Shown here piece by piece: positions 1 through 64,000 of a stretch of 64,000 nt of DNA. A program made the translations under genes and the position numbers. Within the stretch, counting starts at the first letter, position 1. Each line of letters begins with the position of its first letter. The notes below the pieces were generated by a model. It saw only the letters and a list, made by a program, of their open reading frames with translations, searched no databases and was not told where the DNA came from. Location: contig CAUYWD010000196.1 of the NCBI GenBank assembly GCA_963576735.1, forward strand, positions 62,001 to 126,000, read 5' to 3'. The stretch is from Bedellia somnulentella (taxonomy: Eukaryota; Arthropoda; Insecta; Lepidoptera; Bedelliidae).

Positions 1-240
1 TAATGTGGAAGGTAATGTTAGTAGAGGACGGCCACGAAAGACATACTTGGACCAAATTGAAAGTGTGCTCAAAAAGGCAGGCGTCCGTAGTATGAAGAAT
101 AAAAGAGCATGTATGAAAAGATTGATGGATGTAAACGAAGCAAGAGAGGTTTGCCAGGATCGTACGAAGTGGCGATCGATAGTCTCTGCCTACCCCAATG
201 GGAATTAACGGCGTGAGTATATGTATGTATGTATGTATGT
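1..240 (+). mobile_element. 3' end of an RTE-type LINE (C-terminal RT tail plus TATG tail)
   Basis: The open frame from about position 5 to 208 ends in a typical LINE reverse-transcriptase tail (GRPRKTYLDQIESVLKKAG, then RTKWRSIVSAYP before the stop). It is followed by GGCGTGAG and a (TATG)n tail ending at about 240. A second copy of the same end lies at 38550-38775. A simple-repeat tail directly after the ORF is typical of RTE elements, hence the class; this is inference from the tail only. The 5' part lies off the window. The next base, 241, resumes SART-like ORF1 sequence, so this LINE appears inserted into unit S1. Confidence 0.7.
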
Positions 241-756
241 ATCCATTATAACCCCAATGTGTTCATCAACTGAGGCAAGTAAGTCATTGGCGGTCTTTTG
301 GGTGGCAGGTACTGGCCTTTCCAAAGCTTGCGCCCGCTTTTTCTCTTCTTGAAGGTTGTATCGAGCCATTCTTTCAGAGAGATCCTCTGATTCTTTGATC
401 AAAAAGCTCTCGCGTTTTGCCGCGGCTGCTTCTTCGCGGGCTTTGCCAACACCTATGTACTGCCCGGTTGTCGGTGGCCTGCCGCGGCCCCTCTTTGCAG
501 GAACTTTTTTAGAGTCCCTTTGTATACGGTCCCTCTGGTCAATATCCATACTGTGATCAGTGTCAGAGTTGGATGACACCGATTCGGATCCTCCAAATGT
601 TCGCTTCCTTGGCGAAAAAAATGATTCTTCCAAAGAATTGGAGCCCTCTTTGTTTGCGGCTGAAACATATGAGCTGTCACTCATAACCTCAACCGTCGTG
701 TCGCTTAAATCGAAATCCGTTGTGAATGCGCTTGTGTCGTTTGTTTGGCAGTTTTT

Positions 757-834
757 GCCCCCCCCAGAATACGTGGGGGCGCCTCCCGCGGCCGCGGAAG
801 GGTGGGATTCCCCCTTTCGGGGACCCACCTGGGT
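757..834 (-). promoter_or_regulatory. ORF1 head RNA module, type B (S1, second copy)
   Basis: Read on the sense strand: P1 GGTGGG/CCCACC encloses P2 CCCC-GAAA-GGGG. Then comes P3 CTTCCGC-GGCC-GCGGGAG (one G-U pair), then P4 GCCCCC/GGGGGC. The fold lies entirely inside coding sequence. Confidence 0.7.
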
Positions 835-915
835 AGTTTTGTTCAAAATTGCCGAATCCATTGTTAGTTTTGTGAGAATAATTTTTGGGGAAAGATTTCC
901 CAGAAGATGGGTGTT

Positions 916-1003
916 GCCCCCCCCAGAATACGAGGGGCAGCCTGTACGGGATCGTACAGGGAGGGATTCTCCGCTGGCAGAGCCAGCGGTACCCTCCTGG
1001 GGT
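916..1003 (-). promoter_or_regulatory. ORF1 head RNA module, type A (S1, first copy)
   Basis: The layout is the same as type B, with different bases: P1 GGAGGG/CCCTCC, P2 CCGCTGGC-TCT-GCCAGCGG, P3 CTGTACG-ATCC-CGTACAG, P4 GCCCC/GGGGC. P2 and P3 are perfect helices. This is the only unit carrying two modules in tandem. Confidence 0.75.
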
Positions 1004-1466
1004 AAAACTTTGTTTTGACAGGCCATCATTTCATAATGTGGTAGGCAATTTTACCCTCGGCCTACCATCGAGCTATCCCCCCATACCCTGACGCTAGGCA
1101 CTGGATACCTACCAGCCATTCATCCCCTCGGCACGCCAACCTTGGGATTAGGGTAATTTTTTATAGAGGTTTTCTTCCTCGCAGCCCAGACCTCAGTGGC
1201 CTGAGCCCCCGTTCCCACCGAAGTAGGCTTACGGGTTGGCCGGCAGAATCATGAAGACACTGCCGCCCCTCCATCACCAGCCGCCCAATGTGGGTAGCTG
1301 GGACCGAACGCAAGACAGAACCTGGCCGACCGATACGACACAAACGCCAGGTTCTAACTTAACAACGACGCCTACTCGGTACATTGGCTTCACCCCGAGC
1401 TGGATTGCCCGAGGCTACTGAGCCCCCACGCCACGACAAGGCTGTACCATGTGGGGGATGTGGGGG

Positions 1467-1470
1467 AACC
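1467..1470. repeat. Telomeric remnant AACC between S1 and S2
   Basis: Only four bases of the TTAGG repeat separate the S1 5' end (GGGGG) from the S2 poly(T), in the same phase as the longer tracts. Confidence 0.8.
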
Positions 1471-1491
1471 TTTTTTTTTTTTTTTTTTTTT

Positions 1492-1884
1492 CGTGGGTAA
1501 ATCCTCATGGATCCGACGCCACCCGGTGGAGTGACGAAGGTATGTCGGACTCCTACCGACTAAAACCCCACGGTGACTCTTCACTGGTGCCTTATTGTAG
1601 GGTCCGTGGGCTTTCTAGACCATTGGCAATACGTACCACAGACCCTACGCACCTAACGCCGCAAGGCATCACTTCTCAGGGGGACTTCTGTTAGCCCCCT
1701 TTTCTTCCTGTCTTTTTGCAGCAGACGCTCAGAGTCACTTGAGCGCCTGCCCATCGCGGGCAAGTTGAGTCGACACACAAAGCCACCGATTTGCGTGCCC
1801 CCTGCCCTCGGAGCCCCGTCTTTGGCGGTGAACGCTCACGGGGCTCCTTGGTCTTGATTAAGACCATTCCATGCCGCGGGCATA
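1492..1884 (-). promoter_or_regulatory. S2 3' UTR, structured; terminal fold 1492-1572
   Basis: The terminal cloverleaf-like fold (sense) is closed by CGTGGG/CCCACG. Its arms are GTCGG/CCGAC, CGTCAC/GTGGCG (one G-U) and ATCC-ATGA-GGAT. Upstream hairpins read on the + strand are GGTGC/GCACC enclosing GGGTC/GACCC (about 1583-1650), a small GCC/GGC tetraloop, and GACGCTCA/TGAGCG (about 1725-1750). The poly(A) follows directly. Confidence 0.65.
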
Positions 1885-4800
1885 CTAGTGTCTTGCACCG
1901 CGGCGGCGGGTCCCACGTCTTGTAGGATCCGCTATCTCCCGTTCCCTTTCGGCGGCCTCTTTCGCAAGCATTACATGTTCACAGAAAGAGGCCACCGCCG
2001 CCCACGCTTCGGGACTTCCCACCATGGCCGCAACTACGGCCGTCAGGGATAGATCCGGGCCAATGCTTGCCCGGAGTGCTGCCCTCTCCCCAGCCCAAGC
2101 TGGGCACTCTTCAAGGGTGTGATGCGCCGTGTCTTCGGGGCAATTCAGACAGTGGTGGCAACGAGCAGCCTCCTCTTTGCCCAGCCGCCACAGGTACTTA
2201 CCAAAGCAACCATGCCCGGAAAGGACCTGTGTCAGCCGGAAGCTCAGAGATCCGTGCTCTCGCTGCAACCACTGCGTGAAGACGGGGAGAATGGCCTCCA
2301 CCGTCTTGTGCCCCGCGCTCGGCTGTCCCAGCCTGAGCGCCCATGCCTCGAGGGCAGCAGCCTCGACCTCCTGCTTGTAGGCCGCAGTCTCCCGTTGCGT
2401 GGGCCAGTGGCCCTGCATCCGCCGATCTTCGCGCCAGTGGAAAGTGGACGCGAGGACTTTCGCGTCCAAATCCCATGGCATGGAACCCGCCAATAGACAG
2501 GCAGCCTCTCGGGATACCGTACGGTATCCCCTTGACGCCCTGATGGACATGAGGCGCTGCGGCGCATGAAGAAGCGCCGCATTAGCCCCGTTCAGGGCGT
2601 CTGCCCAAACTGGGGAGCCGTACATTGCCATCGATCGTACGACCCCCATATAGAGCTGCCTGCTTGCGTTCCTGGGGCCCCCAAGGTTCGGCATGAGTCT
2701 GCTAAGAGCAGCGGCCGCAACCATTAGCCGGGGCCCCAAACGCTCGAAGTGAGCGCGGAACGTCCAACGGCCGTCGAGCACTAATCCCAGGTATTTCAAA
2801 GTGGACTCGACGGCAATCCTCACGCCGCCCACGACGATGGCGGATTCCCCCACTGGCGGACGATTCCGAGGCCCATGAAACCACATGGCCTCGGACTTAT
2901 TCAGGGCCACTTCGAGGCCCAGAAGCCTTATGCGGCGCACAACGTGCGCCACTCCCGCTGTTGCGCGGATGGCGGCCTCCCTGTATGTTTTCCCTCGAGC
3001 CGTCACTAGGGTGTCGTCTGCATAGCAGGTGAGCTGGACACCCCAGAGGTTGGCGCCGCGCAGGACCCAATCGTAGCCGATGTTCCACAGGAGCGGCCCT
3101 AAGACTGACCCCTGTGGCACACCGCATGACATAGCGCGGCTTTCCCAACCCTCCCGAACCGGATAGGTGATAGAGCGGTTCGAGAGGTACGACTCGAGGA
3201 CCCTCAATATGTATGGAGGCACTACATGATACTTGAGTGCCTCTTTAATACAGGGCCAGGGCATGGTGTTGAAAGCGTTGGCGATGTCCAGTGACACCGC
3301 CAAAACCACTTCGCCCTGTGCGACCGCCTCATCCGCAATTGCGCGAACGCGCAACACCGCGTGTACCGTTGAGCGGCATCGGCGGAATCCAAACTGCTGG
3401 TCCGATATGTTTGGACCTACTTCATCGAGGTGCTCGACGATTCGGGCAGAGATCACCCTCTCGAAAAGTTTGCCCGCCTCGTCGAGCAGCACGATGGGCC
3501 GAAACGACGATGGCTCGACGGAGTCGGCGGGGCGCCCTTCCTTTCGTAGGAGGACGAGTTTGCCCACCCTCCAAGGCTCTGGGAATACCCCTTGTGCCAG
3601 GCACAGGGAAAGCAGGCCCCGAAACTTCTCCTCCAGGAAGGGTTCCAGCGCGACGACCCAGGCTCGCCCCGGGATGCCGTCTAGTCCCGGGGCTGTCTTC
3701 TTCGCCTTGAGTCGCTTTATTGCCACCGCCAACTCCGGTTCAGTCACTTCTGGGACCAGCAGTTCTTCCTCCTCGGGCTGCCGCTCTGCAGCCATCACTG
3801 GGGGCACATGGGCTGCCCTTGCCGGAAACAAGGCCGAGACCACATCTTCCACTACGAGGGGCTGGAGACTCGTCGTCAGAGGGGGCGCCCAAGGGCGAAG
3901 CTGCTGCCGCACCGCTTTGTACGGCCTGCCCCATGGGTCATTGTTCAGAGTCTCCAGCGATTCCACCTTGGAGGCGATTTTGGCCCTGAGAACTGCAATC
4001 TTCAGGGCTGTTTTCGCCTCGCGGTACCGGTTTACTATGTCTTGTTCCTCGGCCTCGATCCGGCGTCGCCTTCTTCTGTAACGTTTACACCGGCGGCCCG
4101 CCTCCATACTAGCTCGTCGGAGTTGAGCTATTTCGGCGGACCACCAGTGTACTTGTTTCCTCGGAGCCATCGGTCCCGCCCGGGGCATGGACGCGTCGCA
4201 AATCTCTGTGAGGGCCCCACGAAACCAGTCCACCTCGGCACTGATGTCGTTGGCCGCATCAGGCGGCGCTGACCAGGACTGGACAATGGCTGCTTCAGCC
4301 ATCAGTTCTTGGTCCAGCCTGCTGAGGGCCCATCTTGGTCCCCCATTCGCCGATGAGCCGCCTGATGAGGTGGCTGCACGTGACGCAGAGACCTCGAACC
4401 GGATATAACGGTGATCCGAGTATGTCTCCACGTCAGTGATGACCCTCCAGCCCTTGATTAGGGCCCAGAGACCGGGAGTTGCGAAAGTCAGATCGACGAT
4501 CGAACTCCCGTTATGCCGCACGCATGTGGGTGTCGAACCTGTATTGGCAACAGTTAGCCCGGCAGCTGTCGCCCACTCAACTACCGCCCCGCCGAAAAGT
4601 TCAGTCGCCGGAGACCCCTAAGCCACAGATTTGGCGTTGAAATCCCCGGCCACTAGCACCTGGCAGGGGCGCCGTTGCAAGACTGCTGCTTCCAAATTTT
4701 CCAAAAACACCTCGAAGTCGGAGAATGAGGCGTTTGGGGAAAAGTACACCGATATGACCACGATGTCCCCAATACGCGCTGAGACGAATCCCCGACCTCG

Positions 4801-5010
4801 ATGCACCTCTTCTAGCAGCAGTCCTGAGGCTCTGCTAACCACGATCGCGGCAACGCCGTCTATGTCCGACACCCAATTCGCCCCAGTTGGGACAAAATAT
4901 GGCTCCGAGACCACTCCAATGTTTATTAACCACTCCGCCATGCTTTGAAAGAACAGGTCTTGAGCAGTGGCGCAGTGGTTAAGATTCGCCTGGAGGAACC
5001 GTAGGGCCAT
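1885..5010 (-). pseudogene. S2 ORF2: endonuclease-reverse transcriptase with one internal stop
   Basis: The frame is 1041 codons from ATG at 5010, broken only at codon 131, where TAG replaces the TGG found in other copies (DFNAKSVA, stop, GSPAT). It encodes an APE-like endonuclease (LQANLN, SEPY, GDFNAK, SIVDL, YSDH), a reverse transcriptase (GLDGIP, FRPIVLLDE, SLDIANAFN, GVPQGSVLGP, YADD) and a C-terminal zinc knuckle CHHCLNCPEDTAHH. Endonucleases of this group nick telomeric repeats and prime reverse transcription there; that role is known for Bombyx SART1 and TRAS1 and inferred here. The start overlaps a stop in the ORF1 frame as TAATG. One transition explains the loss of function, so the copy is young or was recently active. 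Confidence 0.9.
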
Positions 5011-5012
5011 TA

Positions 5013-7142
5013 TTAATTAATTACCATGGGTTCCTCCGCGGGCCTTGGATTAACCGTGCCCTTATATCCAATATCCTTTCCTGATTTAGGCCGCTTCGTT
5101 TTACTCGCAAAGCAAGACTTAGCCCCAGTAATGTGCTCTGCCGGTTTTTCTGCTGCTTTGCATACCGGGCAGTTAGGCTTTGAGGCACATTCACTCACTC
5201 TATGATTGGGCAAACCGCAGCGGAAACAAAGATTGCTGCGATCGACAGTCGAAGTGCACTGTGCACGCACATGACCGGGCTCAAGGCATTTGTAGCACCG
5301 TAGTGCTCTCTTTGGAAGATGCTGAACCCGGGCTACGCCCCAACCAACTTGGATTTTTTTCAGCTGCAATAGCTTTTTTGCTACAGCAACTGAGCATCGC
5401 ACATGAGCGGAACATGCACCTCTCATTCCTTCATTAATTTGCCCTATTTTTACGTCAGCCGACGAGCAACCACCATTAAGGGCAACAGCAGCAGCAATTT
5501 CCTCTTGAGAGACTGAGTCGTCTAAGTCTACAAGGCGAATGTCCTCCAGCTTAGTTGGCCTGTACACTTTGATCAACTCAGAATCAAAGCATTCCCTCAG
5601 TTTTGAAGCCAGGACGTCAGCTTTTTCTGACGATCCTTCCCCAGAGACTTCAATCTTGCGGGCACCCGTGATTGCAGTTCTAATCCGCACTGACCCTATT
5701 CCGAGACCAGAAAGATTAAGCTTCTCCCTAGCTTCAGTCATCACCTTTTTATAGGTGATACCACTATCTGGGGCTGACTCATCGAGGTGGACAATCACCG
5801 CTGCTGAGCGAGGCACTCGCAGTTTTTTGACCGCTTTTGTCGCTTTACTCAATGCAGTCGCTTTCACTGTTGCATTGGTGTTTGGCGACTTCTTTTTTCC
5901 CCGGCGCACCACCGTTGCCCATGAATCCTCTTCCGCGGGTTTGGAGGGTCCAGGGGTTGGCTGTGTCGCTAGTAAAGGAGGCTCCGGGACACGGACAGCT
6001 GAGGTAACGCTAGCAGTATTGAGCGCTGCTGGTTTAGATTTTTTCCCCCTGCCCTTACCCTTACCCTGGCTTACTCGACTAGCATCTGCACCTTTTGCAG
6101 CAGCTGCAGTTTCCAGCTGCGGTTTGCTGACTGTGTTTGATTTGTTTTGTAGTCTGTCAGCAGCCAGCGGAGGTCTTAGTCGTTTCTCCGGTAAGAGACG
6201 ACCTTCTAACGCTTCTAGTCTGGCATTCAGCATGGTCCCTACTTGGACCATGATAGACCGAGCCAGATCATCGGTTGTTGGTACGGCTGGGTTTGAATTG
6301 GACCGAGCCATGTTAAACTCAGCCCTCATCTCAGCCATTTCCCTCCTCATGATGTCTAACTGACCAGCTAGGTTTTCCCTGTCCGCTCTTATACGTTGGT
6401 TCTCTTCTTGAAGCCTAGTTAGATCTTCTTGCAGCTTCTTCACTTCACCCGAAGAAGAACATTCTTTTAAGAGCTCAGAATTGGCTACTATATCCTCTGC
6501 CGCTTGTTTCAGATCTCTGACATAGGTACCTTTAAGGTTACCAGATTTCTTCGCGATTTTGAGTATGATGGCGGCCTTATCTTCCACCGTTTTAGCTAAC
6601 TCAGCAGCAGATTTTTTCCCAACAGGGATGACGGAAGCCTGGGATTTAGCTGATCGCGCGGCATATCGATCCACTCGATGAGTGAGATCTTCCTGCTCTG
6701 AGGTACTCTCCTCTTGCCGCATGAATTTTCGGCGAGCTGCAGCAGCCTCGGCTCTCGCTTTCCCAACGCCAATATACTCACCAGTAGTTGGTGGCCTGCC
6801 ACGCCCTCTTTTTGGATTAGCTATGGGTTCCAAGGTAGCCTCAGCACTTCCGTCTGAATCTGAGGCACTTAAACCACTGCCAGCACGTCGCTTTCTGTGT
6901 AGGTCCCACAGCCGGTTTTCACCATCCACAGTAATATATGAGCTCACACTCATATTTTCATCAGTGATATCAGAGTCCGATAATCGTTCGCATAGGTCAT
7001 TTGTTTTGTTTGGCAAAAGATGGGTGTTGTCCCCCCCAGAATACAAGGGACGGCCTACATCAAAAGATGTAGGGAGGGATTCTCCGCCGGCTGAGCCGAC
7101 GGTACCCTCCTGGGGTAATAACTTTCTGTTAGCACTCATCAT
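5013..7142 (-). CDS. S2 ORF1: gag-like RNA-binding protein (709 aa)
   Basis: The intact frame opens with ATGATG. The head is type A (LLPQEG .. YSGGGD), then KRGRGRPPTTGEYIGVGKAR, an AT-hook-like core followed by a conserved patch. A coiled-coil stretch (LTRLQEENQRIRADRENL region) precedes MVQVGTMLNARLEALEGRLL, present in every copy, and WATVVRRGKK in the middle. The C-terminus has three zinc knuckles: CYKCLEPGHVRAQC, CFRCGLPNHRVSEC and a looser CPVC..H..C. It ends MVIN, TAA, and a second in-frame TAA whose last base starts ORF2. The knuckles place it with R1-clade ORF1 proteins, which bind element RNA. AT-hook function is inferred from the RGRP core only. Confidence 0.9.
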   Translation of the reverse strand: MMSANRKLLPQEGTVGSAGGESLPTSFDVGRPLYSGGDNTHLLPNKTNDLCERLSDSDITDENMSVSSYITVDGENRLWDLHRKRRAGSGLSASDSDGSAEATLEPIANPKRGRGRPPTTGEYIGVGKARAEAAAARRKFMRQEESTSEQEDLTHRVDRYAARSAKSQASVIPVGKKSAAELAKTVEDKAAIILKIAKKSGNLKGTYVRDLKQAAEDIVANSELLKECSSSGEVKKLQEDLTRLQEENQRIRADRENLAGQLDIMRREMAEMRAEFNMARSNSNPAVPTTDDLARSIMVQVGTMLNARLEALEGRLLPEKRLRPPLAADRLQNKSNTVSKPQLETAAAAKGADASRVSQGKGKGRGKKSKPAALNTASVTSAVRVPEPPLLATQPTPGPSKPAEEDSWATVVRRGKKKSPNTNATVKATALSKATKAVKKLRVPRSAAVIVHLDESAPDSGITYKKVMTEAREKLNLSGLGIGSVRIRTAITGARKIEVSGEGSSEKADVLASKLRECFDSELIKVYRPTKLEDIRLVDLDDSVSQEEIAAAVALNGGCSSADVKIGQINEGMRGACSAHVRCSVAVAKKLLQLKKIQVGWGVARVQHLPKRALRCYKCLEPGHVRAQCTSTVDRSNLCFRCGLPNHRVSECASKPNCPVCKAAEKPAEHITGAKSCFASKTKRPKSGKDIGYKGTVNPRPAEEPMVIN
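7029..7117 (-). promoter_or_regulatory. ORF1 head RNA module, type A (S2)
   Basis: P1 GGAGGG/CCCTCC; P2 CCGTCGGC-TCA-GCCGGCGG (one G-U); P3 CTACATC-TTTT-GATGTAG; P4 GTCCC/GGGAC. Compared with the S1 type A copy, P2, P3 and P4 all differ in sequence yet still pair. Confidence 0.8.
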
Positions 7143-7641
7143 TCATTTTTTGGTAGGCAATTTTACCCTCGGCCTACCATCGAGCTTACTCCTACTTTCC
7201 TCTGCGCTAGGCACTGGACACCCTCCAGACACTCATCCCCTCGGCACGCTGACCTTGGGATTGGGGTAATTTTTTATAGAGGTTTTCTTCCTCGCAGCCC
7301 AGACCTCAGTGGCCTGAGCCCCCGTTCCCACCGAAGTAGGCTTACGGGTTGGCCGGCAGTATCATGAAGACACTGCCGCCCCACAAAGACAGAACCTGGC
7401 CGACCGATGCGACACAGACGCCAGGTTCTAACACCCGCCCCAGCCGCCCAATGTGGACAAACGCTGGGGCTAAGCCGCGCACATCAGAATGGGCCACGAC
7501 TTCCCGTCCGCTTACTGCTCGCTCTGGAAGCAGAGGAGAGAAGCGGACTCTCGGTACATTAGCTTCACCCCGGACTGGATTGCCCGAGGCTACTGAGCCC
7601 CCACGCCACGACAAGGCTGTACCGTGTGGGGGATGTGGGGG

Positions 7642-7680
7642 AACCTAACCTAACCTAACCTAACCTAACCTAACCTAACC
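7642..7680. repeat. Telomeric repeat, 7.8 units of AACCT
   Basis: This is a perfect tract between S2 and S3. It begins AACCT after the S2 GGGGG end and stops at AACC before the S3 poly(T). Confidence 0.95.
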
Positions 7681-7705
7681 TTTTTTTTTTTTTTTTTTTT
7701 TTTTT

Positions 7706-8099
7706 ACGTGGGGAAATCCTCATGGATTCCCCGCCGCATGGGGGTGCGACGGGGATATGTCAGACTCCTACTGACTAAAACCCCACGGTGGTCCTTCCAG
7801 GTGCGAATTTGTAGAGCCCACGGGTCGTCTGGCCTTAGGCAATTCATCGCCGCGGGCTCCACACACCTAATGCCTCGCGGCATTCCTTCTTTGGGGGGGG
7901 GGGACAGAACCCCCCTTTTCCACTTTTGTAGTCACGGACGCTAAGGACCACCTAAGCGCCCGTCCTTCTTGGGCAGGGTTTGGTAGCGCGCAGATAGCCC
8001 CACTCTGCGCGCCTCCTGCCCGTGGAGCCCCGCTTTCGGCGACGCACGCCATATGGGGGCTCCGTGGTCTTAGTAGACCCTAACCGAGGCCGCGGTGCG
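7706..8099 (-). promoter_or_regulatory. S3 3' UTR, structured; terminal fold 7707-7787
   Basis: The terminal fold (sense) is closed by CGTGGGG/CCCCACG. Its arms are GTCAG/CTGAC, a 10-bp arm CCCCGTCGCA/TGCGGCGGGG (one G-U) and AATCC-ATGA-GGATT. On the + strand: AGGTG/CACCT around GAGCCC/GGGCTC (7813-7859), ATGCC-TCGC-GGCAT, GCGCGCAGA/TCTGCGCGC, GGAGCCCC/GGGGCTCC, and CCGCGGTGC/GCACCGCGG spanning the ORF2 stop. Confidence 0.7.
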
Positions 8100-11000
8100 T
8101 CAGTGGTTCCTGGCACCGCGGCGACGACGGCCCCTTCCAGTGGGGTCCGCCAGCTCCCTTTCCCTTTCGGCGGCCTCCTTTGCAAGCATTACGTGTTCGC
8201 AAAAGGAGGCCACCGCCGCCCACGCTTCGGGGCTCCCCACCATGGCCGCAACTACGGCCGTCAGGGATAGATCCGGGCCAATGCTTGCCCGGAGTGCTGC
8301 CCTCTCCCCAGCCCAAGCTGGGCACTCTTCGAGAGTGTGTTTCGCCGAATCTTCGGGGCAATTCAGACAGTGGTGGCAACGAGCAGCCTGCTCTTTACCC
8401 AGCCGCCACAGGTACTTACCGAAGCAATCATGCCCGGAAAGGACCTGTGTCAGCCGGAAGCTCAGAGATCCATGCTCTCGCTGCAACCACTGCGTGAGGA
8501 CGGGGAGAATGGCCTCCACCGTCTTGTGCCCCGCGCTCGGCTGTCCCAGCCTGAGCGCCCATGCCTCGAGGGCAGCTGCCTCGACCTCCTGCTTGTAGGC
8601 CGCAGTCTCCCGTTGCGTGGGCCAGTGGCCCTGCGTCCGCCGATCTTCGCGCCAGTGGAAAGTGGACGCGAGGACTTTCGCGTCCAAATCCCATGGCATG
8701 GAACCCGCCAATAGGCAGGCAGCCTCTCGGGATACCGTACGGTATCCCCTTGACGCCCTGATGGACATAAGGCGCTGCGGCGCATGAAGAAGCGCCGCAT
8801 TAGCCCCGTTCAGGGCGTCTGCCCAAACTGGGGAGCCGTACATTGCCATTGATCGTACGACCCCCATATAGAGCTGCCTGCTTGCGTTCCTGGGGCCCCC
8901 AAGGTTCGGCATGAGTCTGCTAAGGGCAGCAGCCGCAACCATTAACCGGGGCCCCAAACGCTCGAAGTGAGCGCGGAACGTCCAACGGCCGTCGAGCACT
9001 AATCCCAGGTATTTCAAAGTCGACTCGACGGCAATCCTCACGCCACCCACGACGATGGCGGATTCTCCCACTGGCGGACGATTCCGAGGCCCATGAAACC
9101 ACATGGCCTCGGACTTATTCAGGGCCACTTCAAGGCCCAGAAGCCTTATGCGGCGCACAACGTGCGCCACTCCCGCTGTTGCGCGGATGGCGGCCTCCCT
9201 GTATGTTTTCCCTCGAGCCGTCACTAGGGTGTCGTCTGCATAGCAGGTGAGTTGGACACCCCAGAGGTTGGCGCCGCGCAGGACCCAATCGTAGCCGATG
9301 TTCCACAGGAGCGGACCTAAGACTGACCCCTGTGGCACACCGCATGACATAGCGCGGCTTTCCCACCCCTCCCGAACCGGGTAAGTAATAGAACGGTCCG
9401 AGAGGTACGACTCGAGGACCCTCAATATGTATGGAGGCACTACATGATACTTAAGTGCCTCTTTAATACAGGGCCAGGGCATGGTATTGAAGGCGTTGGC
9501 GATGTCAAGTGACACCGCCAAAACCACCTCGCCCTGTGCGACCGCCTCGTCCGCTATCGCGCGAACGCGCAACACCGCGTGTACCGTTGAACGGCATCGG
9601 CGGAATCCAAACTGCTGGTCCGATATGTTTGGGCCTACCTCATCAAGGTGCTCGACGATTCGGGCAGAGATCACCCTCTCGAAAAGTTTGCCCGCCTCGT
9701 CGAGCAGAACGATAGGCCGAAAAGACGATGGTTCGACGGAGTCAGCGGGGCGCCCTTCCTTTCGTAGGAGGACGAGTTTGCCCACCTTCCAAGGCTCTGG
9801 AAATACCCCTTGTGCCAGGCACAGGGAAAGCAGGCCCCGGAACTTCTCCTCCAGGAAGGGTTCCAGTGCGACCACCCAGGCTCGCCCCGGGATGCCGTCT
9901 AGTCCCGGGGCTGTCTTCTTCGCCTTGAGTCGCTTTATTGCCACTGCCAACTCCGGTTCAGTCACTTCTGGGACCAGCAGTTCTTCCTCCTCATGCTGCC
10001 GCTCTGCAGCCATCACTGGGGGCATATGAGCTGCCCTTGCCGGAAACAAGGCCGAGACCACGTTTTCCACTACGTGTGGCTGGAGACTCGTTGTCAAAGG
10101 GGGCGCCCAAGGGCGAAGCTGCTGCCGCACAACCTTGTACGGCCTGCCCCATGGGTCGTTGTTTAGAGTCTCCAGAGATTCCACCTTGGAGGCGAGTTTG
10201 ACCCTGAGAACAGCGATCTTCAGGGCTTTTTTCGCCTCACGGTACGCATCAACTATTTCTTGTTCCTCGGCCTCGATCCGGCGTCTTCTCCTTCGGTAGC
10301 GCTGACATCGGCGGCCAGCCGCCATGCTAGCTCGGCGGAGCTGAGCAACTTCGGCAGACCACCAGTGAACTTGTCTCCTTGGAGCCATTGGTCCCGCCCG
10401 GGGCATGGACGCGTCGCATATCTCTGTGAGGGCCCCACTAAACCAGGCCACCTCAGCCATGATGTCATTGGCAAAGTCAGGCGGTGCAGACCAGGACTGG
10501 ACAATGGCTGCTTCGGCCATTAGTTCTTTATCCAGCCTGCTGAGGGCCCATCTTGGGCCCCCGTTTGCCGATGAGCCGCCTGATGAGGTGGCTTCACGAG
10601 ACGTAGAGACATCAAACCGGATATATCGGTGGTCAGAGTATGTCTCCACGTCAGTGATGACCCTCCAGCCCTTAATTAGGGCCCAGAGACCGGGAGTAGC
10701 GAAAGTCAGATCGACGATCGAACTCCCGTTATGCCTAACACATGTGGGTGTCGAACCCGTGTTAGCGACAGCCATTCCAGTGGCCGTCGCCCATTCAACA
10801 ACGGCGTGTCCGAAAGGTTCCGTTGCCGGGGATCCCCAAACCACTGACTTAGCGTTAAAGTCCCCGGCAATCAAAACCTGCCGAGGACGGCGCTGAAGGA
10901 CTACTGCTTCTAGATCTTGCAGAAACACCTCGAAGTCGGAAAGTGGATCGTTAGCGGAGAAGTAGATTGACACTACGACAATTTCTCCGATGCGAGCCAC

Positions 11001-11228
11001 CACGAACCTCCGACCCCGGGTCACTTCTTCCAGCAGCAGTCCTGAAGATCTGCTGACCGTTATTGCAGCGACGCCGTAAAGATCCGACACCCAATTTACC
11101 CCATCGGGGACGAAATATGGCTCCGAGACCACTCCAATGTTTATTAACCACTCCGCCATGCTTTGAAAGAACAGGTCTTGGGCAGTGGCGCAGTGGTTAA
11201 GGTTCACCTGTAGGAACCGCATAGCCAT
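8100..11228 (-). CDS. S3 ORF2: endonuclease-reverse transcriptase (1042 aa), intact
   Basis: Endonuclease, residues about 1-230: LQVNLN near the start, SEPY near 35, GDFNAK near 123, NGSSIVDL, and YSDH near 199. Reverse transcriptase, about 400-720: GLDGIP near 441, SLDIANAFN near 572, GVPQGSVLGP, and YADD near 662. A C-terminal zinc knuckle (CHHCLNCPEDSAKH) lies near 948. All catalytic residues I can check are present. The ATG at 11228 is preferred over a GTG one codon upstream, because ATG overlaps the second of two in-frame ORF1 stops (TAG TGA TG). By analogy with SART1, ORF2 would be made by termination-reinitiation after ORF1. Its predicted job is to cut TTAGG repeats and copy element RNA into the break. 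Confidence 0.93.
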   Translation of the reverse strand: MAMRFLQVNLNHCATAQDLFFQSMAEWLINIGVVSEPYFVPDGVNWVSDLYGVAAITVSRSSGLLLEEVTRGRRFVVARIGEIVVVSIYFSANDPLSDFEVFLQDLEAVVLQRRPRQVLIAGDFNAKSVVWGSPATEPFGHAVVEWATATGMAVANTGSTPTCVRHNGSSIVDLTFATPGLWALIKGWRVITDVETYSDHRYIRFDVSTSREATSSGGSSANGGPRWALSRLDKELMAEAAIVQSWSAPPDFANDIMAEVAWFSGALTEICDASMPRAGPMAPRRQVHWWSAEVAQLRRASMAAGRRCQRYRRRRRRIEAEEQEIVDAYREAKKALKIAVLRVKLASKVESLETLNNDPWGRPYKVVRQQLRPWAPPLTTSLQPHVVENVVSALFPARAAHMPPVMAAERQHEEEELLVPEVTEPELAVAIKRLKAKKTAPGLDGIPGRAWVVALEPFLEEKFRGLLSLCLAQGVFPEPWKVGKLVLLRKEGRPADSVEPSSFRPIVLLDEAGKLFERVISARIVEHLDEVGPNISDQQFGFRRCRSTVHAVLRVRAIADEAVAQGEVVLAVSLDIANAFNTMPWPCIKEALKYHVVPPYILRVLESYLSDRSITYPVREGWESRAMSCGVPQGSVLGPLLWNIGYDWVLRGANLWGVQLTCYADDTLVTARGKTYREAAIRATAGVAHVVRRIRLLGLEVALNKSEAMWFHGPRNRPPVGESAIVVGGVRIAVESTLKYLGLVLDGRWTFRAHFERLGPRLMVAAAALSRLMPNLGGPRNASRQLYMGVVRSMAMYGSPVWADALNGANAALLHAPQRLMSIRASRGYRTVSREAACLLAGSMPWDLDAKVLASTFHWREDRRTQGHWPTQRETAAYKQEVEAAALEAWALRLGQPSAGHKTVEAILPVLTQWLQREHGSLSFRLTQVLSGHDCFGKYLWRLGKEQAARCHHCLNCPEDSAKHTLEECPAWAGERAALRASIGPDLSLTAVVAAMVGSPEAWAAVASFCEHVMLAKEAAERERELADPTGRGRRRRGARNH

Positions 11229-11230
11229 CA

Positions 11231-13372
11231 CTAACTTATGACCATGGGTTCCGCCTCAGATCTTTTATCGCCACCATTTCTTGGTAAGCGATTAGACTTG
11301 TCAGGGCTTTGGTACCCTGTTCCTGCTCTTGTCGTGCCTCCTCTCTTCTTTTTATTCGAAGAGCAGGCTTTTGCACCAACAGTATGATCCGCTGGCTTAT
11401 TGGCGGCTTTGCAAACGGGGCAGCTAGGTTTAGCCCCACATTCCCTAGCAATGTGGTCTGGCTGACCGCAACGGTAGCAAATGTTGCTACGGTCTATTTC
11501 CGACTTGCACTGCGCACGTACATGGCCAGGTTCGAGGCATTTATAGCAGCGTAGCTCTTTCTTTGAAAGAAGCTGCACCCTAGCCGTTCCGTAACCGATT
11601 TCTAGCGCCTTCAACTGCAATAGTTTCTTGGCAGTAACGGTTGGACACCTAATGTGAACAGAACACAATCCGCGTTGTCCTTCCGTTATCTGCCCCACCT
11701 TTAAGTCTGATGTGGAGCAATCAGCAGCAGTTGCAATGACGACTCTCATTTCTTCTACAGAGACTGAATCGTCTAGGCCGACAAGACGTAGGTCTTCCAG
11801 TTTTGATGGCCTAGAAATTTTCACCATACTGGCATCAAAAACTTCTCTTAATTTCGCCGCAAGAACGTCCGCCTTCTGAGAGGAGCTCTCACCACCAACC
11901 TCTAGTTTTCGAGCCCCAGTTAATGCTGTCCGCATACGCAAGGGCCCCATCCCTAAGCCTGGCAGGTCCAACTTTTGCCTTGCTTCAGTCATAATTTGTT
12001 TGTAAGTAAGACCAGACTCACAAGCTTGTTCTTGAAGCGTAACTATTACTGCTGAAGTACGAGGGACTCTTAGCTTCTTTGATGCCGCTTTGTTTTTGGT
12101 CGGCTGACGGTCTTTCGCTGGAACATCCTTTGTGGACCGCTTCTTGCCCCGCCGGACCACAGTCGCCCAGGACTCTACTGCGTCCCCTGAAGAAGGGCCG
12201 GGAACAGGTTGCAAATCCGCAGCTCGAGGACCCAAAGGTTGGGCTACTTCTTGTAGGCTCACTTCTGGTGAGGATACTTTAGCAGTTTTCTTACCCTGGC
12301 CTTTGCCCTTGGCCTTTTCCGCCGTTTTTTGTTGGTTCCCTTTAGCTACAGATATACCCTTTCTTTGTGGTGCAGCGTTTGCTACCAGCTTTGGGGTTAC
12401 TCCATCTGCAGCCAACGGTGGGCGAATCCGTTTTTCTGGAAGGAGACGGCCTTCCAGTGCCTCAAGTCTGGCGTTAACCATGGTTCCTACTTGAACCATG
12501 ATTGCACGAGCTAAGTTTTCATCTGGCGAGGATGTTTTCTCCGAGGATGAGCTAATGCCGCTAATCTTTACCCTCATTTCCGCCAATTCCATCCGCAGAG
12601 CATCCATTTGGCTAGCTAAGCTAGCGTTATCGGCTTTTATCCTTTGATTTTCCTCCTTTTGCCGGGAGAGCTCTTCCTGCAACTTTATAACTTCATCAGA
12701 AGATGAACACTCCTTGAGAAGTTCATTATGATGCAGAATTTTTTCCGCCGCATTCTTAAGGTCCCTTACAAAAGTACCTTTTAAATTTCCCGATCTCTTG
12801 GCTACTTCCAGTATTTTCGAGACCCCCTCTTCGACAGTCTGAGCTAATTCTGCAGCCGAATTTTTCGCACTTAGGGCTGTCGAGGCCTGCGTTTTTTCTT
12901 TCCGAGCTGCATTACGGTTGGCTCGCTGGCTTATATCCTCCTGTTCCGTTACTATCTGCTCTTGCCGTAAGAACTGATTTCGCGCTGCTTTTGCATCAGC
13001 CCTTGCCTTGCCAACGCCTATGTATTGACCTGTGGAAGGAGGTCTTCCACGGCCTTTTTTCGGTGGTACTGTGCTACCAGCAAAGGAAGTTTCGACACTG
13101 CCATCGGAGTCTGAGACACTCAGTCCGCTCCCAGCTCGTCGCTTTCTTAGAAGATCGAAGAAGCTATTCGAGCTACCTGCAGTCTTCATTGATGAATCGC
13201 TCATCCCCTCATCACTAAAATCGGAATCCGTTAATCGTTTGCTTTGGTCGTTGGTTTGGAAGTTTTTGCCCCCCCCAGAATACGCGGGGGCGCCTTCCGC
13301 GGAAGCGGAAGGGTGGGATTCCCCCTTTCGGGGACCCACCTGGGTAATACTCTTCAAAATTTCCTTATTCAT
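11231..13372 (-). CDS. S3 ORF1: gag-like RNA-binding protein (713 aa), intact
   Basis: The ATG at 13372 lies a few bases after the GGTAGGC/GCCTACC hairpin. A type B head occupies residues about 9-37. The AT-hook-like KKGRGRPP is near 105-112, followed by STGQYIGVGKAR. A coiled coil lies at about 220-270 (EVIKLQEELSRQKEENQRIK). MVQVGTMVNARLEALEGRLL is near 293-312. Three zinc knuckles run from about 607 to 670 (CYKCLEPGHVRAQC, CYRCGQPDHIAREC, CPVC..H..C). The stretches around KRGRGRPP and between coiled coil and knuckles are rich in K and S. Similar knuckle trios occur in TRAS and SART ORF1. The ORF ends TAG then TGA. Confidence 0.92.
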   Translation of the reverse strand: MNKEILKSITQVGPRKGESHPSASAEGAPAYSGGGKNFQTNDQSKRLTDSDFSDEGMSDSSMKTAGSSNSFFDLLRKRRAGSGLSVSDSDGSVETSFAGSTVPPKKGRGRPPSTGQYIGVGKARADAKAARNQFLRQEQIVTEQEDISQRANRNAARKEKTQASTALSAKNSAAELAQTVEEGVSKILEVAKRSGNLKGTFVRDLKNAAEKILHHNELLKECSSSDEVIKLQEELSRQKEENQRIKADNASLASQMDALRMELAEMRVKISGISSSSEKTSSPDENLARAIMVQVGTMVNARLEALEGRLLPEKRIRPPLAADGVTPKLVANAAPQRKGISVAKGNQQKTAEKAKGKGQGKKTAKVSSPEVSLQEVAQPLGPRAADLQPVPGPSSGDAVESWATVVRRGKKRSTKDVPAKDRQPTKNKAASKKLRVPRTSAVIVTLQEQACESGLTYKQIMTEARQKLDLPGLGMGPLRMRTALTGARKLEVGGESSSQKADVLAAKLREVFDASMVKISRPSKLEDLRLVGLDDSVSVEEMRVVIATAADCSTSDLKVGQITEGQRGLCSVHIRCPTVTAKKLLQLKALEIGYGTARVQLLSKKELRCYKCLEPGHVRAQCKSEIDRSNICYRCGQPDHIARECGAKPSCPVCKAANKPADHTVGAKACSSNKKKRGGTTRAGTGYQSPDKSNRLPRNGGDKRSEAEPMVIS
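13268..13345 (-). promoter_or_regulatory. ORF1 head RNA module, type B (S3)
   Basis: P1 GGTGGG/CCCACC; P2 CCCC-GAAA-GGGG (a GNRA loop); P3 CTTCCGC-TTCC-GCGGAAG, a perfect 7-bp helix; P4 GCCCCC/GGGGGC. Confidence 0.78.
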
Positions 13373-13860
13373 ATTAGTTTTTGGTAGGCTTTACCCTCGG
13401 CCTACCAGCGAGCTTAACCCCCCCATCCCCTGCGCTAGGCACTGGACCCCCTCCAGACACTCATCCCCTCGGCACGCTGACCTTGGGATTAGGGTAATTT
13501 TTTATAGAGGTTTTCTTCCTCGCAGCCCAGACCTCAGTGGCCTGAGCCCCCGTTCCCACCGAAGTAGACTTACGGTTTGGCCGGCAGTATCATGAAGACA
13601 CTGCCGCCCCACAAAGACAGAACCTGGCCGACCGATGCGACACAGACGCCAGGTTCTAACACCCGCCCCAGCCGCCCAATGTGGACAAACGCTGGGGCTA
13701 AGCCGTGCACATCAGAATGTGCCACGACTTCCCGTCCGCTTACTGCTCGCTCTGGAAGCAGAGGAGAGAAGCGGACTTTTGGTACATTAGCTTCACCCCG
13801 GACTGGATTGCCCGAGGCTACTGAGCCCCCACGCCACGACAAGGCTGTACCGTGTGGGGG

Positions 13861-13864
13861 AACC
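13861..13864. repeat. Telomeric remnant AACC between S3 and S4
   Basis: Four bases separate the S3 5' end from the S4 poly(T) run (13865-13887). Confidence 0.8.
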
Positions 13865-13887
13865 TTTTTTTTTTTTTTTTTTTTTTT

Positions 13888-14279
13888 ACGTGGGGAAATC
13901 CTCATGGATTCCCCGCCGCATGAGGGTGCGACGGGGATATGTCAGACTTCTACTGACTAAAACCCCACGGGTGGCCAACTCAGGTGCATTTTGTGCGGGA
14001 CCGACGGGGAACACCCGAGGAAGACTACCATCGGTCCCGCGCACCACGCCTAACGGCGCACATCTCGGGAGGGGTAAGATAAAGCCCCTCCTTTTGCCCT
14101 CTTCTTCTTCGGAGACTCAAAGCCACCACCTTGAGCCTCCGCCATTCTCGAGGCAGGTTTTGATGGGCACCCAGAAGCCCTCACTCTGAGCACCCCCTGC
14201 CTCTGAAACCCCGCTAGGCAGATTCGTGACTACACTAACGGGGCTTCACGTCCTAATGGACGCTCCAGGAGCCGCGGTG
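13888..14279 (-). promoter_or_regulatory. S4 3' UTR, structured; terminal fold 13889-13969
   Basis: The terminal fold follows the S3 pattern. On the + strand the variable hairpin is GGTGC/GCACC around GGGACC/GGTCCC (about 13982-14046). Next come GCC-TAAC-GGC, AGGGG/CCCCT, a CCCCGCTAG/CTAACGGGG stem region (14211-14246, one mismatch), and CCGCGGTG/CACCGCGG at the ORF2 end. Confidence 0.65.
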
Positions 14280-17250
14280 CTAGTGTCGAACACCGCGGCG
14301 GCGGACCCTTCTCCGAGCTGGGTCCGCAATCTCCCTCTCTCTCTCGGCGGCCTCCTTCGCAAGCATAACAGTCTCGCAGAAGGAGGCCACCGCAGCCCAC
14401 GCAGACGAACTATCGACCATGGCCGCCACAACGGCCCCCAACGACAAATCGGGGCCGATCTCCGCTTGGAGAATCGCCCTCTCTCCACTCCAGGCCGGGC
14501 ACACCTCCAAGGTATGCTGGGCCGTGTCCTCCGGACACACCGCGCAGTGGTGGCAACGGGCAGACTGCTCCCTACCCAGCCTCCACAGATACCTACCAAA
14601 ACATCCATGCCCTGTCAGTATCTGCGTAAGCCGGAAGCTGAGAGCTCCGTGTCCCCGCTGCAACCACTGCTCGAAGACGGGGAGAATTGCCTCCACCGTC
14701 CTATGCCCGGCGCTAGGCACAGCAAGCCTTAGCGCCCAAGCCTCGAGGGCGACTGCCTGCACCTCCAAGCGGTAGGCAGCCGTTTCCTTCTGCGTGGGCC
14801 AGTGGCTCTGAGCCCGCCGTTCCTTCCGCCAGTGGAACGTCGACGCGAGGACTTTCGCGTCTAGGTCCCACGGCATCGACCCCGCCATCAGGCAGGCAGC
14901 CTCGCGAGAACTCGACACCCTAGTGGCCATGAGCCTTTGCGGCGCATGAAGCAGCGCCGCGTTTGGCCCATCAAGGGTGTCAGCCCATATCGGGGCGCCG
15001 TACATGGCCATCGACCGCACGACCCCCGCATATAGCTGCCTGCAACCTGACCTGGGGCCCCCCAGGTTTGGCAGCAGCTTACAAAGAGCCGCTGCTGCCA
15101 CTATCAATCTCGGCCCCAGGCGCTCAAAGTGGGCGCGGAAGGTCCAACGGCCGTCGAGAATTAAACCCAGATAATGTAGCGTTGTCTCGACGGCAATCCT
15201 CACCCCGCCCACTACTATGGCGGAGTCCACCGGCGGGCGATTCCGAGGCCCATGAAACCACATGGCCTCGGATTTATTCAGGGCCACTTCTAGGCCCAAC
15301 AGTTTGATGCGGTGCACCACCTGGGCTACGCCAGCCGTAGCCCGGATGGCGGCCTCGCGAAACGTTTTCCCTCGAGCCGTAACCAGGGTGTCATCGGCGT
15401 AACACACTACCTGGACACCCCAGAGGTTGGCGCCGCGCAGAACCCAATCATACCCGATGTTCCACAGGAGCGGGCCCAAAACAGACCCCTGCGGAACACC
15501 GCACGTAACTTCGCGACGACACCACCCCTCCCGAACCGGATAAGTGATTTGCCGGTTCGAGAGGTACGACCCGAGAATTTCCCTCAAATAGGGAGGCACT
15601 TGGTGATAGATAAGTGCCTCCCTTATGCACGAATAGGGCAAGGTGTTGAAGGCATTCTTTATGTCCAAAGAGGTTGCCAGCACCACCTCGCCCTGCGAGA
15701 CCGCCTCGTCCGCTATATCACGGACGCATTGCACCGCATCGACCGCTGAGCGGCAGCCGCGGAAGCCGAATTGCTGGTCCGATAGGTTCGGACCAGTCTC
15801 CTCCAAATGCCCGACGATGCGGGAGGACACTATCCGCTCTAAGAGCTTTCCCACCTCGTCGAGCAAAACGATGGGCCGGAACGCCGAGGGCTCAAGTGAG
15901 TCGGCGGGGCGCCCCTCCTTGCGCAACAACACCAATTTCCCCGTTCTCCAAGGCTCTGGAAACACTTTTCTCTCCAGGCACAAGGAGAACAGATTACACA
16001 TCCTTTCGGCAAGGAAGGGCTTCAGCGCCACCACCCAGGCCTGCCCCGGGATACCATCCAAGCCCGGAGCCGTCTTTTTTGCCTGGAGGCGCTTGACGGC
16101 CACCGCCAACTCTGGTTCGGTGACCTCCGGCACCACCTCTTCAGCTTCCGCAGCCGCGACATACCCGCCCATGACAGGGGCTGGATGTTCCTCTCTTGTC
16201 GGAAACAAGGCCGAGACCACACTCTCCACAACGTTGGGCTGGAGACTACTCGTTAAGGGGGGTGCCCAGGGGCGAAGCCTCTGCCTCGCCAACCTATACG
16301 GCCGCCCCCATGGATCGTTGTCGAGCGTCTCCAGCAGTTCCTTCTTTGAGGCAATTTTGGCCCTAAATACAGAGTCTTTAAGGGCCCGTTTTGCCTCTCG
16401 TAATATGTCGTAGAGGCGGTTCTCTTCGGCCTCGTTCCGACGCGCACTTCTTCTGTGGCGGGTATACTGGCGCTTTGCCGCAATGCACGCTACGCGCAAC
16501 TGCGCGACTTCAGCGTTCCACCAGTACACCCGCCGTCTCGGAGCCATAGGGCCCGCGCGGGGCATCGATGCGTCGCAGATCTCTGTGAGGGCATCACGAA
16601 ACCACGTCACCTCGTCGTTTAGGTCGGCAGCCCGTCCTGGACCGGTCAGCCATGACTGAACAATGGCAGCCTCAGTCATGAGCTCCTTGTCCAGTTTTCC
16701 GAGGGCCCATCTTGGTCCCCCATTAAACGACGGACCGCGAGACGGGGCGGTCTGACGGGTCGTGGAGACATCGAATCGGATGTAACGATGATCCGAAAAT
16801 GTCTCCACATCCGTGATTACCCTCCAGCCCTTAATCAGGGCCCAGAGTTCGGGAGTAGCAAAAGTCAGATCGACGATTGAGCTCCCGTTGCGACGCACGC
16901 ACGTGGGTGTCGATCCTCTGTTGACGACAGCTAGACCTAGAGCCGTCGCCCACTCAACTACAGCGTCGCCGAATGCATTTGCATGTATCGCCGGGGAACC
17001 CCAAGCAACTGACTTGGCATTAAAATCCCCGGCGATCAGCACCCGACGAGGGCGGCTACGGAGAACCACTGCTTCCACATCGCTCAGCAAGACTTCGAGG
17101 TCAGCAAGCGGACGGTTGGGGGAGAAGTATAAGGAGATTGTAACTTCCTCCCCCACTAACGCCGCAACAAATCCATGACCTCGAGTCACATCCCTGAGCT
17201 GCAAGCCAGCAGCCCCCGAGATGACAATAGCCGCCACGCCGTCTAAGTCC
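14280..17250 (-). pseudogene. S4 ORF2, N-terminally truncated
   Basis: The frame is open from the 5' breakpoint to the stop, with no own start codon. About 48 residues of the endonuclease are missing, including LQxNLN and SEPY, so endonuclease activity should be lost. GDFNAK, SIVDL, YSDH, GLDGIP, SLDIKNAFN, GVPQGSVLGP, YADD and CHHCAVCPED remain. Five residues are also missing after RLMATRVS (S13 reads VSRGYRTVSRE). The sequence follows the S13 subfamily (GHGFVAALVGEEV, NRPLADLEVLL) rather than neighbouring S3 or S5. Confidence 0.88.
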
Positions 17251-17255
17251 GGGGG

Positions 17256-17292
17256 AACCTAACCTAACCTAACCTAACCTAACCTAACCTAA

Positions 17293-17294
<2 letters not shown>
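17256..17294. repeat. Telomeric repeat, 7.8 units of AACCT
   Basis: This is a perfect tract between S4 and S5, exactly as long as the S2/S3 spacer. Confidence 0.95.
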
Positions 17295-17333
<39 letters not shown>

Positions 17334-17335
<2 letters not shown>

Positions 17336-17730
17336 GTGGGGAAATCCTCATGGATTCCCCGCCGCATGGGGGTTGCGACGGGGATATGTCAGACTCGTAC
17401 TGACTAAAACCCCACGGTGGCCCTTCTCGGTGCATAACTGTATTAGGGGTCCTTGAAGACTTCACCGGAGGTAATATTCCTCGGACCCCTTGCACCTACG
17501 CCAAATGGCGTGACTCTCGGGAGGGTGTTGTTCCACCCCCCTTTAAATTCACCTTCAGCTTGCAGCGGACGCTCAGGGCCACCTGAGCGTCCGCTTCATC
17601 TCGGGCAGGGTTTGGTAGCGCGCAAATAACCCCCTTTGCGCGCCTCCTGCCCGTGGAGCCCCACTTTCGGCGACGCACGCCATATGGGGGCTCCGTGGTC
17701 TAAGAAGACCCTACCAAAGGCCGCGGTGCA
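17334..17730 (-). promoter_or_regulatory. S5 3' UTR, structured; terminal fold 17335-17416
   Basis: On the + strand the variable hairpin pairs GGGGTCC/GGACCCC inside GGTGC/GCACC (about 17430-17495). The next stem is CGGACGCTCAGG/CCTGAGCGTCCG, a perfect 12-bp helix at 17568-17595. GCGCGCAAA/TTTGCGCGC replaces the GCGCGCAGA/TCTGCGCGC of S3, a two-sided change. Confidence 0.7.
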
Positions 17731-20700
17731 TCAAGGGTTCCTGGCACCGCGGCGACGACGGCCCCTTCCAGTGGGGTCCGCCAACTCTCTCTCTCGTTCG
17801 GCGGCCTCCTTTGTAAGCATGACTCGTTCGCAAAAGGAGGCCACCGCAGCCCACGCATCGGGTCTCTCCACCATTGCCGCAACAACGGCTGGTAGAGAGA
17901 GATCCGGGCCGATAGCCGCCCGGAGTGTTGCCCTCTCCAAATCCCACGCTGGGCACTCCACAAGTGTGTGCTTCGCTGTGTCTTCGGGGCAATTTACACA
18001 GTGGTGGCACCGGGCAGCCTGCTCTTTGCCCAGCCGCCACAGGTACTTACCAAAGCATCCATGCCCGGAAAGGACCTGTGTCAGCCGGAAGCTCAGAGCT
18101 CCGTGCTCCCGTTGCAACCACTGCGTAAAGACGGGGAGGATGGCCTCCACCGTCTTGTGCCCCGCACTAGGCTGACCCAGCCTCAGTGCCCAAGCGTCGA
18201 GGGCAGCGGCCTCTTCTTGCTGCTTGTAGGCCGCTGTTTCCCGATCCGTGGGCCAGTGGCCCTGCGTCCGCCGTTGTTCCCGCCAGTGGAAGGTTGAAGC
18301 AAGTACTTTTGCATCCAACTCCCACGGCATTGAACCCGCCATTAGGCAGGCAGCCTCTCGAGACACCGTCCGGTAGCCTCTTGACGCCCTGGCAGCCATC
18401 AGTCGCTGCGGCGCGTGAAGTAGCGCCGCGTTTGACCCCTGCAGGGCGTCCGCCCATACTGGGGAGCCGTACATGGCCATGGACCGTACGACCCCCATGT
18501 AGAGCTGCCTGCACGCGCTCCTGGGGCCCCCAAGGTTGGGCAGAAGTCTGCAAAGCGCAGCTGCCGTAACCATCAACCGGGGCCCCAAACGCTTGAAGTG
18601 AGCGCGGAACGTCCAAGTGCCATCGAGTAATAGTCCGAGGTAGTACAGAGTAGACTCGACGGCAATCCTCACGCCACCCACAACGATGGCGGATTCACCG
18701 ACTGGCGGACGATTCCGAGCGCCATGGAACCACATGGCCTCGGACTTATTCAGGGCCACTTCAAGACCCAACAACCTAATTCTACGCACCACGTGCGCCA
18801 CTCCCGCAGTTCCGCGTATGGCGGCCTCTCTATAAGTCTTGCCTCGAGCCGTCACTAGGGTGTCATCTGCGTAACAGGTAAGTTGGACACCCCAGAGGTT
18901 GGCGCCGCGTAAGACCCAGTCGTAACCGATGTTCCACAGGAGTGGGCCCAAGACTGAACCCTGTGGAACACCGCAAGACATTTCGCGGCGGCCCCAACCC
19001 TCCCGAACCGGGTATGTGATGAAACGGTCCGAGAGGTACGACTCGAGTATCCTCATTAAGTAGGGAGGCACGCTGTGATATTTAAGTGCCTCCACAATGC
19101 AAGACCAGGGCATGGTGTTGAAGGCATTTTTTATATCGAGCGATACCGCCAACACCACCTCGCCCTGGGAGACCGCCTCGTCCGCTATTGAGCGGACCCG
19201 CAGAACCGCATGCACAGTCGAGCGACAGCGCCGGAAACCGAACTGCTGATCCGAAAGATTCGGACCAGCTCCCTCCAGATGCCCGACGATTCGGGCAGAA
19301 ACCACTCTCTCCATCAGTTTGCCCGCCTCATCGAGCAACACAATTGGTCGAAAAGAGGAGGGTTCTACAGAGTCGGCGGGGCGCCCTTCCTTCCGCAACA
19401 AAACGAGTTTGCCCGTCTTCCACGGCTCTGGAAAAACACCTTGTTCCAGGCACGTGGTGACTAGGCCCCGAAATCTCTCCTGCAGGAAGGGCTTGAGCGC
19501 CACTACCCATGCCTGCCCCGGAATCCCATCTAGTCCCGGGGCTGTTTTCTTCCTTTTGAGGCGCTCTATGGCCACCGCCAACTCTGGTTCGGTTACCTCG
19601 GGGACCAAGAGATCGTCCCCCGAGGGCTGTCGCTCTTCAGACATCACGGGGGGCTGAAGCGCCCCCCTGGCCGGGAACAGGGCCGAGACCACGTCCTCCA
19701 CCACGTGTGTCTGGAGGCTTATTGTGAGCGGAGGCGCCCAGGGGCGCAGCTTTTGCCGTGCCACCCTGTACGGGCGCCCCCATGGGTCATTATTTAAAGC
19801 CTCCTGCACTTCCCTCCTTGAAGCTTCTTTGGCCCTGATTATGGCAATCTTCAGGGCCCTTTTCGCTTCGCGGAATACTTCCACGCGGCGGAATTCCTCG
19901 GCCTCGTCCCGAGGTCTTCTTCTCCTCTGCCTTTTGCACCGGCGGCGCGCCACAATGCTCGCTTGACGAAGTTGAGCGATTTCGGCGGACCACCAGTGCA
20001 CTTGGCGTCTCGGAACCATTGGTCCCACGCGGGGCATCGATGCGTCGCATATCTCTGTGAGGGCTTCACGAAACCAGCTCACCTCGGCACTGATGTTATC
20101 GGCAGTATCAGGCGGTGCCGACATCCAGGACTGGACAATAGCCGCTTCCTCCATCAGCTCTTTGTCCAGTTTTTTGAGGGCCCATCTTGGTCCCCCATTT
20201 GCCGAAGGTCCACCTGACACGGTGGCCGGTTGGGACGTGGAGATGTCGAACCGGATGTACTGGTGGTCCGAGTATGACTCCACGTCCGTGACTACCCTCC
20301 AGCCCTTGATCAGGGCCCAGAGACCGGGAGTTGCGAAGGTCAAGTCGACAATCGAACTCCCGTTATGCCGAACGCATGTAGGTGTCGAACCTCTGTTGGC
20401 CACGGACACTCCCGTGGCCGTCGCCCATTCCACAACCGCCTCACCGAAAGCTTCTGTCGCCGGAGAACCCCATGCCACGGATTTGGCATTGAAGTCCCCA
20501 GCGACCAATACTTGGCGTGGGCGACGTTGCAGGACTGCTGCTTCCAGTTCCTCAAGGAACTCTTCGAAGACGGAGAGCGGCTCGTTTGGGGAGAAATAGA
20601 TTGAGAAGACAACAATCTGTCCCACACGAGCCGCGACGAAACCCCGGCCCCGAGTTACCTCCTCCAGCAGCAGTCCCGACGAGCTGCTGACGGTTATAGC

Positions 20701-20880
20701 CGCTACTCCATTTAGGTCCGACACCCAATTTACCCCCGTAGGAACAAAGTATGGCTCCGAGACTTCTGATTTCATCTTTTTACCACGACGAACCACTGTG
20801 GACCAGGTCTCTGCCTGCGGTGTCACAGATGTGCTAGCAGTTGGTTGCACCTTCGAGCCTGTTTTTGACCGCCTTTTGAG
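17731..20880 (-). pseudogene. S5 ORF2 fused to a remnant of ORF1
   Basis: From about 20770 to the stop this is a normal ORF2: GDFNAK, YSDH, GLDGIP, SLDIKNAFN, YADD and CHHCVNCPED. The first 33 or so ORF2 residues (LQxNLN block) are replaced by an ORF1 piece ending WSTVVRRGKKMKSE, which runs in frame into VSEPYFVP. The ORF1 zinc knuckles and the stop-start junction are lost. The fused frame has no clear ATG and is out of frame with the upstream ORF1. A single long polypeptide is therefore unlikely without frameshifting. Confidence 0.85.
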
Positions 20881-22106
20881 GTTACTGGGAGGGATTTATT
20901 GGTGACAGTTGACCCACTACCTTTCCCTTTTCCCTTGCCTTTCCCCTTTCCTTTACTGACTTCCGCTGCAGGTGCAGTTGCATCTGCAAGTACGGTAGGT
21001 ACTGTATTATGTGGCGTACTCAGAGGCCTTTTGTCCGCTGCCAGCGGCGGGCGTATGATCTTTCTAGGTAGAAGGCGTTCCTCTAATGCCTCCAGTCGAG
21101 CGTTCATCATGCTACCTACTTGTACCATGACAGAGCGGATAAAATCCTCGCTTCCTATAGTCTCAGGGTTCAGTCGCTGGCCCCTAATTTCCTCTCTTAG
21201 AGCAACCAGTTCAGAGCGTAAAGAAGCTTGTTCCTGATCGTGGAATTCTCTAATATTTTTGAGTTCGTCTCTGAGTCGTGTGTTATCTTCTTGAAGCTTT
21301 TTAACTTCTTCAGAAGACGTTCTTGCTAACAGAGCCTCTGATGCATTGTTTATTGATTTAGCAGCATTCTGAAGGTCTCTAACGAATGTACCCTTTAGAT
21401 TCCTTGACCTATTTGCCACACCAAGAATTACATCTATTTCTCTTTTAACTATTTTTGCCAGGTCTTCAGCGATTTTATCCCCAGCTGGTGTTTCGTCAAT
21501 GACTGCTTTTGGCCGAGTTCTTTCTCTCCTCTGATTAGACTTTTCCAATTTGTTTGACATGTCCTCTTTTTCTTTTTGTTGGCGGAGAAGAAAATCTTCT
21601 CTCCTAGCTGCTGCTTGCTCGGCCCTAGCTCTGCCAACACCGATAAATTTACCGGTAGTAGGTGGCCTCCCTCTACCTCTTTTAGAAAGGGTACTACCAG
21701 GCACAGTGTCCCTACTGGTGTCTGAATCTGATGGACCAGATTCTTCACCATCTCTTGCTCGCTTTCTGCGTTCGGAGTTACTCCAAAAACTTTTTGAAGT
21801 AAGGTCTCTGCAACTAAGAGAGTTGGAATCCTCAGACTCAGCTCCAGCAAAATCATTTCCAGAAGCCAAATCTACGTCCTCTATGCTTCCCATATAGGGA
21901 AAGTCCATATTACTATTAAGATCGAAGTCCGTGATGGATAAGCTATGGTCGTCGTTTAGACGCAGGCCCTTTGAAGAAGGACCTGCGAGGCAGTTTTTGC
22001 CCCCCCCAGAATACGTGGGGGCGCCTTCCGCGGATGCAGAAGGGTGGGATTCCCCCTCTCGGGGACCCACCTGGGTAACTCTATTCAAAATTGCCTTATT
22101 GTTCAT
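20823..22106 (-). pseudogene. S5 ORF1, C-terminally truncated (about 427 aa)
   Basis: The start is the ATG at 22106 (MNNKAILNR), which aligns with other units; the frame upstream of it is 5' UTR. It has a type B head, KRGRGRPPTTGKFIGVGRAR, a coiled coil (LQEDNTRLRDELKNIREFHD), MVQVGSMMNARLEALEERLL and a KGKGKGKGKG run. It then slips out of frame near 20870 and ends in an unrelated tail. Zinc knuckles are absent. Confidence 0.85.
21999..22076 (-). promoter_or_regulatory. ORF1 head RNA module, type B (S5)
   Basis: P2 has a GAGA loop; P3 is CTTCTGC-ATCC-GCGGAAG with one G-U pair; P1 and P4 are as in S3. Confidence 0.72.
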
Positions 22107-22593
22107 GGTTGTTTGGGTAGGCTTTATCCTCGGCCTACCATCGAGCCAAACCCCCCCTACCCCTGCGCTTGGCACTGGACTCCCTCCAGACATTCATCCC
22201 CTCGGCACGCTGACCTTGGGATTAGGGTAATTTTTTATAGAGGTTTTCTTCCTCGCAGCTTAGACCTCAGTGGCCTGCGCCCCCGTTCCCACCGAAGTAG
22301 GCTTACGGGTTGGCCGGCAGTATCATGAAGACACTGCCGCCCCACAAAGACAGAACCTGGCCGACCGATGCGACACAGACGCCAGGTTCTAACACCCGCC
22401 CCAGCCGCCCAATGTGGACAAACGCTGGGGCTAAGCCGTGCACATCAGAATGTGCCACGACTTCCCGTCTGCTTACTGCTCGCTCTGGAAGCAGAGGAGA
22501 GAAGCGGACTCTCGGTACATTGGCTTCACCCCGGGCTGGATTGCCCGAGGCTACTGAGCCCCCACGCCACGACAAGGCTGCACCGTGTGGGGG

Positions 22594-22597
22594 AACC
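22594..22597. repeat. Telomeric remnant AACC between S5 and S6
   Basis: Four bases lie between the S5 5' end and the S6 poly(T) (22598-22620). Confidence 0.8.
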
Positions 22598-22620
22598 TTT
22601 TTTTTTTTTTTTTTTTTTTT

Positions 22621-23005
22621 ACGTGGGGAAATCCTCATGGATTCCCCGCCGCATGGGGGTGCGACGGGGATATGTCAGACTTCTACTGACTAAAACCCCA
22701 CGGTGGTCCTTCTTGGTGCACAAATGTGGGGTCTCTGGGTACTCTTCAATTGCAATGTTCCCGAGACCCCACGCACCTTATGCCTCGCGGCATTCCTTCA
22801 TTGGGGAAGACGGAACCCCCCTTTTCCACTTTAGTAGTCACGGACGCTCAGGACCACCTAAGCGCCCGTCCTTCTTGGGCAGGGTTTGGTAGCGCGCAGA
22901 TAGCCCCACTCTGCGCGCCTCCTGCCCGTGGAGCCCCGCTTTCGGCGACGCACGCCATATGGGGGCTCCGTGGTCTTAGAAGACCCTAACCGAGGCCGCG
23001 GTGCG
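22621..23005 (-). promoter_or_regulatory. S6 3' UTR, structured; terminal fold 22622-22702
   Basis: On the + strand the variable hairpin is GGTGC/GCACC around GGGGTCTC/GAGACCCC (about 22711-22775), followed by ATGCC-TCGC-GGCAT. The GCGCGCAGA/TCTGCGCGC stem matches S3. Confidence 0.67.
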
Positions 23006-26000
23006 TCAGTGGTTCCTGGCACCGCGGCGACGACGGCCCCTTCCAGTGGGGTCCGCCAACTCCCTCTCTCTTTCGGCGGCCTCCTTTGCAAGCATGACTC
23101 GTTCGCAAAAGGAGGCCGCCGCCGCCCACGCATCGGGTCTCTCCACCATAGCCGAAACGACAGCTGGTAAAGAGAGATCCGGGCCGATGATCGCCCGGAG
23201 TTCTGCCCTCTCTATGTCCCACGCTGGGCACACTTCAAGCGTATGCTGCGCCGTCTCCTCGGGGCAGTTTGCACAGTGGTGGCACCGAGCGGCCTGCTCT
23301 TTGCCCAGCCGCCACAGGTACTTTCCGAAGCAACCATGCCCGGAAAGGACCTGTGTCAGCCGAAAGCTCAGAGCCCCGTGCTCTCGTTGCAGCCACTGCT
23401 CAAAGACGGGAAGGATAGCCTCCACCGTCTTGTGCCCCGCACTAGGCTCGCCCAGCCTTAGTGCCCAAGCGTCGAGGGCAGCGGCATCTTCTTGCTGTTT
23501 GTAGGCCGCTGTTTCCCGATCCGTGGGCCAGTGGCCCTGTGTCCGCCGTTCTTCGCGCCAGTGGAAGGTCGACGCGAGAACTTGCGCGTCTAACTCCCAC
23601 GGCTTCGAACCCGCCATTAGGCAGGCAGCTTCGCGGGATACCGTACGGTATCCCCTTGACGCCCTGACAGCCATAAGCCGTTGCGGCGCGTGAAGAAGCG
23701 CCGCATTCGACCCCTTCAGGGCGTCAGCCCAGACTGGGGAGCCGTACATGGCCATGGACCGTACGACTCCCATGTAGAGCTGCCTGCACCCGTTCCTAGG
23801 GCCCCCAAGGTTCGGCAGGAGTCTGCAGAGTGCAGCTGCCGCAACCATCAACCGGGGCCCCAAACGCTCGAAGTGAGCGCGGAACGTCCATCGGCCGTCG
23901 AGCACTAATCCCAGATACTTCAAAGTTGACTCGACGGCAATCCTCTCGCCACCCACAACGATGGCGGATTCTCCAGCCGGCGGACCGTTCCGAGGACCAT
24001 GGAACCACATGGCCTCGGATTTGTTCAGGGCCACTTCTAGGCCCAATGACCTTATCCGGCGCACTACGTGCGCCACTCCTGCAGTTCCGCGAATGGCGGC
24101 CTCTCTGTATGTTTTCCCTCGGGCCGTCACTAGGGTGTCGTCTGCATAACAGGTAAGTTGGACACCCCAGAGGTTGGCGCCGCGTAAAACCCAATCGTAT
24201 CCGATGTTCCACAGGAGCGGGCCCAAGACTGAGCCCTGTGGAACACCGCAAGACATCTCGCGGCGACCCCAACCCTCCCGAAGCGGATACGTGATGAACC
24301 GATCCGAGAGGTACGACCCGAGGATCCTCCTCAAGTACGGAGGCACTTCGTGAAATTTCAGTGCCTCCGTTATACAGGACCAGGGGATGGTGTTGAATGC
24401 GTTCTTGATATCGAGTGATACCGCCAACACCACCTTGCCCTGGGAGACCGCCTCGTCCGCTATTGAGCGGACTCGCAGAACTGCGTGTACAGTCGAGCGG
24501 CAGCGTCTAAAACCGAACTGCTGGTCCGAGAGATTTGGACCAGCTCCCTCGAGGTGCTCGACGATTCGGGCAGAGATCACCCTTTCTAAAAGTTTACCCG
24601 CCTCGTCGAGCAGCACAATCGGTCGAAAAGCCGAGGGTTCTACGGAGTCGGCGGGGCGCCCATCCTTTCGCAGAAGCACGAGTTTACCCGTCTTCCACGG
24701 CTCGGGAAACACACCTTGTTCCAGGCACGTGGAGAACAGGCCCCGAAACCTCTCCTCCAGGAAGGGCTTGAGCGCCACTACCCACGCCTGCCCCGGAATC
24801 CCATCTAGTCCCGGGGCCGTCTTCTTCTTCTTCAGGCGCTCTATGGCCACCGCCAACTCCGGTTCGGTTACTTCGGGGACGAGAAGTTCGTCCACCGAAC
24901 GCCGCCGCTCAATCGCCATCATGGGGGGCTGATGCACCCCCCTGGCCGGGAACAGGGCCGAAACCACATTTTCCACCACAATAGTCTGGAGGCTCGTAGT
25001 TAGTGGGGGCGCCCATGGTCTTAACCTTTGCCTGGCCATTCTGTAGGCGCGCCCCCATGGATCATCGTCTAGAGCCTCCAGTAATTCCTTTCGGGAGGCT
25101 TCTTTGGCATCATAAATCGCCAGTTTTAATGCTTTCTTAGCCTCCCGGAAAGCCTCGACAACGCGGTTCTCTTCGGCCTCGTCCCGGCGTCTCCTTCTTC
25201 TTATTCTTTTGCACTGGCGTCTCGCCGCGATGCTCGCACGTCGGAGTTGTGCGATCTCGGCGGACCACCAGTGCATCTGGCGTCTCGGAGCCATCGGTCC
25301 CACTCGGGGCATCGACGCGTCGCATACCTCTGTGAGGGCTTCACGAAACCAGCTCACCTCGGCACTGATGTCGACGGCCGCACCGGGCGGCGGTGACATC
25401 CAGGACTGGACGATGGAGGCTTCCACCATCATCTCCTTGTCCAGCCTGCTGAGGGCCCACCTAGGTCCCCCATTTGCCGACGCTCCACCCGGTTGGGTGG
25501 CTGGTCTGGACGTGGAGATCTCAAACCGGATATACTGATGGTCTGAGTACGACTCCACGTCTGTGACAACCCTCCAGCCCTTGATCAGGGCCCAGAGGCC
25601 GGGAGTTGCGAATGTTAAATCGACAATCGAACTCCCGTTATGCCTGACGCATGTAGGTGTCGAACCCCTATTTGCCGCGGAGAATCCCGCGGCTGTCGCC
25701 CACTCTAAAACCACCCCACCAAAGGCGTCTGTCGCCGGAAAACCCCAAGCCGTAGATTTGGCATTGAAGTCTCCAGCGACCAATACTTGGCGTGGGCGAC
25801 ATTGTAGGACTGCTGCTTCGAGATCTTGCAGAAAAGTCTCGAAATTGGCAAGGGAGTCGTTCGGCGAAAAGTAAAGGGAAAAGATAACTAAATCCCCCAC
25901 CCGTGCCGAGACGAAACCCCTGCCCCTTCTCACTTCTTCTAGCAGCAGCCCCGACGAGCTAGTGACGGTTATAGCCGCCACACCATTTAGGTCCGACACC

Positions 26001-26137
26001 CAATTAGCCCTTGTAGGGACGTAATATGGCTCCGAGACAATACCCACATTAATAGACCACTCCGCCACGCTCTGAAAGAAGAGATCTTGAGCAGTGGCGC
26101 AGTGGTTCAAGTTCACTTGGAGGAACCGCAAAGCCAT
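23006..26137 (-). CDS. S6 ORF2: endonuclease-reverse transcriptase (1043 aa), intact
   Basis: The ATG at 26137 overlaps the second of two in-frame TAA stops of ORF1 (TAA TAA TG). The endonuclease has LQVNLN, SEPY, GDFNAK, SIVDL and YSDH; the RT has GLDGIP, SLDIKNAFN, GVPQGSVLGP and YADD; the zinc knuckle is CHHCANCPEETAQH. No catalytic residue appears altered. It shares YLSDRFITY and RLKKKKTAPG with S5 and S9, a subfamily separate from S2/S3. The unit lacks a complete ORF1, so if expressed, this protein would need ORF1 protein from another copy. Confidence 0.92.
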   Translation of the reverse strand: MALRFLQVNLNHCATAQDLFFQSVAEWSINVGIVSEPYYVPTRANWVSDLNGVAAITVTSSSGLLLEEVRRGRGFVSARVGDLVIFSLYFSPNDSLANFETFLQDLEAAVLQCRPRQVLVAGDFNAKSTAWGFPATDAFGGVVLEWATAAGFSAANRGSTPTCVRHNGSSIVDLTFATPGLWALIKGWRVVTDVESYSDHQYIRFEISTSRPATQPGGASANGGPRWALSRLDKEMMVEASIVQSWMSPPPGAAVDISAEVSWFREALTEVCDASMPRVGPMAPRRQMHWWSAEIAQLRRASIAARRQCKRIRRRRRRDEAEENRVVEAFREAKKALKLAIYDAKEASRKELLEALDDDPWGRAYRMARQRLRPWAPPLTTSLQTIVVENVVSALFPARGVHQPPMMAIERRRSVDELLVPEVTEPELAVAIERLKKKKTAPGLDGIPGQAWVVALKPFLEERFRGLFSTCLEQGVFPEPWKTGKLVLLRKDGRPADSVEPSAFRPIVLLDEAGKLLERVISARIVEHLEGAGPNLSDQQFGFRRCRSTVHAVLRVRSIADEAVSQGKVVLAVSLDIKNAFNTIPWSCITEALKFHEVPPYLRRILGSYLSDRFITYPLREGWGRREMSCGVPQGSVLGPLLWNIGYDWVLRGANLWGVQLTCYADDTLVTARGKTYREAAIRGTAGVAHVVRRIRSLGLEVALNKSEAMWFHGPRNGPPAGESAIVVGGERIAVESTLKYLGLVLDGRWTFRAHFERLGPRLMVAAAALCRLLPNLGGPRNGCRQLYMGVVRSMAMYGSPVWADALKGSNAALLHAPQRLMAVRASRGYRTVSREAACLMAGSKPWELDAQVLASTFHWREERRTQGHWPTDRETAAYKQQEDAAALDAWALRLGEPSAGHKTVEAILPVFEQWLQREHGALSFRLTQVLSGHGCFGKYLWRLGKEQAARCHHCANCPEETAQHTLEVCPAWDIERAELRAIIGPDLSLPAVVSAMVERPDAWAAAASFCERVMLAKEAAERERELADPTGRGRRRRGARNH

Positions 26138-26139
26138 TA

Positions 26140-27785
26140 TTAATTAACGACCATGGGTTCCTCCACTGGCCCTTTGTTCGGGCTGTTGCTGTCACTTGCT
26201 GGAGCTAAAAGTGGCATACTTTTCCCAGCATGTTGGCGCTTTTTAGGCTTTTTCTGTTTCGAAGTCGAACAGCTTTTTGCCCCCACTGAATGCTCGCTAG
26301 GTTTCCCTGTTGCCTTACAAATTGGGCAACATGGCTTGTTTAAGCATACCTCAGCTTTATGCCCTGAGGAGCCACAACGAAAGCAGAATTCGCTGCGATC
26401 CACCTGGGATTTACAATTGGCACGAACGTGCCCCGCCTCTAAACACTTGTAACAGCGCAACTCCCTATGTGGTAAGTGCTGCACTGTCACTCTGCCCCAG
26501 CCAATCTGTAAAGAGCCCGTCTGCAACAGCTTTTTAGCGGCAGCTATGGGACAACGTATGAGAGCCGAGCAGGATCCTCGGTACCCAACTGACACCTTTC
26601 CTACCTTAACATCATCCCGGACGCACCCACCCACGCAGGCCACTGCACCGGCTATTTCTCCTTCCGACACCGAGTCATCCAGGTCAATGAGTCGTAAAGC
26701 CTCAATTTTTGTTGGCCTGGATATCCTAACTGAGTCCAACGGAAGGACTTCCCTCAGTTTAGCCGCAAAGGCATCAGCTTTTTCCGGAGCCTGCTCACCC
26801 GAAATTTCGAATTTCCGAGCTCCAGTGAGAGCTGAGCGAATACGCATGGGCCCAATGCCTAAACCAGGGAAGTCGATTTTGGTTTTGGCATCGGAAATGA
26901 TATTTCCCAGCGTTAACCCGCTTTTAGCAGCGTCTTCGCTCAAGCTCACTATCACCGCGGCAGAACGCGGAGGTTTAAGCTTTTTGGCAGCTGCTTGGGC
27001 CGTTACTTTTTGCGGGGCCTTGACAGGTGCAACGGCCTTCTTTTTCTTCCCTCCGCGGCGGACCACGGTTGCCCAGGACTCATTCACAGTTGATGAGGTG
27101 CCAGGAGCCGGCTGTGATATCGGAACCGCAGCCATTGCTTGACTCCGGTTTTTCGGGGTTGCCTCATGTACCGGCAATGGAGATGGTTTAGGCGTTTGCT
27201 TTCCCTTTCCTTTGCCTTTATTTTTCTTCACATTTTCTTTAACTTTCTCTTCTACCTGGGGAGACAAAGGTTTAGAAGTTTGCCCAACTTTGGACGCCTT
27301 ATCAAATGCCAGGGGTGGTCTGACACGTTTTTCAGGCAAAAGCCGATCTTCTAGGGCCTCTAACCTGGCGTTTACCATAGTTCCGACATGAACCATGATT
27401 GTGCGAGCCAGGTTCGAGTCGGCTTCTGGGTCTGAACGGCCATTACGAACCTCATCTCGTAGTGCGTCCAGCTCTTTTCTCAGGGAATTTTGCTCTTGTT
27501 GAAGGTTGGCATTGTCAACCCTCAGTTGAGTGAGCTCATCTTTGAGGCGAGAATTTTCTTGTTGGAGCTTTCTGGTCTCTTCCGTTGAAGACCTCTCCAA
27601 CAAAGCATCCGAGGACTCCATGATGGAAGCAACAGCATTTTTGAGGACCTTTACCATGGTTCCCTTCAGTCTCTTGGATTTATTGGCCACCTCTAAAATG
27701 GCGGTCGTATCCACTTTTATCTGGGAATTGATGTCGTGAGCCGTCTTAGAAGACGCAAGAACTGGATTCTCCAGAGTTTTTTCTT
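26140..27785 (-). pseudogene. S6 ORF1, N-terminally truncated
   Basis: Homology covers the segment from NPVLASSKTAHD onward: LEVANKSKRLKGTMVKVLKN, a coiled coil (LQQENSRLKDELTQLRVDN), MVHVGTMVNARLEALEDRLL, WATVVRRGGKKKK, then CYKCLEAGHVRANC, CFRCGSSGHKAEVC and CPIC..H..C. The frame runs on to 27891 in foreign sequence, which should not be read as protein. The end is TAA TAA TG into ORF2. Confidence 0.88.
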
Positions 27786-28380
27786 CAAAAATGGACAGAA
27801 CGGACCATAACTGTTTCGACGGCGAGTGTCCAATTAGACGTAAGTGGGACGCGATATCGCGCTCCCTTATAGCGTACGAATAGGCAGCCAATTATCATTA
27901 CCATAGACATGTATAACATTAGCTTCCTTATCCAATCTCGTTCATCCTTCATTAAATATATAATAAACTTACTTCGTCTATAGTCTATAAATCTATTTTC
28001 TATAATATATATCTTAGGATTGTAAAGAAAGGACGTATGCACGTAAAACTTACTTGAAAATTTAAGACCTCAACACGAAAAGACATTTGTATATCCTATA
28101 CACAATGTCTTTTCTTAGAAATGCAAATGTCAAGTTGTAATATGTCAAATGATCGATGTAAATAATATATTATAATAATATATTATTGTACATGCGGTAG
28201 GGATAAATAAAATTGCTTTCATAATATATTTAATAAAAATAATATTGTATAGTATAACTTCCATATGCATGTATTCATAATGTTTGTAAACAACATTGTT
28301 GTATTTATTTGAACCTGCCTTATGGGCATGAGCTTAACAAGGTGACAAAAGGACAAGGCCAAAAAAGAATAATAATAATA

Positions 28381-28415
<35 letters not shown>

Positions 28416-29187
28416 AACAACAACATAATAGTTTTCTTAAAAGGAAAATGACTACCAATTATATCAATAAATGGAATGAAAAAAAAAAAAAAAAAAAAAA
28501 AAAAAATGCCTATACCTGATCGATCTGACCTTCACCCACATATAGTATGTCAAGCTCACTATATTACTGTAATAAAATTTTAAAAAAAACATTATAATGT
28601 ATGAATCTATTACCAACATATAACCGTACCTATAATCAGTTATTTGCCTGAAACTTGATGATCAAGTCTCAAGCAAAAACAACTCGTATTTATTCAAGGT
28701 TATTATATAATAATTATATACAGATATGTTTTATGTAATAAGCTAATAGTAGTATGTATCAAATAATAGAATAAGATAAATTATATAAAGTGTATCAACC
28801 ACAGTTGTTAACAACATAACCAGAATATATATAGCAAATAGTAACTATTTATCAGTTGATAGAATTAATCTATAAATGTAAACTAAAATAACCATATTTA
28901 TATAAAAGGAAATAAAGAGAAAGCAGCAAATGGATAATGTAACACAAAAGCACAATGTTTATGGAGATGCAAATTGTAAGAACCAATAAAGATGACATTA
29001 ATTGATGTTCAGAAAAGAAATGACTTAAATAAAATAGCGACCGAATGGTCAATAAAAGCGGCTGGGCCACTTAATAACCTTAAATAAATACGCAAAGATG
29101 TAAAAAGTCTCCTTTGCCCATGAAGGGGGAAAAGATCGCATGAAACCTCCAATAAACGGAGGTTTCACTAATAAAAAAAAAAAAAAA
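27786..29187 (+). other. AT-rich non-coding block ending in poly(A) joined to CCTAACC
   Basis: No credible protein frame is seen. The block holds A-rich tracts near 28382-28413 and 28478-28506 and an AT palindrome near 28160-28190. Near its right end is a perfect 8-bp hairpin AAACCTCC/GGAGGTTT (about 29145-29168), then a poly(A) of 15 (29173-29187) directly followed by CCTAACC. A + strand poly(A) meeting CCTAA is the arrangement reported for TRAS elements, opposite to SART. One reading is the 3' UTR of a 5'-truncated TRAS-like element; another is an unrelated polyadenylated retrocopy. No coding homology supports either. Confidence 0.4.
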
Positions 29188-29244
29188 CCTAACCTAACCT
29201 AACCTAACCTAACCTAACCTAACCTAACCTAACCTAACCTAACC
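29186..29244. repeat. Telomeric repeat, about 11.8 units of AACCT
   Basis: This is the longest perfect tract in the window, lying between the AT-rich block and S7. Its first two A overlap the preceding poly(A). Confidence 0.95.
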
Positions 29245-29260
29245 TTTTTTTTTTTTTTTT

Positions 29261-29651
29261 ACGTGGGGAAATCCTCATGGATTCCCCGCCGCATGGGGGT
29301 GCGACGGGGATATGTCAGACTTCTACTGACTAAAACCCCACGGTGGTCCTTCCAGGTGCGAATTTGTAGAGCCCACGGGTCGTCTGGCCTTAGGCAATTC
29401 ATCGCCGCGGGCTCCACACACCTAATGCCTCGCGGCATTCCTTCTTTGGGGGGGGACAGAACCCCCCTTTTTCACTTTTGTAGTCACGGACGCTCAGGAC
29501 CACCTAAGCGCCCGTCCTTCTTGGGCAGGGTTTGGTAGCGCGCAGATAGCCCCACTCTGCGCGCCTCCTGCCCGTGGAGCCCCGCTTTCGGCGACGCACG
29601 CCATATGGGGGCTCCGTGGTCTTAAAAGACCCTAACCGAGGCCGCGGTGCG
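29261..29651 (-). promoter_or_regulatory. S7 3' UTR, structured; terminal fold 29262-29342
   Basis: It is near-identical to S3, with the same GAGCCC/GGGCTC variable hairpin (about 29367-29413). The G run after GGCATT is shorter (GGGGGGG against about ten G in S3). Confidence 0.67.
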
Positions 29652-32600
29652 TCAGTGGTTCCTGGCACCGCGGCGACGACGGCCCCTTCCAGTGGGGTCC
29701 GCCAGCTCCCTTTCCCATTCGGCGGCCTCCTTTGCAAGCATTACGTGTTCGCAAAAGGAGGCCACCGCCGCCCACGCTTCGGGGCTCCCCACCATGGCCG
29801 CAACTACGGCCGTCAGGGATAGATCCGGGCCAATGCTTGCCCGGAGTGCTGCCCTCTCCCCAGCCCAAGCTGGGCACTCTTCGAGAGTGTGTTTCGCCGA
29901 ATCTTCGGGGCAATTCAGACAGTGGTGGCAACGAGCAGCCTGCTCTTTACCCAGCCGCCACAGGTACTTACCGAAGCAACCATGCCCGGATAGGACCTGT
30001 GTCAGCCGGAAGCTCGGAGATCCATGCTCTCGCTGCAACCACTGCGTGAGGACGGGGAGAATGGCCTCCACCGTCTTGTGCCCCGCGCTCGGCTGTCCCA
30101 GCCTGAGCGCCCATGCCTCGAGGGCAGCTGCCTCGACCTCCTGCTTGTAGGCCGCAGTCTCCCGTTGCGTGGGCCAGTGGCCCTGCGTCCGCCGATCTTC
30201 GCGCCAGTGGAAAGTGGACGCGAGGACTTTCGCGTCCAAATCCCATGGCATGGAACCCGCCAATAGGCAGGCAGCCTCTCGGGATACCGTACGGTATCCC
30301 CTTGACGCCCTGATGGACATAAGGCGCTGCGGCGCATGAAGAAGCGCCGCATTAGCCCCGTTCAGGGCGTCTGCCCAAACTGGGGAGCCGTACATTGCCA
30401 TTGATCGTACGACCCCCATATAGAGCTGCCTGCTTGCGTTCCTGGGGCCCCCAAGGTTCGGCATGAGTCTGCTAAGGGCAGCAGCCGCAACCATTAACCG
30501 GGGCCCCAAACGCTCGAAGTGAGCGCGGAACGTCCAACGGCCGTCGAGCACTAATCCCAGGTATTTCAAAGTCGACTCGACGGCAATCCTCACGCCACCC
30601 ACGACGATGGCGGATTCTCCCACTGGCGGACGATTCCGAGGCCCATGAAACCACATGGCCTCGGACTTATTCAGGGCCACTTCAAGGCCCAGAAGCCTTA
30701 TGCGGCGCACAACGTGCGCCACTCCCGCTGTTGCGCGGATGGCGGCCTCCCTGTATGTTTTCCCTCGAGCCGTCACTAGGGTGTCGTCTGCATAGCAGGT
30801 GAGTTGGACACCCCAGAGGTTGGCGCCGCGTAGGACCCAATCGTAGCCGATGTTCCACAGGAGCGGACCTAAGACTGACCCCTGTGGCACACCGCATGAC
30901 ATAGCGCGGCTTTCCCACCCCTCCCGAACCGGGTAAGTAATAGAACGGTCCGAGAGGTACGACTCGAGGACCCTCAATATGTATGGAGGCACTACATGAT
31001 ACTTAAGTGCCTCTTTAATACAGGGCCAGGGCATGGTATTGAAGGCGTTGGCGATGTCAAGTGACACCGCCAAAACCACCTCGCCCTGTGCGACCGCCTC
31101 GTCCGCTATCGCGCGAACGCGCAACACCGCGTGTACCGTTGAACGGCATCGGCGGAATCCAAACTGCTGGTCCGATATGTTTGGGCCTACCTCATCAAGG
31201 TGCTCGACGATTCGGGCAGAGATCACCCTCTCGAAAAGTTTGCCCGACTCGTCGAGCAGAACGATAGGCCGAAAAGACGATGGTTCGACGGAGTCAGCGG
31301 GGCGCCCTTCCTTTCGTAGGAGGACGAGTTTGCCCACCTTCCAAGGCTCTGGAAATACCCCTTGTGCCAGGCACAGGGAAAGCAGGCCCCGGAACTTCTC
31401 CTCCAGGAAGGGTTCCAGTGCGACCACCCAGGCTCGCCCCGGGATGCCGTCTAGTCCCGGGGCTGTCTTCTTCGCCTTGAGTCGCTTTATTGCCACTGCC
31501 AACTCCGGTTCAGTCACTTCTGGGACCAGCAGTTCTTCCTCCTCATGCTGCCGCTCTGCAGCCATCACTGGGGGCATATGAGCTGCCCTTGCCGGAAACA
31601 AGGCCGAGACCACGTTTTCCACTACGTGTGGCTGGAGACTCGTTGTCAAAGGGGGCGCCCAAGGGCGAAGCTGCTGCCGCACAATCTTGTACGGCCTGCC
31701 CCATGGGTCGTTGTTTAGAGTCTCCAGCGATTCCACCTTGGAGGCGAGTTTGGCCCTGAGAACAGCGATCTTCAGGGCGTTTTTCGCCTCACGGTACGCA
31801 TCAACTATTTCTTGTTCCTCGGCCTCGATCCGGCGTCTTCTCCTTCTGTAGCGCTGACATCGGCGGCCCGCCGCCATGCTAGCTCGGCGGAGCTGAGCAA
31901 CTTCGGCAGACCACCAGTGAACTTGTCTCCTTGGAGCCATTGGTCCCGCCCGGGGCATGGACGCGTCGCATATCTCTGTGAGGGCCCCACTAAACCAGGC
32001 CACCTCAGCCATGATGTCATTGGCAAAGTCAGGCGGTGCAGACCAGGACTGACAATGGCTGCTTCGGCCATTAGTTCTTTATCCAGCCTGCTGAGGGCCC
32101 ATCTTGGGCCCCCGTTTGCCGATGAGCCGCCTGATGAGGTGACTTCACGAGACGTAGAGACATCAAACCGGATATATCGGTGGTCAGAGTATGTCTCCAC
32201 GTCAGTGATGACCCTCCAGCCCTTAATTAGGGCCCAGAGACCGGGAGTAGCGAAAGTCAGATCGACGATCGAACTCCCGTTATGCCTAACACATGTGGGT
32301 GTCGAACCCGTGTTAGCGACAGCCATTCCAGTGGCCGTCGCCCATTCAACAACGGCGTGTCCGAAAGGTTCCGTTGCCGGGGATCCCCAAACCACTGACT
32401 TAGCGTTAAAGTCCCCGGCAATCAAAACCTGCCGAAGACGGCGCTGAAGGACTACTGCTTCTAGATCTTGCAGAAACACCTCGAAGTCGGAAAGTGGATC
32501 GTTAGCGGAGAAGTAGATTGACACTACGACAATTTCTCCGATGCGAGCCACCACGAACCTCCGACCCCGGGTCACTTCTTCCAGCAGCAGTCCTGAAGAT

Positions 32601-32779
32601 CTGCTGACCGTTATTGCAGCGACGCCGTAAAGATCCGACACCCAATTTACCCCATCGGGGACGAAATATGGCTCCGAGACCACTCCAATGTTTATTAACC
32701 ACTCCGCCATGCTTTGAAAGAACAGGTCTTGGGCAGTGGCGCAGTGGTTAAGGTTCACCTGTAGGAACCGCATAGCCAT
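29652..32779 (-). pseudogene. S7 ORF2, single 1-nt frameshift
   Basis: Two frames together cover the whole protein: the start to about 32051 (endonuclease with GDFNAK and YSDH), and from there to the stop (all RT motifs and the zinc knuckle CHHCLNCPEDSAKH). At 32049-32053 the + strand reads GGACTGACAATGG where S3 has GGACTGGACAATGG. One missing base is the whole lesion; a sequencing or assembly error should be excluded. The start, as in S3, is an ATG overlapping TGA of the ORF1 double stop. Confidence 0.9.
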
Positions 32780-34767
32780 CACTAACTTATGACCATGGGT
32801 TCCGCCTCAGATCTTTTATCGCCACCATTTCTTGGTAAGCGATTAGACTTGTCAGGGCTTTGGTACCCTGTTCCTGCTCTTGTCGTGCCTCCTCTCTTCT
32901 TTTTATTCGAAGAGCAGGCTTTTGCACCAACAGTATGATCCGCTGGCTTATTGGCGGCTTTGCAAACGGGGCAGCTAGGTTTAGCCCCACAGTCCCTAGC
33001 AATGTGGTCTGGCTGACCGCAACGGTAGCAGATGTTGCTACGGTCTATTTCCGACTTGCACTGCGCACGTACATGGCCAGGTTCGAGGCATTTATAGCAG
33101 CGTAGCTCTTTCTTTGAAAGAAGTTGCACCCTAGCCGTTCCGTAACCGATTTCTAGCGCCTTCAACTGCAATAGTTTCTTGGCAGTAACGGTTGGACACC
33201 TAATGTGAACAGAACACAATCCGCGTTGTCCTTCCGTTATCTGCCCCACCTTTAAGTCTGATGTGGAGCAATCAGCAGCAGTTGCAATGACCACTCTCAC
33301 TTCTTCTACAGAGACTGAATCGTCTAGGCCGACAAGACGTAGGTCTTCCAGTTTTGATGGCCTAGAAATTTTCACCATACTGGCATCAAAAACTTCTCTT
33401 AATTTCGCCGCAAGAACGTCCGCCTTCTGAGAGGAGCTCTCACCACCTACCTCTAGTTTTCGAGCCCCAGTTAATGCTGTCCGCATACGCAAGGGCCCCA
33501 TTCCTAAGCCTGGCAGGTCCAACTTTTGCCTTGCTTCAGTCATAATTTGCTTGTAAGTAAGACCAGACTCACAAGCTTGTTCTTGAAGCGTAACTATTAC
33601 TGCTGAAGTACGAGGGACTCGTAACTTCTTTGATGCCGCTTTGTTTTTGGTCGGCTGACGGTCTTTCGCTGGAACATCCTTTGTGGACCGCTTCTTGCCC
33701 CGCCGGACCACAGTCGCCCAGGACTCTACTGCGTCCCCTGAAGAAGGGCCGGGAACAGGTTGCAAATCCGCAGCTCGAGGACCCAGAGGTTGGGCTACTT
33801 CTTGTAGGCTCACTTCTGGTGAGGATACTTTAGCAGTTTTCTTACCCTGGCCTTTGCCCTTGCCCTTTTCCGCCGTTTTTTGTTGGGTCCCTTTAGCTAC
33901 AGATGTACTCTTTCTTTGTGGTGCAGCGTTTGCTACCAGCTTTGAGGTTACTCCATCTGCAGCCAACGGTGGGCGAATCCGTTTTTCTGGAAGGAGACGG
34001 CCTTCCAGTGCCTCAAGTCTGGCGTTAACCATGGTTCCTACTTGAACCATGATTGCACGAGCTAAGTTTTCATCTGGCGAGGATGTTTTCTCCGAGGATG
34101 AGCTAATGCCGCTAATTTTTACCCTCATTTCCGCCAATTCCATCCGCAGAGCATCCATTTGGCTAGCTAAGCTAGCGTTATCGGCTTTTATCCTTTGATT
34201 TTCCTCCTTTTGCCGGGAGAGCTCTTCCTGCAACTTTATAACTTCATCAGAAGATGAACACTCCTTGAGAAGTTCATTATGATGCAGAATTTTTTCCGCC
34301 GCATTCTTAAGGTCCCTTACAAAAGTACCTTTTAAATTTCCCGATCTCTTGGCTACTTCCAATATTTTCGAGACCCCCTCTTCGACAGTCTGAGCTAATT
34401 CTGCAGCCGAATTTTTCGCACTTAGGGCTGTCGAGGCCTGCGTTTTTTCTTTCCGAGCTGCATTACGATTGGCTCGCTGGCTTATATCCTCCTGTTCCGT
34501 TACTATCTGCTCTTGCCGTAAGAACTGATTTCGCGCTGCTTTTGCATCAGCCCTTGCCTTGCCAACGCCTATGTATTGACCTGTGGAAGGAGGTCTTCCG
34601 CGGCCTTTTTTCGGTGGTACTGTGCTACCAGCAAAGGAAGTTTCGACACTGCCATCGGAGTCTGAGACACTCAGTCCGCTCCCAGCTCGTCGCTTTCTTA
34701 GAAGATCGAAGAAGCTATTCGAGCTACCTGCAGTCTTCATTGATGAATCGCTCATCCCCTCATCACT

Positions 34768-35355
34768 TCTTTGTGAATTGTCATTCAAAATCTTTGTTTC
34801 ATATTCCACACTCAAGAACAAACTACTCTCAAAATGCTCCCATCCGCCGTATTTTGTACGAATTCAACAACAACTTTAGTGATTTGGACCCTTTTTTTTC
34901 AAACAGATTTGAATTTCGTAAGAATGTTATAGAAACATTTAAAACAAGTCAAAGTTAACCAGTATAAGCATAATTAAAACATACATATACACATACACAT
35001 ACACAAACACACACACACACACACGCACACACACACACACATACCTATATACATTACCATCATAGTATCATCATTCACGGTCTTTTTTTGGTTTTGTTCA
35101 TATTTTTATATTTTTATTCTCTTTCTTTCCTTGTATTTTTTAAACGTTATTTATAATATTATTATTTTTCTTTTTTCTAATGAACTTGCTGTATTTTCGC
35201 GGGCAACCGCCTTAATTTCGTTCCTCTTTTGTTTTGAACCGGTAATTGTGATCACCTGTCATTGGCTTTGTAAAACAATTGTATGTTCTGTGCCATGTTT
35301 GTTGTGTTTGCTGTTGGTGGTCAACGAATAAATAAATAAAAAAAAAAAAAAAAAA
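34768..35355 (+). mobile_element. 5'-truncated CR1/Jockey-type LINE inserted in S7
   Basis: The frame ending at 34958 carries a LINE RT C-terminal tail: LFHIPHSRTNYSQNAPIRR followed by an FNNNFSDLDPFFSN segment. A 3' UTR with a (CA)n microsatellite (about 34997-35040) and a poly(A) ending at 35355 follow. The 4-bp sequence CACT flanks both sides (34764-34767 and 35356-35359), and S3 shows the empty site. Only the last 60 or so codons are kept, as in a typical dead-on-arrival insertion. Confidence 0.75.
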
Positions 35356-35410
35356 CACTAAAATCGGAATCCGTTAATTGTTTGCTTTGGTCATTGGTTT
35401 GGAAGTTTTT

Positions 35411-35488
35411 GCCCCCCCCAGAATACGCGGGGGCGCCTTCCGCAGAAGCGGAAGGGTGGGATTCCCCCTTTCGGGGACCCACCTGGGT
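35411..35488 (-). promoter_or_regulatory. ORF1 head RNA module, type B (S7)
   Basis: It is identical in layout to S3. The P3 loop is TTCT rather than TTCC (CTTCCGC-TTCT-GCGGAAG), and the helix is kept. Confidence 0.75.
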
Positions 35489-36003
35489 AATACTCTTCAA
35501 AATTTCCTTATTCATATTAGTTTTTGGTAGGCTTTACCCTCGGCCTACCAGCGAGCTTAACCCCCCCATCCCCTGCGCTAGGCACTGGACCCCCTCCAGA
35601 CACTCATCCCATCGGCACGCTGACCTTGGGATTAGGGTAATTTTTTATAGAGGTTTTCTTCCTCGCAGCCCAGACCTCAGTGGCCTGAGCCCCCGTTCCC
35701 ACCGAAGTAGACTTACGGTTTGGCCGGCAGTATCATGAAGACACTGCCGCCCCACAAAGACAGAACCTGGCCGACCGATGCGACACAGACGCCAGGTTCT
35801 AACACCCGCCCCAGCCGCCCAATGTGGACAAACGCTGGGGCTAAGCCGTGCACATCAGAATGTGCCACGACTTCCCGTCCGCTTACTGCTCGCTCTGGAA
35901 GCAGAGGAGAGAAGCGGACTTTTGGTACATTAGCTTCACCCCGGACTGGATTGCCCGAGGCTACTGAGCCCCCACGCCACGACAAGGCTGTACCGTGTGG
36001 GGG

Positions 36004-36017
36004 AACCTAACCTAACC
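36004..36017. repeat. Telomeric repeat, 2.8 units
   Basis: AACCTAACCTAACC lies between S7 and S8. Confidence 0.9.
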
Positions 36018-36819
36018 TTTTTTTTTTTTTTTGTCGTGGGGAAATCCTCATGGATCCGACGTCACCCGGCGGGGTGACGAAGGTATGTCGGACTCTTACC
36101 GACTAAAACCCCACGGTGGCCTTCTTCGGTGCTTTGATGCGGGATTGGTGGGAACGCCCGTGGCAGTCTACCTCCAATCCCGCGCACCACGCCTCTCGGC
36201 GTCCATCTCGGGGGACTTGAAGTCCCCCACTCCCCCTTGTGCTTCCTCAGCACCGCAGACGCTTGGGCCACACGTTCCAAACGCCCGCCCCCTCGAGGTT
36301 CTCCTTGCGGAGTAGCAGACTGCAACCCGCCGGTCGCAGCCCACCACCTCACGGATTTTTTAACGAAGTTTTGTCCTCGGATTTTTGCGGAAGGTTTACT
36401 CCTCTTCCGATTTTTTATAGAGGTTTACTCCTCGCGGTCAAGCCTACACCACGGCAAGACCCTCGGCCCTGGTAGTGCAATACTGCCAGGGTTACGAGTT
36501 CCCCTCTTGCTCCCGTTCCCTCTCTACACCTCGAAAGGAAAGCGGGAGCAACCCACCCCATGATTTTTAACGAGGTTTTCTCCTCCGATTTTTATAGAGG
36601 TTGACTCCTCGCGACCTGTCGGTGACGGCAAGGCCCTCGGTACCAGCAACAGCGGCTACAACTGTTGCTGGGGTTACGATCTGCGTCGCTTCCCCTGTCC
36701 CCTCTCCTAATAAGAGGGATACTGGGAGCGACGCCACCTCGGTGCATTAGCTTCACCCCGGGTGGCTAGTCCGGGGCTACTGAGCCCCCACGCCACGACA
36801 AGGCTGCACCGTGTGGGGG
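36018..36819 (-). mobile_element. S8: short non-autonomous SART-like unit (about 0.8 kb)
   Basis: It has a poly(A) run, a SART-type 3' fold (36035-36115) and, at the other end, the 5'-terminal sequence of the autonomous units (GCTACTGAGCCCCCACGCC .. GTGGGGGAACC). It has no ORF. Between the ends lie five U-tract/GAGG hairpin units (36354-36436 and 36562-36612) and long stems: TTGCTCCCG/CGGGAGCAA, CCAGCAACAG/CTGTTGCTGG and GCGTCGCT/AGCGACGC. The 3' variable hairpin pairs GGGATTGG/CCAATCCC. Both termini are shared with autonomous copies, so it can plausibly be mobilised in trans. S14 is nearly the same. Confidence 0.82.
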
Positions 36820-36848
36820 AACCTAACCTAACCTAACCTAACCTAACC
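36820..36848. repeat. Telomeric repeat, 5.8 units
   Basis: This is a perfect tract between S8 and S9. Confidence 0.92.
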
Positions 36849-36866
36849 TTTTTTTTTTTTTTTTTT

Positions 36867-37251
36867 ACGTGGGGAAATCCTCATGGATTCCCCGCCGCAT
36901 AGGGGTGCGACGGGGATATGTCAGACTTCTACTGACTAAAACCCCACGGTGGTCCTTCTTGGTGCACACATGTGGGGTCTCTGGGTACTCTTCAATTGCA
37001 ATGTTCCCGAGACCCCACGCACCTTATGCCTCGCGGCATTCCTTCATTGGGGGGGACGGAACCCCCCTTTTCCACTTTAGTAGTCACGGACGCTCAGGAC
37101 CACCTAAGCGCCCGTCCTTCTTGGGCAGGGTTTGGTAGCGCGCAGATAGCCCCACTCTGCGTGCCTCCTGCCCGTGGAGCCCCGCTTTCGGCGACGCACG
37201 CCATATGGGGGCTCCGTGGTCTTAGAAGACCCTAACCGAGGCCGCGGTGCG
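36867..37251 (-). promoter_or_regulatory. S9 3' UTR, structured; terminal fold 36868-36948
   Basis: It keeps the S6 version of the stems, including GGGGTCTC/GAGACCCC (about 36974-37016). Confidence 0.65.
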
Positions 37252-37689
37252 TCAGTGGTTCCTGGCACCACGGCGACGACGGCCCCTTCCAGTGGGGTCC
37301 GCCAACTCCCTCTCTCTTTCGGCGGCCTCCTTTGCAAGCATGACTCGTTCGCAAAAGGAGGCCGCCGCCGCCCACGCATCGGGTCTCTCCACCATAGCCG
37401 AAACGACAGCTGGTAAAGAGAAATCCGGGCCGATGATCGCCCGGAGTTCTGCCCTCTCTATGTCCCACGCTGGGCACACTTCAAGCGTATGCTGCGCCGT
37501 CTCCTCGGGGCAGTTTGCACAGTGGTGGCACCGAGCGGCCTGCTCTTTGCCCAGCCGCCACAGGTACTTTCCGAAGCAACCATGCCCGGAAAGGACCTGT
37601 GTCAGCCGAAAGCTCAGAGCCCCGTGCTCTCGTTGCAGCCACTGCTCAAAGACGGAAAGGATAGCCTCCACCGTCTTGTGCCCCGCACT
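37252..37689 (-). pseudogene. S9 ORF2, C-terminal fragment
   Basis: About 146 codons are present: SAGHKTVEAILSVFEQWLQR, GHGCFGKYLWRLGKEQAARC, the zinc knuckle CHHCANCPEETAQH and the common tail ending RRRRGARN. No endonuclease or RT core remains. It belongs to the S5/S6 subfamily. Confidence 0.88.
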
Positions 37690-37755
37690 CTGCGGCAATG
37701 GGCATTTATTCTAAAGCATCCACCAGTGAGTTATCTACCTATCAACTTTTTAGGC
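37690..37755. other. Short unassigned spacer
   Basis: Between the S9 break and the SINE tail I see no ORF or known repeat. Confidence 0.3.
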
Positions 37756-38017
37756 AGAATATGTATGTACTTACACACATAAATACATATTCTCACGGCT
37801 ATAAATCCCTAGAAGGGGTAGCCATTGAGGAATAAAAAAATCCTCAGTCACTTTTGTAAAGTGGAGTGGGGAAAGGATGGTAAAATAAAGGGTGTTGGTG
37901 TTGGGTCTCCAACCGCGTCGCCCAAAAATCCCTTAAAGCCCCAACACCGTTAGTCGTCCCTTAGGCAAACCCACTAGAATAAATGGGATAGTGTTATTCT
38001 ATGCCAACACTACACAG
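37756..38017 (-). mobile_element. SINE-like repeat, copy a
   Basis: On the sense strand it begins CTGTGTAGTGTTGGCATAG and ends GCCGTGAGAATATGTAT with a degenerate TATG tail, about 262 nt. The middle has TTTGGGCGACGCGGTTGGAG and a CTACCCC..GGGAT segment before the tail. The same sequence stands at 57368-57635. There is no ORF. Its last 45 or so nt resemble the end of the RTE element (CTACCCCAATGGGAATTAA then GGCGTGAG and the tail), as expected of a SINE that uses that LINE. Confidence 0.65.
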
Positions 38018-38368
38018 TTATAATCATGTATGTATAAATGCGATTCATAATTCTGATTATTAATAACTGTATGACAAATCATAAAACAATTTATATAAAT
38101 TGTATTTAGAGGATCTTCCCGACTAATCCATGATGTATGCTGTAGGATCACCTTCAAGCGCGAACTGAAAGGTTACTTTTTGCCTGTGTATGATGACATC
38201 TTTAAAAATAAGCAATAGATTTTAATGCAGTTTCTCATCAATAGAGTAGTCACTATATATTTCATTTGAAGAATAAGTTCTATGTACCTTAAGTAAAAAA
38301 TAACTTAATATAACCTGGTTTAAAATAAAAATGTAACTATACATATATACATATAGCATCGTTGTTTC
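38018..38368. other. AT-rich spacer, nothing assigned
   Basis: A short + frame ending at about 38217 and several AT palindromes are seen, but nothing I can name. The right end reads TTGTTTCAG before the P-like coding region, which could be a splice acceptor. Confidence 0.3.
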
Positions 38369-39600
38369 AGATGAGTTACCTGCAGCAGCAATCTGCACCG
38401 CAAAATTTTTGGAGCATTTCAATAATTTATTTGATTTATTGAATGCTAATGCGCCAGACCAGCAAGAAGGAAAACCATATAAAACTAATTTTACTAACCC
38501 CGGAGCCCACATATGGAGTTTTTTAAAAAAATCTGTAGTTTTAGTAAATTTTAGTTGTGTTAATTGTAGTTGTAGTTTTAGACACATTTGGATCAAATAG
38601 AAAATGTGCTCAAAAAGGCAGGTGTCCGCAGTATGAAGAATAAAAGAGCATGTATGAAAAGATTGATGGATGCAAACGAAGCCAGAGAGGTTTGCCAGGA
38701 TCGTACAAAGTGGCGATCGATAGTCTCTGCCTACCCCAATGGGAACTAACGGCGTGAGAATATGTATGTATGTATGTTTTAGTAAATGAGTTATAATTTA
38801 TTGGGTGCCGCAGAAAGCCACCGTCACAATTGGGCTGGCTTAAATTGATCCATGGATATGAGCGACGGTGGAATAATCTCAATAAAAAATATAACGTTAA
38901 AAGCATACCCACAAGGCGAATCAATCAAGATCCCATTAAAAATTTATTTGGGTGTATAAGAGCCAATTGCGGGTCAAATGATAATCCCACAGTCGCTCCA
39001 TTCATTGCTGGCTTTAAAACAGCTATTTTAAGCAATATTAGAAATATTCGTAGCGGAAACAAAAATAAAACAGTGTCAAAATCTAATTACCTGACAACCA
39101 AATCAGGTCCTAGTGCTTCAGGGCATGGGCATGGGCAACTTGATATTCCAGAGGCAGATATAGAAAGCTCAGCAGAAACACAGGCTTGCGCGTATGTTTG
39201 AGGTTTTATTTTCAAAAAAAATATGAGAGATTGCATGAGCTGTACGAAGGCTATGCTTGCCAATAAGCAGTCTGAAGTACATATTTTCACAGAATTTAAA
39301 GAATATGTAGGTGGCAAGCATAGTCTTCAGTATGCTAACCATAGCTTTGTAGCCTGTGTTGAAGAATCTGCTAAACTAATAAAAAAATATTTAAAAGAAA
39401 ATGACCATGAGGATAAAATAAAGTACAATTGCATAAAATTATTAGAAAAAAATGACAAAAAAAAGGTCTGAGAATATAAAAATTATACAGAATTCGGTTT
39501 CAATAATAATGATAAAAAGATTTTGCACAGTGCAGAACAGAGAATTATCTAGCGAATACGCCAAGAAACGTCTAGCTAAGAAAATTAAAATATTAAAAAA
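38369..39600 (+). pseudogene. P-element/THAP9-like transposase, C-terminal part, interrupted
   Basis: The first piece (to about 38537) reads FLEHFNNLFDLLNANAP..KPYKTNF, a segment typical of P-type transposases. After the RTE insertion the frame continues (38830 on) with TRRINQDPIKNLFGCIRANC, GSNDNPTVAPFIAGFKTAIL, and later CMSCTKAML, IFTEFKEYVGG and FVACVEESAK. The QDPIKNLFG..R..CG..NPT block is the family hallmark as I know it. One in-frame TGA at 39199-39201 lies between ETQACAYV and GFIFKKN. Catalytic residues upstream are not in the window, and no terminal repeats were identified. The copy is not functional. Confidence 0.7.
38550..38775 (+). mobile_element. RTE-type LINE 3' end, copy 2, inside the P-like gene
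   Basis: It is closely similar to positions 50-240 (DQIE..VLKKAGVRSMKNKR frame, ..SIVSAYPNGN, GGCGTGAGAATATG then the TATG tail). A 12-bp direct repeat GTTTTAGTAAAT flanks it (38538-38549 and 38776-38787), consistent with target-site duplication. About 226 bp remain. Confidence 0.75.
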
Positions 39601-39917
39601 CTCCTGAAATTTTACTTTTCGTTTTATTTATTTCCTTCAATATGAATTCATTTTATTTCAAGCAAAAAAAGCAAACCAATACCTAGCTTTTATTCCTTGA
39701 AATAAAATTAAATGAATGTTTCAGTATCAATCAAGATCCTAGAAAAGTATTGCAAAATTTCAAATTTCCCGCCACATCGGTAATGGTAGATTTTTCAAAT
39801 TTCCCGCCATTCCAAAATTAGACTACAGCGACATCTGACCACTTGTCGCAGGTACTAACAAAAATACGTATTGTATGGAGTGAGCATTCTTCTCGTTAGA
39901 GTATCTGTATTCGTTGG
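39601..39917. other. AT-rich non-coding sequence
   Basis: No ORF is present. A direct repeat CAAATTTCCCGCCA occurs twice near 39755-39810. The right edge at about 39917 is the abrupt 3' break of S10. It could be the 3' flank or terminal part of the P-like transposon. Confidence 0.35.
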
Positions 39918-42787
39918 TTCAGACAGTGGTGGCAACGAGCAGCCTGCTCCTTGCCCAGCCGCCACAGGTATTTCCCGAAGCAACCATGCCCGGAAAGGAC
40001 CTGTGTCAGCCGAAAGCTCAGAGATCCGTGCTCTCGCTGCAACCACTGCGTGAAGACGGGGAGAATGGCCTCCACCGTCTTGTGCCCCGCGCTCGGCTGT
40101 CCCAGCCGTAGCGCCCAAGCTTCCAGGGCAGCAGCTTCAACCTCCGTTTTGTAAGCCGCAGTTTCCCGTTGCGTGGGCCAGTGGCCCTGAGTCCGCCGTT
40201 CTTCTCGCCAATGGAAAGTGGATGCTAGAACGTTTGCATCCAAATCCCATGGCAAAGAACCCGCCAAAAGGCAGGCAGCCTCCCGGGATACCGTTCGGTA
40301 TCCCCTTGACGCCCTTACGGCCATAAGACGTTGCGGCGCATTAAGAAGCGCCGCATTTGAACCATTAAGGGCGTCTGACCAAACTGGGGAGCCGTACATA
40401 GCCATGGACCGTACGACTCCCATGTAGAGCTGCCTGCACCCGTCCCGAGGGCCCCCTAGGTTCGGCAAGAGTCTGCAAAGCGCAGCTGCCGCAACCATAA
40501 GTCGGGGCCCCAAGCGCTCGAAGTGAGCGCGGAACGTCCAACGGCCGTCGAGCACTAATCCCAGATATTTCAAAGTGGACTCGACGGCAATCCTCACGCC
40601 ACCCACAACGATGGCGGATTCTCCCTCTGGCGGACGGTTCCGAGGCCCATGGAACCACATGGCCTCGGATTTGTTCAGGGCCACTTCAAGGCCTAGAAGC
40701 CTTATACGGCGCACTACGTGTGCCACTCCCGCTGTTGCGCGGATGGCGGCTTCCCTGAATGTTTTTCCCCGAGCCGTCACTAGGGTGTCATCTGCATAGC
40801 AGGTGAGTTGGACACCCCAAAGGTTGGCACCGCGCAAGACCCAGTCATAGCCGATGTTCCACAGGAGCGGCCCTAGAACAGAGCCCTGTGGCACACCGCA
40901 AGACATTGCGCGACTACTCCAACCCTCCCGAACCGGATAGGTTATAGAACGGTCCGAGAGGTACGACTCGAGGATCCTCAATACGTACGGAGGCACTGCA
41001 TGATATTTGAGTGCCTCTAGTATACAGGGCCAGGGCATGGTGTTGAAAGCGTTAGCGATGTCCAATGACACCGCCAGCACAACTTCGCCCTGGCTTACCG
41101 CCTCATCCGCGATTGCGCGAACGCGCAAAACTGCATGCACCGTTGAGCGGCACCGGCGGAAGCCGTACTGTTGGTCCGACAGATTTGGACCTATGTCGTC
41201 GAGGTGCTCGACGATTCGGGCAGAGATCACTCTTTCAAAAAGTTTGCCCGCCTCGTCGAGCAGCACGATCGGCCGAAACGCCGGTGGTTCGACGGAGTCA
41301 GCGGGGCGTCCCTCTTTGCGCAATAGGACTAGTTTTCCTACCTTCCAAGGCTTAGGAAACGCACTTTGGGTTAAGCACATGGAAAGCAGGGTCCGGAATT
41401 CCTCCTCAAGATAGGGCTCTAGTGCAGCGACCAAGGCTCGCCCCGGGATTCCATCTAGTCCCGGGGCCGTCTTTTTTGCCTTTAACCGCTTTATTGCGAC
41501 CGCCAACTCCGCTTCCGTCACCGCTGGAACAACCTCGACTGCATCCGCCGGACTATGCCGCACCGGAGCCATCAACGGGGGCTGGTGTTCTGCTCTTGCC
41601 GGGAACAAGGCCGATACCACGTTTTCAACAACCTGAGGCTGGAGACTGGTAGTTAGTGGGGGTGCCCGGGGGCGGAGTTTTTGTCGTGCCGCTCTATATG
41701 GCCTTCCCCACGGGTCGTTATTAAGAGTCTCCAGCATCTCCGCCTTCGACGCGAGTTTGGCCGCAAATATCGCAGATTTGAGGGCCCACTTCGCCTCGCG
41801 ATACTCGTTTACAATGCGGAGCTCCTTGGCCTCGTCCCGGAATCTCCGTCTCCTGTACCTGTTGCACCGGCGGCCCGCCGCTAAACTTGCTCGTCGGAGC
41901 TGAGCAATTTCAGCAGACCACCAATGAACTTGGCGTCTCGGAACCATTTTTCCCGCTCGGGGCATCGACGCATCACAAATCTCTGTGAGGGCCACACAAA
42001 ACCAGTCCACCCCACGACTGATGTTATTTGCCAAATCAGGCGGCGCAGACCAGGACTGGACGATGGCTGCTTCAGCCAGCAAATCTTTGTCCAGCCTGCT
42101 GAGGGCCCATCTTAGACCCATATTCGTCGCAGAATTGCCTGCTGAGGTGGATGCACGGGACGCAGAGACCTCGAACCGTATATAGCGATGGTCCGAGTAT
42201 GTTTCTGCGTCCGTGATGACCCTCCAGCCCTTAATTAGGGCCCAGAGACCGGGAGTTGCGAAGGTCAGATCGACAATCGAACTCCCGTTGTGCCGGACGC
42301 ATGTGGGTGTCGAACCTCTGTTTGCCACAGTTAACCCCGTGGCCGTCGCCCATTCTATGACAGCCGAGCCAAAGCGGTCCGTCGCCGGAGAACCCCAAGC
42401 CACAGATTTGGCGTTAAAGTCCCCAGCGACTAACACCTGGCGTGGGCGACGTTGCAGGACTGCTGCTTCCAACTCCTGGAGGAATACCTCGTATTCAGCA
42501 AAAGAATTGTTTGGGGAGAAGTAAATTGAGATAATAACAATCTCCCCAACTCGCGCCGTAACGTAACCCCTGCCCCTAACTACCTCTTCAAGCAGCAGCC
42601 CTGATGCCTGGCTGACGGTGATCGCCGCCACGCCATTCAGGTCCGACACCCAGTTTGCCCCTGTAGGAACGAAGTATGGCTCCGAGACCACCCCCACTTG
42701 AATCAACCACTGCGCTGTGCTTTGGAAGAACAAATCCTGAGCAGTGGCGCAGTGGTTGAGATTGGCTTGGAGGAACTTTAGGGCCAT
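39918..42787 (-). pseudogene. S10 ORF2, C-terminally truncated (about 957 codons)
   Basis: The start ATG is at 42787, two bases after the ORF1 TAA. All endonuclease (LQANLN, SEPY, GDFNAK, SIVDL, YSDH) and RT motifs (GLDGIP, SLDIANAFN, GVPQGSVLGP, YADD) are intact. The frame runs through GCFGKYLWRLGKEQAARC and stops being homologous inside the zinc knuckle after CHHCLN. About 85 residues are lost. Whether the enzyme core could work without the knuckle is unknown. Confidence 0.9.
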
Positions 42788-42789
42788 TG

Positions 42790-44958
42790 TTAATTGACGA
42801 CCATTGGTTCCTCCTGAGCTCCTTGCACATTTATAGTCGGCATTGAGCGGCCTACTTCTATAGGCACCTTCTTCTTTTCGGGATTAGGTTTTTTACCTTT
42901 CCTTCTTTTGTTAGTAGCAGAACAACTTTTCGCCCCAACTATGTGGTCTGCTGGTTTGTTTTCCCCTTTACAAACTGGACAACATGGCTTGTTGTTGCAG
43001 TTTACTACTTTGTGGTCAGGTGAACCACAACGGAAGCATAGATTGCCACGGTCCACTTCTTCTTTGCATTGGGCCCGCACGTGGCCAGCTCCAAGGCATT
43101 TGAAACATCGCAGTTCTCTTTGGGGAAGATGCTGCACACGAGGCCAGCTCCAACCAACTTGTATGGAACCCATCTGGAGGAGCTTCTTAGCCGTAACCAC
43201 TGGGCATATGACAACTGAAGTGGAAAGGCCTCGAGGACCACTAACAATTTTACCAACTTTCAAGTCCTCTGGCTTACAATCGCCGGCACTTGCAACAGCT
43301 AGGGTTGCCTCCTCTATGGTCACAGAGTCATCTAGACCAACAAGCCGAATGGCTTCCGTTTTTGTTGGTCTTGAAACTTTCACCAAGCCTGGAGGAAGCA
43401 CTTCTCTCAACTTCTCAGCCAAGGTATTTGCCTTGGTAGAAGCTTGTTCCCCAGAGGTTTCGATCATTCGGGCTCCTGTTAGTGCGGATCGCATTCTCAG
43501 GGGCCCGATTTCTAATCTTGACAGGTTTATATGCGACTTGGCATCACCTATCACACCTTTGTAGGTTAGTCCTTCCTTTAGGGCCTCTTCGCTGATGCTT
43601 ATTACGACTGCTGCAGATCGTGGTGGCTTCAGTTTCTGGCCAGCAGTTTTCGCCGTCTTTGCTTTTTGGGGTCTAGCAGTGATTTCTACTTTTTTACCCT
43701 TGTTTTTATTTTTTCCCTTCCTAACAACCGTCGCCCATGTCTCAGCTGTGCTTGGTGTTGTTGAAGCGCCAGGTATGGGCTCCATATCGTTTGACTGCGG
43801 GATGTTTGAAGAATTCGTCTCAGATTGGGTAGTCTTACTCTTTTTCCCCTTGCCTTTTCCTTTGGCTGTCAACCTCTCAAGGGTGGATTTGGCTGTAGGA
43901 GCAAAGTTTTCCACCAATCTCAGACTACTTTGAGCTTTATTTGCCCTTTTGTCTGCAGCCAGTGGTGGCCTCAGTCGTTTTTCCGGAAGAAGCCTCCCCT
44001 CTAAAGCTTCTAACCGTGCATTTACCATGGTCCCCACCTGGACCATTATTGATTGAGTCAGAATTTCGCCGACTTCTAGGCTTGGAGCGCTTCCGCCACT
44101 TCTGACTTCTGCCCGGAGGGCGTCCAACTCCTTTCTGAGGGCTATTTGTTCAAGGTGGAGACCCTCGTTGTTTTCTTTCAAAAGCTGCAATTCCTTCTTG
44201 AGGCGAGAGTTTTCAGCTTGCAACTTCATCGATTCAATCGATGAGGTCCGCTCCGACAGAGCCTCAGAAGACTCCTTGATCGAGGTAGTGGCATTCTTAA
44301 CGGCTTTAATCAAAGTACCTTTAAGTGCCTTCGACTTTTGTGCTACGTCTAATATAACTGACAGTTGGTGTTGCACATTTTCAAGTAGATCTTCTGCCGT
44401 CTTTTCAGAGGCAGGTATACCTGCAATAGCAGTCTCTGCCGCCTTTTCCCTCTTTTTCTGCTCTTGCCGATTATATCGCTCCATTCTCTGCGTAATATCT
44501 TCTTCCTGTTGCAGGAGAAAATATTCTTTTTTGGCAGCAGCAGCTTCCTGACGTGCTCGGCCTACACCAATATATTGGCCAGTTGTTGGAGGCCGACCAC
44601 GACCTCTCTTGGCGGGAGCTTTTTCAGAAGTTGGTGACTTCCGTTTGTCCTTCTCTGCTTCTGAGTCTGATGTTGCTGACTCAGATCCGTCATAAATTCT
44701 CTTACGCTGGGAACCCGAAGGTGATCCGACAAAGAAAGAGCCAATATTGTCCACCGTAGAGGTATATGAGTTGTCACTCGACTCTACGGCTGTGTCGCTT
44801 AAATCAAAATCCATGGTAATATCGCAAGTTTCGTTGGTTTGGCATTTTTTGCCCCCCCCAGAATACGTGGGGGCGCCTCCCGCGGCCGCGGAAGGGTGGG
44901 ATTCCCCCTTGCGGGGACCCACCTGGGTAGATCTATTTAAAAGTGCCGTGTTATCCAT
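42790..44958 (-). CDS. S10 ORF1: gag-like RNA-binding protein (722 aa), intact
   Basis: Intact frame with type B head, KRGRGRPPTTGQYIGVGRAR, a coiled coil (LQAENSRLKKELQLLKENNE), MVQVGTMVNARLEALEGRLL, KGKGKGKKSK, WATVVRKGKNKNKGKK, and knuckles CFKCLGAGHVRAQC, CFRCGSPDHKVVNC and CPVC..H..C. It ends MVVN, TAA. The next in-frame codon is CAA, not the second stop seen in S2, S3 and S6, yet ORF2 still starts at the same distance. Confidence 0.92.
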   Translation of the reverse strand: MDNTALLNRSTQVGPRKGESHPSAAAGGAPTYSGGGKKCQTNETCDITMDFDLSDTAVESSDNSYTSTVDNIGSFFVGSPSGSQRKRIYDGSESATSDSEAEKDKRKSPTSEKAPAKRGRGRPPTTGQYIGVGRARQEAAAAKKEYFLLQQEEDITQRMERYNRQEQKKREKAAETAIAGIPASEKTAEDLLENVQHQLSVILDVAQKSKALKGTLIKAVKNATTSIKESSEALSERTSSIESMKLQAENSRLKKELQLLKENNEGLHLEQIALRKELDALRAEVRSGGSAPSLEVGEILTQSIMVQVGTMVNARLEALEGRLLPEKRLRPPLAADKRANKAQSSLRLVENFAPTAKSTLERLTAKGKGKGKKSKTTQSETNSSNIPQSNDMEPIPGASTTPSTAETWATVVRKGKNKNKGKKVEITARPQKAKTAKTAGQKLKPPRSAAVVISISEEALKEGLTYKGVIGDAKSHINLSRLEIGPLRMRSALTGARMIETSGEQASTKANTLAEKLREVLPPGLVKVSRPTKTEAIRLVGLDDSVTIEEATLAVASAGDCKPEDLKVGKIVSGPRGLSTSVVICPVVTAKKLLQMGSIQVGWSWPRVQHLPQRELRCFKCLGAGHVRAQCKEEVDRGNLCFRCGSPDHKVVNCNNKPCCPVCKGENKPADHIVGAKSCSATNKRRKGKKPNPEKKKVPIEVGRSMPTINVQGAQEEPMVVN
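44851..44928 (-). promoter_or_regulatory. ORF1 head RNA module, type B (S10)
   Basis: The P2 loop is GCAA, a third GNRA form beside GAAA and GAGA. P3 is CTTCCGC-GGCC-GCGGGAG with one G-U pair. Confidence 0.75.
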
Positions 44959-45387
44959 TTTAAGTTTTGGTAGGCGGTTTTACCCTCGGCCTACCATCGA
45001 GCTTACCCCCCTTTCCCCTGACGCTAGGCACTGGACCCCCTCCAGACACTCATCCTCTCGGCACGCCGACCTTAGGATTAGGGTGATTTTTTATAGAGAT
45101 TTTCTTCCTCGCAGCCCAGACCTCAGTGGCCTGAGCCCCCGTTCCCACCGAAGTAGGCTTACGGGTTGGCCGACAGTATCTTGAAGACACTGCCGCCCCT
45201 CCATCACCAGCCGCCCAATGTGGGTAGCTGAAACCGAACGCAAGACAGAACCTGGCCGACCGATACGACACAAACGCCAGGTTCTAACTTAACAACGACG
45301 CCTACTCGGTACATTGGCTTCACCCCGGGCTGGATTGCCCGAGGCTACTGAGCCCCCACGCCGCGACAAGGCTGTACCATGTGGGGG

Positions 45388-45416
45388 AACCTAACCTAAC
45401 CTAACCTAACCAAACC
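45388..45416. repeat. Telomeric repeat, 5.8 units with one variant
   Basis: The last full unit reads AACCA instead of AACCT. Confidence 0.92.
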
Positions 45417-45432
45417 TTTTTTTTTTTTTTTT

Positions 45433-45825
45433 ACGTGGGGAAATCCTCATGGATTCCCCGCCGCATGGGGGGGCGACGGGGATATGTCAGACTCTTACTG
45501 ACTAAAACCCCACGGTGGTCCTTCCAGGTGCAAATTTGTGGAGCCCACGAGTCGTCTGGCCTTAGGCAATTCATCGCCGCGGACTCCACACACCTAACGC
45601 CGCTAGGCGTTCCTTCTAAGGGGGGGACAGAACCCCCTGTTTCCACCTATTCTAGTAACGGACGCTCAGAACCACTTAAGCGTCCGTCCTTCTCGGGCAG
45701 GGTTTGGTAGCGCGCAGATAACCCCACTCTGCACGCCTCCTGCCCGTGGAGCCCCACTTTCGGCGATGAACGCTATGGGGGCTCCATGGTCTTAAAAGAC
45801 CCTACCAATGGCCGCGGTGCGTCAG
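45433..45825 (-). promoter_or_regulatory. S11 3' UTR, structured; terminal fold 45434-45514
   Basis: The + strand reads GGAG/CTCC in the variable hairpin (about 45538-45587), then ACGCC-GCTA-GGCGT where S3 has ATGCC-TCGC-GGCAT, and CCGCGGTGC/GCACCGCGG at the end. Confidence 0.62.
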
Positions 45826-48080
45826 TTATTCCTTGCACCGCGGCGACGACGGCCCCTTCCGGTGGGGTCCGCCAACTCCCTCTCCCTTTCGGCGGCCTCC
45901 TTTGCAAGCATGACGTGTTCGCAAAAGGAGGCCACCGCCGCCCACGCTTCGGGGCTTCCCAGCATGGCCGCAACTACGGCCGTCAGGGATAGATCCGGGC
46001 CAATGCTGGCCCGGAGTGCTGCCCTCTCCCCAGCCCAAGTTCGCCGAATCTTCGGGGCAATTCAGACAGTGGTGGCAACGAGCAGCCTGCTCTTTGCCCA
46101 GCCGCCACAGGTACTTACCGAAGCAACCATGCCCGGAAAGGACCTGTGTCAGCCGGAAGCTCAGAGATCCATGCTCTCGCTGCAACCACTGCGTGAGGAC
46201 GGGGAGAATGGCCTCCACCGTCTTGTGCCCCGCGCTCGGCTGTCCCAGCCTGAGCGCCCATGCCTCAAGGGCAGCAGCCTCGACCTCCTGCTTGTAGGCT
46301 GCAGTCTCCCATTGCGTGGGCCAATGGCCCTGCGTCCGCCGATCTTCACGCCAATGAAAAGTGGACGCGAGGACTTTCACGTCCAAATCCCATGGCATGG
46401 AACCCGCCATTAGGCAGGCAGCCTCTCGGGATACCGTACGGTATCCCCTTGACGCCCTGATGGACATAAGGCGCTGCGGCGCATGAAGTAGCGCCGCATT
46501 AGCCCCGTTCAGGGCGTCCGCCCAAACTGAGGAGCCGTACATTGCCATTGATCGTACGACCCCCATATAGAGCTGCCTGCTTGCGTGCCAAGGTTCGGCA
46601 TGAGTCTGCAAAGGGCAGCAGCCGCAACCATTAACCGGGGCCCCAAACGCTCGAAGTGAGCGCGGAACGTCCAACGGCCGTCGAGCACTAATCCCAGGTA
46701 TTTCAAAGTCGACTCGACGGCAATCCTCACGCCACCCACGACGATGGCGGATTCTCCCACTGGCGGACGATTCCGAGGCCCATGAAACCACATGGCCTCG
46801 GACTTATTCAGGGCCACTTCAAGGCCCAGAAGCCTTATACGGCGCACAACGTGCGCCACTCCCGCTGTTGCGCGGATGGCGGCCTCCCTGTATGTTTTCC
46901 CTCGAGCCGTCACTAGGGTGTCGTCTGCATAGCAGGTGAGTTGGACACCCCAGAGGTTGGCGCCGCGCAGGACCCAATCGTAGCCGATGTTCCACAGGAG
47001 CGGGCCCAAGACTGAGCCCTGTGGAACACCGCATGACATAGCGCGGCTTTCCCACCCCTCCCGAACCGGGTAAGTAATAGAACGGTCCGAGAGGTACGAC
47101 TCGAGGACCCTCAATATGTATGGAGGCACTACGTGATACTTAAGTGCCTCTTTAATACAGGGCCAGGGCATGGTGTTAAAGGCGTTGGCGATGTCAAGTG
47201 ACACCGCCAAAACCACCTCGCCCTGTGCAACCGCCTCATCTGCGCGAACGCGCAACACAGCGTGCACCGTTGAACGGCAACGACGAAATCCGAACTGCTG
47301 GTCCGATATGTTTGGACCCACACCATCAAGGTGCTCGACGATTCGGGCAGAAATCACCCTCTCTAAAAGTTTGCCCGCCTCGTCGAGCAGCACGATGGGC
47401 CGAAACGACGATGGCTCGACGGAGTCAGCGGGGCGCCCTTCCTTTCGAAGAAGGACGAGTTTACCCACCTTCCAAGGCTCTGGGAATACCCCTTGTGCCA
47501 GGCACAGGGAAAGCAGGCCCCGAAACTTCTCCTCCAGGAAGGGTTCCAGTGCGACCACCCAGGCTCGCCCCGGGATGCCGTCTAGTCCCGGGGCTGTTTT
47601 CTTCGACTTGAGTCGCTTTATTGCCACCGCCAACTCCGGTTCAGTTACTTCTGGGACCAGCAGTTCTTCTTCCTCGGGCTGCCGCTCTGCAGCCATCACT
47701 GGCGGCATATGAGCTGCCCTCGCCGGAAACAAGGCAGAGACCACGTTTTCCACTACATGCGGCTGGAGACTCGTTGTCAGAGGGGGCGCCCAAGGGCGAA
47801 GCTGCTGCCTCACTATTTTATACGGCCTGCCCCATGGGTCGTTGTTCAGAGTCTCCAGCGATTCCACCTTGGAGGCGAGTTTGGCCCTGAGAATGGCGAT
47901 CTTCAGGGCTTTTTTCGCCTCACGGTACGCTTCAACAATGGTTTGTTCCTCAGCCTCGTCCCGGCGTCTTCTCCTCCTATAACGTTGGCAGCGGCGGCCC
48001 GCCGCCAAGCTAGCTCGGCGGAGCTGAGCAACCTCTACGGACCACCAATGAACTTGTTTTCTCGGAGCCATTGGTCCCAC
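45826..48080 (-). pseudogene. S11 ORF2 remnant with several deletions
   Basis: Coding homology begins at MGPMAPRKQVHWWSVEVAQL, after the endonuclease. GLDGIP, SLDIANAFN, GVPQGSVLGP and YADD are present. Lesions relative to S3: six bases lost in frame near 47240 (RVRADEAV for RVRAIADEAV), about 10 nt lost near 46588 and about 23 nt lost near 46038. The last two shift the frame and destroy the C-terminal knuckle. The copy is clearly dead. Confidence 0.88.
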
Positions 48081-48123
48081 CTACTGAACCCCCACGCCAC
48101 GTCAAGGCTGTACCATGTGGGGG

Positions 48124-48142
48124 AACCTAACCTAACCTAACC
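48124..48142. repeat. Telomeric repeat, 3.8 units
   Basis: This is a perfect tract between S11 and S12. Confidence 0.9.
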
Positions 48143-48788
48143 TTTTTTTTTTTTTTTCGTGGGGAAATCCTCATGGATCCGACGTCACCCGGCGGGGTGA
48201 CGAAGGTATGTCGGACTTTTACCGACTAAAACCCCACGGTGGCCATCTATGGTGCACATGTGTGGAGTCCCTGGCGACTGTACCATAGGCAACATCCGAA
48301 GACTCCACGCACCTGCTGCAAAAAGCAGCCCATCTCGGGGGACTTAAAGTCCCCCACTCCTCCTTGTGCTTCCTCAGCACCGCAGGCGTTTGGGCCACAA
48401 GTTCCAAACGCCCACCCCCTCGAGGTTCTCCTTGCGGAGTAGCAGACTGCAACCCGCCGGTCGCAGCCCACCGCCTCACGGATTTTTTAACGAGGTTTTA
48501 TCCTCGGATTTTTGCGGAAGGTTTACTCCTCTTCCGATTTTTTATAGAGGTTTACTCCTCGCGGTCAAGCCTACGCCGTGGCAAGACCCTCGGCCCTGGA
48601 AGTGCAAGACTGCCAGGGTTACGAGTTCCCTTGATTTTTTTACGAGGTTTTCTCCTCACCCAGTCCGCTTACTACTCATTCTGAAACCAGAGGAGAGAAG
48701 CGGACCCTTGGTGCATTGGCTTCACCCCGGGTGATCAGCCCGGGGCTACTGAGCCCCCACGCCACGACAAGGCTGCACCGTGTGGGGG
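48143..48788 (-). mobile_element. S12: short non-autonomous SART-like unit (about 0.65 kb)
   Basis: It has poly(A), the terminal fold 48158-48238, and no ORF. The 3' variable hairpin pairs GGAGTC/GACTCC, and the small one is GCTGC/GCAGC where relatives have GCC/GGC. It has four U-tract/GAGG units (three at 48480-48560, one near 48633). Its 5' third matches autonomous 5' UTRs (GTCCGCTTAC..GTAAGCGGAC-like stem, 48662-48705), so it is a different deletion derivative from S8 and S14. Confidence 0.8.
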
Positions 48789-48802
48789 AACCTAACCTAA
48801 CC
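48789..48802. repeat. Telomeric repeat, 2.8 units
   Basis: AACCTAACCTAACC lies between S12 and S13. Confidence 0.9.
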
Positions 48803-48821
48803 TTTTTTTTTTTTTTTTTTT

Positions 48822-49211
48822 CGTGGGGAAATCCTCATGGAATCCTCGCCGCATGGGGGTGCGACGGGGATATGTCAGACTTCTACTGACTAAAACCCCA
48901 CGGGTGGCCATCTCAGGTGCATTTAGTGCAGGACCAACGGGAAGCACCCTAGGAAGTCTACCGTCGGTCCCGCGCACCACGCCTATTGGCGCACTTCTAG
49001 GGAGGGGTAAGACAAATCCCCTCCTTTATTCCCTCTTCTTCTTCGGAAACTCAAGGCCACCCCTGAGCCTCCGATCTTCTCGAGGCAGGTGTGAATGGGC
49101 ACCCAGAAGCCCTCACTCTGAGCACCCCCTGCCTCTGAAACCCCGCTAGGCAGATTCGTGACTACACTAACGGGGCTTCGCGTCCGAATGGACGCACCAG
49201 GAGCCGCGGTG
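48822..49211 (-). promoter_or_regulatory. S13 3' UTR, structured; terminal fold 48822-48902
   Basis: On the + strand the variable hairpin has GGACC/GGTCC inside GGTGC/GCACC (about 48916-48978), then GCC-TATT-GGC and AGGGG/CCCCT. The CCGCGGTG/CACCGCGG stem covers the ORF2 stop. Confidence 0.65.
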
Positions 49212-52200
49212 CTAGTGTCGAACACCGCGGCGGCGGACCCTTCTCCGAGCTGGGTCCGCAATCTCCCTCTCTCTCTCGGCGGCCTCCTTCGCAAGCATAA
49301 CAGTCTCGCAAAAGGAGGCCACCGCAGCCCACGCAGACGACCGATCGACCATGGCCGCCACAACGGCCCCCAACGACAAATCGGGGCCGATCTCCGCTTG
49401 GAGAATCGCCCTCTCTCCACTCCAGGCCGGGCATACCTCTAAGGTATGCTGGGCCGTGTCCTCCGGACACACCGCGCAGTGATGGCAACGGGCAGACTGC
49501 TCCCTGCCCAGCCTCCACAGATACCTACCAAAACATCCATGCCCTGTCAGTATCTGCGTAAGCCGGAAGCTGAGAGCTCCGTGTCCCCGCTGCAACCACT
49601 GCTCGAAGACGGGGAGAATTGCCTCAACCGTCCTATGCCCGGCGCTAGGCACGGCCAGCCTTAGCGCCCAGGCCTCGAGGGCGACTGCCTGCACCTCCAA
49701 ACGGTAGGCAGCCGTTTCTGTCTGCGTGGGCCAGTGGCCCTGAGCCCGCCGTTCCTTCCGCAAGTGGAACGTCGACGCGAGGACTTTCGCGTCTAGGTCC
49801 CACGGCATCGACCCCGCCATTAGGCAGGCAGCCTCGCGAGAGACTGTGCGGTAGCCTCTCGACACCCTGATGGCCATGAGCCTTTGCGGCGCATGAAGCA
49901 ACGCCGCATTTGGCCCATCCAGGGTGTCAGCCCATATCGGGGCGCCGTACATGGCCATCGACCGCACGACCCCCGCATATAGCTGCCTGCAACCTGACCT
50001 GGGCCCCCCCAGGTTTGGCAGCAGCTTACAAAGCGCCGCTGCTGCCACTATCAATCTCGGCCCCAGGCGCTCGAAGTGGGCGCGGAAGGTCCAACGGCCG
50101 TCGAGAATTAAACCCAAATAATGCAGCGTTGTCTCGACGGCAATCCTCACCCCGCCCACTACAATGGCGGAGTCCACCGGCGGGCGATTCCGAGGCCCAT
50201 GAAACCACATGGCCTCGGATTTATTCAGGGCCACTTCTAGGCCCAACAGCTTGATGCGGTGCACCACTTGGGCTACGCCAGCCGTAGCCCGGATGGCGGC
50301 CTCTCGAAACGTTTTCCCTCGAGCCGTAACCAGGGTGTCATCGGCATAACACACTACCTTAACACCCCAATGGTTGGCGCCGCGCAGAACCCAATCATAC
50401 CCGATGTTCCACAGGAGCGGCCCTAAAACTGACCCCTGCGGAACACCGCACGTAACTTCGCGACGATACCACCCCTCCCGAACCGGATAAGTGATTTGCC
50501 GGTTCGAGAGGTACGTCTCGAGAATTTCCCTCAAATAGGGAGGCACTTGGTGATAGATAAGTGCCTCCCTTATGCACGAATAGGGCAAGGTGTTGAAGGC
50601 ATTCTTAATGTCCAAAGAGGTTGCCAGCACCACCTCGCCCTGAGAGACCGCCTGGTCCGCTATATTGCGGACGCATTGCACCGCATCAACCGCTGAGCGG
50701 CAGCCGCGGAAGCCAAATTGTTGGTCCGATAGGTTCGGACCAGTCTCCTCCAAATGCCCGACGATGCGGGAGGACACTATCCGCTCTAAGAGCTTTCCCA
50801 CCTCGTCGAGCAAAACGATGGGCCGGAACGCCGAGGGCTCAAGTGAGTCGGCGGGGCGCACCTCCTTGCGCAACAACACCAATTTACCTGCTCTCCAAGG
50901 CTCAGGAAACACTCCTCTTTCCAGGCACATGGAGAACAGGTTACACAACCTATCAGCAAGGAAGGGCTTCAGCGCCACCACCCAGGCCTGCCCCGGGATT
51001 CCATCTAAGCCCGGGGCCGTTTTCTTTGCCTGAAGGCGCTTAACAGCCACGGCCAACTCTGGCTCAGTGACCTCCGGCACCACCTCTTCGACTTTCGCAG
51101 CTGCAATGTACCCGCCCATCACAGGTGCCGCAAATTCTTCTCTGACCGGAAACAAGACTGAGACTACGTTTTCCACGACCTCTGGCTGGAGACTACTAGT
51201 CAAGGGGGGCGCCCTGAGGCGAAGTCTTTGTCGGGCCATCCTATACGGCCGCCCCCAAGGATCGTCATTGAGTGTCTCCAGCAATTCCTGCTTTGAGGCA
51301 ATTTTGGCCCTAAATACTGAATCTTTTAGGGCCCATTTTGCCTCTTTAAAAACGTCATAGAGGCGCTTTTCTTCAGCCTCGTTCCGGTGCCTTCTTCTTC
51401 TATGGCGGGTGTACTGGCGCTTCGCAGCAATGCACGCTACGCGCAACTGCGCGACCTCAGCGTTCCACCAGTACACCTGCCGTCTCGGAACCGTAGGGCC
51501 CGCTCGGGGCATCGATGCGTCGCAGATCTCTGTGAGGGCATCACGAAACCACGTCACCTCATCGCTCAAGTCGGCGGCTCGTCCTGGACCAGCCAGCCAC
51601 GACTGAACAATGGCAGCTTCAGTCATAAGCTCCCTGTCCAGCTTCTTGAGGGCCCATCTTGGTTTCCCATTTGACGACGAGCCGCGGGATGAGGCTGCCT
51701 GACGGGCTGTGGAGACTTCGAATCGGATATAGCGATGATCCGAATACGTCTCCACGTCCGTGATTACCCTCCAGCCCTTAATTAGGGCCCAGAGTTCGGG
51801 AGTAGCGAAGGTCAGATCGACAATCGAACTCCCTTTGCGACGCACACACGTGGGTGTCGAACCCTTGTTTGCGACAGCTAGACCAGTAGCTGTCATCCAT
51901 TCAACAGCGGCATCACCGAATGAGTTTGCATCTGCCACCGGGGATCCCCAAGCAACAGACTTGGCATTAAAGTCCCCGGCGACGAGCACCCGGCGGGGGC
52001 GGCTTCGGAGGACTACTGCTTCCAGCTCTTCAAGCAGAACCTCAAACTCAGCGAGTGGGCGATTGGGGGAGAAGTAGACAGAAACTATAACTTCTTCACC
52101 CACCAAAGCTTTAACGAAACCGTGACCTTGGGTCACCTCACTGATCTGAAGACCAGCAGCCCTCGAGATGTATATTGCCGCTACGTTGTCAAGGTCCGAC

Positions 52201-52340
52201 ACCCAGTTTGCCCCAGTAGGGACATAATAGGGCTCCGAGACTATTCCAATGTCAATTGACCACTGTGCAAGGCTCTGAAGGAATAGATCCTGACCACAAG
52301 CACAGTGGTTCAAATTTCCCTGAAGAAACCGCATTGCCAT
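49212..52340 (-). CDS. S13 ORF2: endonuclease-reverse transcriptase (1042 aa), intact
   Basis: The ATG at 52340 shares its A with the ORF1 stop (TAATG), the exact UAAUG junction described for Bombyx SART1. The endonuclease has LQGNLN, SEPY, GDFNAK, SIVDL and YSDH; the RT has GLDGIP, SLDIKNAFN, GVPQGSVLGP and YADD; the knuckle is CHHCAVCPEDTAQH. Subfamily marks include HCACGQDLFLQSL and YLSNRQITYP. The sequence looks functional, but partner ORF1 in this copy is not. Confidence 0.93.
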   Translation of the reverse strand: MAMRFLQGNLNHCACGQDLFLQSLAQWSIDIGIVSEPYYVPTGANWVSDLDNVAAIYISRAAGLQISEVTQGHGFVKALVGEEVIVSVYFSPNRPLAEFEVLLEELEAVVLRSRPRRVLVAGDFNAKSVAWGSPVADANSFGDAAVEWMTATGLAVANKGSTPTCVRRKGSSIVDLTFATPELWALIKGWRVITDVETYSDHRYIRFEVSTARQAASSRGSSSNGKPRWALKKLDRELMTEAAIVQSWLAGPGRAADLSDEVTWFRDALTEICDASMPRAGPTVPRRQVYWWNAEVAQLRVACIAAKRQYTRHRRRRHRNEAEEKRLYDVFKEAKWALKDSVFRAKIASKQELLETLNDDPWGRPYRMARQRLRLRAPPLTSSLQPEVVENVVSVLFPVREEFAAPVMGGYIAAAKVEEVVPEVTEPELAVAVKRLQAKKTAPGLDGIPGQAWVVALKPFLADRLCNLFSMCLERGVFPEPWRAGKLVLLRKEVRPADSLEPSAFRPIVLLDEVGKLLERIVSSRIVGHLEETGPNLSDQQFGFRGCRSAVDAVQCVRNIADQAVSQGEVVLATSLDIKNAFNTLPYSCIREALIYHQVPPYLREILETYLSNRQITYPVREGWYRREVTCGVPQGSVLGPLLWNIGYDWVLRGANHWGVKVVCYADDTLVTARGKTFREAAIRATAGVAQVVHRIKLLGLEVALNKSEAMWFHGPRNRPPVDSAIVVGGVRIAVETTLHYLGLILDGRWTFRAHFERLGPRLIVAAAALCKLLPNLGGPRSGCRQLYAGVVRSMAMYGAPIWADTLDGPNAALLHAPQRLMAIRVSRGYRTVSREAACLMAGSMPWDLDAKVLASTFHLRKERRAQGHWPTQTETAAYRLEVQAVALEAWALRLAVPSAGHRTVEAILPVFEQWLQRGHGALSFRLTQILTGHGCFGRYLWRLGREQSARCHHCAVCPEDTAQHTLEVCPAWSGERAILQAEIGPDLSLGAVVAAMVDRSSAWAAVASFCETVMLAKEAAEREREIADPARRRVRRRGVRH

Positions 52341-54594
52341 TATTGAGTAACGTCAATGGGCTCCCCCTCTTCCATTGGCTCACTAGTTTGTGTTAGTGAG
52401 CGCGTTGGTTTAGCCTGGGCCTGTGATTTGCCACCAGCTTTCTTTCGATGCCTCGTCTTATTGCATGACTTAGCCCCTATTCGGTGATCTGCTGGTTTAT
52501 TGTCAGCAGAGCAAAGGAGACAATGGGGTTTGTCTGAGCATTCACGTGCCTTATGACCGGCTCCACCACAGCGATAACATAGCTCACTATGATTGGAACT
52601 TGATTGGCATGCTGCGCGGACGTGTCCAGGCTCCAAGCACTGGAAGCACCTTAGCTCTCTTTGAGGTAGCAGCTGTACTCGGGCCAGACTCCAACCAATC
52701 TGAACCTCACCCACTTGGTTTAGCTTTTTCAGAGCTTCGGCTGGACATCGAACCCAAGCTGTTCCACGGCCTCTTGGCCCATCCCGTATTTGGCCAACCT
52801 TGACGTCCCCAGGTGAGTATCCTCCTGCAGCTGCTACAGCAGCAGCAATTTCTTGGGGCGATAAAGAGTCATCAAGCCCAATAAGGCGCATATCGGCAGC
52901 CTTAATTGGCCTAGAAACTTTAACTTCTGGCGGCAAAACTTGCCGTAGTTTCACAGCAAGGGCCTCAGCTTTCACCTTAGCCTCGGGTCCAGAAAGTTCA
53001 ATCAGCCTAGCCCCAGTAATAGCTTTACGGGAGCGAATTTGATTAATTCCCATTTCTGAAAGATCCGCTATTTGCCTGGCTTTGGTCATCACGTCTGAGT
53101 AATTAAAGCCTTTGGCCTCAGCTCCTTCTACCAGGGAAACGCTCACAGCCGCAAAACGTGGAACCCGAATGGTAGGCTTTTTCTTCTTCTTATGATTCGG
53201 GTTTCCAGTGAGGGCTTTTGTTGGGACTGCTGCGTTGGCTTTCCCATTCCTTTTCACTACTGTAGCCCAGGTATCTTTGTCTGGGGCAGACGAAGGCCCA
53301 GGCTGGGGCTGTTCATGAGGGCGGGTCACACTCTCAGAAACCACCATTCTATTATTTGGTGAGGTAAGGGGCTTAAGTGGCGCGGATTTAGGGACCGACT
53401 TTTTCCCCTTCCCTTTGCCCTTAGTTTGGCTACCCAGAGATGTTGAGACCGAGTTTCCTACCGCCAAAGAAGAAGTTTGGGATGACTTCTTTGTCACAGC
53501 ATCCGAGGCAAGCGGAGGCCAGATACGTTGTGGTGGCAAAAGCCTTTCTTCGAGTGCTTCGAGCCTAGCATTCATCATAGTTCCCACTTGAACCATGATA
53601 GAGCGCGCCAGATCATCACTGCTAAGGGCAGTTGTGTTGGCGTTAGAGCGGACGCTCATGACCTCCGCTTTAACTTCCACCAGCTCGCGACGTAGATTAT
53701 CCAACTCGGAAGCTAAGGTTTGCTTATCAGACGTCGCTTTTTTATTCTCCTCTTTCAGCCGACTGATTTCTTCACGAAGAGCGACCACTTCCTTAGAGGA
53801 TGACCACTCTTGGAGCATTTCTGTGTATCTAGTTATTTCTTCCGCAGCATTCCTTAAGTCCCTTACGTAGGTGCCTTTAAGGTTGCTAGACTTTTTGTCG
53901 CACGCTCTTTAACTATTTGGGCTAGCTCTGCCGCAGATTTGGCTTCTATAGGAGTTGGTGAAGACCGTTTCCGGGATCTACAGGCAGTGCCCCTCACCAT
54001 TTTAGGATTTGGAGTGTCCTGCTGACTGCCTGATTCCTCATCTCGCAGGAATTTCTTCCTGGCCGCAGCAGCATCCGCTCTGGCCTTTCCTACTCCTATA
54101 TACTGACCCGTAGATGGAGGTCTACCGCGGCCTCTCTTCGACGAGGTTTGGCTTGCGAGAGTTGCAAAGCTCACGTCGGAATCAGAAGTGCTCTCATCAT
54201 TTGCAGCAGGGCGCTTCCTTTGTAGTTCCAGTAAACTGGATTAGCTACCTGCTGTCACGAGTGATGAAAAGCGTTCGTTACCATCACTTTCCATATCCAT
54301 GGGTCCACATTCATCGTTGTCGGGGTTTATTACCCGATCATCGAATTTATTTCTATGGGAATCAACTGGGATTCCCAAAGAGATTCTACATTCTCTGATG
54401 GCTGACGTTTGCAGAGAGCCATCACTATTCGTTGCGCTTATAACTGAGTCCGTAAGAGTAAAGCATTGGTCGTTGGATTGGCTGTTTTTGCCCCCCCCAG
54501 AATACGTGGGGGCGCCTTCCACGGCCGTGGAAGGGTGGGATTCCCCCTCTCGGGGACCCACCTGGGTAATTCTATTAAAACTAGCCTTTTTCAT
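52340..54594 (-). pseudogene. S13 ORF1, broken by one stop and one deletion
   Basis: The start ATG at 54594 (MKKASFNRI) leads a type B head. A TAA ends the frame at 54241-54243 after SLVTAGS. The same frame resumes with KRGRGRPPSTGQYIGVGKAR to about 53890, where about 22 nt are missing around the LKGTYVRDLR block and the frame shifts. The rest (to 52340) is normal: coiled coil, MVQVGTMMNARLEALEERLL, WATVVKRNGK, CFQCLEPGHVRAAC, CYRCGGAGHKAREC and CLLC..H..C. It ends DVTQ TAA. Confidence 0.88.
54490..54567 (-). promoter_or_regulatory. ORF1 head RNA module, type B (S13)
   Basis: P3 is CTTCCAC-GGCC-GTGGAAG: both partners of one base pair differ from S3 (GC to AC with GC to GT) and the helix stays perfect. 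The P2 loop is GAGA. Confidence 0.8.
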
Positions 54595-55076
54595 TATGGG
54601 GTTTGGTAGACTTTATACTCGGCCTACCATCGAGCTGCGCTTGGCACTGGACTCCCTCCAGACATTCATCCCCTCGGCACGCTGACCTTGGGATTGGGGT
54701 AATTTTTTATAGAGATTTTCTTCCTCGCAGCCCAGACCTCAGTGGCCTGAGCCCCCGTTCCCACTGAAGTAGGCTTAGGGTTGGCCGGCAGTATCATGAA
54801 GACACTGCCGCCCCACAAAGACAGAACCTGGCCGACCGATGCGACACAGACGCCAGGTTCTAACACCCGCCCCAGCCGCCCAATGTGGACAAACGCTGGG
54901 GCTAAGCCGTGCACATCAGAATGTGCCACGACTTCCCGTCCGCTTACTGCTCGCTCTGGAAGCAGAGGAGAGAAGCGGACTCTCGGTACATTAGCTTCAC
55001 CCCGGACTGGATTGCCCGAGGCTACTGAGCCCCCACGCCACGACAAGGCTGTACCGTGTGGGGGACCGTGTGGGGG

Positions 55077-55085
55077 AACCTAACC
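55077..55085. repeat. Telomeric repeat, 1.8 units
   Basis: AACCTAACC lies between S13 and S14. Confidence 0.88.
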
Positions 55086-55890
55086 TTTTTTTTTTTTTTT
55101 GTCGTGGGGAAATCCTCATGGATCCGACGTCACCCGGCGGGGTGACGAAGGTATGTCGGACTCCTACCGACTAAAACCCCACGGTGGCCATCTTCGGTGC
55201 TTTGATGCGGGATTGGTGGGAACGCCCATGGCAGTCTACCTCCAATCCCGCGCACCACGCCTCTCGGCGTCCATCTCGGGGGACTTGAAGTCCCCCACTC
55301 CCCCTTGTGCTTCCTCAGCACCGCAGACGTTTGGGCCACAATTTCCAAACGCCCGCCCCCTCGAGGTTCTCCTTGCGGAGTAGCAGACTGCAACCCGCCG
55401 GTCGCAGCCCACCACCTCACGGATTTTTTAACGAGGTTTTGTCCTCGGATTTTTGCGGAAGGTTTACTCCTCTTCCGATTTTTTATAGAGGTTTACTCCT
55501 CGCGGTCAAGCCTACACCACGGCAAGACCCTCGGCCCTGGAAGTGTAACACTGCCAGAGTTACGAGTTCCCCTCTTGCTCCCGTTCCCTCTCTACACCTC
55601 GAAATGAAACGGGAGCAACCCACCCCATGATTTTTAACGAGGTTTTCTCCTCCGATTTTTTATAGAGGTTGACTCCTCGCGACCTGCCGGTGACGGCAAG
55701 GCCCTCGGTCCCAACAACAGCGGCTACAACTGTTGCTGGGGTTACGATCTGCGTCGCTTCCCCTGTCCCCTCTCCTAATAAGAGGGATACTGGGAGCGAC
55801 GCCACCTCGGTGCATTAGCTTCACCCCGGGTGGCTAGTCCGGGGCTACTGAGCCCCCACGCCACGACAAGGCTGCACCGTGTGGGGGGGG
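55086..55890 (-). mobile_element. S14: short non-autonomous SART-like unit (about 0.8 kb)
   Basis: It is nearly the same as S8, with no ORF. Fold 55103-55183; variable hairpin GGGATTGG/CCAATCCC; five U-tract/GAGG units. In the TTGCTCCCG stem it reads ATGAAACGGGAGCAA where S8 has AGGAAAGCGGGAGCAA, and this extends the pairing to TTGCTCCCGTTT-like length. The 5' end has eight G instead of five. Confidence 0.8.
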
Positions 55891-55945
55891 AACCTAACCT
55901 AACCTAACCTAACCTAACCCAACCTAACCTAACCTAACCTAACCT
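55891..55945. repeat. Telomeric repeat, 11 units with one variant; internal edge of the array
   Basis: One unit reads AACCC. The tract ends AACCT at 55945 and abuts unique provirus sequence, so this is the boundary between the telomeric array and internal DNA. Confidence 0.93.
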
Positions 55946-56155
55946 GGACAAATAAGTCTGGACAAAGGAATGATAGTGGGATATAACTCGTATTGGTCCC
56001 AGTTTAAAAGGGATAAGTCCGGGTGCATTATCGAGGCTGTCAAGTGTTATCTCTCGTCCCTGGGTCAGGTGGGCAAGTAGCAAGATCAGCAGTGATAGTG
56101 GTGTCCTGTAACAATGTGGGTAACTTAGGATTTCTCTTAAGACGTGATTTAGCAA
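55946..56155 (-). pseudogene. Possible env N-terminus of the gypsy element, fragment
   Basis: About 70 codons include a hydrophobic run (LSLLILLLAHL) that could be a signal peptide, followed by a short segment with GLIPFKLG that loosely resembles the start of errantivirus envelope proteins. It is cut at the telomeric repeat. The assignment is weak and rests on position after pol and on the leader-like run. Confidence 0.35.
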
Positions 56156-56372
56156 CTGGATTACGTTTCTTTTTGGTACTACAGCTTAAATTATATCCTG
56201 GGTGAATCTTGGGGCTAATTTCTGTCTTTGAGCTAAAGGGTTCTTTATAAATACCTGTTGGTCTGGAACATAATCTTTCTTTTTCAGATTCTAAGTTTTT
56301 ATTCCTATGTTTGATAATTTTAGTAAGACACTCTAAAAATGATTCGCTAAAGATTTCATAAACTTTATTTAT

Positions 56373-56601
56373 TCAATTTAAATCTTTTTGATTTTCGGAT
56401 GGATTAACTTTGTGAATTTGGATGCGGGATAAAACGTCGGCATTAGTATTACTTTTGCCTTGCTTGTACACAACGTTTAAATTATATTCACTAAGTTTAA
56501 GACGCCACCTAGTAAGACGAGAGTTAGGTTCCTTCAAACTCATAACCCACTGGAGGGGTTTATGATCTGTGACTACTGTAAATTTACGAACATAAAGATT
56601 T
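56373..56601 (-). pseudogene. Ty3/gypsy RNase H fragment
   Basis: About 75 codons: LYVRKFTVVTDHKPLQW, SRLTRWRLKLSEY and NADVLSRI are standard gypsy RNase H signatures. About 60 residues that normally lie between RT and this point are missing. The BEL element stands at the break. Confidence 0.85.
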
Positions 56602-57132
56602 TGAATCACTCACCTGCAGCTGTAACTGGTGAGGTGTTCAGTCCTTAGTTATTCCAGGTGGTTTTTGTTGATCCTTCAATGATTTTGTTTAGATCTGAAT
56701 GCATCCAGTCTTCGATAAAAATACGATTCCCTGTCCAAGGGATATCGTCTATATTGGTTCTTTCTTTGCTTCCTTTCGTATTCTACGCAGATTTTCCTCA
56801 GATGATTCCTGATTCAACGCGTGCACCGGTGACCGCACCCAATGGTATCAAGGTTCACTTTCACGAACTATATCACTTTTATATGTCCACAATTACGCTG
56901 ATTCACAATATAAACAATAATTATTCAATGCCCCTTTCTATTAATATCCCAATACTCGAAATTTATACAAAATTAATAACAATTTTACAATGCAACAACC
57001 CACCATTCAAATCAGAGGTCAAGTCAAGAGTAGTGTTGCCATCAAGCAGTGTGACCATCTCAATCACTCAATATAGAATATGCTAAAGCCGCGCGTACAC
57101 TAAAACTAGCACTTAATAATCTGGCGTGAACA
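56602..57132 (-). repeat. BEL/Pao LTR (3' LTR), 531 bp
   Basis: It starts TGAATCACTCACC and ends GGCGTGAACA (TG..CA). It is the same length as the LTR at 61485-62015, with roughly 14 substitutions counted by eye and no indel. Confidence 0.88.
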
Positions 57133-57358
57133 TACCCCGCCCCAGGCCACTACAATCGGCCCGCTTTAATCAATCGGGAGTCGGGATAGAGTAGCGACCG
57201 CTCTTTTCAAAATAGAGGCGGCGCGAGGAAAGTTCAAACGCTCGCGTTCAGCTAACTCTAACAAGCTCCGAATAGCAACAAAGGGACTTGATCTCAAACC
57301 ATAGGTGTTGGTATTCAACTCAAATACCTGGATCGGCTCTTCAGGACTATCTCGCCAC
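57133..57358 (-). pseudogene. BEL/Pao RT fragment downstream of SINE b
   Basis: The frame WRDSPEEPIQVFELNTNTYG then LRSSPFVAIRSLLELA is a diagnostic BEL RT segment. It normally leads to the YVDD site; here homology fades after FPRAASIL and a stop follows. With the piece upstream of 57645 it forms one RT split by a SINE. Confidence 0.8.
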
Positions 57359-57367
57359 AAAATAAGT

Positions 57368-57635
57368 AATGCTGTGTAGTGTCGGCTTAGAATAGCACTA
57401 CCGCATTTCTACCCGTGGGGGATCGTAAGAGACGACTAAGGGTATAGGGTCTTTTTAAGTAACTTTTGGGCGATGTGGTTGGAGACCCGTCACCAACAAT
57501 TATTTATTATTACCATCTTTTCCCCTTAACTTAACTTAACTTCCAAAAGTGGCTGAGGAATATTTTATTTCCAAAGCTCTGGCTACCCCGTTTAGGGATA
57601 TATAGCCGTGATCATATGTATGTATGTATGGATGT
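57368..57635 (+). mobile_element. SINE-like repeat, copy b
   Basis: This 268-bp insertion is flanked by a 9-bp direct repeat AAAATAAGT (57359-57367 and 57636-57644). It begins CTGTGTAGTGTCGGC after a few bases and ends AGCCGTGATCATATG plus a TATG tail. It is homologous to the minus-strand copy at 37756-38017. Confidence 0.75.
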
Positions 57636-57644
57636 AAAATAAGT

Positions 57645-58800
57645 TGATATCGACGATCCTCAGGGGAGATGGCAGTAGCCCTAAACATCATACGGATATC
57701 GGCAACAAACACCACCTGGTGTCGCCGGAAACGTGTGAGGACTTCAGATATGTCCTTATGCAATTTGGGACCCGAGTGTAAACAATCATTTAGAGACACA
57801 CCATTAGAGGTGGGCGCAGAACCGTCGAACACCACTCGGATTTTTCCAGTAGGGGTCTTCAACACCGCGTGATGCGGTAGAAAATAGTACTCACAAGTGC
57901 GCCAATTTATTTTTGACAATGACATATGTCCCAAATCATAATACTCTCGCATAAATGAGGTATACTTTTCCTTAAAGATAGGATCTCGATTCATTCGCCG
58001 TTCCATCGAAAACAACCTCTTCTCGGCCAATGGCCGAGAACTACCAAGAGGGGAACGAGAAGCGAGAAAAGGCAGCCGAGTGATAAGTTGACCAGTGCAG
58101 AGGCGACTTGTATTATTCTGGTAAAACAATTCACACTCTTGGTTCACTGGGTCTTCAAATTTCTGTGTTGGTGGCTCTTCGATCTCCCAAAATTGCTGTA
58201 GAGTTTTCGAGAGTGACAAACCTACCCCAACACTATGTTCAACCGGCACCCTACTGGATAGGACTGGTCCAAAAATAACAAAACCAAAAACGGTAGGCAC
58301 TGCTACCAATCCGTTGGGCTGTAAGGGCTGAGGCCCTCCAGTCAAAAAAGTGCGTATAACATCAGAACCCAACAACAAATCTACTGGTCCAGGGGTAAAA
58401 CAGGTAGGATCCGCCAACTTCAAACCTTTTGTCAAAACAGGGCAAATCAACTTCAAATCAACCTGGGGTTGCACCGGACCCAAAATGTTATCAACAACAA
58501 TTCCCAAGAACGACACAACTGGAACCAGGGGATCCTGAGGCGAGACCGAGACACGGGTCTCTCCCTTAATCACTGACACGGGAGTGTTTCCTACACCCCT
58601 AACAAACGTATCACAATTTTTTAATGATAAGCCCTTGGGACCCCGAATCCAAAATGGCTCGAACATCCACATGTTGACCCTTGGGGCCCACACTCTAACA
58701 ACTGCTGTCGGCAACAGTACGGTTTCCCGGCGGGCAGCAGGGATTGGTGGGAGGGCAGCTAGTACCTATTCGGTACGTGGAGGGGGAGAAAACTCACCAC
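57645..58800 (-). pseudogene. BEL/Pao protease and N-terminal RT
   Basis: The aspartic protease site ILDSGSQ is coded at about 58635-58655, but in a different frame from the rest, so a frameshift follows it. The main frame then gives VDLLLGSDVIRTFLTGG, PTVFGFVIFGPV, RRMNRDPIFKEKY, YYFLPHHAVLKTPTGKIRVV, FDGSAPTSNGVSLNDCLHSG, and VFVADIRMMFRATAISPEDR with YQLIL at the SINE. These are peptidase A17 and Pao RT segments. The frame reads on into the SINE (HPYIHTYDHG..), which is not element protein. Confidence 0.85.
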
Positions 58801-59257
58801 TGGACACGTCGAAAAGGTTACGACGTGGGTGTGGCTCCCAGCTCTCGTACTGCCAACGACGAGAGAGCAGCAACAAATGGCGTACGATGACGCCCATAAC
58901 CGTAAGTCCGGTTATTGAACCGGGGCTGCTCCATCAAGGGGGGAGAGAACCTATCAGCGGCCGTGTAATATCTAGGCGGTTCCTGGGAACGAGACATTTT
59001 ACCCCCGCCCGTGGGGGATCGACGAGAAACCCCGCCCGTGGGAGAACGACGCAAAACCCTCTCGCGACAAATATTAGTCGCAGCATGGTGGAGGGGGGCT
59101 TGAAGAGGAGAGGAGCAGACTCAGGGGGGGGGGGAACGCACAACTTCTACATCATCACGACCACTACGGTTCGCACATAGAACCGGATGATGAGCTCCCC
59201 GACAAAACCTACAAGGTCTGCTCTGCTGACACTCACGCTGAAGATGGTCACCAAGAC
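58801..59257 (-). pseudogene. BEL/Pao gag zinc knuckles and gag-protease linker
   Basis: Directly after the inserted tRNA-like unit come two knuckles, CYVCLGDHLQREC and CRFCRGAHHPVLC, then a proline- and serine-rich linker with a repeated RRSPTGG motif (about 59000-59055). Reading frame shifts occur in this low-complexity stretch, so exact translation is uncertain. Knuckles bind genomic RNA in this family. Confidence 0.65.
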
Positions 59258-59270
59258 AAACATAACACCA

Positions 59271-59473
59271 ATAAATGAAGAATAAATAAAGGAAAGAAAA
59301 ATTTCGACACAGGCGGGATTCGAACCCGCGACCTCGGGTATACGCCCCCGTTGCTCTTGCCAATTGAGCTACCGTGTCAATGGCTGCCAGCGCGAAATTC
59401 CTCTTCCTTTATTTATTCTTTATTTATTAGTAATAATCCCCACATGAGGTTTTCATGAACAAAAAGATTTAAA
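59271..59473 (-). mobile_element. 203-bp insertion with tRNA-like core and inverted repeats
   Basis: It is flanked by a 13-bp direct repeat AAACATAACACCA (59258-59270 and 59474-59486), so it is an insertion into BEL gag. It carries a tRNA-like core (59306-59378) between imperfect inverted repeats of about 28 bp (59278-59306 and 59393-59420). The rest is AT-rich. It could be a tRNA-derived SINE or an element with terminal-type repeats; only this copy is in the window. Confidence 0.6.
59306..59378 (-). pseudogene. tRNA-like sequence (pseudo-tRNA)
   Basis: Acceptor GACACGG/CTGTGTC pairs with one G-U. The D-arm is GCTC/GAGC, and the T-arm GCGGG-TTCGAAT-CCCGC is perfect. A-box TAGCTCAATTGG and B-box GGTTCGAATCC look intact, so RNA polymerase III promotion is plausible. 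The anticodon arm is wrong: the stem is four pairs with an 8-nt loop GGCGTATA and no U at the usual place, so no anticodon can be assigned. Confidence 0.6.
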
Positions 59474-59486
59474 AAACATAACACCA

Positions 59487-60548
59487 CCTTCGGTCAGCAG
59501 CAATAGATCGGCGACCCTGGACTCGCATCTCCAAAAATCGCTTTCAGGCTGTCACTGCATGTCCAGGCTTCTTGCAATACCGACAAACAACAGGGGGCCC
59601 ATTTTGCCCCATGACCATATAAACTCGGTGATCATTCCTTTTGGTCAAACGTGGCTGATTCACACACCAAGATTCGGTTCCACACGAACCGGCTGACTAT
59701 GGAAAGTACACCAGAAATGTCTCCCACCCGGCACTCATCCTCCAGAAAAAGCAACAAGTCCGAAAAGGGATGAAGATGAGAGGCACTATCACCTCCAAAT
59801 TTGTGTTCGAAGCGAACCTTCAACTCAGGTAGAAGTTTCTCAAGCACAATATGTAACAATAAATAGGACCAGGAATCTACAGGTAAGTCCAGGATCTTCA
59901 ATGCATTCAAAGAAACCAGCATTGGATTTAACAAGTCAACCGACTCAGGTTAGAAATCCTGGGTAAGGTGAGAATCCGACCAACATGTTGGTCTGCAAGC
60001 CGTCTTACATTGTGGTACCTTCGGGTCAAAAGTTCCACAACAGTGGGATAACTGTCATCAGTCACAGTGAGATGACTCATCATGTCCAAAGCCTCATCCC
60101 GCATGGATGAACGAAGGTAGGCCAATTTCTGAGCTGGTGACAAATCTGACCTCCGATCCACCAGGCTTTGGAACATGTTCCAAAAACTAAGCCACTCAGT
60201 GAGATTTCCACTAAACTTAGGCAAATCCAAAGTGGGCAGTCTACCCAATAACGCTGGAGAGGTTGGTTCAAGTTTGGTACCCAATTCTGTAGAAGTGGTC
60301 GACCCCGCTTTGAGTGTGAGAGCAGCCTGAACCAATTGATCGGCAAGCACATCACACTGATCCAAATCGCCCACAATTTGAGTTTCCACATCAGATGGAA
60401 CCACACCAGTGCTGGCCAATTCATAATAACAGGCAGAAAGATTCTCTAACCGCTCCCATTTAGCGTGCAATTTATCAAACCTATCCAACAAAGCAGCGCA
60501 GTGGTTCGTTCTGGTCGACCCACCACTGCAGCAGCTGAAGCTACTCAA
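59487..60548 (-). pseudogene. BEL/Pao gag (frameshifted)
   Basis: The N-terminal frame (to about 59930) has LLDRFDKLHAKWERLENL and the DUF1759-type segment LPTLDLPKFSGNLTEWLSFW .. LAYLRSSM .. LLTRRYHN. A frameshift at about 59930 leads to ALKILDLPVDSWSYLLLHIV .. LLPELKVRFE .. LLLFLEDEC. A second shift near 59650 leads to the first zinc knuckle, CRYCKKPGHAVTA, whose last cysteine position is TGA. The start codon is uncertain; an upstream frame near 60548 is used. Gag builds the virus-like particle. Confidence 0.75.
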
Positions 60549-61484
60549 CGCAATACAGTTCTTACTTCCCCAACAATCCTAGTTACAGAAGTCATGATGT
60601 GACAGATACAATAATACCACAATAATAATTAAAACAAAGATATAACTCCTATTTTATAACCTATAATTAACACTTGACCAACAGATACCTAAATTACAAC
60701 ATACAAATACAAAGAATACAACCCAAATCAACACTTGACCACCAGATACCTAAAATACAATATAGGAATACAAAAGAAGCAACCTGACTCAAAACTAGCA
60801 AAGGACAAATATCAATTGGCAATACAATCTAGCAACAATAACGAACTAGTTACCAAAAACACCATATACAAAATATCAAGTCCCAGACTTGCAATTATTA
60901 ACCTTATTTTACAAACCAAAACTGGAAACTGATTGTGAACTTGTTAACACAACCCAGTCTACCAAATATAAAAAAAAACAAGCAGAAAATTAAAGTAAAG
61001 GAATAAGGTTAGCCTGCCACTTATTCAAAACTCACTTGGAAATTACTCATATGATCAAATAATGTATATAACCTCTATCTAACTTAATATAGTGTGAAGC
61101 TGTACCCATTTATAAGTACTGACCTATACACTTACAAGACTATTGCAATAAGATTAATAGAATCACAATTCTAGACTGCTATTATTCAAAATAGTGTTAA
61201 ACAAACAACAATTACTTATACTGCAATTAATATGGAATATAGATTTCAACTTGAGGAACATATGGCATGTTAACAAACACTCAATAAGGATCTCTGTACT
61301 ATCAATAATCTAACACCATTATACCAATTTATAACACAACAATTACACTTAAAGTCAACAGTATGCACTTCACATTAGTTCAATTCATTTATTTGTTCCA
61401 GAGGTTCAATTTCTTGTTCGTGTGTAACCACGCTCTTGCTACCAAATGTTTCTGCATTAAGTTATATTTCTTGTATAACAATTT
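60549..61484 (-). other. BEL/Pao 5' leader, AT-rich, non-coding
   Basis: No ORF is supported. A tandem-like repeat of about 46 bp with spacing 61 bp occurs at 60669-60714 and 60730-60775 (AACACTTGACC..CAGATACCTAAA). No primer-binding site could be assigned with confidence. Confidence 0.45.
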
Positions 61485-62015
61485 TGAATCACTCACCTGC
61501 AGCTGGAACTGGTGAGATGTTCAGTCCTTAGTTATTCCAGGTGGTTTTTGTTGATCCTTCAATGATTTTGTTTAGATCTGAATGCATCCAGTCTTTGATT
61601 AAAATACGATTCCCTGTCCAAGGGATATCGTCTATATTGGTTCTTTCTTTGCTTCTTTTCGTGTTCTACGCAGATTTTCCTTAGATGATTCCTGATTCAA
61701 CGCGTGCACCGGTGACCGCACCCAATGGTATCAAGGTTCACTTTGACGGACTATATCACTTTTATATGTCCACAATTACGCCGATTCACAATATAAACAA
61801 TAATTATTCAATGACCCTTTCTATTATTATCCCAATACTCGAAAGTTATACAAAATTAATAACAATTTTACAATGCAACAACCCACCATTCAAATCAGAG
61901 GTCAAGTCAAGAGTAGTGTTGCCAACAAGCAGTGTGACCATCTCAATCACTCAATATAGAATATGCTAAAGCCGCGCGTACACTAAAACTAGCACTTAAT
62001 AATCTGGCGTGAACA
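61485..62015 (-). repeat. BEL/Pao LTR (5' LTR), 531 bp
   Basis: This is the partner of 56602-57132, with TG..CA ends. The right edge GGCGTGAACA meets gypsy RT coding sequence. Confidence 0.88.
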
Positions 62016-63230
62016 GGTAGTTAGAATAAAGTATTTTGTAAAATCTGGGTATTGTAAAATAGGGTCATTGGTGAGAAGGGTTTTACATTTTTCGAAACGT
62101 TCTTTATATTCAAAATTATCAATGTTTATTCTAGCGCCTTTTTTTAAACATTTAGTCATCGGTTTCGTTAATTTAGCGAAATCGGGGATGAATTTCCGAT
62201 AATAGCCTAAAAGACCTAAAAATCGCTTAATTTCAGTGGGGGTTTTGGGCATAGGGAACTTACGAATGGCAAATATCTTTTCTGGATTAGGTTTAATTTC
62301 TTTGGATGTTATTATATGACCTAAATATGAAGTTTCCAACTTTAAAAATTATGACTTGTCCATTTGTATTTTGAAGTAAGATTGACGAAGTCTTTCGAAA
62401 ACTTTACCTAAATTTACCATGAGTTCTTGAAGGGATGTACTAAATACTATTATATCATCTAAATACACTAAACAAATGACCTCTGAGGACATTGTTCATA
62501 ACTCGCTGAAAAGTTGATGGAGAATTTTTGAGACCCATTGGCATACTTGAAAATTCAAAGTGGCCATGTTCAACATTAAATGCGGTTTTGTGGATGTCAG
62601 CAGGGTCCATTTCCACCTGGTAGAATCCACTCGCCAAATCCAAGGTTGAAAAATACTGGCAATTTCCTAACTTGTCTAATACGTCGTTAATATTGGGAAT
62701 GGGATATTTATCGTCTATTGTTTTTTCGTTCAATTTTCTAAAATCGACTACTAAACGCCATTTAGTTTTACCAGAAGCGTCGGCCTTTTTTGGTACTACC
62801 CAAATAGGAGAGCTCCAGGCTGATTCAGAAGGACGAATAATATTCTGCTCTAACATCATGTAATTTGATTTCGAACTTCTTGTCTATGAATATAAGGATA
62901 TCGATACGTTTTAGAATAAACTGGACGTTCATCTGTAGTGCGAATTTTATGTTTTATCTGATTAGTGAAAGTCAATGGTTCTCCATCTAGGTAAAATACG
63001 TCGCTATACTGAGCACAAAGAGATTTAAGATTAGCTTTTTCTTCGGGGTTTAAATGGTCTGTACGTAACCGGGATAAAACTTCTTCTTGACGAGTACTTC
63101 TTTTAATTAGGGAATGCTCAATGTTAAAAATTTCACCGGTGATAGGGGAATTTATAGAAAATATAATGTAATTAGGGGTTGGATTATAGATTTCTAACAT
63201 ACTATGATTATTAACTGCTAGTGTTAAACA
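62016..63230 (-). pseudogene. Ty3/gypsy pol: linker and reverse transcriptase, degraded
   Basis: On the sense strand: LSRLRTDHLNPEEKANLKSL .. YSKTYRYP, a 1-nt shift near 62858, then [56 protein letters not shown] and [21 protein letters not shown] short deletion near 62487 shifts the frame; the next frame holds the catalytic [19 protein letters not shown] stop precedes [12 protein letters not shown], then [12 protein letters not shown] .. [14 protein letters not shown] motifs are thus all visible but split over four frames. The rest of pol continues beyond the BEL element at 56601. Confidence 0.85.
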
Positions 63231-64000
63231 ATCAAAATCAAAATCTTTATTGCATTTACACATCGCAATTTACATGACATACAGTACATAAATTTTGACA
63301 TGTATACCCTGCAAGGGCATAGCAAAATATACTTATTACTAAATTTATTTTCAAATTTCAATTAAAATTAACACTAATACACATTAAACTCGATAAGATA
63401 AAATAAAACACATTAAGGTCAAAAGTAGAAAAAATAATAATAAAAAAAAATTCGAATTACTAAATAAATTATATTACATTAAATTATATTATTTCACAAA
63501 TTATATTATCTTATATTACATTAAATTATTATATTAATTAAATTATATTATTATCAAAATATTCCTTCGAATTATAAAAACAATTTTCTATTAGATAGAA
63601 TCTTAAAAGTTTTATAAAAGATTTGTAGTCAGATTCTTGAACAATATAATTTGGAAGGTGGTTGTATATTTTACAGCACATAGGGAGAGGACTTGTATAA
63701 TGAATATTTAATCTTGAAGCCGGTACCATTAATTTATCCCTTCCGGATCTTAATGGGAATCTTCGATTATAGTCAGATTGTTTTTTAAAGAATTGTGGGT
63801 GCTTTCTAACTAATTTACAGCTTTCCAAAATGTAAAGTGAACAAAGAGTTAATATTTTAAGATTCTTAAAGTACTGTCTACAGCTGTTTGGAATTTTTAT
63901 GTTGGCTAAAATTCGTATGCACCGTTTTTGCAATACAAATATGTCTTGTGCATCTGTACTATTTCCCCACAAGACGACGCCGTAACTTAACCTTGAATTT
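63231..64000 (-). mobile_element. CR1/Jockey-type LINE, 3' part
   Basis: The 3' end is in the gypsy linker region: AATAAA signal (TTTATT at 63246-63251) followed by a GATTTT repeat tail (63231-63245), typical of some CR1-group LINEs. The 3' UTR (63252-63537) is AT-rich. The 5' end is off the window. Confidence 0.72.
63538..64000 (-). CDS. LINE ORF2, C-terminal part (about 153 codons, 5' end off window)
   Basis: The frame is open to the window edge. RLSYGVVLWGNSTDAQDIFV, LQKRCIRILANI, ILTLCSLYILESCKLVRKH and YNHLPNYI are the usual C-terminal landmarks downstream of the RT domain in CR1/Jockey-type proteins. No stop interrupts it here, so the copy may be relatively young. The RT catalytic core is not in the window. 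Confidence 0.75.
   Translation of the reverse strand, partial: NSRLSYGVVLWGNSTDAQDIFVLQKRCIRILANIKIPNSCRQYFKNLKILTLCSLYILESCKLVRKHPQFFKKQSDYNRRFPLRSGRDKLMVPASRLNIHYTSPLPMCCKIYNHLPNYIVQESDYKSFIKLLRFYLIENCFYNSKEYFDNNII

What the first reader, a model, noticed from the sequence alone, without database searches (positions are those of the whole stretch)
757..54567. Covarying RNA fold built into the first codons of ORF1
Eight modules (757, 916, 7029, 13268, 21999, 35411, 44851, 54490) fold alike: P1 enclosing P2, then P3, then P4. P1 is GGTGGG/CCCACC or GGAGGG/CCCTCC. P3 is CTTCCGC/GCGGAAG, CTTCCAC/GTGGAAG, CTACATC/GATGTAG or CTGTACG/CGTACAG, always with a 4-nt loop. P4 is GCCCC/GGGGC or GTCCC/GGGAC. 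Type B P2 loops are GAAA, GAGA or GCAA, all GNRA. The encoded peptide differs between types A and B while the fold is kept, so selection seems to act on RNA.
Basis: seen in the sequence. Interest (0 to 1): 0.87.

Follow-up and report, generated by a model that had tools for sequence, protein, structure and literature searches.

The report
Start-codon RNA pseudoknot shared by LINEs
Several different families of jumping genes in this (likely moth or butterfly) genome carry the same RNA element, predicted to fold as a pseudoknot, about 25-32 letters after the start codon of their first gene, where it likely tells the ribosome which start codon to use.

Summary
In detail: all eight modules are there, on the minus strand, in the first codons of ORF1 of SART-like telomeric LINEs. 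CCC(C)AG, just 5' of P1, can pair with CUGGG(G), just 5' of the P4 3' strand, giving a predicted pseudoknot whose P0 and P4 fill one 11-nt strand (38 of 39 modules with an 11-nt strand, of 46).

The genome holds 735 pattern matches, the control 2. Over 46 distinct modules the fold is kept with strong covariation (95.7% of cells paired; score 0.417 vs 0.118 shuffled), also above a home-made phylogenetic null. In the 15 of 40 database ORF1s that carry the signature, two residues facing each other in P1 always fit a sense/antisense codon pair. Selection on RNA is well supported.

New here: the module also opens DUF4780-type ORF1s of LINEs with EN+RT+RNase H, and it starts +25 to +32 from the AUG in 61 of 64 copies, while the 13 leaders measured (264-503 nt) hold 3-9 AUG triplets. 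Best mechanism (untested): start-codon selection by a downstream roadblock, as in the alphavirus DLP. Main rival: a retrotransposition signal like the R2Bm 5' RNA.

The parts
757..833 (-). RNA module, GGUGGG type (second module of the dual-module ORF1). P0a 833-830, P1a 829-824, P2 822-819/814-811, P1b 806-801, P3 800-794/789-783, P4a 780-775, P0b 766-763, P4b 762-757 (P0 predicted); AUG 861-859
916..1002 (-). RNA module, GGAGGG type; P2 8 bp, P3 CUGUACG/CGUACAG, P4 GCCCC/GGGGC, predicted P0 CCCCA/UGGGG; AUGs at 1029 and 1026
7029..7115 (-). RNA module, GGAGGG type; P3 CUACAUC/GAUGUAG, P4 GUCCC/GGGAC, predicted P0 CCCCA/UGGGG; AUGs at 7142 and 7139
13268..13344 (-). RNA module, GGUGGG type, start of an open ORF1; AUG at 13372
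21999..22075 (-). RNA module, GGUGGG type; nearest AUG at 22106
35411..35487 (-). RNA module, GGUGGG type, in an ORF1 that meets a poly-T run about 55 nt downstream; AUG at 35515
44851..44927 (-). RNA module, GGUGGG type with GCAA loop; AUG at 44958
54490..54566 (-). RNA module, GGUGGG type; P3 CUUCCAC/GUGGAAG; AUG at 54594
5013..7142 (-). ORF1 (709 aa, zinc knuckles) that begins with module 7029
11231..13372 (-). ORF1 (713 aa, zinc knuckles) that begins with module 13268
42790..44958 (-). ORF1 (722 aa, zinc knuckle) that begins with module 44851
8100..11231 (-). ORF2 of the same SART-like element (endonuclease + reverse transcriptase), downstream partner of ORF1 11231-13372

Best explanation
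A 77-93-nt RNA element, predicted to fold as a pseudoknot, is encoded 25-32 nt after the ORF1 start codon of two groups of LINEs in this (likely lepidopteran) genome, and it likely works as a roadblock that parks the scanning ribosome on the right AUG of a leader with many upstream AUGs. Shown by sequence: the covariation of P1, P2 and P3, the changes on both strands of P4, the distance to the AUG, the A-rich spacer, the upstream AUGs and the presence in two ORF1 types. Predicted: P0 and hence the pseudoknot. P0a sits directly against P1a, P1b directly against P3, and P0b directly against P4b, so that P0 and P4 would stack as one helix with P1-P2 and P3 as two hairpins inside the P0 loop. Inferred: a pre-initiation complex with its P site on the AUG meets this compact fold just ahead, pauses and initiates there; an elongating 80S ribosome then melts and passes it. 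Also inferred: the cassette AUG + spacer + module has been passed between LINE groups, probably by template switching during reverse transcription.
For: RNA selection: 95.7% of 1074 cells paired over 46 distinct modules; covariation score 0.417 vs 0.118 (shuffles) and at most 0.089 (slid). In a home-made phylogenetic null the summed score is 179 vs at most 46 in 100 runs, and 5 of 23 proposed pairs (one in P1, four in P3) pass E<0.05. Synonymous recodings fold worse on average in 12 of 12 families. Other species: 15 of the 40 database ORF1s carry the N-terminal signature, and in 15 of 15 the P1 residues fit complementary codons. Over all 17 regex rows, 16 fit vs 5.5 permuted, and 0 of 100,000 shuffles reach 16. 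Pseudoknot arithmetic: 39 of 46 modules have an 11-nt 3' strand, and in 38 of 39 it is filled by P4a+P0a plus the C opposite the contested G. Start-codon link: the module starts at +25/+28/+29/+32 in 61 of 64 copies and at +25 to +31 from the nearest Met codon in the 15 database proteins. The leaders measured vary in length (13 copies, 264-503 nt, 3-9 AUG triplets), so what is fixed is the distance to the AUG, not to the RNA 5' end. The spacer is 46% A. Precedent: the alphavirus hairpin lies 27 nt downstream of the AUG and signals the start codon (PMC5850377, passages); downstream hairpins direct AUG choice in plants and human cells (PMC10499604, abstract and passages).
Against: No translation, probing or retrotransposition data exist here. 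P0 does not vary in sequence, so it rests on complementarity and strand arithmetic alone, and single-sequence folding does not favour it: in 6 of 7 MFEs P4 slides along or extends into the G run that P0 needs. P4's varying pairs do not pass the phylogenetic null (E 0.19 and 0.79), and only one pair passes when all column pairs at least 4 apart are tested. Two weaker measures are less extreme (pairs changed on both sides 16 vs 12.9, 4 of 500 shuffles reach it; further pair types 48 vs 43.5, 17 of 500). A conserved distance to the AUG could be inherited if the AUG-module cassette travels as a unit. The alphavirus hairpin serves eIF2-independent initiation in mammalian cells, and the cited review disputes the simple roadblock model for it (Kozak's optimum is 14 nt). 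Twenty-five of the 40 database ORF1s lack the signature (several are partial); three of them (P0003, P0005, P0033) look like diverged versions, were not scored by the regex, and P0033 (A facing A) would not fit.
Confidence: 0.5

Rival explanations
1. The module is a retrotransposition signal: ORF1p or ORF2p binds it to mark the element's own RNA for packaging, or to steer second-strand cleavage, as is reported for the 5' RNA at the start of the R2Bm ORF.
For: Closest precedent in place and build: the R2Bm 5' RNA lies at the 5' end of the ORF, contains a conserved pseudoknot and is reported to take part in regulating integration (PMC12203849 section 12). The module is kept across two element groups with conserved unpaired letters (GAAU before P1b, GUAUU before CUGGG).
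Against: The two groups have ORF1 proteins that match only in about the first 45 residues and ORF2s 23-25% identical, yet similar modules (SART-B1 vs MAQ 92-95% over 61 columns), so one protein-specific signal is hard to keep. In the Bombyx SART1 trans assay the donor RNA carries the 3' UTR and poly(A) without the ORF1 start (PMC7265360, passages; whether SART1Bm carries the module is not known here). It does not explain why the distance to the AUG is fixed.
Confidence: 0.27
2. Selection acts on the N-terminal peptide (QxG...GES...YSGGG) and the RNA fold is a by-product.
For: 35 of 46 distinct modules are read in one frame over the 3' part and the Q, G, ES and SGG residues recur across species.
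Against: Covariation with amino-acid change, synonymous recoding, residue pairs that fit sense/antisense codons across species, and two families (GGCGGG: 5 of 5 distinct modules; L037 and L053) in which the same RNA letters encode RILGG instead of YSGGG (the other 4 of the 11 off-frame modules are probably decayed copies).
Confidence: 0.04
3. The module is part of an internal ribosome entry site that recruits the ribosome directly, so it acts upstream of scanning.
For: The 13 leaders measured are 264-503 nt with 3-9 AUG triplets, which a scanning ribosome would have to pass; pseudoknots are common in viral IRESs (general knowledge).
Against: The module lies downstream of the AUG, and the printed leaders of SART, MAQ1/2 (related to each other), MAQ3 and MSF elements look different by eye while the module is shared (no cross-family leader alignment was run).
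Confidence: 0.12
4. The module is a self-cleaving ribozyme.
For: R2 elements carry HDV-like ribozymes at their 5' end (PMC3774820, passages), and this is a compact fold with conserved loops.
Against: No Rfam ribozyme matches. The strand order is not that of the HDV fold (HDV order recalled). Cleavage at or in the module would cut the ORF1 AUG from its ORF.
Confidence: 0.03

Closest known systems
R2Bm 5' RNA (conserved pseudoknot at the start of the R2 ORF)
   Same: Structured, pseudoknotted RNA at the 5' end of a LINE ORF in Lepidoptera; a role in translation initiation was suggested and one in regulating integration reported (review section read; primary papers not held).
   Different: Host elements here have an N-terminal APE-type endonuclease and two ORFs. 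No Rfam match was found. The detailed folds could not be compared with these tools.
Alphavirus downstream loop / downstream stable hairpin (DLP/DSH)
   Same: Stable RNA fold in the coding region starting 27 nt after the AUG (25-32 nt here), said to signal the start codon (passages).
   Different: A hairpin in an RNA virus, tied to eIF2-independent initiation in mammalian cells; here two hairpins inside a predicted pseudoknot in LINEs.
uAUG-ds / mAUG-ds downstream hairpins (plants, human cells)
   Same: Structure downstream of an AUG is presumed to slow the pre-initiation complex and selects that AUG (abstract and passages).
   Different: Presented there as generic double-stranded structure, not one RNA family; here one specific fold is conserved and shared by two element groups.
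HDV-like ribozymes of R2
   Same: Compact pseudoknot near the 5' end of LINE RNA (passages).
   Different: Different strand order, inside the ORF, no Rfam match.

Membership tests
[quoted passage not shown]
   In 7 of 7 leaders in the window GGTT is followed by CCCCCAC after poly(A) or TTAGG; 22 overlapping matches to (CCTAA)4 in the window; the SART1Bm rule is from PMC7265360 passages
SART family of telomere-specific R1-clade LINEs (host element of the window modules) | Two ORFs: RNA-binding ORF1 with zinc knuckles, ORF2 with AP-like endonuclease and RT | tested here: met
   Six proteins scanned; best solved-structure hit of one ORF2 is 1wdu, TRAS1 ORF2p, E=1.6e-13
SART family of telomere-specific R1-clade LINEs (host element of the window modules) | RT phylogeny inside the R1 clade, with SART elements | not tested
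   no RT tree was built
R2 5' RNA / R2 5' pseudoknot | Lies at the start of an R2 ORF | tested here: not met
   ORF2 of the host elements has an N-terminal APE-type endonuclease
R2 5' RNA / R2 5' pseudoknot | Same fold and sequence as the silkmoth R2 pseudoknot | not testable with these tools
   Primary papers not held; Rfam scans silent, but it is not known here whether a model of the 5' pseudoknot is in Rfam
Alphavirus DLP-type downstream start-codon hairpin | Stable structure starting about 27 nt downstream of the AUG | tested here: met
   +25/+28/+29/+32 in 61 of 64 copies; 27 nt in PMC5850377
Alphavirus DLP-type downstream start-codon hairpin | Single hairpin | tested here: not met
   Two hairpins plus P4 and predicted P0
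Alphavirus DLP-type downstream start-codon hairpin | Initiation at the marked AUG depends on it | not testable with these tools
   needs reporters or toeprinting
HDV-like ribozyme | P1a-P2a-P3-P1b-P4-P2b double pseudoknot (order recalled) | tested here: not met
   Observed order P0a-P1-P2-P3-P4a-P0b-P4b; no Rfam match at the gathering score or among three weak hits

The most novel reading that the evidence does not exclude
A start-codon cassette (AUG, A-rich spacer, pseudoknot) is itself a mobile part: it is traded between LINE clades of Lepidoptera by template switching and installs one common way of commanding the ribosome on unrelated ORF1s, so that selection on one RNA helix is written into protein sequence as sense/antisense codon pairs.
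Probability: 0.4. Interest if true: 0.88.

Novelty: new variant of a known kind. Interest (0 to 1): 0.74.

Why it matters
How ORF1 of two-ORF insect LINEs is translated from long leaders with many upstream AUGs is, to my knowledge, open. A conserved fold locked at about 28 nt from the AUG makes that directly testable with small reporters in insect cells. It matches no family of Rfam 15, it could mark element starts for annotation in Lepidoptera, and its exchange between groups with unrelated ORF1s would show that LINEs trade regulatory RNA parts. The E-L/V-H/A-R pairs are a clear case of RNA pairing visible in protein sequences.

Tried and rejected
Chance hits set aside: one IMG/VR locus (L009) is a phage-type peptidase-like gene, and five GTDB pattern hits show no module by eye. 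A second viral contigs pattern found nothing. So no DNA from other lepidopteran genomes was obtained; cross-species evidence rests on proteins only.

A 5'UTR kissing idea (loop AGGGTAA of the hairpin just before the AUG with TTACCC about 125 nt upstream) fails in some window copies (loops of A54490 and A21999 differ without a matching partner change) and is left open. A search by the first 45 residues of P0019 found only itself among 17 candidates. Literature searches for the module or a pseudoknot in ORF1 of R1-type, SART/TRAS or lepidopteran LINEs gave nothing on point in their listings (DUF4780; downstream hairpins); most subscription papers are not held.

Limits of the statistics. The alignment for searches was made by a script anchored on P1b, the GC after P3 and GUAUU, and leaves out P2; 46 modules gave 31 unique rows. 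The tree for the null came from the same 61 columns, with 100 simulations. Only one pair passes when all column pairs at least 4 apart are tested; five pass among the 23 proposed. In one search the counted pairs were chosen on the natural sequence, so its pair counts are biased and only the folding energies are a fair test. Alignment A6 was fitted to the structure of model R2, from 44 sources that I picked (redundant loci left out). Loci left out before parsing: L009 and L042 (not modules). The 46 distinct modules come from the window and 61 scanned loci, drawn mainly from about the first hundred of 735 places, so rarer families are missed. In one search the identities count gaps as mismatches and leave out most of P2.
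Full report
What is in the window. The window holds a telomeric array of LINEs on the minus strand, with poly(A) and (CCTAA)n between elements. ORF1 has zinc knuckles, ORF2 an APE-type endonuclease and RT, and the best solved relative of one ORF2 is TRAS1 ORF2p (1wdu). In 7 of 7 leaders GGTT is followed by CCCCCAC, i.e. insertion between T and A of TTAGG, the SART1Bm rule (PMC7265360, passages). The genome is 549 Mb in 486 contigs.

The observation. All eight modules are present on the minus strand. In the seven that were folded, P1, P2 and P3 form as described; P4 forms in all seven but is slid along the G run in four and extended in two. CCCAG (or CCCCAG) directly 5' of P1 is complementary to CUGGG (or CUGGGG) directly 5' of the P4 3' strand. 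P0 and P4 cross, so this would be a pseudoknot. The 3' strand is 11 nt in 39 of 46 distinct modules, and in 38 of these 39 it is filled by P4a plus P0a: six-letter P4 with three C in P0 (18 modules), five-letter P4 with four C (20 modules); one copy, L024, has a C-A mismatch. P4 also changes on both strands: GCCCC/GGGGC, GUCCC/GGGAC, GCUCC/GGAGC, GUCCCC/GGGGAC. P0 letters themselves never vary, so P0 has no letter covariation, and nested folding prefers a longer or slid P4; P0 remains a prediction.

Genome-wide. The pattern CCCAG-N45..75-ATTCTGGGGG has 735 matches against 2 for the reversed pattern. From the window and 61 loci I took 46 distinct modules. Model R2, built only from modules 916 and 7029, finds 53 places in the 44 sources given, the weakest at E=1.3e-7. 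On that alignment (46 distinct rows) 95.7% of cells pair, 205 cells are changed on both sides (shuffles 70), the covariation score is 0.417 (shuffles 0.118), and sliding the partner by 1-3 columns gives at most 0.089; two weaker measures are less extreme (16 pairs vs 12.9, 4 of 500 shuffles; 48 types vs 43.5, 17 of 500). P1's central pair is A-U 26, U-A 14, C-G 5, A-A 1; the five inner P3 pairs show 4-6 pair types each. Against a home-made null that evolves columns independently on the module tree, the summed score is 179 versus mean 4.5 and at most 46 in 100 runs; five of 23 proposed pairs (P1 centre and four of P3) pass E<0.05, the varying P4 pairs do not (0.19, 0.79), and one pair passes when all column pairs are tested.

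RNA, not peptide. All window modules are read in the same frame and share QxG, GES and SGG, so a peptide explanation had to be tested. Random synonymous recoding of 12 family peptides gives mean energies about 10-20 kcal/mol worse in 12 of 12, and at most 3% of 300 recodings fold as well. Families GGCGGG (5 of 5 distinct modules) and L037/L053 read the same RNA letters CGUAUUCUGGGG in another frame (RILGG instead of YSGGG). Of the other 39 modules 35 share the main frame and 4 do not, probably decayed copies. In the public protein set, 17 of 40 ORF1 homologues match the regex; two (P0015, P0040) are spurious by position, leaving 15. In all 15 the residue after PQ (PR in P0036) and the residue after GES can be encoded by codons that pair in the P1 register: E-L, V-H, A-R, G-S, T-R. 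Over all 17 rows 16 fit, against 5.5 expected on shuffling (0 of 100,000 reach 16); taking the five combinations once each, 2 of 120 permutations fit. Three diverged N-termini (P0003, P0005, P0033) were not scored, and P0033 would not fit. The species named among the 15 are Papilio machaon, Loxostege sticticalis, Hyposmocoma kahamanoa, Dendrolimus kikuchii, Aricia agestis and Colias eurytheme; eight of the 15 proteins come from unnamed sources.

Two kinds of LINE, one module. Interior copies carry the module in front of a different ORF1; two of them (L024, L025) were scanned and hold DUF4780, and the ORF2s downstream of both hold EN, RT and RNase H. The two ORF1 types share only about the first 45 residues, i.e. 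the module (L025 and P0002 match somewhat further), and the ORF2s are about 23-25% identical over their main alignment. Similarity of modules does not follow element type: over 61 columns SART-B1/B2/B3 modules are 84-95% identical to those of the DUF4780-type elements MAQ1-3 but 72-74% to SART-A, although SART-A and -B2 ORF1s are 55% identical over their length. The three-C design also occurs in L037 and GGCGGG elements, whose ORF1 kinship to the MAQ type rests on a short match of L037 only (28 residues, E=6e-6). The 757/916 element looks like a chimera: a B-type leader and module joined to an A-type start with its own in-frame AUG; eight further copies with 96-100% identity over both modules exist in the genome. 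Exchange by template switching is the inference.

Link to the start codon. In 61 of 64 distinct copies the module begins at +25 (13), +28 (21), +29 (12) or +32 (15) from the nearest in-frame AUG; three copies have none. In the 15 database proteins it begins at +25 to +31 from the nearest Met codon. The spacer is 46% A and 10% C. Leaders are 433-503 nt in seven window elements and 264-270 nt in six copies of two interior families, with 3-9 AUG triplets. What is fixed is therefore the distance to the AUG, not to the RNA 5' end.

How it most likely works. The best parallel is the alphavirus hairpin 27 nt after the AUG, which signals the start codon (PMC5850377, passages), and the finding that hairpins after an AUG presumably slow and engage the scanning complex (PMC10499604, abstract and passages). 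I infer that the module pauses the scanning ribosome on the ORF1 AUG. The review argues against a purely mechanical model for the virus hairpin, and nothing here was tested at the bench. The main rival is a retrotransposition signal like the R2Bm 5' RNA, which also sits at the ORF start, has a conserved pseudoknot, is reported to regulate integration and was itself suggested to matter for translation initiation (PMC12203849 section 12). Against it: one module serves two groups with different ORF1s, the AUG spacing is fixed, and in the SART1Bm trans assay the donor RNA carries the 3' UTR and poly(A) without the ORF1 start (PMC7265360, passages).

Novelty. No Rfam family matches and no paper in the listings describes it by title or abstract, with the limit that most subscription papers are not held. 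I rate it a new variant of a known kind: a structured RNA at the start of a LINE ORF, with its own fold, a start-codon-locked position and spread across element groups.

Noticed in passing
window 757-1029 (-): One ORF1 holds two modules in series (B type then A type), each after its own in-frame AUG; eight further copies of this arrangement (96-100% identity) exist elsewhere in the genome.
   Followed up: partly
window, just upstream of each ORF1 AUG, e.g. 13383-13406 (-): A hairpin GGTAGGC...GCCTACC whose loop (GAGGGTAA) is complementary to TTACCC about 125 nt upstream; the match is not kept in copies A21999 and A54490.
   Followed up: partly
L022, L024, L026 (MAQ1/MAQ2 elements): P3 of the MAQ1 and MAQ2 families has a single internal mismatch (C-U or A-G) at the same position, as if two variants of one pair had recombined.
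   Followed up: no
L003, L035, L041, L043, L044, L061: The G run of P0b/P4b is longer than usual (9-14 G) in some copies, as expected of slippage; some of these change the ORF1 frame.
   Followed up: no
L034, L035: Copies with an intact module but ORF1 breaking off after about 100 or 80 codons; possible internally deleted, non-autonomous forms.
   Followed up: no
window 59304-59379 (-): tRNA-like gene found by Rfam (50.6 bits) and by ARAGORN with a four-base anticodon (cgta); possibly a tRNA-derived repeat.
   Followed up: no
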